A stretch of 33,707 bases of DNA, from positions 101,074 to 134,780 of the forward strand of contig PMES01000054.1 in assembly GCA_003154775.1 (NCBI GenBank). Reading direction: 5' to 3'. Origin of the DNA: Acidobacteriota bacterium. GTDB lineage: Bacteria > Acidobacteriota > Terriglobia > Acidiferrales > UBA7541. Below, in pieces: positions 1-33,707 of the stretch. The position numbers and the translations under genes were made by a program. Within the stretch, counting starts at the first letter, position 1. The number at the start of each line of letters is the position of its first letter. Under the pieces are notes generated by a model. The model searched no databases. It saw only the letters and a list, made by a program, of their open reading frames with translations, and was not told where the DNA came from.

Positions 1-205
1 GGAGCAAGCTCCCGCACTCCAAGGCCGGCTTTCGCCAGCACGAGGGGAAGACAAAAGCAGATCCCTCGCGTTGCTCGGGATGACAAATCACGAGTCACAA
101 ATCACGGGTCACGAGTCACGCCCCCCTCCAACGGCGGGCAGGCAGGAGGAGGCGCCCTGCACAAAGAGGAGGAACCCAAGAGCGGCCCGCGTCAAAAGGC
201 GTCCG
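1..205. repeat. Repeat-filled intergenic segment at left edge
   Basis: No gene is seen here. The first ~24 bases end in a GCACTCCAAG motif shared with the hairpin repeats near 3932, 7449 and 17101. Positions 57-86 hold a copy of a dispersed element (CCTCGCGTTGCTCGGGATGA core) that recurs at 26999-27028. Positions 87-120 carry short tandem units of the type AATCACGAGTCAC. Positions 170-215 carry a 'CCCAAGAG ... GCGTCCGCTACA' segment resembling 15020-15060. Confidence 0.6.
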
Positions 206-1321
206 CTACACGGAGGAGAGGGCGGTGAGTTTGGCGGCGGGGACGGATTTTTGTTGGAGGAGGACGTGGAAGCGTTCGCCCATGCCTTCGGGATAGATGA
301 GCGTTTTGAGTTGGAGGCGCGCGCGGACGCGGTCGGTTTCATCCATGCGATCATCGTAGAGGTCGGCGAACTCGTTCCCCCGCCCTAATGCGAGCAAGAA
401 CGCGGTTTGGGAAATGAGGCCCAGGGTCTCCAGGCCGCGACGCTGGCCCCAGAGGCGAAGCGCGGTGAAATTGACGTGGGCGGTCAGATCCTGTTCGCCG
501 GGGGCGGCATAAAAACTTTCGCTGGCCTGATGCTTCGCGTAAGCGAGCAGGGTGCCAGCCATATGGTGGGAATCGAAAAGATCGGCGGCCTCGTGGCCGT
601 AGTCAATCGTCAGAACAAAACCGCGATCCAGGCGCCGCGCGATTTCGTCGATCCAGTCGCAAGCCTCGAGACCCGCTTCGGCCTGCTGGCCTTCTTCGAG
701 GGAAATCTGTTGCGCGGCGAAGTACTCGCTGATGGCACAGGTAGAAAGCGGCACGAGGAGTTCCACGAAGGAGTTGCCGTCGTGGCCGACGAAGATTTCC
801 TGAAGGTGGCCCTCCTGCTGGCGGAGGCGATGCACGGGGAGCGCGTCGAGCAGTTCGTTGGAAAAAACGCAGCCGGCGGGGATGTGGGCTGGAATTTCGA
901 TGGATGGCCGGCACTTCCCCTCCTGAAGGTAAGGCGCGAGCTGCACGGTCATCTGATCGCAACGCGCGGGAGAACGCTCAACGGCCACATAGCGCAGCGC
1001 AGCGTAAAAGTCCGGCAATTTGGTTTGCGCGAATTCCAGGATGTGTCTGGCCAGGCGGCCTACGCCCGCAGCGGCTTCGACCAGCAAAAACTCAGACGGG
1101 CGATCCAGTTGTTCCCAAAATTCGGCGAATTGGCGCGCCAGCAGGCGGCCAAAAATGGGATGCACGTCGGGACTCGTGTAGTAATCAGCGAATCGCGCGG
1201 ATTCCGGCTGGCTGTAGTAACCGTGAACCGGATGGTAGAGGCACTCGCGCATGTACTCGGCAAAGGTGATCGGCCCAAAGCGGCGGATGCGTTCGGCGAG
1301 AAGTGCGGCGAGCGGGGTCAT
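206..1321 (-). CDS. MidA/NDUFAF7-family SAM-dependent methyltransferase
   Basis: The 371-residue product matches the MidA (COG1565, NDUFAF7) class I methyltransferase family. Visible signatures are the N-terminal block ITFAEYMRECLYHPVHGYY, the SAM-binding segment VEAAAGVGRLARHIL near residue 82, the family motif FSNELLDALPVHR and LTIDYGHEAADLF. The mitochondrial homologue methylates an arginine of a complex I subunit; the bacterial substrate is unknown. The glycine-rich SAM loop is AAAGVG rather than the more usual GxGxG. The reading frame is open to 1480, but I chose the ATG at 1321 because the family begins there and because it overlaps the stop of the upstream macro-domain gene as ATGA, which suggests translational coupling. 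Confidence 0.88.
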   Translation of the reverse strand: MTPLAALLAERIRRFGPITFAEYMRECLYHPVHGYYSQPESARFADYYTSPDVHPIFGRLLARQFAEFWEQLDRPSEFLLVEAAAGVGRLARHILEFAQTKLPDFYAALRYVAVERSPARCDQMTVQLAPYLQEGKCRPSIEIPAHIPAGCVFSNELLDALPVHRLRQQEGHLQEIFVGHDGNSFVELLVPLSTCAISEYFAAQQISLEEGQQAEAGLEACDWIDEIARRLDRGFVLTIDYGHEAADLFDSHHMAGTLLAYAKHQASESFYAAPGEQDLTAHVNFTALRLWGQRRGLETLGLISQTAFLLALGRGNEFADLYDDRMDETDRVRARLQLKTLIYPEGMGERFHVLLQQKSVPAAKLTALSSV

Positions 1322-1878
1322 GCGGAAGCGGCTCCCGTGGAGAGTTGCTTGCGGAGATCGTCCCAAGTGGACTGGAAGACGTCGCGGGCGCGGGCATCGA
1401 ACAGGACGAAGTAAACGGATTCCAGGGAGGATTCGCCCTTCAGATGCTCGATGGTTTCGCTGAGCATGATCTGCGCGCATTCGTCCAGGGGAAAGCCGGA
1501 AACGCCGGTGCCCACGGCGGGAAAGGCGATGGACTTGAGTTTGCGTTCAGCGGCGATTCGCAGCGAGTGCCCCGTGGAGGTACGCAGTGATTTGGCAGTG
1601 GTGCGCACGCCGCCGAGGCCCATGCTCGCGGCGTGAATGACGTAACGCGCCTTGAGTTTGCCCGCGCCGGTGATGGCCGCATAGCCGATGGGGATGCTGC
1701 CGACTTTGTTGCACTCCTGCTGAATGGTGTCGCCGCCCTTGCGGTAGATGGCGCCCGCAACACCCGCGCCGAGGATGAGATCGTTGTTGGCGGCGTTCAC
1801 GATGGCGTCCACATCCATATCGGTGATGTCGCCTTGCTGGATGATGATGCGCTCGGTGAGGGGTTTCATTGTGAGCAT
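1318..1878 (-). CDS. Macro-domain protein (O-acetyl-ADP-ribose deacetylase-like)
   Basis: The 186-residue protein is essentially one macro domain. It shows QGDITDMDVDAIVNAAN followed by LGAGVAGAIYRKGG near residues 15-48, the ADP-ribose binding core, and a second glycine-rich loop FPAVGTGVSGFP near residue 119. The Asn pair in NAANN is the usual catalytic region of YmdB/MacroD-type enzymes, which hydrolyse O-acetyl-ADP-ribose or remove mono-ADP-ribose from proteins. Start is uncertain between the ATG at 1878 and the in-frame ATG at 1869 (MKPLTER). The stop overlaps the next gene's ATG by 4 nt, so this gene and the MidA-like methyltransferase are probably one operon. The physiological substrate cannot be read from sequence. 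Confidence 0.88.
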   Translation of the reverse strand: MLTMKPLTERIIIQQGDITDMDVDAIVNAANNDLILGAGVAGAIYRKGGDTIQQECNKVGSIPIGYAAITGAGKLKARYVIHAASMGLGGVRTTAKSLRTSTGHSLRIAAERKLKSIAFPAVGTGVSGFPLDECAQIMLSETIEHLKGESSLESVYFVLFDARARDVFQSTWDDLRKQLSTGAASA

Positions 1879-1927
1879 TGTAGAACAGATTGAGCGAGGG
1901 GGAAGCGCGCTGGAGAGTGGGTGGTGG

Positions 1928-1962
1928 TATCGGATAACGGCTATCAGATATCAGCGATCAGG
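1928..1962. repeat. ATCAG-rich short repeat
   Basis: Upstream of the macro-domain gene, TATCGGATAAC is followed by three ATCAG units. A similar ATCAG-rich run lies at 25850-25898. Confidence 0.45.
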
Positions 1963-2010
1963 AGGCGGATTGTCTGAAGATCAGATGAGCTCGCCGAGTG
2001 GATCAACCGT

Positions 2011-2082
2011 AAAAGCGGCGGCCCTTCGAGGCTCCCCTCGAAAATCGGGGCAAGCAGGGTAAACGAGCCGCCGCACTCCAAA
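2011..2082. repeat. Hairpin repeat interrupted by a 42-bp repeat unit
   Basis: The flanks AAAAGCGGCGG (2011-2021) and CGAGCCGCCGCACTCCAAA (2064-2082) reconstitute exactly the hairpin repeat seen uninterrupted at 3932-3960 and 7449-7477. Between them sits a 42-bp unit (2022-2063, CCCTTCGAGG...CAGGGTAAA). A nearly identical copy (40 of 42 positions by eye) is at 7318-7359. Confidence 0.8.
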
Positions 2083-2170
2083 TGGGCGAGGCGGGAGATC
2101 ATTGGATTGCGCCTTTGGGGGAGATCCAGTGCCGTGGCTCATCGTAGGTGTCCTTTTTCCCGGCTACCCA

Positions 2171-2701
2171 TTAGCCGGGATGCGAGTCGCGTACGTTCTG
2201 GGTGCGTTCGACGAGCTGGGCAAGCTTGCGAAAGTGCTTCAGGCGGTCGCTCTTGCCGCGGGCATTCTGACCGCTGGTGGAGGGGAGAACGTAGACCTGC
2301 GCGCCGTAAAGATTGGCCTTTTGCAGGCCGAAGTTGCATTTGCGCTGGGCAAACTGCTCGTAGACGATCTTGCCGTTAAAGGCCACCACGCGCGGCGTGA
2401 ATTCCTCGAGTTTTTGCGAGAGGACGATGCGGCCTTCGGCAAAATCCTCGCGCGTGAGTTCCTCGACGCCCCTGGTGGGTTTCTTGACGAGATCGGTGAG
2501 GCCAATCCCGAATTCGATGATGCGGCGGTCGTCGGGATAGTCGAATGGTTCGGGGACCACGCCCGATTCATAGAGCATGGGCCAGAATTGATTGCCGCGG
2601 CCGGCGTAATAATGGCCGGCGCGGACGGAGGATTCGCTGGGGTTGCATCCCACGATCACGAGCTTCATGCCTTTGCGGAGATAGTCTGGAAGTGTCTTCA
2701 T
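2171..2701 (-). CDS. mug: Mismatch-specific uracil/thymine-DNA glycosylase (Mug/TDG family)
   Basis: The 176-residue protein has the length of E. coli Mug (about 168). Its two active-site motifs are clear: VIVGCNPSESS near residues 15-24 (GINPG in E. coli, where the Asn helps activate water) and LPSTSGQNARG near residue 139, the substrate-loop motif. GRGNQFWPMLYESG (residues 34-47) is the conserved block between them. Such enzymes excise uracil or ethenocytosine from G-mismatches in base-excision repair in the cytoplasm. The ATG at 2701 fits the family N-terminus. It is separated from the upstream ornithine cyclodeaminase-family gene by the enoyl-CoA hydratase remnant. The annotation is secure at family level; substrate preference (U, T or damaged C) is not. 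Confidence 0.88.
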   Translation of the reverse strand: MKTLPDYLRKGMKLVIVGCNPSESSVRAGHYYAGRGNQFWPMLYESGVVPEPFDYPDDRRIIEFGIGLTDLVKKPTRGVEELTREDFAEGRIVLSQKLEEFTPRVVAFNGKIVYEQFAQRKCNFGLQKANLYGAQVYVLPSTSGQNARGKSDRLKHFRKLAQLVERTQNVRDSHPG

Positions 2702-2786
2702 TCAGCGTTCACTCGATCAGGAGAACAGTTCTGTCGCGGCGCTCCGATGGTAAGCCTTTCGTGCTGCGCGAGCCAGTGCATAGATT

Positions 2787-2867
2787 CTACTTGCCTTTGA
2801 AATTCGGGGCACGCTTTTCTACATAGGCGGTGCGGCCTTCCTTGGCATCCTCCCGGTGGGAGAGGGA
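2787..2867 (-). pseudogene. 3'-end remnant of an enoyl-CoA hydratase (crotonase) gene
   Basis: Directly after the TAA stop of the ornithine cyclodeaminase-family gene, and in the same frame, 26 codons read SLSHREDAKEGRTAYVEKRA followed by PNFKGK and a TAG stop (2787-2789). This is the typical C-terminal end of crotonase-superfamily proteins (pattern EDxxEGxxAFxEKRxPxFxG). No crotonase core precedes it, because the upstream sequence encodes a different, intact protein. It has no start codon and is best read as the tail left after a deletion or replacement. Confidence 0.75.
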
Positions 2868-3842
2868 TTAAGCCGGAATTGAGGAATAGAACGGCAGATC
2901 GCGGCCGAAGCCCTTTTCTTTGGCTAGATGGTAGACCTTGACGGCGACGGCGAGATCCCAGGCAGCGATGCCGTTGGATTTGAAGAGGGTGATCTGGGAA
3001 TCCGAGGTGCGCCCGGGGACTTGGCCGGCGACGAGTTGCGCGAGTTCGTGAACGTCGTTCCAGCACGCGGGTTGCTGCTGGAACGGGATAATGAGGTCGC
3101 CCGCCTCTTGCTTCGACTGTTCGAGGGAATCCACGAAGATGAGATTGGCTTTGGCGACGGCAGCAGCGTCGAGTTCCTGTTTGTGAGCGTGATTGGCGCC
3201 GATGGCGTTGATGTGGACGCCTGCCGAGAGATCGTTTGCGACGAGAACGGGCCGCGGGGATGTGGTAGCGGTGGAGATGATGTCCACACCATGAGCAGCT
3301 TCCGCGGCAGAGTGCGCGGGAGTGACGGGGATCTGTAGACGGGCGGACATCTCTTCACAGAACTGGGTCCGGCGCTGCGCGTCGCGGCCATAGGCACGCG
3401 CGGCGGTGATTTTGCGGACGGCGGCAAGGGCTTCGAGCTGAGTTTTTGCCTGGCCACCCGTGCCGATGATGGTGGCGGTGCTGGCGTTCTGACGGGCGAG
3501 ATATTTGGTGGCGACTCCGGAAGCGGCACCGGTGCGTAGGCGGCCGAGGTAATCGGCTTCGATGAGGGCAAGAAGTTCGCCGGTTGTCGCGCTGAAGAGG
3601 GTGACGAGGAAGCAGAGCTTGCCCTTGACGTAGGTGTATTGCTTGGTGGCAACGAAGCCGGCTTCCTTATCGAACGCGGCCATGAGATGGAAGAAGCCGC
3701 CACCACCCAGTTCAAAGCGGCGGCGGGGGTGGACGAGTACATTGCCCTGGCCCTGCTTGCGAGAGATGTCTTCGACGACGTCGATGGCCATCGGCATGGT
3801 GAGGAGTTGGCGAACTTCGGATTCGTTGATGTGGAGGGTCAT
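2868..3842 (-). CDS. Ornithine cyclodeaminase / mu-crystallin family protein
   Basis: The 324-residue protein covers the whole OCD/mu-crystallin fold. The N-terminal half carries substrate-site residues in HPRRRFELGGGGFFHLM and KQYTYVKG, and LIEADYLGRLRTGAASGVAT matches the conserved RTGA segment. A Rossmann motif GTGGQAKTQLEAL near residue 126 binds NAD(P). Members include ornithine cyclodeaminase, alanine dehydrogenase and pyrroline-2-carboxylate reductase, so the exact substrate cannot be assigned. The C-terminus FYSSIPA ends at a TAA followed in frame by the crotonase remnant. A hairpin repeat lies upstream at 3932-3960, so expression apart from the SH3/PFK pair is likely. Confidence 0.85.
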   Translation of the reverse strand: MTLHINESEVRQLLTMPMAIDVVEDISRKQGQGNVLVHPRRRFELGGGGFFHLMAAFDKEAGFVATKQYTYVKGKLCFLVTLFSATTGELLALIEADYLGRLRTGAASGVATKYLARQNASTATIIGTGGQAKTQLEALAAVRKITAARAYGRDAQRRTQFCEEMSARLQIPVTPAHSAAEAAHGVDIISTATTSPRPVLVANDLSAGVHINAIGANHAHKQELDAAAVAKANLIFVDSLEQSKQEAGDLIIPFQQQPACWNDVHELAQLVAGQVPGRTSDSQITLFKSNGIAAWDLAVAVKVYHLAKEKGFGRDLPFYSSIPA

Positions 3843-3931
3843 GGGAGTTCTCGATAAGGTAATTTAGCACAGGGGATGGAATGCGCGGGCGGGTGGAGGA
3901 ATTATGTCTTGTTGGCGGGGCAGGCGGCCGC

Positions 3932-3960
3932 AAAAGCGGCGGCGAGCCGCCGCACTCCAA
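3932..3960. repeat. GC-rich hairpin repeat (copy b)
   Basis: GCGGCGGCGAGCCGCCGC flanked by AAAA and ACTCCAA. The self-complementary arms GCGGCGGC and GCCGCCGC can form an 8-bp stem. The downstream TGCGAACATGGGGC (about 3987) is also shared with copies near 7510 and 17140, so the full repeat unit may be about 75-80 bp. Confidence 0.75.
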
Positions 3961-4031
3961 ATTAGCCGAGAAGCCGCAGAGATCTTGCGAACATGGGGCA
4001 CAGCGCCGCTGTTGAGTGTCAAGAGACGGGG

Positions 4032-5078
4032 TCAGTAGTGAGAAGCGTGAGTTTTCTTGGAGGGATTTTCTTCGCGGATGCGGCGGACTACGGTTTGGTT
4101 GAGGTGATAGGCGCGTTCTTCCTTGGCGCCATCCATGACGTGGAAACGAAATTCCGGCTCACCCTTGGGGCCCTTGCCGACCTGGATGGGGAAGGCGCCA
4201 CAGAGGTTATTTTCGCTATAAGCGGTTTCATAGCGGGATTTCCTGGCGTTCCAGGTGAAAACGCGAAGCGTGGTGAAATCGCAGGGCTGTCCTTCCGGGC
4301 TGCGGGTGCCGGCAACGAGATATTGCGGGTGATCGCCATCGGGATCGGTGACGCGATTCAGCTCAAACCAGGCCAGGGGACGCACGTTGGCGGAGTTGGT
4401 GCCTTCCCGGACAGCATCCGGTACGTCAAGGGATACGAAGCGGGCAATGACCCAGCCCGCGATGGGAATGGTCTGATCGCCGGGCTGCGTTGTGGTGGTG
4501 ATGGCGGAATTGCGCACGACTCCTTCGCCAGGAGGACGCGTGGCGACGCCGCGAACGAGAAACCAGTCTTCTTTCTTGGTTTCTTCGGCGTCGCCGGAAG
4601 ATTCCTTCTCGTCGGAAACCTGCTCCCAATCGGCAACCGCACGGCCCAAGATTTCGAGTTCGGCGCCGCGGCCGAACTGATAGAGGCGCGGCTCTGTGCG
4701 GCCCGGCGCAACGCGAAGATTGGTGGTGGCCTTGGTGCGGCCGCGAGCCTGGACGGGCAAGAATTTGGCTTGCTCGAGGAGTTTCGCGCTGCGCTGCCAG
4801 AGTTCCGGCTCCGTCAAATAGCGGCCATCGACCCATCCAGTTACGCCAACGGCGGTGCGCACTTTGACGTTGTCGTTGCGGCGGGCGAGGACTTCGACGC
4901 GGTCCCCATAGAGAAGCACGCCAAGCTGTTCGCGCACCTGAGCGACGCCACTCCAGAGAGTGACACTGCGTTCGCTGACATAGGCAACACCGAGGGACTC
5001 GTGTTTTGGCCGGAAGAACCACGCCAGCAGGGCCACGAGACACAGAATCGGCACGGCAACGAGAAGCTTTCGCTTCAT
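4032..5078 (-). CDS. Membrane-anchored protein with SH3-like domains, function unknown
   Basis: The 348-residue protein begins with a basic and hydrophobic stretch (MKRKLLVAVPILCLVALLAWFF), a signal anchor or uncleaved signal, so the rest probably faces the periplasm. Two bacterial SH3-like segments follow: about residues 35-90 (VLARRNDNVKVRT ... GWVDGRYL) and 115-160 (TTNLRVAPGRTEPRLYQFGRG). They resemble cell-wall or ligand-binding SH3b domains. The C-terminal part (about 200-348) matches no family I recognise. Its ATG overlaps the stop of the phosphofructokinase downstream frame as ATGA, so the two are translationally coupled. A link with glycolysis is not evident. Confidence 0.7.
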   Translation of the reverse strand: MKRKLLVAVPILCLVALLAWFFRPKHESLGVAYVSERSVTLWSGVAQVREQLGVLLYGDRVEVLARRNDNVKVRTAVGVTGWVDGRYLTEPELWQRSAKLLEQAKFLPVQARGRTKATTNLRVAPGRTEPRLYQFGRGAELEILGRAVADWEQVSDEKESSGDAEETKKEDWFLVRGVATRPPGEGVVRNSAITTTTQPGDQTIPIAGWVIARFVSLDVPDAVREGTNSANVRPLAWFELNRVTDPDGDHPQYLVAGTRSPEGQPCDFTTLRVFTWNARKSRYETAYSENNLCGAFPIQVGKGPKGEPEFRFHVMDGAKEERAYHLNQTVVRRIREENPSKKTHASHY

Positions 5079-6164
5079 TCGCTATCCCCGAAAGTGGCGC
5101 CGACGGCGCGCGCCGCGTGAACAATTTCGCAGCCGGGTTCGATGAACTTCATTTTTTCCAGGGCTTCGTCGAGAGACACAGAAGCCATTTTACCGGCTTT
5201 GAGGCAAACCATGCGACCGAATTGACCCTTGGCGACGAGGTCCGTGGCGGCGACACCAAAGCGTGTCCCGAGGATGCGGTCGAAGGGGGTGGGAGAGCCG
5301 CCGCGCTGGACGTGACCCAGGACGGTGACGCGAATCTCCTTGTGCAGCATTTCGCGAAGGATATCGGCGATGACATTGGCAACTCCGCCGGGGCCGACGG
5401 GGGGGGATGGGCTTGCCTTGGGGATCAGCAGCGGGGAGCTTTACGCCTTCGGCGACGACAATGATGCTGAAGTGCTTGCCGCGGAGTTCGCGGGCGCGAA
5501 CGGCGTCACAAACAGCCTCGAAACTGAAGGGGATTTCGGGAACGAGGATGATGTGGGCGCCACCGGCGATTCCGGCGTGGAGAGCGATCCAGCCAGCGTC
5601 GCGGCCCATGAGTTCGATGAGCATGACGCGGTGGTGGCTTTCGGCGGTGGTGTGGAGACGGTCGATGGCCTCGGTGGCGATGACCAGTGCAGTGTCAAAA
5701 CCGAAAGTGACTTCGGTGGCGTCGAGATCGTTATCAATGGTTTTGGGGACGCCGACGATGTTGACGCCTCGACGAGAGAAATCGCGGGCGATGTGCTGGG
5801 TGCCGTCACCGCCGATGACGATCATGGCTTCAATGCCAAGGCGGCGAGCGTTATCCATACAAAGATCGGAATAGTCGTGAACGACTTCCTGGCCATTTTC
5901 GGTCGTTATGTAGGCAAAGGGATTGCCACGATTGGTGGTGCCGAGGATGGTGCCGCCACGCGGAAGAATACCGCTGACGGTTTCCTCCGTCATTTCCTTT
6001 GCGCCTTCAGGCCAGATGAGGCCATCGAACCCGTTGCGGATCCCGATCACACGCATGTTGTGTTCATAGATGGAGGAGCGAACGATGGCGCGGATGACGG
6101 GATTGAGACCTGGTGCGTCGCCGCCGCCGTTGACAATGGCTAAGGTGCGAACGGAAGATTTCAT
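5075..6164 (-). CDS. pfkA: 6-phosphofructokinase, interrupted by a +1 frameshift in a C8 run
   Basis: The product would be about 362 residues. The first frame starts at the ATG at 6164 (MKSSVRTLAI) and shows GGGDAPGLN (14-21), IGGDGT (117-122), PKTIDND (140-146) and the LIELMGRDAGWIALHAG block. Gly in GGDG with Lys in PKTIDND is the pairing of ATP-dependent group III-type enzymes rather than PPi-dependent ones, which have GGDD. Near codon 252 the coding strand has eight C (plus 5399-5406). Seven would keep the frame and continue as VGPGGVANVIADILREML... with the expected VLGHVQRGGSPTPFDR to the stop at 5075. As read, the first frame runs into unrelated sequence. It may be a sequencing error, a real mutation or slippage. 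The intact second frame and its ATGA overlap with the next gene argue against long-standing decay. Confidence 0.85.
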
Positions 6165-6198
6165 GGAGCCTCGCAGAGGACACTTAACTACTTGACAA

Positions 6199-6204
6199 AT
6201 TGTA
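6199..6204 (-). promoter_or_regulatory. Possible -10 element for the phosphofructokinase gene
   Basis: On the minus strand TACAAT lies 35 nt upstream of the ATG at 6164. No good -35 is seen, so this is tentative. Confidence 0.3.
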
Positions 6205-6302
6205 CCTGATTTGGAGGCGTAGCCGACGTGACACAGCGCACCAGTGTGAGTATGGAAAGGCAACAAGAACGAAAGTAAGGTGGGAGACACAGGGGGATCA
6301 AA

Positions 6303-6740
6303 ATGAAGTTCTTGAATGGAATGCAGCCGTTGGCGTTGCTGGTGTTGCGCGTGTGCCTGGGAATTATCTTCGTGTACCACGGATATCCCAAACTGGTACA
6401 CGCGAACGCGGGAATGGGGGAGTTTTTCGTGATGCACGGGCTGCCGGGCTACCTTGTGCCGGTGGCGGGAATCCTGGAGGGGTTTGGGGGGTTGTTGCTG
6501 GTGCTGGGATTGTTCACGAGGCCGGTGGCGTTGCTGCTGGCGATTGAGATGGGCGTGGCGATCTGGAAAGTACACAGCGGCCACGGATACATGGCGGTGA
6601 AAGATTATGAATTCCCGCTGGCTGTGGGGGCGGCGTGTTTTGCGCTGGCTACGGTGGGAGCGGGGGCCGTGTCGATGGATTATTTGATCTTTGGAGATGG
6701 CGGGAAGAAGAGACGGGTAGCGAAGAGCGGCAAGGAGTAA
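6303..6740 (+). CDS. DoxX-family integral membrane protein
   Basis: The 145-residue protein has four hydrophobic segments (about 8-26, 45-68, 70-90 and 100-120). It carries the DoxX signature LRVCLGIIFVYHGYPKL, followed by GLPGYLVPVAGILEGFGGLLLVLGLFTRPVALLLAIEM. DoxX proteins sit in the inner membrane. Some are subunits of quinone-linked oxidoreductases and others help respond to redox stress; nothing here decides which. A purine-rich Shine-Dalgarno (GGGGG) lies about 8 nt before the ATG. A weak promoter pair GTGACA / TATGGA with a 17-nt spacer lies at about 6229-6257. It is divergent from the phosphofructokinase gene. The C-terminal tail KKRRVAKSGK is basic and probably cytoplasmic. Confidence 0.85.
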   Translation: MKFLNGMQPLALLVLRVCLGIIFVYHGYPKLVHANAGMGEFFVMHGLPGYLVPVAGILEGFGGLLLVLGLFTRPVALLLAIEMGVAIWKVHSGHGYMAVKDYEFPLAVGAACFALATVGAGAVSMDYLIFGDGGKKRRVAKSGKE

Positions 6741-6864
6741 GTCTGAATTCGGAAGTCGCAGAGGGATTCATCGCACAAAAAACGTGCGATGGAGAACCGT
6801 ACCTCCGCTCCGGGCAGGCGGAATGACGGATTTTGGATAGGTGAGGCGTGCCGCTGCCAGACCG

Positions 6865-7203
6865 TCAAACTTGCGCGGGAGACCCCGGCACAGTGATTGG
6901 CAGGGTCGCGGGCGCAACCGGAAGCACAATCCACAGAACCAGGTAAACCAGGAAGCCGGTGCCAGCGAAGAAAATGGCCAAGAGCCAAACCACGCGAACC
7001 AGCGTGGGATCAAGATCGAAATAATCGGCAAGGCCGGCACAGACACCACCGATTTTCTTGTCCCTGCTGGAGCGCATCAAGCGCTTGGGTGCGGCGACGG
7101 AGGGAGGAGCGCCCGCAGCGGCCGTATCAGACTGTTTTGCGCCACAGTTGTAGCAGAACTTGGAACCTGGGGCGATTTCCTTCTGACAAGATGAGCAAAG
7201 CAT
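6865..7203 (-). CDS. Zinc-ribbon and PspC-domain membrane protein
   Basis: From the ATG at 7203 the 112-residue product starts with a zinc ribbon ([20 protein letters not shown], two CxxC pairs at about 3-6 and 17-20). A PspC domain follows ([20 protein letters not shown], then [20 protein letters not shown]) with one or two membrane segments. PspC domains belong to envelope-stress (phage-shock) systems; the zinc-ribbon fusion is common in soil bacteria. The frame is open upstream to 7308, but that part reads through intergenic sequence and lacks family similarity. No other psp genes are seen nearby. Confidence 0.82.
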
Positions 7204-7707
7204 GAGGTACCCCCCACAGAGCGGTATCGAATGGATTCTAAACGTATATACGAAAAAGAGGAGGAAAATGTTTCCGGCGGAGAGGGCAGCGAGAAGAGGC
7301 CCACCCAAGAGTACAGTCCCTTCGCGGCTCCCCTCGAAGATCGGGGCAAGCAGGGTAAACCCTTCGAAGCTCAGGGTAAACAGGAGTGCATTTGGCTTAG
7401 GGATGGTGGGCGGCGGAATTGTGGTTTGGTGGCAGGGCTTGCAGCCGTAAAAGCGGCGGCGAGCCGCCGCACTCCAAGTTAGACCAAGAGCCTAGACGCG
7501 GAGATCGTGCGGACATGGGGCGCAGGCATCCTGCGCCCCTACTGGGAGAAAAGCCACAGGGCTCGCGGACTCGGCTTGCGCAACAACAGCACGAAAGGCG
7601 CCCGCCTCCCCGACCAGGTCGGGGCAAACGCCAGGCGGCCGTTACGAGGGCAAGAGAAACCCAAGAACCGACCTGAAGGTCGGCCACTACAAAGACGAAG
7701 CGAGTTG
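7204..7707. repeat. 504-bp gap made largely of dispersed repeats
   Basis: No convincing gene. It contains a 42-bp repeat unit (7318-7359) followed directly by a shortened 21-bp unit (7360-7380, CCCTTCGAAG...AGGGTAAA) and the hairpin repeat at 7449-7477. The shared TGCGGACATGGGGC segment follows, then a GCGCAGGCATCCTGCGCCCC palindrome near 7521, and a CCGACCTGAAGGTCGG hairpin (7668-7683) with the flank CCACTACA. Short open frames here are translations of repeats. Confidence 0.75.
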
Positions 7708-9864
7708 TTAGTAGGCTAGGAGGAGATGGACGGCGGCGGTGAGGTCGTCGGTTTGGGGGAGGATGGCGTCCTCGAGCTTGGGATGGTAGGCGCAGAAGGT
7801 GTCCATGGCGGCGACACGCTTGACGGGGGCGTCCAGCTCGGCGAAGAGTTCTTCGGCGATGCGCGCGGCGATTTCGGCGCCGTAACCCCAGCTCATCATG
7901 TCTTCATAGGCAACGATGACGCGGTGCGTTTTGCGCACGGTGGCGGCGATGGCATTCCAATCGAAGGGGGAGAGGGAGCGAAGATCGAGGATTTCGACGG
8001 AAATGCCTTCGCGCTGGAGGGCCGCGGCGGCAACTTCAGCGCGGCGAACGACGGCGCCGTAAGTGATGATGCTGACCTGTTCGCCTTCCTTGACAAGGCG
8101 CGCTTTGCCGAAAGGAATGGTGAAATCCGGGCCGGGGTATTCGGAGCGATTGTAGGGTTGGCGATAGAGATGTTTGTGTTCGAGGAACATCACCGGATCG
8201 TCGCAGCGAATGGCGGTGCGCAGCAGGCCGGCGACATCGAGCGCGGTGGAAGGCATGACAACGCGCAAGCCGGGGCAATGGGTAAAAATAGATTCGCCGC
8301 TCTGGCTGTGATAGACGGCGCCACCGGTAAGGTAGCCACCGATGGCCACGCGAATGACGGCGGGGCACTTGAAGGCGCCGTTGGAGCGCCAGCGAAGGAC
8401 GCAGAGTTCATTGCGAATCTGCATCATGGCCGGCCAGATGTAATCGAAGAACTGGATTTCCGCGACGGGCTTCAAGCCTCGGGTGGCCATGCCGATAGCG
8501 CGGCCAACGATGCTGGCTTCCGCGATGGGCGTATTGAAGACGCGATCGGAGCCGTATTTGCGCTGTAGACCGGCGGTGGCTTTGAAAACGCCGCCCTTCC
8601 CTTTCACTTCGCGGAGAGTATCCTCGCGGCTGGCATCGGCGACATCTTCACCAAAGACGACGATGCGTTCATCGCGAGCCATCTCATCCAGGAGCGTTGC
8701 AGCGACCATTTCGACCATGGTCTTGGGAGCGGCCTGGAATTTCGGCTCGACGGCAAAGCTCGCGGAAGTGGGATCGATGTCCTGCGAATAAATGTGCAAC
8801 GGGATGGAGGAGGGTTCCGGATGCTCGGCGGCGAGGGCCTGATCGGCGGCTTCGCGGACTTCACGATCAACCTGGGCTTCGAGGGATTCAATTTCTTTCT
8901 GATCGAGAAGGCCTTCGCGAATGAGGAAGAGCGAAAACTTGGAGAGCGGGTCGCGACGGGCTTCGGCTTCGCGCTCTTCCGGAGTCTTATAGAGCTTTTC
9001 GTCGTCGGAAAGCGAGTGGGAGTAGGGACGCGTGACGCGGGCGTGAACAAGTGCGGGGCCGCGGCGCTCGCGAGCGTAGGCGATGGCTTCCTTGCAGACG
9101 GCGTAGCTTTCCAGCGGGTCGGTGCCGTCGCATTCGGCGATGTGCAGGCCGGGAAAACCTTTGACCAGCCGGGAAATGCTGCCACCGGCGGTTTGCACTT
9201 CGACGGGAACGGAGATGGCGTAACCGTTGTCCTCGATGAGATAGAAAAGGGGAAGTTTCTTGGCGCAGGCGACGTTGAGTGATTCCCAGAATTCGCCTTC
9301 GCTGGTGGCGCCATCGCCGGAGGAGACGTAGACGATCTCTTCGGGTTGGTAATTGACGTGTTCCCCCAGCGGGGCCTGTTGCGCTTGCGCAAGCGCCTTG
9401 TGGCGATGCTCGTAGTAGAGCGTTGCTTCCGCGGCGCCAGCGGCGTGGAGAAACTGCGTGCCGGTGCAGGAGGACCTGCTGACGACGTTCCATTTCGGAT
9501 GGCCCCAATGGGAGGGCATCTGGCGTCCACCGGAGCTGGGATCGTCCTTCGCGCCGGCGGCTTGGAGGAGAGTGTCGAGAGGTGTGACGCCGAGCATGAG
9601 GCAGAGAGCGCGGTCGCGATAGTAGGGGTAGAGCCAGTCCACACCGGGACGCAGGAGAAGGCCGGCAGCGGCGGTGACGGCTTCGTGACCGGCGCTGGAA
9701 ATCTGGAAATAGATTTTGCTCTGGCGCTTGAGCTGAATTTCGCGGTCGTCGAGGCGCCGCGAGAGATACATGGTGCGGTAGAGGCGGACGAGGGTGTCGC
9801 GGTCCAGACCGTGGTACTTGGGCGATTCCAGCTTGGCGATCTTCACGCGAGTTTGCACGGACAT
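7708..9864 (-). CDS. 2-oxoacid dehydrogenase E1, alpha and beta subunits fused
   Basis: The 718-residue protein fuses both halves of a thiamine-diphosphate E1 component. The alpha part (about 1-340) has the TPP/Mg motif [10 protein letters not shown] ... IEDNGYAIS near residues 181-213 and the phosphorylation-loop-like [14 protein letters not shown]. The beta part (about 380-718) has [47 protein letters not shown] and the C-terminal transketolase domain ([16 protein letters not shown]). Branched-chain or pyruvate dehydrogenase E1 catalyses oxidative decarboxylation and lipoyl acylation; the substrate is not decidable here. No E2 or E3 gene is adjacent. I chose the ATG at 9864 (MSVQTRVKI) over the longer open frame because the upstream part looks non-coding. 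Confidence 0.88.
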
Positions 9865-9911
9865 TCGGTTCGCCTTCGTGATGGAGAGGAGTAACTTACG
9901 CGCGAATTTTA

Positions 9912-9917
9912 AGTATA
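9912..9917 (-). promoter_or_regulatory. Possible -10 box for the E1 fusion gene
   Basis: TATACT on the minus strand lies about 48 nt upstream of the ATG at 9864, in the gap between two minus-strand genes. No convincing -35 is seen. Confidence 0.35.
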
Positions 9918-9975
9918 CCGGATGAGGGCGGCGAATCGATAGGAAAGCAGGGTGGTTTCGCCGCAAACGGCAGTA

Positions 9976-10377
9976 CTATACCAGGTCGTCAAAGTGCTTT
10001 TCGGTATCGGCAAAAGGCGCGTCGGAGGGTTTGACGATGGTAGGCGAAGCGCCCTGAAATGGTTCCTCGGACGGAATTCTTTGCAGCCAGCGTTGCTCGG
10101 AGAGTTTTTCGTGATTGGAAAAGTCGAGACGCACGAGGAGCTTGACGGTTTCGGAAGGTGCGGCTGGGGGAGCTTCAGGATTGTCTTTGCTCTTCCCCTT
10201 GGAGTTGTCAGGCTTTTCGCCGACTTCGGCAGGAGCAGCAGCGGCGATGCGTTCAAATTTGAAGAGGAGTTTCTTGTCGAGGCGGTAGGCCTGCTTCCAG
10301 CCTTCGAGTTTGTGGCGCGCTTGCTGCGCTTTTTCTTCGTCTTTTGCGAAGTCAAATTGAATATAAGTGTGGGGCAT
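9976..10377 (-). CDS. Conserved-looking hypothetical protein, charged and Pro/Lys-rich
   Basis: The ATG at 10377 gives 133 residues beginning MPHTYIQFDFAKDEEKAQQA. The protein is hydrophilic, with an N-terminal segment rich in Lys and aromatics (about 1-50), a low-complexity linker (AAAAPAEVGEKPDNSKGKSK, about 50-75) and a mixed C-terminal part (LLVRLDFSNHEKLSEQRWLQ). I recognise no domain. The upstream extension of this frame to 10680 runs antisense to the next gene and is rejected. Codon use is similar to neighbours and no competing frame covers 9976-10377, so I keep it as a likely gene of unknown function. No signal peptide or membrane segment is seen. Confidence 0.6.
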   Translation of the reverse strand: MPHTYIQFDFAKDEEKAQQARHKLEGWKQAYRLDKKLLFKFERIAAAAPAEVGEKPDNSKGKSKDNPEAPPAAPSETVKLLVRLDFSNHEKLSEQRWLQRIPSEEPFQGASPTIVKPSDAPFADTEKHFDDLV

Positions 10378-10486
10378 AAAATGATTTTGCGGCTCGCGGG
10401 GGGAGTAAGTCAAGAAATGCCAGTGGATTGCGGCGCTAGCAGTGCGCTGGCGGGGCCCCCTTCCTATTTGGCTTGGAGAGGACGTG

Positions 10487-10511
10487 GGAGTTAGGGTATC
10501 CTGCCAACTCC
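10487..10511 (+). promoter_or_regulatory. Inverted repeat before the metal-binding protein gene
   Basis: GGAGTT (10487-10492) and AACTCC (10506-10511) form a 6-bp inverted repeat with a 13-nt centre that itself holds AGGGTATCCT. It ends 4 nt before the ATG at 10516, so it could be an operator or a translation-blocking hairpin. It does not match the CopY/BlaI or CsoR consensus as I know them. Confidence 0.35.
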
Positions 10512-10515
10512 AACT

Positions 10516-10956
10516 ATGAAGAGATTGCGGGCCATCCCTATCGCTCCGGGAAAACTGGGGGCGTGGGTGTGCCTGGTGGCGGTGGTGCTGCTGTGGGCTC
10601 CGATGTGGGCAGCGGCGTGGCCAACGGATGGCATGGACTGCTGTAAGAACGGCCTGTGCATGGCGCACGCTCACTCGCAATCAAATCCCGCCCGTCCGCA
10701 GCAGGCAGGGGCAAAGGAATCGCCGATGGACTGCGCGCACCATGGCGGAAGCGGCATGGCCAACTGCTCGATGTCCTGCTGCCATGAACGCAGTCAAATC
10801 CTGGCGGCACCAGCGATTTTTGTGACGCCAGAGCCCGCAACCATTGGCCAGCCATCCGAGGCCACGATAGCGGCCGGTACCTTTGCGCCGAAGGAATTTG
10901 TGCAATCGTTCGCGCCACCCTCTCCCCCTCCTCGCACGCCTCTCGTCTCCCTGTAA
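10516..10956 (+). CDS. Exported Cys/Met/His-rich putative metal-binding protein
   Basis: The 146-residue protein starts with a basic region and hydrophobic core (LGAWVCLVAVVLLWAPMWAAAWP), a signal peptide or anchor. The mature part is dense in metal-liganding residues: DGMDCCKNGLCMAHAHS near residues 39-55 and MDCAHHGGSGMANCSMSCCH near 71-91. Clustered Cys, Met and His suggest soft-metal binding, most likely copper, in the periplasm. The tail is Pro/Ala/Ser-rich and probably disordered. It lies 90 bp before a TonB-dependent receptor on the same strand and is followed by a CusF-like gene, which supports a copper role. I know no characterised member, so binding is inferred from composition. Confidence 0.7.
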   Translation: MKRLRAIPIAPGKLGAWVCLVAVVLLWAPMWAAAWPTDGMDCCKNGLCMAHAHSQSNPARPQQAGAKESPMDCAHHGGSGMANCSMSCCHERSQILAAPAIFVTPEPATIGQPSEATIAAGTFAPKEFVQSFAPPSPPPRTPLVSL

Positions 10957-11046
10957 TTTCCCGCTTATTTTCGTGGAATGGAAAATTTTCCGGGTCCAAG
11001 CGACCCGCCGCGGATTTTCCCGCCATTCAACGGAGAAGAATTCAAG

Positions 11047-13320
11047 ATGCAACGAATTTTGCTTGTCATGGCAGTCGTATTTCTTTTTGTGAGCGGAGTG
11101 TTTGCCACCATATTTGGAACGGTACGAGGCGTCGTGCACGATCCGCAGCACCGGCCAGTGGCCGACGCCGCGGTGAAGCTGAAGTCGGCGACCTCTGATT
11201 GGACGCAAACGGCGCAAACAGACCAAGATGGGGCGTTTTTGTTTACAGCGGTGCCGGTGGGCGATTACCAGGTGACGGTGACAAGGAGCGGCTTTGCGGA
11301 GGAGCAGGAAACGGTCACCGTGGTTTCGGCTTCCTCGCCGACGCTGCATTTTCAACTCAAGATCGCTTCGGTAAATCAGACCACAACCGTTTTGGCAGAA
11401 GGACAGGAAGAAGTGGCGAACGTGGATTCCGTGACGCCGACAACGCTCGTGGCACGATTGGACATCGCGCAGACGCCCGGTGCCGACCGCACGAACGCAT
11501 TGCAAATGATCACCGACTACGTGCCAGCCGCCTACGTGACTCACGATATGCTGCACATGCGCGGAGGCCACCAGGTGGACTGGCTGATTGACGGCGTTCC
11601 TATACCCAACACCAATATCGCCACCAACCTGGGCCCGGTGATTGACCCAAAGGACATTGATTATCTCGAGGTGCAAAGAGGCAGCTACGAAGCCGATTAT
11701 GGGGACCGCACCTACGGAATCTTCAATATCGTGCCGCGAACCGGGTTTGAGCGGAACAATGAGGCGGAGCTCGTGCTGAGTTTGGGGAACTGGGATCAAA
11801 CGAACGATCAAATCAATTTCGGTGGGCACACCGAGCGCTTCGCCTATTATGCAAGCTTAAACGGAAACCGGAGCAATTACGGACTGCAGACCCCGATTGG
11901 GCAAGTCTTTCACGATGCAGAGAACGGCTATGGGGGATTCGCGTCCTTCATCTACAACCCCAATTCCGAGAACCAATTTCGATTGGTCACGTCCTTGCGG
12001 CAGGACTACTACCAGATTCCCTACGACCCGGATCCCAATTCATCTGGAAATCAGTCGTACCCCAGCTACGGCCTTCGCGATGGCGAGCACGAAACCGACG
12101 GCTATGTTGCGTTCTCCTGGATCCACACATTCAATGCAAACCTGCTGCTTACGGTTTCGCCCTTTTATCACTACAGCAAAGCCAACTACCAAGCCTCACC
12201 CAACGACACGCCGGTGGTCACGAGCGCGGATCAAACTTCCAATTATGAGGGGTTACAGGCGGCCGTGAGCGCAAGTGTTTGGAGAAATGATATTCAGGCC
12301 GGCGTGTACGGATTCGCCCAACACCAGAGCAACTACTTCGACAACCTATTCACGGACGGCAGCCAAAACTTCCCTCCTTCCTCGGCTTCTGTCACGGGGG
12401 GACTTGAGGAAATATTTGTAAGCGACAAATTCAAGGTGACTTCGTGGCTGACATTAATCGCCGGCTTTCGCCAATCACACTTTACGGCGGATATTGTGGA
12501 AAATGAGGTGGACCCACGCTTTGGCATGGCCGTAAAGGTCCCGCGGCTGAATTGGGTCTTTCACGCCTTCTATGGCCACTTTTACGAACCCCCGCCGCTG
12601 TTGACGGCCACCGGCCCGCTGCTGGATTTAGCAAACAGCCAGAATCTGACTTTTGCTCCGCTGCACGGTGAGCGGGATGAAGAGTATCAGTTTGGGGTCA
12701 CGATTCCTTTTCGCGGCTGGGCTCTTGACGCAGATCATTTTCAAACAAAGGCACAGAATTGGCTGGATCACAGCAATATCGGTGAATCAAACCTGTTCTG
12801 GCCACTCACGTGGTATCAGGCATTGATTCAAACTTGGGAACTCACGCTGCGGTCCCCCCGCCTTTGGCACCGCGGCCAGTTTCACCTGGCTTACGCGAAT
12901 CAAATCGCGCAGGCAGAGGGGCCCTTCACGGGAGGCTTGATCTGCCCGAACCCCGCGCCGGTGGGATGCGAACCGCCGCCAGGATATGCCGCGGTGGACC
13001 ATGACCAGAGAAACACACTAAACTTGGGTTTTAACGCAACCCTTCCCTGGCAAGCGTTCGCTTCGGCGAATGTGTACTACGGCTCAGGGTTCACGAACGG
13101 GATGCCGGACGCGCAATATCCCGGGAACTATCTGCCGCAGCACACCACGTTTGATCTTTCGCTGGGGAAAAGCTTCTTTGAGAAATACAGCGTTTCCGTG
13201 ACCGCGCTGAATGTGGGGAACCGACGCGTGCTGCTGGACAACAGTTTGACGTTCGGAGGATTTCACTACAACGATCCGCGGGAAATCTACGCTGAATTCC
13301 GCTATCGTTTCCATTATTGA
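11047..13320 (+). CDS. TonB-dependent outer-membrane receptor with carboxypeptidase-regulatory-like domain
   Basis: From the ATG at 11047 (MQRILLVMAVVF, preceded by a GGAGAAG Shine-Dalgarno) the 757-residue protein has a signal peptide to about residue 21. A carboxypeptidase regulatory-like beta-sandwich follows (about 22-105, GTVRGVVHDPQHRPVADAAV ... GDYQVTVTRSGF). Next come a plug domain (about 135-230, MRGGHQVDWLIDGVPIPN and DYLEVQRGSYEADYGDRTYG) and a long beta-barrel ending in the aromatic FRYRFHY. It would import a TonB-powered substrate across the outer membrane. Substrate is unknown; flanking metal-rich and CusF-like proteins suggest copper or a copper chelate. The frame extends upstream to 10978, but those residues lack signal-peptide features. 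The barrel is short for this acidobacterial family, whose members often exceed 1000 residues. Confidence 0.85.
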   Translation: MQRILLVMAVVFLFVSGVFATIFGTVRGVVHDPQHRPVADAAVKLKSATSDWTQTAQTDQDGAFLFTAVPVGDYQVTVTRSGFAEEQETVTVVSASSPTLHFQLKIASVNQTTTVLAEGQEEVANVDSVTPTTLVARLDIAQTPGADRTNALQMITDYVPAAYVTHDMLHMRGGHQVDWLIDGVPIPNTNIATNLGPVIDPKDIDYLEVQRGSYEADYGDRTYGIFNIVPRTGFERNNEAELVLSLGNWDQTNDQINFGGHTERFAYYASLNGNRSNYGLQTPIGQVFHDAENGYGGFASFIYNPNSENQFRLVTSLRQDYYQIPYDPDPNSSGNQSYPSYGLRDGEHETDGYVAFSWIHTFNANLLLTVSPFYHYSKANYQASPNDTPVVTSADQTSNYEGLQAAVSASVWRNDIQAGVYGFAQHQSNYFDNLFTDGSQNFPPSSASVTGGLEEIFVSDKFKVTSWLTLIAGFRQSHFTADIVENEVDPRFGMAVKVPRLNWVFHAFYGHFYEPPPLLTATGPLLDLANSQNLTFAPLHGERDEEYQFGVTIPFRGWALDADHFQTKAQNWLDHSNIGESNLFWPLTWYQALIQTWELTLRSPRLWHRGQFHLAYANQIAQAEGPFTGGLICPNPAPVGCEPPPGYAAVDHDQRNTLNLGFNATLPWQAFASANVYYGSGFTNGMPDAQYPGNYLPQHTTFDLSLGKSFFEKYSVSVTALNVGNRRVLLDNSLTFGGFHYNDPREIYAEFRYRFHY

Positions 13321-13329
13321 GGAGCAGCG

Positions 13330-13677
13330 ATGAGACAATTCATTCTACTTTTGCTGGGGATGTTCGTTATGTCGAGCGCAGGCTGCCAGACGACGCCGGT
13401 GAAACATTATGCGATCCAGGCGGAGGTGATCTCGGTGGACGTGCCGAAGAAGATGGTGACGGTGAAGCATGGCGAGATACCGGGATTGATGCCTGCAATG
13501 ACCATGAATTACCTGGTGGCGGATGAAAAGCAGATCGAGCCGCTGAAGCCAGGGGACAAGATCAGCGCGGATCTGGTGGTGGGGGAAAACGTGGGGCACC
13601 TGGAAAAGATTGTGCTGGTGGAAAAGGCCGTGCCGGCGCCACCTCCGGCGGGTGACGCGAACCAGCAAGGGCATTGA
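13330..13677 (+). CDS. CusF-like copper-binding protein, probable lipoprotein
   Basis: The 115-residue protein has a hydrophobic leader ending SSAGC (a lipobox-like cysteine near residue 19). A small beta-barrel domain follows, with HGEIPGLMPAMTMNY near residues 47-61. In E. coli CusF the Cu(I)/Ag(I) site is His, Trp, Met, Met (H-x7-WPEMTM). Here the Trp position reads Met in MPAMTM, as in the wider CusF/Sco-associated family. It would chelate Cu(I) in the periplasm. The ATG is 9 nt after the receptor's TGA with a good GAGGAG Shine-Dalgarno, so the two are co-transcribed and likely co-functional. Confidence 0.82.
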   Translation: MRQFILLLLGMFVMSSAGCQTTPVKHYAIQAEVISVDVPKKMVTVKHGEIPGLMPAMTMNYLVADEKQIEPLKPGDKISADLVVGENVGHLEKIVLVEKAVPAPPPAGDANQQGH

Positions 13678-13747
13678 TGCGACAACTTCTATTGACTGGC
13701 CGCGCTGCGAGGAACGTTGGGCAAGAGTGTGCTGAGAATGTACACTG

Positions 13748-14965
13748 TTGGCTGTGAATTCCGAAAAAACTAGCGCAATACAGGCGAGCAGCGGGCACTG
13801 GCTAAACAGGACCGTGCTGGGCGTTGGACTGACAAGCCTGTTCAGCGACTGGAGCCACGAGATGGCCACGGCGATACTGCCGGCTTTTTTGGCGGCAATT
13901 GGCGCGGGGCCGGCGTGGTTGGGCGCCATTGAAGGGATTTCGGACGGATTGTCCAGCTTCACCAAGCTGGCGGCGGGCTACTACACCGATCGGCTGAAAC
14001 ATCGCAAGCCGCTGGTAGTTGTGGGGTATGCGTTTACGGCCGTGGCGACGGCTTCGTTTGGGCTGGCAACGCAGGCGATTCATGTGTTGTTTGGGCGGGC
14101 AGCGGCGTGGTTCGGGCGGGGGGTGAGATCGCCGGCAAAGAAGGCGCTGCTGGCAGCGGACGTTCCGCCTTCCGCGTACGGGCGGGCGTTTGGCTTTGAA
14201 CGATTGATGGACACGGTGGGAGCGATTGCGGGGCCGCTGACGGCGCTGTGGCTGCTGCGGGTAACGAATCACGCGTATCGCACAGTGTTTTTTTGGACCC
14301 TGTTGCCGGGGTTGGCTGCGGTGCTGTGCTTCTGGCTGCTGGTGCGGGAGCGGCCGATTGGGACGCGCAAGCAAGTGTCGTTTCTGACGGGGCTGCGCGC
14401 GCTGCCGGGTTCCTTTCGCCGGTTTTTGCTGGGAGTGGGAATATTCGGGGCTGGCGATTTTTCACACACGCTGCTGATTCTTTATGCGACGCGCATGCTG
14501 GCGCCAACGCGGGGAATGGCCTGGGCGGCGAGCATTGCGGTGGGGCTATACACGCTGCACAACGTGTTTTATGCAGGCTCGGCATACGTGAGCGGTTGGA
14601 TCAGCGACCACGTGCCACACCGAAAGGCGATTCTCGCAGGAGGTTATGCGCTGGGTGGTGTGACAGCGATATTTCTGACGGCGGCACCGCATTCGCTCTG
14701 GTTGTTGGCCGCGATCTTCGTGTTTGCGGGCGTCTATGTGGGAACGGAAGAGGCGCTGGAGGATTCGCTGGCGGCGGAACTTTTGCCGAAAGAGCAGCAT
14801 GGCATGGCGTTCGGGACACTGGCGGCGGTGAACGCGGTGGGGGATTTTCTTTCGAGCATCGTCGTGGGGTTGTTGTGGTCACAGGTTTCGGTGAAGGCGG
14901 CGTTTTCATTTTCGGCGGTGTTGTTTTTTGCGGGGGCGATTTTGATCGCCAGGTTGCGGAAATAG
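13748..14965 (+). CDS. MFS transporter
   Basis: The 405-residue protein shows about twelve hydrophobic segments. An MFS loop 2-3 signature is visible as AGYYTDRLKHRKPLVVVGY near residue 75, with a related YVSGWISDHVPHRKAILAGG in the second half near residue 280. The N-terminal SLFSDWSHEMATAILPAFLA block places it in an MFS branch often annotated simply as MFS permease. The start is a TTG at 13748 (a GTG at 13754 is an alternative) with only a weak upstream purine stretch, so start confidence is low. It is 70 bp downstream of the CusF-like gene on the same strand and may be the inner-membrane step of the same locus. The substrate is unassigned. Confidence 0.8.
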   Translation: MAVNSEKTSAIQASSGHWLNRTVLGVGLTSLFSDWSHEMATAILPAFLAAIGAGPAWLGAIEGISDGLSSFTKLAAGYYTDRLKHRKPLVVVGYAFTAVATASFGLATQAIHVLFGRAAAWFGRGVRSPAKKALLAADVPPSAYGRAFGFERLMDTVGAIAGPLTALWLLRVTNHAYRTVFFWTLLPGLAAVLCFWLLVRERPIGTRKQVSFLTGLRALPGSFRRFLLGVGIFGAGDFSHTLLILYATRMLAPTRGMAWAASIAVGLYTLHNVFYAGSAYVSGWISDHVPHRKAILAGGYALGGVTAIFLTAAPHSLWLLAAIFVFAGVYVGTEEALEDSLAAELLPKEQHGMAFGTLAAVNAVGDFLSSIVVGLLWSQVSVKAAFSFSAVLFFAGAILIARLRK

Positions 14966-15127
14966 CGGGGGGGGAAAAGGCGGCCGATGCAAGAACAAGA
15001 GACGCGAGAGAAAGGCAAAGGCGCCCGCCTCAGAAGGCGGCCGCTACAAAAGGCAGAGACCCAAGAACCGGCTTGAAGGCCGGCCACTACAGAAGATCGC
15101 GATTTGTGCGGATTTGGCGGTGAGAAA
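14966..15127. repeat. Short gap with hairpin repeats
   Basis: Contains GCGCCCGCCTCAGAAGGCGG followed by CCGCTACA (about 15020-15047). It also holds CCGGCTTGAAGGCCGG (15068-15083) with the flanks CCCAAGAA and CCACTACA that are shared with 7660-7690. It lies between convergent genes, so the hairpins may also act as a terminator, though no T-tract follows. Confidence 0.6.
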
Positions 15128-15928
15128 TTAGGTTTGGGAGTTTTTGTTGGCGAGGGTTTTGGAGGCGCGCATGCGGCGCTGGACCTCCGCCTGAAGATAG
15201 CGGCGCAGGTTTTCGGGGACGATGCCGGGATCCGCGAGTGCGCGAAGATCCGAAACGGTGAGGTGGGGCAAAAAGGCGAGCACGGTGGCGAGAGGCGCGG
15301 AGGGATTGCGCACAAGGGCGAGGCGCACGTTGTAGGTCTGGGACCATTTGCGGTGACTGGCGATGGCTTGCACTACGCGAAGAGAAGTTTTCTCGCGCGC
15401 CATGGCCTTGAGCACCTGGGCTTCCGTCAGGAAGGGATTATCGAGGGCGACAGGCAGGACATTCGGGTGGCCTTCCGCGACGAGTGCGCCGGCAACGTGC
15501 GTGGGTCCGCGGCGAGCAAGAGTAATCTTCTGGCCCAGGGGTAATTGCGGGAGGCGCGCAACGATTTGGGCTTGGGCGAGGCGTTTGAGCTCCACGGAGG
15601 AGGCGGGCGAGAGGGCGAACTGGACAAGATCCATGAGGTAGATGTCGCGCAGCAAGCGCAAACAGGCGAGGCGCGGGGCACGCGGATGAAAAAGCAGCGC
15701 ACGCTTGACGGAATAGCTTTTCAGGAGGTTTTTGCGCGTGCCAATGTTTTCGAGTATTTCCGTGGGAAGATCCTTGCGGGAAAGTAGCAGGCAAAGCTTC
15801 GTGTCATCCAAGGCGGGATTATCGAGGAGCGCGGCGAGCACTTGGGGCGCAGGGTGATAAAGGAGAGCGCTCAGGTCATCACCTGTAGCGGTACGCGCGA
15901 GTTGCAGCTCTTGCTCGAACTCGCGCAC
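15128..15928 (-). CDS. Helical-repeat (HEAT/LRV-like) protein, function unknown
   Basis: The GTG start at 15928 (VREFEQELQLARTATG) gives 266 residues. It is preceded by GGAAAGG at good distance and lies 1 nt from the stop of the upstream kinase gene. The protein is mostly amphipathic helices in loose repeats of about 20-25 residues (LLYHPAPQVLAALLDNPALD; LLFHPRAPRLACLRLLRDIY; LVRNPSAPLATVLAFLPHLT). The recurring HPxxP/NPxxP element resembles leucine-rich-variant or HEAT-type solenoids, which usually mediate protein contacts. There is no signal peptide or membrane segment, so it is probably cytoplasmic. Tight coupling to an amino-sugar kinase suggests co-expression, but the role is unknown. 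The frame upstream of 15928 is a shadow of the kinase gene. Confidence 0.7.
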   Translation of the reverse strand: MREFEQELQLARTATGDDLSALLYHPAPQVLAALLDNPALDDTKLCLLLSRKDLPTEILENIGTRKNLLKSYSVKRALLFHPRAPRLACLRLLRDIYLMDLVQFALSPASSVELKRLAQAQIVARLPQLPLGQKITLARRGPTHVAGALVAEGHPNVLPVALDNPFLTEAQVLKAMAREKTSLRVVQAIASHRKWSQTYNVRLALVRNPSAPLATVLAFLPHLTVSDLRALADPGIVPENLRRYLQAEVQRRMRASKTLANKNSQT

Positions 15929-15929
15929 G

Positions 15930-16859
15930 TTAGTTCCTTTCCTCGATGGGCACCAGGAAGCGGAGAGCGAGGCGTGCGGCAGATTCGGCAGGGGTGATGG
16001 CCATGGCGCCAAATTCCGCCTGAGGGGCAACGGCGTGGAGGCGTTCGTCCACCAACTGATCAAAGAAGAAGGAGCAGCCCACCATGCCGCCCGTCTTGGC
16101 CAGAAGGAATTTCTGATCCTTGAGATGCAGGCGCTCGATGAGGGCGGCGACAAGCGTGGCGAGGTCGTCGGCAGCCGCTTGGAGCAGGGCGTGCGCGGCG
16201 GAATCGCCTTGATCCGCAGCTCGCAGAATCACCGGGAAAATCTTGGGGAAGACTTCATCGGGGACGCCGTGGGCGAGGGATTGGACTTCGTGCCAGGAAG
16301 TGGCGTTGAGTTCCTGAAGAATCAGGCGGCCCATCGTGGTGTTGGCGCCAGTACGATCGAATTCGTGCAAAGCGGCAATGGCAGCGCGGCGGCCGACATC
16401 GAAAGCGCTGCCTTCGTCTCCGAGGAGCGGACCGTGGCCGCCAATGCGGGCGATCTGGCCCTGCGCATCGCGCCCAACCGCGGCGGAACCGGTGCCGGCA
16501 ATCAGGACAATCGCGGGACCTTCGCCGGTGGCTTCCAGAGTAAGCTCAAGATCGGTGCACACCACCACGGTTTTGCCGGGAAATTCTTCCTCGAGGAGGC
16601 GTTTCATTTTTCGTTCGGCATCCGGCTGGCCCGCGCCGGCAAGACCCGCGCAAAGAGCGATGACTTCCGCCGGCGGGATATTGGCGGACTGCAGGGCCCA
16701 GCGCGCGGCTTCACAAACGGCAGCCAGCGCGCCGCCAAATCCGACGCGCATCGGATTGGAGGGGCCGCTGCGGCTGCGCGCAAGGACGTGGCGCGATTCG
16801 TCCATGAGGACGCATTCCGTTTTCGTGCCGCCGCCATCGAACCCGAGAACATAGCGCAT
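15930..16859 (-). CDS. BadF-family amino-sugar kinase (GlcNAc/MurNAc kinase-like)
   Basis: The 309-residue protein from the ATG at 16859 shows the ASKHA-fold ATPase motifs: phosphate-1 GFDGGGTKTE (residues 5-14), a central LIAGTGSAAVG and GGHGPLLGDEGSAFDVGR, and a C-terminal KTGGMVGC. This BadF/BadG family includes human NAGK and bacterial MurK/GlcNAc kinases, which phosphorylate GlcNAc and MurNAc at O6. It is about the usual length (300-320). The neighbouring muropeptide genes (NamZ, NagZ-AmiE, MurQ) make GlcNAc and/or MurNAc the most likely substrate. The sequence alone cannot separate them. It is followed at 1 nt by the helical-repeat gene. Confidence 0.82.
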   Translation of the reverse strand: MRYVLGFDGGGTKTECVLMDESRHVLARSRSGPSNPMRVGFGGALAAVCEAARWALQSANIPPAEVIALCAGLAGAGQPDAERKMKRLLEEEFPGKTVVVCTDLELTLEATGEGPAIVLIAGTGSAAVGRDAQGQIARIGGHGPLLGDEGSAFDVGRRAAIAALHEFDRTGANTTMGRLILQELNATSWHEVQSLAHGVPDEVFPKIFPVILRAADQGDSAAHALLQAAADDLATLVAALIERLHLKDQKFLLAKTGGMVGCSFFFDQLVDERLHAVAPQAEFGAMAITPAESAARLALRFLVPIEERN

Positions 16860-17301
16860 AACCAAAGCATACGCGAGGCGGGGCCTATGTGCGCAAGGGC
16901 GAAAGGCGGGGTGCTGAAAGGGTTGCGGGTAAGGAGAGATTGGCCAGGATTCCTCACCGGGAGCGGGAAGAGAAAAACCGCAGGGCTCCCGCCAGAAAAC
17001 GGCGGGCACAGCGCTACAAACCCAAGAGAAAGGCACCCAGCCTGGTGGCGGCCTCCACATCTTCTTGGGAAAAACACGATTGTGGATCTGCTTAGGGCGT
17101 AAAAGCGGCGGCAAGCCGCCGCGCTCCAAGGGAAAATAGTGCGGACATGGGGCACAGCAGTGCTCGCCCCGACCGGGCGCCAACTGGCGAGCCAGAACCA
17201 GGCGGAAGATCGGATTAGCAGCGGAGTGTTGGCTTGACGGTGTTATGCGCAGCCACTATTCTCGACTCGCTCCACGGAACTTTCCGGTAATTCTGCGCGG
17301 C
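16860..17301. repeat. Intergenic region between kinase and symporter with repeats
   Basis: No gene is supported in this 442-bp divergent gap. It contains CGCCAGAAAACGGCGGGC (about 16991-17008) followed by a GCGCTACAAACCCAAGAG segment similar to 15035-15070. It also holds the hairpin repeat AAAAGCGGCGGCAAGCCGCC at 17101-17129 with TGCGGACATGGGGC after it. The symporter promoter lies at 17234-17262. The frames open across 16889-17183 on both strands are repeat-derived. Confidence 0.65.
17234..17262 (+). promoter_or_regulatory. Probable sigma-70-type promoter of the symporter gene
   Basis: TTGACG (17234-17239), a 17-nt spacer and TATTCT (17257-17262). The predicted start of transcription near 17269 rules out the ATG at 17245 as the translation start and supports 17302 or 17311. 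Confidence 0.6.
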
Positions 17302-18750
17302 ATGGTGCTTATGCACATTCATCCGCTGGATTTGGCGATTGTTGTTGCGTACTTGTTGGGAGTGACGGCGCTGGGATTGCATTTCCGGCGAGGGCAGCAG
17401 GACGCCCGCGACTATTTTCTGGGAGGACGCAGCGCGCCATGGTGGGCGCTGGCGTTTTCGATTGTCGCCACGGAAACTTCCACCCTCACGATCATCGGGA
17501 CACCGGCGATTGCGTATTCGGGGAACATGACATTTTTGCAGTTGGTGTTCGGGTACATCGTTGGGCGGATTCTGATCACTATCATTTTGTTGCCAGGATA
17601 TTTTCGCGGGGAGTATCTGACGGCCTATGCCGTGATCGAGAAGCGCTTCGGCAGCCGCATGCGCTCTGTTGCTGGGGTGACGTTTCTGGCCACACGGACA
17701 CTGGCGGAGGGCGTGCGCGTGTCCGCGATTGCGCTGGTGGTAAGCGTGGCGCTGGGTACATCGGAGCGGCTGGCGGTGTTCATCGTGATTGCGCTGACGG
17801 TGCTGTACACGTTTGAAGGCGGAATGAAGGCGGTGATCTGGACGGACGTGGCGCAGTTCCTGCTGTACCTGACGGGGAGTTTGCTCACACTGGGCTTGCT
17901 GCTGCATCGCATCCCCGGAGGATGGGCGGAAGTGAGTCAGGTGGCGGCGGTGAGCGGGAATAAGCTGCGTGTGCTGGATTTCTCGTGGAATTTGGCGACG
18001 AAGTATACGTTTTGGTCGGGAGTGATTGGGGGCGCGTTCCTGACCATGGCGAGCCACGGAACGGACCAGACGATCGTGCAGAGGTTGCTGGCAGCGCGAA
18101 ATCAGAAGGACAGCCGGCGCGCGTTGCTGGCGAGCGGCTTCATTGTGTTGTTTCAGTTCACGATTTTTCTGCTGATGGGCGTGGCGCTTTTTGTGTTTGC
18201 GCAGCACACGCCGCTGCTGGCCGCGGGAGAGCGGACGGACCGCATCCTGCCGTTGTTCCTGATTCGAGAGATGCCGACGGGTCTGGCGGGGCTGCTGCTG
18301 GCTTCGATTCTGGCGGTGGCGATGTCCAATGCGAGCGGGTCGTTGAATTCGCTGGCGGCTTCGAGCGTGATGGACCTGGCGGTGCTACGCGGGCACTCCA
18401 CGGATCCCGGCAATTTCCTGAAGCTTTCGCGGAGGATGACGCTGGTGTGGGGCGCGGTGTTGATCGTCCTTGGGCTGGTGAAATGGGGACCAGTGCTGGA
18501 GGCCGGGCTGACGGTCGCTTCCTTGCCGTTTGGAAGTTTGCTGGGGCTGTTTTTGCTGGGGACGTTTGATGCACGGGCAAATTCGAGAGGCTCGCTCGCA
18601 GGGATGTTTGCCGGACTGGCGACGGTGCTGCTTGTTTTTCGGTTCACGAAGATCGCGTTTACGTGGTACGTGCTGATTGGCGCGTGCGTGACGTTCGCCG
18701 TTGGGGCGGTGGTGAGCCGATTAATTGTGGAGCGCCGGGCGGCGGGGTGA
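17302..18750 (+). CDS. Sodium/solute symporter (SSS family)
   Basis: The 482-residue protein has about thirteen hydrophobic segments in SSS order: LDLAIVVAYLLGVTALGLHF (segment 1), DYFLGGRSAPWWALAFSIVATETSTLTIIG (the unwound helix and Na-site region), then ISALVVSVAL-like segments and SHGTDQTIVQRLLAARN (the conserved segment-8 signature). SSS carriers couple Na+ to uptake of sugars, amino acids or vitamins. Its place between an amino-sugar kinase and an amino-acid permease in a murein-salvage region suggests import of GlcNAc, MurNAc or a peptide-bearing sugar. The start is set at the ATG at 17302; the ATG at 17311 is possible and neither has a strong Shine-Dalgarno. Confidence 0.8.
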   Translation: MVLMHIHPLDLAIVVAYLLGVTALGLHFRRGQQDARDYFLGGRSAPWWALAFSIVATETSTLTIIGTPAIAYSGNMTFLQLVFGYIVGRILITIILLPGYFRGEYLTAYAVIEKRFGSRMRSVAGVTFLATRTLAEGVRVSAIALVVSVALGTSERLAVFIVIALTVLYTFEGGMKAVIWTDVAQFLLYLTGSLLTLGLLLHRIPGGWAEVSQVAAVSGNKLRVLDFSWNLATKYTFWSGVIGGAFLTMASHGTDQTIVQRLLAARNQKDSRRALLASGFIVLFQFTIFLLMGVALFVFAQHTPLLAAGERTDRILPLFLIREMPTGLAGLLLASILAVAMSNASGSLNSLAASSVMDLAVLRGHSTDPGNFLKLSRRMTLVWGAVLIVLGLVKWGPVLEAGLTVASLPFGSLLGLFLLGTFDARANSRGSLAGMFAGLATVLLVFRFTKIAFTWYVLIGACVTFAVGAVVSRLIVERRAAG

Positions 18751-18807
18751 CGAATTGCCAGCGAGAATTGGGCTAGACTCGGTGGCTGAGAATTTGCGCG
18801 GAGGAGT

Positions 18808-20214
18808 ATGAGCGAGAAACGCCTAGAGTTGGTGCGAGGACTTGGGCCGTGGGCCTCGGTGGCCATTGTGGTCGGTACGATGGTCGGAACGGGCATTTTC
18901 CTGAAGCCGGCGGAAATGGCGCGGGAAGGCCACTCGGTTTCGATTGTTTTTGCGGCGTGGATCGTTGGCGCAGTGCTTTCGATTTTTGGCGCACTGTCGT
19001 ATGCGGAGCTGGGCGCGGCGATTCCGGAGGCTGGCGGCGAGTACGCGTATTTGCGGCGCGGCTTCGGGCCGGTGTGGGGATATTTGTTCGGGTGGATGCA
19101 TTCGATTGTGGGGCGGCCGGCTTCGGCGGCGTCGATTGCCGCGGGGATGATGCGCTTCCTCGGCTTTTTTCTTCCGGCGGTGGCGGCGCCGATCTTCACC
19201 GTACACATTGCGCTTCCGGGGCTGACCGCGTGGATCAAGCCGTACGATTTTGCTTTTACGTGGGCGCAACCGCTGGCCGTGTTCTGGCTGGTGCTGATGA
19301 CCGGCGTGAATTATCTGGGCGTGCGGCTGGGCGGAGGCGTGCAGGTTTTCCTGACGGCGATCAAACTGGTGAGCATCGCGATTGTGATTGGCGTGGCGTT
19401 TGTTCTTCCGTCGGGCGGGGCGCATGCGGGGGACCCGGTGTGGCCGGCGGCGGTGAATGCGGGATTGTTCAGCGCGTTTCTGGCGGCGCTGGCGGCGGCG
19501 CTGTGGGCGTACGACGGGTGGGAAGATCTGAACCTGGTAGGATCGGAAGTGAAGGATCCGCAACGGAATTTTCCGCGGGCGCTAGTGGGCGGAGTGTCGT
19601 GCGTGGCGCTGGTGTATCTGCTGTTCAACGCGGCTTGCTTCAAGGTGCTGCCGTTTGCAAGCCTGGCGAATTCGTCGCACGTGGCATCGGACGTGGTGGC
19701 GCGAGTTGTGGGGCATGGCGCGGCCGCGTGGGTAACTTTGGCGATGTTGATTTCCGCGCTGGGGTCGATGAATTCCTCGATCCTGAGCGGCGCGCGCGTG
19801 CCCTACGCGATGGCGCGCGATGGAATTTTCTTCAAGATCGCCGATGGCATACATCCGAAACACCGCACGCCGGCGCGGGCGCTGATATTTCAGGGAGCGC
19901 TGGCCAGCGTGCTGGCGCTGAGCGGAACGTTTGAGGAGCTGACGAACCTGTTCATTTTTGCGGGCTGGATTTTTTACGGACTGGCGGTGGTGGCGCTGTT
20001 TCGATTGCGCCGGACGGAACCGGAAATGGAGCGGCCGTACCGCTGCTGGGGGTATCCGTGGATTCCCGGTGCTTTCGTTCTGGGCGCGCTGGCGCTCACA
20101 GTGAATCTTTGGCTGGATCGGCCGGGTCGCTCGACGATTGGATTGTTACTGATACTCGCGGGGCTGCCGTTTTACCGGTGGTGGACGAGGAGAGCCGCCG
20201 ACGCGCAAAGCTAG
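18808..20214 (+). CDS. APC-superfamily amino acid permease (LAT-like)
   Basis: The 468-residue protein has about twelve membrane segments. The APC signature VGTMVGTGIFLKP is near residues 22-34 (GxGIF, the substrate backbone-binding loop). SYAELGAAIPEAGGEYAYLRRGFG follows near 64-87, and ALWAYDGWEDLNLVGSEVKDPQRNFPRAL near 231-260. This resembles LAT-type exchangers and amino acid permeases in the inner membrane. A GGAGGAG Shine-Dalgarno lies 5 nt before the ATG, and the gene follows the symporter by 57 nt, so the two are probably co-transcribed. A role in taking up amino acids or peptides released from murein is possible but not shown. Confidence 0.83.
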   Translation: MSEKRLELVRGLGPWASVAIVVGTMVGTGIFLKPAEMAREGHSVSIVFAAWIVGAVLSIFGALSYAELGAAIPEAGGEYAYLRRGFGPVWGYLFGWMHSIVGRPASAASIAAGMMRFLGFFLPAVAAPIFTVHIALPGLTAWIKPYDFAFTWAQPLAVFWLVLMTGVNYLGVRLGGGVQVFLTAIKLVSIAIVIGVAFVLPSGGAHAGDPVWPAAVNAGLFSAFLAALAAALWAYDGWEDLNLVGSEVKDPQRNFPRALVGGVSCVALVYLLFNAACFKVLPFASLANSSHVASDVVARVVGHGAAAWVTLAMLISALGSMNSSILSGARVPYAMARDGIFFKIADGIHPKHRTPARALIFQGALASVLALSGTFEELTNLFIFAGWIFYGLAVVALFRLRRTEPEMERPYRCWGYPWIPGAFVLGALALTVNLWLDRPGRSTIGLLLILAGLPFYRWWTRRAADAQS

Positions 20215-20251
20215 TGTTGTGTCCCGAAAATACCGTGCAAAAGTGCAGAGT

Positions 20252-20320
20252 CTTCAGGGGCTAAAGCCCAATTCGCTCCACGGGCTTTACGCCGGGGCTG
20301 AAGCCCCGGCCTCCTAAGGA
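20252..20320. repeat. About 69-bp dispersed repeat, copy 1
   Basis: CTTCAGGGGCTAAAGCCC, then a variable middle ending in TTACGCCGGGGCTGAAG, CCCCGGC and CTCCTAA. The arms GCCGGGGCT/AGCCCCGGC can form a strong stem. It is the counterpart of 29393-29460 and may also act as a terminator for the permease gene. Confidence 0.75.
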
Positions 20321-20347
20321 AAAATGCAAGGAACTTCCAGGACGGCA

Positions 20348-21013
20348 CTAGGAGTGCGCTTCACGCACCTTGCGCAGGCTCTGCAAGGCAACACCCAGGC
20401 ACAGGGCAAAACCGGGCAGAATTACCCAATTGACGATGGCAGCGGCGAGCGCAGTTGCCTTGATGGACAGGGAGACTTGCGGGTCGATCAGGAACGCCAA
20501 GGGAAAAAGCAGCAAGAAAAACACTCCAAGAGCCAGGGCGGGAAGGGAGGCCGCGAAATAAACGCGCCATCCTGTTGCTTGCGCCCGCCGGGAGAGATAT
20601 GCCCCGATAGCTCCGATCAAGGGCAGGCTCAACATCCACGGAAGATAAAGGACGATTCCACGCGGCTCACCGGGGTGAGAGATCATCACCCGCAAGCCGG
20701 CAAACTGCATCAGCGCCAAGAGAACATACGCAGAGAATAGAGTGACGAGCCCGGGAATCCAGATTTGCGAGACGCGGTTTTGCATGAAAGCCTCCAATTT
20801 TGCCGAGAGAATGTCGCGGCGAAGTTCCAACCAACTGGGGACCTGATCGCACGCGAGGCGAACGGCGTCCGATTCAGAAACGCCTTGCGCCCGCAGGGAG
20901 AGATAGGTGTCTTCGAGATGCGCGGCAAGCTCTTCCCTCACTTGCGCCGACTCCACCTCCGGAAGAGACAAGCGGCCGAGGCGGCCGTTCACATACGCGA
21001 GCCAATCAGGCAT
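20348..21013 (-). CDS. HAAS-type membrane protein paired with a PadR regulator
   Basis: The 221-residue protein starts with an acidic N-terminal helical segment (MPDWLAYVNGRLGRLSLPEV, then REELAAHLEDTYLSLRAQGVSESDAVRLACDQ), characteristic of the HAAS/DUF1700 signalling domain (about 1-65). Four or so membrane segments follow (about 85-105, 118-140, 150-175, 185-210). The ATG at 21013 overlaps the PadR gene's 3' end by 8 nt. PadR-HAAS pairs are thought to act together, with the membrane partner controlling the repressor, but mechanism and signal are unknown. A role sensing envelope state or cell-wall fragments would fit the neighbours but is conjecture. Confidence 0.68.
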   Translation of the reverse strand: MPDWLAYVNGRLGRLSLPEVESAQVREELAAHLEDTYLSLRAQGVSESDAVRLACDQVPSWLELRRDILSAKLEAFMQNRVSQIWIPGLVTLFSAYVLLALMQFAGLRVMISHPGEPRGIVLYLPWMLSLPLIGAIGAYLSRRAQATGWRVYFAASLPALALGVFFLLLFPLAFLIDPQVSLSIKATALAAAIVNWVILPGFALCLGVALQSLRKVREAHS

Positions 21014-21338
21014 GGTTCACCCTGGCGACGCGGCGCATGGCGCGGAAGAGGTCAGACCACTCGGCGCGAAGGGGTGCGAGCATCTTCCGGCCACGCGGCA
21101 GCAATTTGTAGCAGCGGCGACGGCGGCCATTGTCGCCGGTTTCCCACTCGCCGCGCAGCCAGCCGCGATTTTCCATGCGATAGAGGAGCGGATAGAGCGC
21201 GGCGAGGGTGAAGCGGAGGGCGCCCCCGGAATCGTGTTCGATGCGGCGAGAGATTTCGTAGCCGTGGAGGGGTTGCTGCTCCAGGACGCTGAGGATGGCG
21301 AGTTCGGCGGTGCCGCGCTTCAGTTCGGTGCGAATCAT
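21006..21338 (-). CDS. PadR-family transcriptional regulator
   Basis: From the ATG at 21338 (AGGGGA Shine-Dalgarno 9 nt before it) the 110-residue protein has the PadR winged helix: LKRGTAELAILSVLEQQPLHGYEI (about 5-28), then RFTLAALYPLLYRMENRGWL and the basic RRRRCYKLLPRGRKML wing. PadR proteins are usually repressors that bind their own promoter. It lies between the HAAS-type gene and NamZ. The reading frame is open to 21389, but the upstream residues are shadow of the promoter region. Its promoter contains a perfect palindrome at 21354-21370, a likely self-operator. Targets are unknown. Confidence 0.84.
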   Translation of the reverse strand: MIRTELKRGTAELAILSVLEQQPLHGYEISRRIEHDSGGALRFTLAALYPLLYRMENRGWLRGEWETGDNGRRRRCYKLLPRGRKMLAPLRAEWSDLFRAMRRVARVNHA

Positions 21339-21353
21339 GGCGTGTCCCCTTAC

Positions 21354-21370
21354 ATATAAGAGTATTATAT
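21354..21370 (-). promoter_or_regulatory. Palindromic candidate PadR operator overlapping the -10 region
   Basis: ATATAA and TTATAT form a perfect 6-bp inverted repeat around GAGTA. It overlaps the minus-strand TAATAC -10 (21362-21367), with TTGACA at 21384-21389 (16-nt spacer). Binding here would block the PadR promoter. Confidence 0.5.
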
Positions 21371-21383
21371 ATAACAGCGCGAT

Positions 21384-21389
21384 TGTCAA
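21384..21389 (-). promoter_or_regulatory. -35 element TTGACA of the PadR-HAAS operon
   Basis: A perfect consensus TTGACA on the minus strand, 16 nt upstream of TAATAC, in the gap just after the NamZ stop. It directs transcription into the PadR gene. Confidence 0.5.
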
Positions 21390-21418
21390 CTGTACGAAGG
21401 TACCGGCGGGGCGGCTGC

Positions 21419-22687
21419 TCAGGGATACAGGAAATACTTGCGGCGGACTTGATCAAAGGCCGCGAGTGCCTCGGCCCAGCCGCGGACGATTTGTTCCGGG
21501 GATACACCGGCTTGGAGATCACGCACGGCCTGCTCATTGCCGATGAGTTGCAGGATTTTGGAGGAATCGAACTGCTGCGGATATTTCTTCTGCAGGAGGG
21601 CGGCAATTTCCAGGCCCATGCGCATGGAGCGCACGGCCGCGCGATCCGTGACCTTGACGCCGACACCGCCGCAGCGCTGTCCGGCGTAGAGACCGCTGAC
21701 GGGAATGAAAGGCTGATTGGAAAAGCGCAGGCCGGGAAGATTTTTCGCATTCAATTCCGCGGCAACGTCGTCGCCATCGATCCAAGGCGCGCCAAGCTCC
21801 TCGAAAGGCGCTTCCGTGCCGCGGCCCACGGAAACGCCGGCGCTCTGGAGAATTTCCAGGCCGGGGTAGAGGATGGAACCTTTCAGCGTGCGGAGATTGG
21901 GCGAGGGAGGAATCCAGCGGCTGCCGGTGCTTTCAAAAAAATAGTTGCGGTGCCAGTTTTTCATCTTGATGACGCGGAGATCGGCATTGATGTGATTTTC
22001 GGAGTTGTAGAACTGCGCGAGTTCGCCGATGGTGAGCGCGTAACGCACGGGGATGGGAAAGTAGGCGACGAAACTGGTTTTGTCCGCATCGAGCATGGGC
22101 CCTTCGAGGATGTCGCCGCTCAGGGGATTGGGGCGATCGAGTACATAGAAGGCAATGCCGTGTTTCGCGGCTTCCTCCATGCAGTAGGCCATCGTGGTGG
22201 TGTAGGTATAGAAGCGAACGCCGGCGTCCTGCACGTCGAAAACGAGCGCATCAATATCTTTCAACATGTCGTCGGTGGGACGAAGTTGCTCGCCATAGAG
22301 GCTGTAGATGGGGAGCCCGGTCGAGGGATCTTTGGAGGAAGAGACCGTGTCAATGGCGTGGCCGGCGATGCCGTGCTCGGGGCTGAACAGCGCGACCAAC
22401 TGGATTCCGGGGGCCTTTGCGAGGACTTCCACGGTGGAGCGCCCCTGAAAATCCACGCCGGTGTGATTGGTGATCAGGCCGACGTGTTTGCCGCGTAGCG
22501 AGGCGAATTTCTCCGATTCGAGGACGTCGAGGCCCGTCTGAACCCGGCCAACGTGGCTCCGCTGGGGTTTCGCGTGCTTCTGCGCTGCGAAAGTGAAGTG
22601 CGCCAGGAAAACGGCGGCCAGAAGCGAAAAGGCAAACGCGCGGCGGAGTTGGCGGAGGGAGCAGTTCGGACGGCCGATGGGTTCCAT
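21419..22687 (-). CDS. namZ: Exported exo-beta-N-acetylmuramidase, NamZ family (DUF1343)
   Basis: The 422-residue protein has a signal peptide (RRAFAFSLLAAVFLAHFTFAA) and a full DUF1343 body. Motifs include GLITNHTGVD (70-79), ALFSPEHG (99-106), FDVQDAGVRFYTY (150-162), VLDRPNPLSG (182-191) and GRGTEAPFEELGAPWIDG near residue 290. The B. subtilis homologue NamZ (YbbC) releases MurNAc from the non-reducing end of peptidoglycan fragments, giving MurNAc to be taken up and salvaged. An exported enzyme here would do this in the periplasm. The gene is divergent from the NagZ-AmiE fusion with 111 bp between starts, an arrangement that favours co-regulation. The family call is strong; activity on this organism's wall is inferred. 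Confidence 0.87.
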   Translation of the reverse strand: MEPIGRPNCSLRQLRRAFAFSLLAAVFLAHFTFAAQKHAKPQRSHVGRVQTGLDVLESEKFASLRGKHVGLITNHTGVDFQGRSTVEVLAKAPGIQLVALFSPEHGIAGHAIDTVSSSKDPSTGLPIYSLYGEQLRPTDDMLKDIDALVFDVQDAGVRFYTYTTTMAYCMEEAAKHGIAFYVLDRPNPLSGDILEGPMLDADKTSFVAYFPIPVRYALTIGELAQFYNSENHINADLRVIKMKNWHRNYFFESTGSRWIPPSPNLRTLKGSILYPGLEILQSAGVSVGRGTEAPFEELGAPWIDGDDVAAELNAKNLPGLRFSNQPFIPVSGLYAGQRCGGVGVKVTDRAAVRSMRMGLEIAALLQKKYPQQFDSSKILQLIGNEQAVRDLQAGVSPEQIVRGWAEALAAFDQVRRKYFLYP

Positions 22688-22728
22688 AGCTTACAATGAT
22701 ATTCTGGAACGCGCCGTCCGCACCTTCA

Positions 22729-22757
22729 TTGTGAGCATGGAGTGCGCGTGCTATATA
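22729..22757 (+). promoter_or_regulatory. Probable promoter of the NagZ-AmiE fusion gene
   Basis: TTGTGA (22729-22734), 17-nt spacer, TATATA (22752-22757) with an extended -10 TGC before it. Expected transcription start about 22764, giving a leader of about 35 nt to the ATG at 22799. Confidence 0.55.
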
Positions 22758-22798
22758 CAGTCGAGGCGGCGGGCAGGCGGCCGGGGGATCATCGGAAT

Positions 22799-25700
22799 AT
22801 GAACAGGCGTGCTGCCGGATTGTTGTTTCTGCCATTTTTGCTTCTATTTCTTATGACACTGAACGCTCGCAGCGACCTACGAATCGCAGAATCCGCGAAA
22901 GCCACGGCAAGTGAAAAGCGCGCCGCCCAGAGCGCCCTCGCGGGCAAATCCACGGCCGAACAGGAGAAATGGGCCGAAACAACGCTCCGGCAGATGAGCG
23001 TGGAGGAAAAGGTCGGGCAGGTCCTCTTCACGACATATCATGGCAGCTTCACGCCCACGGATTCCGAAGCGTACGCGCAGATGATGCACGACGTGAACGA
23101 GTTGCACGTCGGCGGATTCATCAACATCACGCACGGATCGCCGCTGGGCATCGTGAAGAGCCAGGCGTATCCGACAGCCGTGCTAACGAACCAACTGCAA
23201 TCCAAATCGAAGCTCCCGTTGCTGATTGGCGCGGATTTCGAGCGCGGCACGGCAATGCGGTTGGATGAAGGGACATCGTTCCCGACGGCGATGGCGCTGG
23301 CGGCCGCCGGAAATCCCAGGGATGCGTACACCATGGGGAAAACCACGGCGCTGGAGGCGCGGGCCGTGGGCATCCAGTGGATCTACGCGCCGGACGCGGA
23401 TGTAAACAATAACCCGGGGAATCCCATCATCAATACGCGGTCGTTTGGCGAAAACCCCGCGCGGGTATCGGAATTTGTAAGCGAATTCATTCGCGGGGTG
23501 CAGGAGAACGGCGGGCTGGCCACAGCGAAGCACTTCCCCGGGCATGGCGACACGGCGGCGGATTCGCACATTGATTTGCCGGTGATCAAGGCGGACCGGG
23601 AGCGCCTGGAGCATCTGGAACTTGTGCCGTTTCGCGCGGCGATTGCGGCGAGCGTGGGAAGCGTCATGACCGGACACCTCTCGGTGCCGGCGCTGGAACC
23701 CGATGCGAATACGCCGGCGACGCTTTCTGCGCGCATTCTTACGGATGTCCTGCGCAAGGAATTGGGATTTGAAGGGCTGGTGGTGACGGACGCCATGGAT
23801 ATGGGCGGGATCACGGTTCGTTTTGCGCCGGGAGATGCGGCGGTGCGCGCGTTCCTGGCGGGCGCGGACGCGTTGCTGATGCCGCCGGTGCCGGATGCGG
23901 CGTACGATGCGCTGCTGGCCGCGGCGCAGTCCGGGCAAATCACCGAGGAACGGCTGGACGCTTCGGTGCGGCGCATTCTTCTGGCCAAGGCGAGGCTGGG
24001 GTTGAACAGCAACCGGCTGGTGGATTTGGATGCGCTGAATGCGAAGTTCGGCAGCGCCGCGTATCAAGCGGAGGCGCAGGAAATTTCGGACCGGGGAATC
24101 ACGTTGCTGCGGGATACGCCGCACCGGTTGCCGCTGAACGGGACGAAGCCGCTACGAGGGTTGCTGGTTTCGCTTTATGCGGACCCGGAGCCTTATCCGG
24201 GGGAAGACCTGGAGCGGGAGCTGCGCTTGCGGTTCGATTCGCTGATTGCACTGCGCGCGGACACGAAATTTGTGAAGGCGGACACGCTGAAATTGCCTTC
24301 ACCGGATCAGTATGACGTGGCCATACTGGCGCTGTTTGTGCGGGTGAGCGATCGCAAGGGCAATGTGGACGTGCCGGCAGACCAGTTGCCGGTGATCGAG
24401 CAAATCCTGAAGGCGGGCAAGCCGGTGATCATGGTGGGTCTGGGCAGTCCGTACCTGATTGAAAAATTCCCGCAAGCAGAGACTTGGCTTTCCGCGTTTG
24501 GCATCAGCGACGTGGCGCAAATTTCGATTGCGCGCGCGATCTTTGGGCAAATTCCCGTGCAAGGACACTTGCCGGTGACGATTCCCGGCGTGGAGCTGAA
24601 GGCGGGCTTCGGGATCGAAGTTGCGGCGGATCCGATGAAGCTGCAGGCGATGGACGTGCGCGGAGAGGCGCAACTGCGGCCGGCGTTTGAGGTGGTGGAA
24701 AAGGCCATCGCGGACAAAGCGTTCCCCGGAGCGACGCTGGCGGTGGGGTATCGCGGAAAGGTGTCGCTGCACGCCTTTGGAAAGTTGAGCTACGACGCGG
24801 ACTCGCCGGCCACGAAGATTGACACGATGTATGACATCGCCTCGCTGACAAAGGTAGTGGCGACGACCACGCTTGTCGAGATGTTGGTGGAGGGCGACTT
24901 CCCTTCCCCGCTGGATCTCGACGCTCCCATCGAGCGGTATCTGCCGGAATGGATCGACGGACCGCAGGTCAAGGGTCCCCACAAAATCGTGGTGCGGGAT
25001 TTGCGCGAACTCGCCAATTGGCCGGGCGAGCGGCAAATCGCGTGGCGGCACAAAGTGACGGTGCGGCATCTGATGACGCACACTTCGGGGCTGCCCCCGT
25101 TCAAGGAGTATTGGCGCACGTCGCAGGGCAAAGCCGACACGCTGCGCATGATTTTCGCGGAGCCGCTGGAGTACGAACCCGGAACGAAGGTGGAGTATTC
25201 GGACCTGGGCATCATCCTGATGACGGAGATCATCCAGCGGCTGACGGGAAAACCGCTCGACGAACTGGCGCGCTCGTTGATTTTCGGCCCGTTGGGAATG
25301 AAAAACACGATGTACCTCCCGCCGAAGAATTTGTGGCCGGAGATTGCGCCGACGGAGGTGGACAATGAGTTGCGCCACCGCTTGGTGCAGGGCGAAGTCC
25401 ACGACGAAAATGCTTACGTGATTGGGGGAGTTTCGGGGCACGCCGGGGTGTTCAGCACCGCGCCGGATTTGGCGGCATTTTGCCAGATGCTGCTGAATGG
25501 TGGGGTTTACGGGCACAAGCGGCTGCTGAAACGCGCGACGATCGCGGAATTCACGGTGCCGCAGGCGCTGGCGAAGAATATGCGCACGCTGGGCTGGGTG
25601 GTGCCGACCGAAGGCGGCTCCAGCGGGCATTATTTTTCGGCGCACAGTTACGGGCATACGGGATTTACGGGTACGACGATCTGGATCGATCCGGACCGGC

Positions 25701-25837
25701 AATTGTTTGTGGTGCTGCTGACGAACCGCGTCCATCCCACGCGCGAGAATCACAAGATTGCCGAGGTGCGGCCGGCGGTGCACGATGCGGTGATGAAGGC
25801 GTTGGGGTTTGCGGGCGAGAGCGCGCCGGTTAGGTGA
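22799..25837 (+). CDS. Exported NagZ-AmiE fusion: GH3 beta-N-acetylglucosaminidase plus serine beta-lactamase-like amidase
   Basis: From the ATG at 22799 the 1012-residue protein has a signal peptide (LLFLPFLLLFLMTLNARS). A GH3 domain (about 55-405) carries the NagZ motif KHFPGHGDTAADSH (244-257, catalytic Asp-His dyad D255/H257) and the nucleophile in VVTDAMDM (likely D331). A GH3 C-terminal part spans about 430-600. A serine beta-lactamase/AmiE-like domain (about 640-1010) has SLTK (S682-K685), YSD (800-802) and HTG (953-955), the three active-site motifs. In B. subtilis NagZ and AmiE are separate neighbours; here they are one polypeptide. The product would strip GlcNAc and then the peptide from muropeptides outside the cytoplasm. 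It is divergent from namZ. Confidence 0.88.
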   Translation: MNRRAAGLLFLPFLLLFLMTLNARSDLRIAESAKATASEKRAAQSALAGKSTAEQEKWAETTLRQMSVEEKVGQVLFTTYHGSFTPTDSEAYAQMMHDVNELHVGGFINITHGSPLGIVKSQAYPTAVLTNQLQSKSKLPLLIGADFERGTAMRLDEGTSFPTAMALAAAGNPRDAYTMGKTTALEARAVGIQWIYAPDADVNNNPGNPIINTRSFGENPARVSEFVSEFIRGVQENGGLATAKHFPGHGDTAADSHIDLPVIKADRERLEHLELVPFRAAIAASVGSVMTGHLSVPALEPDANTPATLSARILTDVLRKELGFEGLVVTDAMDMGGITVRFAPGDAAVRAFLAGADALLMPPVPDAAYDALLAAAQSGQITEERLDASVRRILLAKARLGLNSNRLVDLDALNAKFGSAAYQAEAQEISDRGITLLRDTPHRLPLNGTKPLRGLLVSLYADPEPYPGEDLERELRLRFDSLIALRADTKFVKADTLKLPSPDQYDVAILALFVRVSDRKGNVDVPADQLPVIEQILKAGKPVIMVGLGSPYLIEKFPQAETWLSAFGISDVAQISIARAIFGQIPVQGHLPVTIPGVELKAGFGIEVAADPMKLQAMDVRGEAQLRPAFEVVEKAIADKAFPGATLAVGYRGKVSLHAFGKLSYDADSPATKIDTMYDIASLTKVVATTTLVEMLVEGDFPSPLDLDAPIERYLPEWIDGPQVKGPHKIVVRDLRELANWPGERQIAWRHKVTVRHLMTHTSGLPPFKEYWRTSQGKADTLRMIFAEPLEYEPGTKVEYSDLGIILMTEIIQRLTGKPLDELARSLIFGPLGMKNTMYLPPKNLWPEIAPTEVDNELRHRLVQGEVHDENAYVIGGVSGHAGVFSTAPDLAAFCQMLLNGGVYGHKRLLKRATIAEFTVPQALAKNMRTLGWVVPTEGGSSGHYFSAHSYGHTGFTGTTIWIDPDRQLFVVLLTNRVHPTRENHKIAEVRPAVHDAVMKALGFAGESAPVR

Positions 25838-26081
25838 CGAGGCTGAACGTTATCAGGAATCAGTAATCAGTTATCAGTTTTCAGGAATCAGAAAACAGGG
25901 AGTGGTGGCGGACACTTGTAAGTGGATTGTCCCGACGCTCTGTTCTGGGCATCGCCCCCCCAAATACCATTCGGCCTAGCTATTTCCTGCAATGTGCGAG
26001 AAGGCCACGTAACATGCCGTTGCTCCAGGCGATAGAAATAGGGAATACTGTGGCAGCTTATCGTGAACAAGGAGACTTCTC
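25838..26081. repeat. Gap with an ATCAG-rich repeat
   Basis: At 25850-25898 there is a run of ATCAG, AATCAG, TTATCAG and TTTTCAG units, related to 1928-1962. No gene is seen in the rest of the gap. Confidence 0.45.
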
Positions 26082-26600
26082 GTGTGCGCAATCAAGCGGT
26101 CGGTTGTTTCTTGCCTTGTGCTGCTTATCAGTGCCCTCTCTGCTTCCCCGCAGCAGGGCGGCACACCCGCGAAGGAAGATAATCTCTATTCAGTAGCGTT
26201 GTTCACCAGCATATCTGAAATGGACAAATCTTGGGGCCACATCGATGACAGTGATGGCGGCAGTAGAATACATACGGACTACCACCGCATGCTGGTACAA
26301 AAGGACAATGAGATCACAGATGGCTTACCGTCACAACTGGGAGATTATCGGGTCGAATACCTGGATTACCGGGAGCAGATTGATAGATACAAGAAACTGC
26401 GGAAGGAATTTTCAATTCTCAAAATTGGTTCTATGCAGAGCGACGGGGCACGACTGAGAATCGTGATTTCTGTCTACTACCTCAGCTACAAAAAGCATAA
26501 ATTGCTTCTTGGACTTTCGGATTGGAGCGAAGTCGAATTCCGCTATGATTGCGAGAAGCAGAAGTACATCGTTTCTAGTGTGAAGCTCGGTGGCATTTGA
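26082..26600 (+). CDS. Hypothetical exported protein, lower GC
   Basis: The GTG start at 26082 has an AAGGAG Shine-Dalgarno about 8 nt before it. The 172-residue protein has a signal peptide (SVVSCLVLLISALSASPQ) and a mature part rich in charged and aromatic residues. The middle (YRVEYLDYREQIDRYKKLRK, about residues 88-107) is helical and could be coiled. I recognise no domain. Its base composition is visibly more A/T-rich than the flanking genes and it sits alone between the NagZ-AmiE and MurU-like genes, so it may be a recent arrival. A periplasmic location is likely. Nothing ties it to murein turnover apart from position. Confidence 0.65.
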   Translation: MCAIKRSVVSCLVLLISALSASPQQGGTPAKEDNLYSVALFTSISEMDKSWGHIDDSDGGSRIHTDYHRMLVQKDNEITDGLPSQLGDYRVEYLDYREQIDRYKKLRKEFSILKIGSMQSDGARLRIVISVYYLSYKKHKLLLGLSDWSEVEFRYDCEKQKYIVSSVKLGGI

Positions 26601-26754
26601 TGGGTCAACAGATGGCACGGCCTGTACCTTGAAATTGTGCTGCGGGCAATTGCCAAATACCTGACTTGCGCGGTAGCTGGAAACTGACTCCCCGCCCATT
26701 AATGTAAGATTTCCAGATCACAGGCTTGGCCAACACACATTACAAAAGGCTTTG

Positions 26755-27663
26755 TTACTTCAGATCACGGCTGGCTTGGGCGAGGTCGTCTGGCTTGCCT
26801 AGATCGCGCCAATAGGCATCGTCCGCTGGGAAGGCGAGGATTTTCTCTCCGTGGGCGGACAAATGGAGATAGGTATCGATGATGGAGAAGACGCCTTGTT
26901 CCTCCATCAGGCGGAGGAGACGCGGGGAGATGACGTGGATTCCGGAGAAAGCGAGAGCTTGCGGCGGCTGTGAGCGCACTGGCTGTGATTCGCAAAAAGC
27001 AGATTCCTCGCTTCGCTCGGAATGACAATGCTCACTCGTTTCGGCAGGCGGTAAAGCCGCGCCCTCCCCTTCCACGCGGATCGGCATGGCACCTTCGGCT
27101 GAGATCGAGACGGGTTTCGGCGTGCCCTCCCGAAGAGCATTCGTGGGATTGCTGCGGTCCAATTCAGGCTCTTGGTCAGGGGCGACTCGGCGGCCGCACA
27201 GGCGGAGGTCGGCGTCAAACAGCAACTGCCGGGAACTCTTGCGGTGCTGGACTGCCAGTGTGGCTAACGCCTGTTTTTTGATATGGAATTCGAGCATGCG
27301 GCGGAGATCGATGGTGCTGATCACGTCTACGTTGTGCAGAATGAAGGGCTCATCGGAATGCGCGGAATCCTGGAGGAAAAACCAGGAGGCCTTTTTCAGG
27401 CCGCCGCCGGTATCGAGCAATTGCTCTTCGCGGGAGATTTCGATGTGCAGGCCGAAATTGTCGCGGGCCTTGAGGTAATCGAGAATCATCTCCGGGAAGT
27501 GGTGCACGTTGATGATAACGTCGCGAACGCCGAAGGAACTCAGGCGGGAAAGAGTGATTTCGAGGAGGGTGCGGCCGGCGACTTCCACGAGGGCCTTGGG
27601 GCGAGTGTCGGTGAGCGGGCGGAGGCGCGTGCCGAGCCCCGCCGCCAGGATCATCGCTCTCAT
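26755..27663 (-). CDS. Sugar-phosphate nucleotidyltransferase, MurU-like
   Basis: The 302-residue protein has the nucleotidyltransferase signature MRAMILAAGLGTRLRPLT (1-18) and RPKALVEVAG (21-30), a DTGGGLKKA loop (84-92) and the metal-binding NVDV (111-114). The C-terminal DAYWRDLGKPDDL is typical. This subfamily includes MurU, which makes UDP-MurNAc from MurNAc-1-P and UTP, and mannose-1-P guanylyltransferases. Lying downstream of an AmgK-like kinase on the same strand, MurU activity is favoured. Residues about 170-235 form an insertion not expected in the family, including HCHSERSEES (212-221), the translation of a dispersed repeat (26999-27028 in plus coordinates). The frame is kept across it. 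Activity after the insertion is not certain. Confidence 0.8.
   Translation of the reverse strand: MRAMILAAGLGTRLRPLTDTRPKALVEVAGRTLLEITLSRLSSFGVRDVIINVHHFPEMILDYLKARDNFGLHIEISREEQLLDTGGGLKKASWFFLQDSAHSDEPFILHNVDVISTIDLRRMLEFHIKKQALATLAVQHRKSSRQLLFDADLRLCGRRVAPDQEPELDRSNPTNALREGTPKPVSISAEGAMPIRVEGEGAALPPAETSEHCHSERSEESAFCESQPVRSQPPQALAFSGIHVISPRLLRLMEEQGVFSIIDTYLHLSAHGEKILAFPADDAYWRDLGKPDDLAQASRDLK
26999..27028. repeat. Dispersed CCTCGCTTCGCTCGGAATGA repeat inside a gene
   Basis: The second copy of the element seen at 57-86. Read on the minus strand it gives a HSERSEES-type peptide, a known product of intergenic repeats running into coding sequence. It lies inside the MurU-like gene without breaking the frame. 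Confidence 0.7.
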
Positions 27664-27745
27664 TGGGCGACCTTCCTGAGCCAGGATGGCAACCGCGTAG
27701 CCAATTCCTCAGCGGCTGAAGCCGTGAAGAAAAGGCGCCGCTCAT

Positions 27746-27765
27746 GTCGGACCTGAAGGTCCGAC
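27746..27765. repeat. CTGAAGG-loop hairpin in the AmgK-RapZ/MurU gap
   Basis: GTCGGACC / GGTCCGAC around TGAA: an 8-bp perfect stem. It is of the same kind as 7668-7683 and 15068-15083. It lies in the 138-bp gap between the two minus-strand genes, where it could attenuate or stabilise the transcript. Confidence 0.55.
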
Positions 27766-27801
27766 CCCCAATTGCCAAGCAGATTCATCATCGCCGGGCT
27801 T

Positions 27802-29229
27802 TCATTTGCCCATCTTTTCCAGTTCGATGTGGCGGACAACGACTTCGAGGCCGTTTCGGATGCGTAGGCGCTTGGCCAACTGTTCCGCTAGAAAGACCGA
27901 ACGATGCTGGCCGCCCGTGCATCCGAAGGAAACCATCAGATTCTTGAAGCCGCGCTGCTGATAGTTGCTCACGCTCGCATCGACCAGCGATAGCACTCCC
28001 GCAAGGAACTGGTGCACGCTTTCTTGCTGGTTGAGGTATTCGATCACCGGCGCATCTTTGCCGGTGAGAGTTTTGAAGCGCTCCTCGCGGCCGGGATTCG
28101 GCAGGCTGCGGCCATCAAACACAAAGCCCCCGCCATTTCCTGTTTCATCCTGCGGTAAACCGCGATGAAAGGAAAAGCTGAAGATGCGGACAACAAGATT
28201 TTGCGCTTCGGAGGCCAGGCCGAGAAGCTTCTCAGAGGCTAGCATGCCTTGAAACGCTTCCATGAGCGTGGGCAACTCGATGGGCAGTTTTGTGTTGTGC
28301 AGGAGCCAGCGCAGGTTTTTCAGGGCGTAGGGGACGCTCTGGAGGAAATGTGTTTTGCGCTCGTAAAAGCCGCGAAAACCATAAGCGCCCAGTGCCTGCA
28401 GGAGACGGACGTACACGTAAGCATAGTAAAAGTGAAGGAACGCATCGCGATCCAGATCGAGAAACTCGCTTAGCCGGTCGAGATAAGCATCCAGGAGATC
28501 CTGGCGGAGTTCCGGCGGCAGATCTGCTTTGGCATCGAACAACAGAGAAGCGATGTCATATTGCAGGGCGCCTTTGCGGCCGCCCTGATAATCGACGAAG
28601 AATGGCTGGCCATCGCGCAACATCACGTTGCGAGACTGAAAATCGCGGTAGAGAAAATAATCGCGGGGCGCGCTCAAGAGGAAATCGGCAAGGCGGCTGA
28701 AATCGTTCTCCAGGCCTTGTTCATTGAAGGGAATAGCGGCGAGGCGGAGAAAATAGTATTTGAAGTAGTTCAAGTCCCAGGCGATGGATTGGCGATCGAA
28801 GCTGGCGCAAGGATAGCTGGCGGAATAGTTCAAATCGCGGCCGGCTTCGACCTGGAAACGCGGCAGGACGGCGACGACTTTGCGGTATACCTCAACGACC
28901 GGCGCGGTGATGTTCGCGCCATCGCGATTTTTTGAGAGAAACTCGAAAAGCGTGGTGTCGCCCAGGTCCTCCTCGAGATACGCGCCGCGGTCCAGATCTT
29001 CGGCATAAATCTCCGGCACAGGCAGGCCATGTTTGCGGAAGTGCCGGGAGAATTCGAGGAAGGCGACGTTTTCCTCGCGAACGCCGTAGAGAATCCCGAT
29101 GGCGCTGACCCTTTCATTGGCAAGACGGATGATCTTGCGCCCGGAGCCGCCGAGGTCCCCCTGAATCGGCTGTATGCGCGCGGGGGGTGCATGAAAATGC
29201 TGCTCAAAAAGTTTCTTGAGAATGTCCAT
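27802..29229 (-). CDS. AmgK-like sugar kinase fused to RapZ C-terminal (GlcN6P-sensing) domain
   Basis: From the ATG at 29229 the protein has 475 residues; a TTG at 29235 is an alternative start. The N-terminal part (about 1-335) is an aminoglycoside-phosphotransferase fold: GDLGGSGRKIIRL (24-36), YLEEDLGDTTLFEFL, the catalytic loop YRDFQSRNVML (D196, N201) and metal Asp213 in VDYQGG. AmgK phosphorylates the anomeric hydroxyl of MurNAc and GlcNAc. The usual HxD is YRD here. The C-terminal part (about 346-475) matches the RapZ C-terminal domain: FHRGLP, FVFDGRSLPNPG and GCTGGQHRSVFLAEQLAKR (436-454). In E. coli this domain binds GlcN6P and controls GlmS. The N-terminal P-loop domain of RapZ is absent. 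A sensor domain on a salvage kinase would let amino-sugar level tune the enzyme; this is inference. Confidence 0.85.
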   Translation of the reverse strand: MDILKKLFEQHFHAPPARIQPIQGDLGGSGRKIIRLANERVSAIGILYGVREENVAFLEFSRHFRKHGLPVPEIYAEDLDRGAYLEEDLGDTTLFEFLSKNRDGANITAPVVEVYRKVVAVLPRFQVEAGRDLNYSASYPCASFDRQSIAWDLNYFKYYFLRLAAIPFNEQGLENDFSRLADFLLSAPRDYFLYRDFQSRNVMLRDGQPFFVDYQGGRKGALQYDIASLLFDAKADLPPELRQDLLDAYLDRLSEFLDLDRDAFLHFYYAYVYVRLLQALGAYGFRGFYERKTHFLQSVPYALKNLRWLLHNTKLPIELPTLMEAFQGMLASEKLLGLASEAQNLVVRIFSFSFHRGLPQDETGNGGGFVFDGRSLPNPGREERFKTLTGKDAPVIEYLNQQESVHQFLAGVLSLVDASVSNYQQRGFKNLMVSFGCTGGQHRSVFLAEQLAKRLRIRNGLEVVVRHIELEKMGK

Positions 29230-29392
29230 AGACAAGAGTTCCGGTAAATCGGTTTTGCGAGCCGGCCAGGTGCGTGCTTTTCCATCATAGATGATTCCGG
29301 GGATGCCGATAGGAAGGAACGCGGGAAGATGTCGTGGACGTTAATTCGGGGCAGTTTCCTAAGAGCTTTCTGAAAAGTACTGGAAAACCTTT

Positions 29393-29460
29393 CTTCAGGG
29401 GCTAAAGCCCATTGCATTTAGGGGCATTACGCCGGGGCTGAAGCCCCGGCCTCCTAAAGA
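29393..29460. repeat. About 68-bp dispersed repeat, copy 2
   Basis: CTTCAGGGGCTAAAGCCC ... TTACGCCGGGGCTGAAG, CCCCGGC, CTCCTAA. Outer ends match 20252-20320 closely while the middle differs (CATTGCATTTAGGGGC against CAATTCGCTCCACGGGC). Confidence 0.75.
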
Positions 29461-29624
29461 AACCACAAGCTATGCCCTCCGTTACGCTCAGGGTAAAAAG
29501 CCATGCCTTCCCGAGAAACTATCTGTGAGATAGCTTCTGAGGAGAGTCCCGCGAGCGTATTGACGGTCCTGCCGCTTACGCTGTTTTGTTCCAGCACAGA
29601 TCAGACGAGCGCTCCAAGCACAGC

Positions 29625-29630
29625 TATAAT
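29625..29630 (+). promoter_or_regulatory. Consensus -10 TATAAT placed for a leaderless murQ transcript
   Basis: A perfect TATAAT ends 6 nt before the A of the ATG at 29637, the usual distance to a transcription start. No clear -35 is present and the only purine run (AGGA) touches the ATG. This suggests transcription starts at or next to the start codon. Confidence 0.45.
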
Positions 29631-29636
29631 TTAGGA

Positions 29637-30554
29637 ATGCCCATCCCAGGCAATAAGCGCAGGCTGACGGAACACCGGCAGACAGAACAAAGGAATTCAG
29701 ACTCCAGGAATCTCGACCGCATGACGGCGATGCAGATTGTGCGGCTGATGAACCGCGAGGACCGCATAGTGGCGGCGGCGGTAGCGCGGGAGTTGCCCGC
29801 GATTGCGCGGGCTGTAGAGGCGATCGTACAAAGGATTGAAAACGGTGGCAGGTTGATTTATGTGGGAGCGGGATCGAGCGGGCGGATCGCAATGCTGGAT
29901 GCTTCGGAGTGCCCACCAACGTTTGGAACGCCGCTGGAATTGGTGCAGGCGCTGATTGCCGGGGGAAAGAAAGCGATGACGCAGGCCGTGGAAGGCGCGG
30001 AAGACCGCCGGGGCGACGCGGTGCGCGATTTGAAAAAGATTCGGCTGACCGGTACAGACGCGGTTGTAGGGATTGCGGCAAGTGGAACAACACCCTACGT
30101 CCTAGGGGCGCTGGCCTTCGCAAAGAAGCGCAAGGTGCTGACGATTGCGATCACGTCGAACCGGAGATCGCCCCTGGCGCGCGCGGCAAGAATTGCCATC
30201 GCGCCGGAGGTGGGCCCGGAAGTGATTGCGGGCTCGACGAGACTGAAGGCGGGGACAGCGCAGAAACTGGTCCTGAACATGCTCTCAACCGCAACGATGG
30301 TGCGCCTGGGCCATCTGTATGACAACCTGATGATTGATGTTGCGCGGACAAATGAGAAGCTTCGGGACCGGGAGAAGCGGATCCTGATGGAAGCGAGCGG
30401 GAGGGATGTGTCTGCTGTGGAACACGCTCTGCGTCAGAGTAAACACAACCTGCGCCTCGCATTGATCATGCTGAAGCGGAACATTTCGGCGGAACAGGCG
30501 AAGAAGCGCCTGGCGGCGGCCAGAGGCCATTTGCGCCGGGCATTGGGCGAATAA
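29637..30554 (+). CDS. murQ: N-acetylmuramic acid 6-phosphate etherase
   Basis: The 305-residue SIS-domain protein matches MurQ in length. The family N-terminus RRLTEHRQTEQRNSDSRNLD begins right after MPIPGNK, which fixes the start at 29637. The phosphosugar-binding loop VGAGSSGRIAMLDASECPPTFG holds E91, and GAEDRRGD holds E122. The 31-residue spacing equals that of the catalytic E. coli pair Glu83 and Glu114. The enzyme cleaves the lactyl ether of MurNAc-6P to GlcNAc-6P and D-lactate in the cytoplasm. A C-terminal helical part (ALRQSKHNLRLALIMLKRNI) completes the family. murA follows after 15 nt on the same strand. The kinase giving MurNAc-6P is probably the BadF-family gene at 15930-16859. 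Confidence 0.92.
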   Translation: MPIPGNKRRLTEHRQTEQRNSDSRNLDRMTAMQIVRLMNREDRIVAAAVARELPAIARAVEAIVQRIENGGRLIYVGAGSSGRIAMLDASECPPTFGTPLELVQALIAGGKKAMTQAVEGAEDRRGDAVRDLKKIRLTGTDAVVGIAASGTTPYVLGALAFAKKRKVLTIAITSNRRSPLARAARIAIAPEVGPEVIAGSTRLKAGTAQKLVLNMLSTATMVRLGHLYDNLMIDVARTNEKLRDREKRILMEASGRDVSAVEHALRQSKHNLRLALIMLKRNISAEQAKKRLAAARGHLRRALGE

Positions 30555-30569
30555 CAGGGAAAATGGGGC

Positions 30570-31853
30570 ATGGACAAATTTCAAATTCGCGGGGGTAAGC
30601 CGCTGCACGGGACGGTGACGATCAGCGGCGCGAAGAACTCCGCGCTGCCGGCGATGGCCGCGGCGCTGCTGACCTCGGAGCCGGTAACACTTCATAACAT
30701 TCCGATGGTGCGGGACATCATCACCATGGCCAGGCTGCTGGCGTTCATGTCCGCGAGGGTGACGACGGCGGACTTCCCCGCGGCGGACTACACCATCGAA
30801 GCGACAACACTGCATGGTGCGGTGGCGCCGTACGAACTAGTCAAGACGATGCGGGCGTCCATCCTAACGTTGGGGCCGGCGGTGGCGCGTGCCGGGATTG
30901 CGCACGTTTCGTTACCGGGAGGCTGCTCGATCGGGGCACGGCCTGTGGATCTGCATGTGGCCGCGCTGGCGAAGATGGGTGCGGAGATCAGCACGGACCA
31001 CGGGTATATCCGCGCAAAGGCGCCAGGGAATGGCCGGTTGAAGGGCGCGCACATCGTCTTTGAAAAAATTACGGTGACGGGAACGGAAAATTTGCTGATG
31101 GCGGCGACGCTGGCGGAGGGCGAAACGATACTGGAGAATTGCGCGCGCGAGCCGGAGGTGACAGACCTGATCCACCTCCTTCGAAAAATGGGAGCAGACA
31201 TTCGCGGCGACGATTCTTCGACGCTGCGCATCCGCGGCGTGGAAAAGCTGCACGGCGCAAACCATTCGGTGATTCCGGACCGCATCGAGGCGGGCACTTT
31301 TCTAGTGGCCGGCGCCATTACCGGCGGCGATCTGACAATCACGAACTGCGCGCCGGCGCACTTGGGCGCGGTGATTGCCAAGCTGGAAAAGGCAGGCGTG
31401 CCCATTGAAACGCCGAATGCGACAACACTGCGGGTGCGGGGCGCGAAGACGCTGGCCGCGGCGGACGTGACCACGGAAGAGTATCCGGGCTTTGCCACCG
31501 ACATGCAGGCGCAATACATGGCGCTGGCTACGCAGGCGGAAGGCACTTCGGTGATCACGGAAACAATTTTCGAGAATCGCTTTTTGCATGCGAGCGAGAT
31601 GATGCGCATGGGCGCGAATATTTCGATTGACGGGCGTCGCGCGGTGGTGCGCGGACCGGCCAAGCTGACGGGGACGACGGTGCAGGCGTCCGACCTGAGG
31701 GCGAGCGCGGGATTGGTGCTGGCAGGATTGGTGGCGTCAGGTGAGACGATGATTGACCGCGTGTATCACATTGACCGCGGGTACGAGCGGATTGTGGAGA
31801 AATTGCAGGGTGTGGGAGCGGATATTAAGCGGTTGCATGTGTCTGGGTCGTGA
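30570..31853 (+). CDS. murA: UDP-N-acetylglucosamine 1-carboxyvinyltransferase
   Basis: The 427-residue protein covers the full EPSP-synthase-like fold. It shows GGKPLHGTVTISGAKNSALP (8-27) with the catalytic Lys/Asn, and LPGGCSIGARPVDLHV with Cys119, the residue alkylated by fosfomycin (Cys115 in E. coli). Later blocks are RIEAGTFLVAGAITGG, EEYPGFATDMQAQ and RASAGLVLAGLVASG. MurA makes the first committed precursor of murein from UDP-GlcNAc and PEP. The retained Cys predicts fosfomycin sensitivity at the enzyme level. It sits 15 nt after murQ and ends shortly before a strong hairpin at 31878-31912. Confidence 0.95.
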   Translation: MDKFQIRGGKPLHGTVTISGAKNSALPAMAAALLTSEPVTLHNIPMVRDIITMARLLAFMSARVTTADFPAADYTIEATTLHGAVAPYELVKTMRASILTLGPAVARAGIAHVSLPGGCSIGARPVDLHVAALAKMGAEISTDHGYIRAKAPGNGRLKGAHIVFEKITVTGTENLLMAATLAEGETILENCAREPEVTDLIHLLRKMGADIRGDDSSTLRIRGVEKLHGANHSVIPDRIEAGTFLVAGAITGGDLTITNCAPAHLGAVIAKLEKAGVPIETPNATTLRVRGAKTLAAADVTTEEYPGFATDMQAQYMALATQAEGTSVITETIFENRFLHASEMMRMGANISIDGRRAVVRGPAKLTGTTVQASDLRASAGLVLAGLVASGETMIDRVYHIDRGYERIVEKLQGVGADIKRLHVSGS

Positions 31854-31877
31854 TTCACCGAACTTCTCTTGACCAAG

Positions 31878-31912
31878 AAGAGCCCCGGCCCTCGCAGAGG
31901 ACCGGGGCTCTT
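31878..31912 (+). terminator. Terminator-like hairpin after murA
   Basis: AAGAGCCCCGG and CCGGGGCTCTT form a perfect 11-bp stem with a 13-nt loop, 25 nt after the murA stop. The tail (GATTTCTG) is only partly T-rich, so it may terminate weakly or bidirectionally with the convergent small gene. Confidence 0.7.
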
Positions 31913-31949
31913 GATTTCTGTAATCTTGACGCTTGGTTCCGCCGAGATT

Positions 31950-32171
31950 TCAAACGCAGCGATGTCTCTTACGGACCAGGATACCTGGCAACCCTGCGGA
32001 AACGCCTTCCGCTACGTCCAGTGTTGGATAAGGTCCGAGCCACCTGCCATGCCTTGGATCTGAGCCGCCCGCACTTCCGTGGCCGTCCTTGCAGTGCCCG
32101 CATGAACCTCTGTGAATGACCGCTTTATGCGGTCCCGCCTGCCAGTTCTCGTAGATATGGAAGTTTCCCAC
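31950..32171 (-). CDS. Small CxxC protein, function unknown
   Basis: A GTG start at 32171 lies 6 nt after a perfect AGGAGG (32178-32183), the strongest Shine-Dalgarno in the window. The 73-residue product begins GNFHIYENWQAGPHKAVIHR and continues with GSCGHCKDGHGSAGG, then a GRWLGPYPTLD block. I recall small proteins of this pattern (aromatic plus Trp N-terminus, HRGxCxxC, then GRWxGP) in diverse bacteria, but no function. The two Cys (about residues 24 and 27) plus His residues suggest zinc or another metal. One further Cys is the next-to-last residue. It is convergent with murA and divergent from the small membrane gene. A possible -10 TATTAT is at 32210-32215. Confidence 0.72.
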   Translation of the reverse strand: MGNFHIYENWQAGPHKAVIHRGSCGHCKDGHGSAGGSDPRHGRWLGPYPTLDVAEGVSAGLPGILVRKRHRCV

Positions 32172-32233
32172 GGCTAGCCTCCTTCAGAAAAAGGAAAAGG
32201 GCCGGGCGCATAATACGTCCGACCCACTGTCAC

Positions 32234-32644
32234 ATGTACGATACACCCCTCGATACATCTTTCCAAGTGTTGCTTTCGGCCCACACAAGAAGTACGATTG
32301 CAAAACTTCAGCAAGCTGGAGTCATGCTGATGCTCTCTCTTGTTATCCTGCCTCTGCTTTTGGTTGTGGTGATGCCGTTCCTGATTCCATTCTTGGCATG
32401 GAAGGGTCGCCCCCACGGATTCAAGCGCCTTCAGTGGGTCGGAGTAGCGATCGGGTCAGGAATACTTGAGTTAGTTGCCCTCGGGTTTTGTATTTACGTT
32501 GGCGGAAAACCGTTTGACCGCCCGGGTAGTGCAACAGATGTTGTCTACACAGCCCTGCAAACATGCACTGCAGTTTTCCTATCGACAGCATTTGGCTCAC
32601 TTATGGCTCTTTTCTTCTGGCGTCCGAGCGGAACGGCCAAATAA
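32234..32644 (+). CDS. Small membrane protein, unknown function
   Basis: The 136-residue product has three hydrophobic segments (about 29-56, 68-90 and 106-130) after a short polar N-terminus. No motif is recognised. The first segment (VMLMLSLVILPLLLVVVMPF) is very strongly hydrophobic. There is no clear Shine-Dalgarno before the ATG at 32234. The base composition is lower in GC than its neighbours, which may mean recent acquisition. It starts 62 bp from the divergent small CxxC gene. Support is a long open frame with a membrane-protein pattern; the start is uncertain. Confidence 0.55.
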   Translation: MYDTPLDTSFQVLLSAHTRSTIAKLQQAGVMLMLSLVILPLLLVVVMPFLIPFLAWKGRPHGFKRLQWVGVAIGSGILELVALGFCIYVGGKPFDRPGSATDVVYTALQTCTAVFLSTAFGSLMALFFWRPSGTAK

Positions 32645-32760
32645 TATCCGTTCGCCATCAGGTGACCTTCATCTACCTCTACCCGACAGCAGTGACTTTC
32701 GTCTCTCTAGATGCGCCGCTCTGAGAGGCAGGATGCATTGGGGCAAATTTTGGCAAAGTC

Positions 32761-32769
32761 TGGTACAAT
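32761..32769 (+). promoter_or_regulatory. Extended -10 promoter for the CADD-like gene
   Basis: TGGTACAAT (TGn plus TACAAT), with no good -35 at 17 nt. It lies 73 nt upstream of the ATG at 32842. Confidence 0.4.
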
Positions 32770-32841
32770 CCGCGAATTGCCTTGCACCCAGTGGCAGGGC
32801 AATTCTGAAGCGCCAGGGGAAACCAACTGGAGGGGCCACCC

Positions 32842-33504
32842 ATGCGGAACACCGAACTGATGGCAAAGATCGATGCCGCGATTGCGGAGAAGAGCCTGCT
32901 AAAGCATCCGTTTTACCAGGATTGGATGGAGGGGAAGCTGAGCCGCGAGGCGTTGCAACTGTATGCCGCACAGTATTACCGGCACGTCGAAGCGTTCCCG
33001 AAGCACTTGCGCGTGTTGGCCGCCCGCACAGAAGGCCCGCTCCGCGAAATCGTGGTGGAAAACCTGGCGGAAGAGGAAAATCCCGCGCGGCCGCACCCGA
33101 AACTCTGGCGCGATTTTGCGGCGACGCTGGGCGTAAATGAAGAAGACATCACGTGCTGCCCGGCATTGCCAGGAACCCAAACGGTGGTGGAGACTTTCCG
33201 CGAGATCGTGGGCGACCGGCCGGTGGCGGAAGCGGTCGCGGCCCTCTACGCCTACGAAGCGCAGGTGCCGGAGATCGCGACGACAAAGATTGATGGTTTG
33301 AAGAAGTTTTACGGAGTGGATTCGGCGAAGGGCTTGGCTTATTTTACGGTGCACGAGGTTGCGGATAGGGAGCACCGCGCGGCGTGGCGGAACTGGCTGG
33401 AGGAGCACGCGCAGGGCGACGAGGAAGAGATCCTGGCGACCACGCACGAGGCGCTGGATGCGCTATGGGGCGCGCTGGACGCGGTGCATTGCGCGCACGC
33501 GTAG
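32842..33504 (+). CDS. CADD/PqqC-like diiron protein, putative p-aminobenzoate synthesis
   Basis: The 220-residue all-helical protein matches the CADD (Chlamydia CT610) family of TENA/PqqC-like proteins. The six metal ligands reported for CT610 align with identical spacing as E78, H85, E139, H171, D175 and H178 (ENLAEEENPARPHPKLW, YAYEAQVPEIA, YFTVHEVADREH). Tyr25 in KHPFYQDW aligns with the CT610 tyrosine reported as the sacrificed source of p-aminobenzoate. The family supports folate synthesis in organisms lacking PabABC. A GGAGGGG Shine-Dalgarno is about 8 nt before the ATG. An intrinsic terminator follows at 33645. The self-sacrificing chemistry is known for the chlamydial protein, not shown for this one. 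Confidence 0.82.
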   Translation: MRNTELMAKIDAAIAEKSLLKHPFYQDWMEGKLSREALQLYAAQYYRHVEAFPKHLRVLAARTEGPLREIVVENLAEEENPARPHPKLWRDFAATLGVNEEDITCCPALPGTQTVVETFREIVGDRPVAEAVAALYAYEAQVPEIATTKIDGLKKFYGVDSAKGLAYFTVHEVADREHRAAWRNWLEEHAQGDEEEILATTHEALDALWGALDAVHCAHA

Positions 33505-33644
33505 GGATGGCGCGATTAGGGAATGGGAAAAACGGAGCGGAATTGAGGTAGTTATCTTGCCGAGGTAAAAATGCCATTCAGGAGAATGGCGTTCCCGGCG
33601 AACCCAAGAGGGGCACGAATGTATCCTGCGCCCCTACAAAGACT

Positions 33645-33669
33645 AAGGCCCCCTTGCGGGGGCCTTTTT
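33645..33669 (+). terminator. Intrinsic terminator downstream of the CADD-like gene
   Basis: AAGGCCCCC, loop TTGC, GGGGGCCTT and then a T-run: a 9-bp stem with a classic U-tail. The 203 bases from 33505 hold nothing else supported except a short ATCCTGCGCCCCTACAAA repeat-like segment (about 33623-33640) shared with 7530. Confidence 0.85.
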
Positions 33670-33707
33670 GTTGAGGTGAATTCGGTTAGCCTGAATTTCT
33701 CATAAAA

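Follow-up and report, generated by a model that had tools for sequence, protein, structure and literature searches.

The window analysed here is a 33,707-nt stretch of an Acidobacteriota bacterium (UBA7541; GCA_003154775.1, PMES01000054.1:101,074-134,780), and positions 15930-31853 of it hold a peptidoglycan-salvage locus. Domain searches of the window proteins with Pfam and NCBIfam profiles, with curated cut-offs from the NCBIfam models, recovered in place every gene named in a previous sequence-only reading and support its assignment as a salvage locus, the enzyme activities and joint function being predicted from protein families. The locus begins on the reverse strand with a BadF-type N-acetyl amino-sugar kinase, MurK/NagK-like (15930..16859; PF01869 (BcrAD_BadFG), 115 bits). 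The listed 417-aa frame begins too early as read from the sequence, so the coordinates are approximate and the stretch 15930-16850 was scanned. The top solved relative of this kinase is the MurNAc/GlcNAc kinase 8zo3 (E 5e-29), and it scored 124.9 bits against the NagK equivalog (cut-off 370). An SSS-family sodium:solute symporter, a candidate MurNAc importer (17245..18750; PF00474 (SSF), 145.6 bits), and an APC-family permease, a candidate importer of amino acids or peptide fragments (18808..20214; PF13520 (AA_permease_2), 196.2 bits), follow on the forward strand. The proposed PadR-HAAS regulator was borne out for its PadR half, a reverse-strand protein (21006..21389) matching PF03551 (73 bits) and approaching the cut-off of TIGR03433 (padR_acidobact; 99.9 bits against 101.8); the protein labelled HAAS (20348..21013, reverse strand) had no Pfam match.

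The predicted hydrolases both have signal-like N-termini. NamZ, a putative exo-beta-N-acetylmuramidase (21419..22687, reverse strand), carries both NamZ_N (PF07075, 275.6 bits) and NamZ_C (PF20732, 144.5 bits), with a PEHG motif at residue 103, and is the one NamZ_N match in the genome. NagZ (GH3) is fused to an AmiE-like serine amidase (22742..25837, forward strand), with Glyco_hydro_3 (PF00933, 293.4 bits) and Beta-lactamase (PF00144, 220.1 bits) domains within a single 1031-aa frame that contains the motifs KHFPGHG, DSH, VTDAM, SLTK and YSD; lipoprotein YbbD and NagZ structures are among its top solved matches. The locus also encodes a nucleotidyltransferase (26755..27663, reverse strand; NTP_transferase, 99.2 bits), called MurU-like because its score against NF045761 (MurU; 124.3 bits) is below the curated cut-off of 250. 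Alignment with relatives revealed a lineage-specific loop expansion that splits the profile match. Its top solved match is the nucleotidyl transferase 4y7t, which we take to be MurU of P. putida, and the 8hhd group, named MurU, matches too. An AmgK-like APH-fold kinase fused to a RapZ C-terminal domain (27802..29229, reverse strand; PF01636, 49.1 bits, and PF22740, 118.5 bits), MurQ, a MurNAc-6-phosphate etherase (29586..30554, forward strand; TIGR00274, 374.5 bits, cut-off 302), and MurA (30570..31853, forward strand; TIGR01072, 560.7 bits, cut-off 392.7), the sole MurA above cut-off in the genome, complete the locus. No tRNA or Rfam matches were found within the window. NagA (333 bits) is encoded elsewhere in the genome, which also has a canonical RapZ. 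No AmpG in the genome exceeded the cut-off (best 19.7 against 350), a threshold that a divergent AmpG could escape, and this result fits extracytoplasmic digestion followed by monosaccharide uptake.

Comparison across the family resolved a recurrent core of BadF kinase, SSS symporter, often APC permease, NamZ, NagZ-AmiE, MurQ and MurA. In 20 family loci, hand-picked for MurQ and NamZ on one contig or for an unlinked fusion and not a random sample, NagZ-AmiE adjoins MurQ and MurQ adjoins MurA without exception (20/20 each); NamZ was found in 16/20, SSS in 14/20, BadF in 12/20 and APC in 11/20, several stretches ending early, and the BadF-SSS-APC block is inverted in one (L224). In the window's genus, a module of MurU and the kinase-RapZ_C fusion is placed between NagZ-AmiE and MurQ, with MurU around the fusion in 30/30 genus loci and MurQ in 22/23. 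Exceptions within the genus are L089, where MurQ is missing within 4.5 kb, and L092, with neither NagZ-AmiE nor NamZ within 13.5 kb. Among the 18 genus loci with enough flank, PadR and a relative of the HAAS-labelled protein were each found in 9, and BadF in only 8, some stretches ending near BadF. Outside this genus, family members carry the module at another site in 11/53 genomes, it was not found in the remaining genomes of the 53, and the kinase/MurU pair is linked to murQ in 0/8 same-family loci outside the genus. Among the 51/89 family genomes with matches to both MurQ and NamZ on one contig (counted by hand, G151 and G180 included), the distance between the two spans 5.7-14.0 kb in the 21 genomes whose fusion is linked, 3.3-5.2 kb in the 26 that lack the fusion and 3.3-4.5 kb in the 4 that have it on another contig. 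Given this placement of the module, between core genes in the genus and elsewhere or not found in other genera, the joined locus arose by the bringing together of two separable modules.

On the tree, the linked state forms clusters (2 changes against a shuffled mean of 26.8, with 0/500 as low), although near kin cluster anyway. This tree was built by a quick method with 35/111 inner branches weakly supported, and excluded L081, L085, L086, L087, L137, L139, L147 and rows aligned over <430 residues; the neighbourhoods excluded G160 (a fragment) and G205 and G227 (split across contigs). Alignment of the intergenic regions between the divergent amgK and murQ genes in search of a common operator (the 12/23 of >150 bases, gene starts approximate) recovered short conserved patches only. 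Conservation of the 16-kb block throughout the phylum was rejected: the fusion had a match in 142/149 genomes, and among the matches listed 4, the window's included, are full-length with identity of at least 75%; the remaining phylum matches in the list cover only a part, to separate kinases or canonical RapZ. MurU is the only window gene adjoining the 3 non-window full-length fusions in the stretches read, and one of them has a distant APC relative (30% identity) nearby. The two recycling toolkits that had been read as lying side by side do so, in largely kept order, in the window's genus, the only genus in which this placement was seen; the core lacking the AmgK/MurU module recurs family-wide.

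The kinase-RapZ_C fusion is the least expected part of the locus. Translated from the ATG at 29229, it comprises a kinase at residues ~1-315 and RapZ_C ('PapZ_C' in Pfam) at ~344-472. The sequence-only reading had named the RapZ domain without following the fusion, the most unusual part of the locus. That domain is confirmed well above its cut-off of 27, while the AmgK designation did not hold as such (55.1 bits against a cut-off of 500); the kinase is therefore called AmgK-like, a label based on homology and the MurU neighbour. An AlphaFold model of the fusion (pLDDT 91.1) matched the phosphotransferase 3csv at Z 29.2 among the structural matches listed, and RapZ CTD entries at Z ~20 and 1.4-2.3 Å (for example, 5o5s at Z 20.1 and 1.6 Å over 123 residues). 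E. coli RapZ acts as an RNA adapter and senses GlcN6P; in the fusion, the N-terminal domain is instead of the APH type, not P-loop, and the RNA-binding residues are not kept. In an alignment of 41 fusions chosen for diversity (39 of 80 named loci, the window protein and L005), kinase residues R195, D196, N201 and D213 are each present in 41/41, and RapZ_C and the kinase domain are conserved to the same degree (mean pairwise identity 0.552 and 0.559, compared with 0.335 for the linker). The named loci are the best 80 of at least 548 relatives (at least 588 pattern matches), and outside Acidobacteriota they are a sample and not a measure of prevalence; L108 and L117 duplicate genus loci L100 and L101. 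Within these best 80, the fusion occurs across several phyla, usually with MurU alongside: of the 73 loci flanked by at least 0.9 kb, MurU adjoins the fusion in 64 and is missing beside it in 9, all Bacteroidota. In the literature searched, we found no mention of RapZ together with AmgK.

The gene content, domain fusion and conservation of locus and pocket observed here are probably, on balance, those of a peptidoglycan-salvage system in which extracytoplasmic muropeptide digestion supplies MurNAc to two routes, with RapZ_C as the presumed gate on the direct one. NamZ and NagZ-AmiE, given their export-signal-like N-termini, would act outside the cytoplasm, releasing GlcNAc, MurNAc and peptide from muropeptides; MurNAc would be imported via the SSS symporter, and amino acids or peptides probably via the APC permease. 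Cytoplasmic MurNAc would then be the branch point between breakdown and direct reuse. On the first branch, the BadF kinase would yield MurNAc-6-phosphate, MurQ GlcNAc-6-phosphate and NagA GlcN6P; on the second, the AmgK-like kinase would yield MurNAc-1-phosphate and MurU UDP-MurNAc, bypassing MurA. RapZ_C may bind an amino-sugar phosphate, GlcN6P or a close relative being the likeliest, and tune the kinase such that flux along the direct branch is matched to the precursor pool, with inhibition at high GlcN6P as the favoured sign of control. The presence of a salvage enzyme and an amino-sugar-sensing domain in one protein suggests a built-in switch. Against this scheme, the kinase, MurU and BadF scores against the AmgK, MurU and NagK models are well below their cut-offs. 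The Bacteroidota loci in which MurU is missing, the genus exceptions L089 and L092 and the patchy occurrence of BadF in the genus also count against it.

The E. coli RapZ CTD binds GlcN6P, and its putative sugar-phosphate site is described as kept in diverse bacteria, the RNA-binding part not (PMC7073468). Four of the five pocket residues persist in the fusions (T248, H252 and R253 in 41/41, G249 in 40/41), and the fifth, H190, is Gly in 41/41; in 21 canonical RapZ proteins of the phylum, this position is H in 15, Y in 4 and F in 2. The fusions also have an inserted glycine loop (invariant glycines 364, 366, 367 and 368), present in 0/21 canonical proteins. These two changes suggest that the ligand may not be GlcN6P, and with T248, H252 and R253 retained they could be the look of an altered sugar specificity. 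Sensing of another ligand (such as MurNAc-6-phosphate, GlcNAc-6-phosphate or a UDP-sugar), for cross-talk between branches or end-product control, is somewhat unlikely but a serious alternative; the same three invariant residues are those of GlcN6P-binding RapZ, which argues against it. We regard as less probable again a reading in which this is ordinary known salvage by AmgK/MurU and MurK/MurQ, like that of Tannerella forsythia, with RapZ_C as a passive structural appendage for dimerization. Dimerization of the RapZ CTD (PMC7073468) and the published co-occurrence of both routes in one organism (PMC7670621) are consistent with it; however, a passive appendage would have no need to hold its pocket residues constant from phylum to phylum.

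It is doubtful that another sugar is the substrate of the kinase-nucleotidyltransferase pair and that the pair lies near murQ by chance of gene order, as the scores below the AmgK and MurU cut-offs and the lack of linkage to murQ in same-family loci outside the genus would allow. The pair's top solved relatives are 4y7t and others named MurU, and the phosphotransferase 3csv; RapZ_C connects the fusion with amino sugars; MurU is kept in all genus loci; the linked state clusters on the tree, with the caveat on near kin given above; and unfused AmgK-like kinases of the phylum also have MurU within ~1.5 kb in 20/26 loci. At the E. coli RNA-binding positions, the fusions have K at K270 in 0/41 and at K281 in 7/41, and R at R282 in 2/41 (6 gapped), K283 falling outside the aligned stretch, and canonical RapZ of the phylum keeps K270 in 1/21 and K281 in 6/21. 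Although the domain is a clear RapZ CTD in sequence and fold, these residue differences, together with the reported restriction of the RNA-binding part to Enterobacteriaceae (PMC7073468), make it very unlikely that the fused domain binds RNA as in E. coli and that the kinase doubles as an RNA adapter for amino-sugar genes.

Returning to the gated scheme, we tentatively propose, with rather less confidence than in the salvage scheme itself, that the fusion represents a widespread metabolite-gated kinase, one that acts at the anomeric position of MurNAc/GlcNAc, carries its own RapZ-type sensor of amino-sugar phosphates and chooses between reuse as UDP-MurNAc and breakdown by MurQ; we found no description of such a kinase in the literature searched. 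If so, RapZ_C would be a stand-alone allosteric module in which RNA is not involved, and in this genus the switch would have been relocated into the salvage locus under its control. The recurrence of the fusion in several phyla would give a concrete, assayable output to a domain whose RNA-binding part is not kept, and a possible control point for splitting recovered MurNAc between reuse and breakdown.

The ybb cluster of Bacillus subtilis comprises NamZ, NagZ, AmiE and MurQ, and thus shares the muropeptide hydrolase set and MurQ with the window; in the latter, a single protein combines NagZ and AmiE, and the SSS symporter is the probable importer, compared with a PTS in B. subtilis. The Pseudomonas AmgK kinase is a single-domain protein, whereas the window kinase is fused to RapZ_C and located near MurQ. 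The direct route from MurNAc to UDP-MurNAc predicted for the window is that of Pseudomonas AmgK/MurU recycling (PMC5371407). Two MurNAc routes in one organism are already known from T. forsythia (murTKQ and AmgK/MurU; PMC7670621, PMC5790795, PMC10465942), whose MurNAc importer of the sodium-symporter superfamily, MurNAc 6-kinase, MurQ and second AmgK/MurU route to UDP-MurNAc have predicted counterparts in the window. T. forsythia is described as having an AmpG homologue in its cluster and as lacking MurA/MurB (PMC7670621), whereas the window genome has no AmpG above cut-off and encodes MurA in the locus; here both routes are within one locus and the kinase carries RapZ_C, a feature established for the window protein. 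With E. coli RapZ (PMC5737377, PMC7073468), the fusion shares the CTD fold and four of five pocket residues, and differs in having an APH kinase in place of the P-loop N-terminal domain, Gly instead of His at position 190 and an inserted glycine loop, and in not keeping the basic RNA-binding residues.

The salvage genes that the sequence-only reading had placed at 15930-31853 were all recovered by Pfam and NCBIfam scans: a BadF kinase, an SSS symporter, an APC permease, a PadR regulator, NamZ, NagZ-AmiE (a GH3 and beta-lactamase-fold fusion), a MurU-like transferase, a fusion of an AmgK-like APH-fold kinase to a RapZ C-terminal domain (RapZ_C; 27802-29229, - strand), MurQ and MurA. MurQ and MurA scored above curated NCBIfam cut-offs, and matches in the window to the AmgK, MurU and NagK models lay far below theirs. 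The protein previously labelled HAAS has no Pfam match. MurA (30570-31853) lies directly 3' of MurQ and is the genome's sole MurA above cut-off. A small frame with a signal-like start (26082-26600) separates NagZ-AmiE from MurU, and a haem-oxygenase-like/TENA-type protein (PF14518, PF03070) at 32842-33504 has counterparts close to MurA in many loci of the genus.

A combined salvage system had been proposed from the sequence, and gene-order comparison upheld a conserved neighbourhood within the genus but showed linkage of both branches in this one genus only. Complete or fragmentary copies of the fusion were found in 32 of 36 genus genomes; in the family's other genera, 11 of 53 genomes had one. 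Across 30 genus loci, with each gene counted only where the flank sufficed, MurU was present in 30/30, MurQ in 22/23, MurA in 20/21, NagZ-AmiE in 18/19 and NamZ in 17/18, followed by APC (14/18), SSS (13/18), PadR and HAAS-like genes (9/18 each) and BadF (8/18). Exceptions included L089, with no MurQ within 4.5 kb, and L092, with neither NagZ-AmiE nor NamZ within 13.5 kb. At nine fusion loci from the family's other genera, compared with these genus loci, MurU adjoined the fusion in 5/5, MurQ and MurA were each found in 0/8, and NagZ-AmiE, NamZ, APC, SSS and BadF each in 0/3.

The remaining genes also occur together without the kinase module, as a family-wide search placed MurQ and NamZ near each other in genomes lacking the fusion. 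Twenty loci of the family were chosen, 18 from nine other genera and 2 from the window's genus (G175, G176). MurQ adjoined both NagZ-AmiE (truncated at a contig end in three loci) and MurA in all 20, accompanied by NamZ in 16, SSS in 14, BadF in 12 and APC in 11 (the BadF-SSS-APC block is inverted in L224), and the AmgK/MurU module was detected in 0/20 at the threshold used. MurQ and NamZ matches share a contig in 51 of 89 genomes, where the gap between them was 5.7-14.0 kb with a linked fusion (21 genomes), 3.3-5.2 kb without a fusion (26 genomes) and 3.3-4.5 kb with the fusion on a separate contig (4 genomes). On a tree of 116 fusion proteins the label 'linked' required 2 changes, against a shuffled mean of 26.8 and with 0/500 shuffles as low, although near kin cluster in any case. 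These patterns fit a single joining of the two modules in the genus.

The fusion itself recurs in several phyla. A scan of named genomes returned at least 548 relatives, of which the best 80 span, by record title, Acidobacteriota, Calditrichota, KSB1, Elusimicrobiota, Neomarinimicrobiota, Ignavibacteria, Bacteroidota, Opitutae (Verrucomicrobiota) and one Deferribacteres. Among these best 80, MurU adjoins the fusion in 64 of the 73 loci whose flank reaches 0.9 kb or more; the other nine are all Bacteroidota, one of them Saprospiraceae. MurU is also close to unfused AmgK-like kinases of the phylum (20/26 loci). An AlphaFold model of the fusion (pLDDT 91.1, pTM 0.70) resembles 3csv over its kinase part (Z 29.2, 2.7 A, 308 residues) and the RapZ C-terminal domain 5o5s over its C-terminal part (Z 20.1, 1.6 A, 123 residues). 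Openly licensed papers, a coverage that leaves absence unproven, yielded no mention of RapZ with AmgK, and their titles and abstract beginnings no description of an AmgK-like/RapZ_C fusion. The window's MurU (26755-27663, - strand) carries a loop expansion containing the peptide HCHSERSEESAF (27002-27024, - strand), whose coding sequence belongs to an interspersed repeat with 15 genomic sites (reversed control, 0). Similar inserts occupy the same loop in L088, L076, L099 and L102, and none was seen in nine aligned sequences of other genera and phyla.

In E. coli RapZ, the pocket formed by H190, T248, G249, H252 and R253 held malonate or sulfate in crystals (PMC5737377), and the C-terminal domain binds GlcN6P (PMC7073468). 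Among 41 aligned fusions, T248, H252 and R253 are kept in 41/41 and G249 in 40/41, and the H190 position is glycine in 41/41; among the phylum's canonical RapZ (21 proteins) this position is H (15), Y (4) or F (2). Inserted-loop glycines 364, 366, 367 and 368 (window numbering) occur in 41/41 fusions, and the G.GGG pattern in 0/21 canonical RapZ of the phylum. When 116 fusions were checked more loosely, 115 had the TGG and HRS letters and 115 had GGG with NPG, the exceptions being L183 and L140. The RNA-binding residues of E. coli RapZ are not retained in the aligned fusions. RapZ_C and the kinase are conserved to an equal degree, and the linker less so. Because of the pocket, the inserted-loop glycines and this conservation pattern, we read RapZ_C as a predicted functioning ligand site, possibly of altered specificity; given the pocket change, its ligand may be other than GlcN6P. 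The genome also encodes a canonical RapZ (L002, G000:C33:13276-13659) with NPH (H190) kept, and both RapZ_C types coexist in one genome.

The GH3 portion of NagZ-AmiE carries KHFPGHG, DSH and VTDAM, its amidase portion carries SLTK and YSD, and NamZ carries PEHG, all of which we take to be catalytic motifs. Inspected by eye, each of the two proteins has a hydrophobic N-terminus resembling an export signal. No AmpG scored above cut-off in the genome (best 19.7 against 350, at a listed genome completeness of 98.21%; a divergent AmpG might escape). Given this result, the natural reading is that muropeptides would be digested outside the cytoplasm and the sugars then imported. In 8 of the 20 chosen family loci (L219, L222, L224, L225, L233, L234, L235 and L236), the NamZ frame is 820-908 aa long and includes an extra AmiE-like domain, 36-41% identical to that of the window; amidase domains are thus fused to different partners in one locus.

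The closest solved relative of the BadF protein is the MurNAc/GlcNAc kinase 8zo3 (E 5e-29), and NagA is present in the genome (333 bits), which would complete the predicted BadF/MurQ route as far as GlcN6P. The second branch would comprise the AmgK-like kinase and MurU, going by their predicted activities. The BadF-SSS-MurQ set resembles the operon of Tannerella forsythia in which murT, encoding a member of the sodium symporter superfamily, is joined with murK and murQ (PMC5790795), and both MurNAc branches have already been described in that one organism (PMC7670621).
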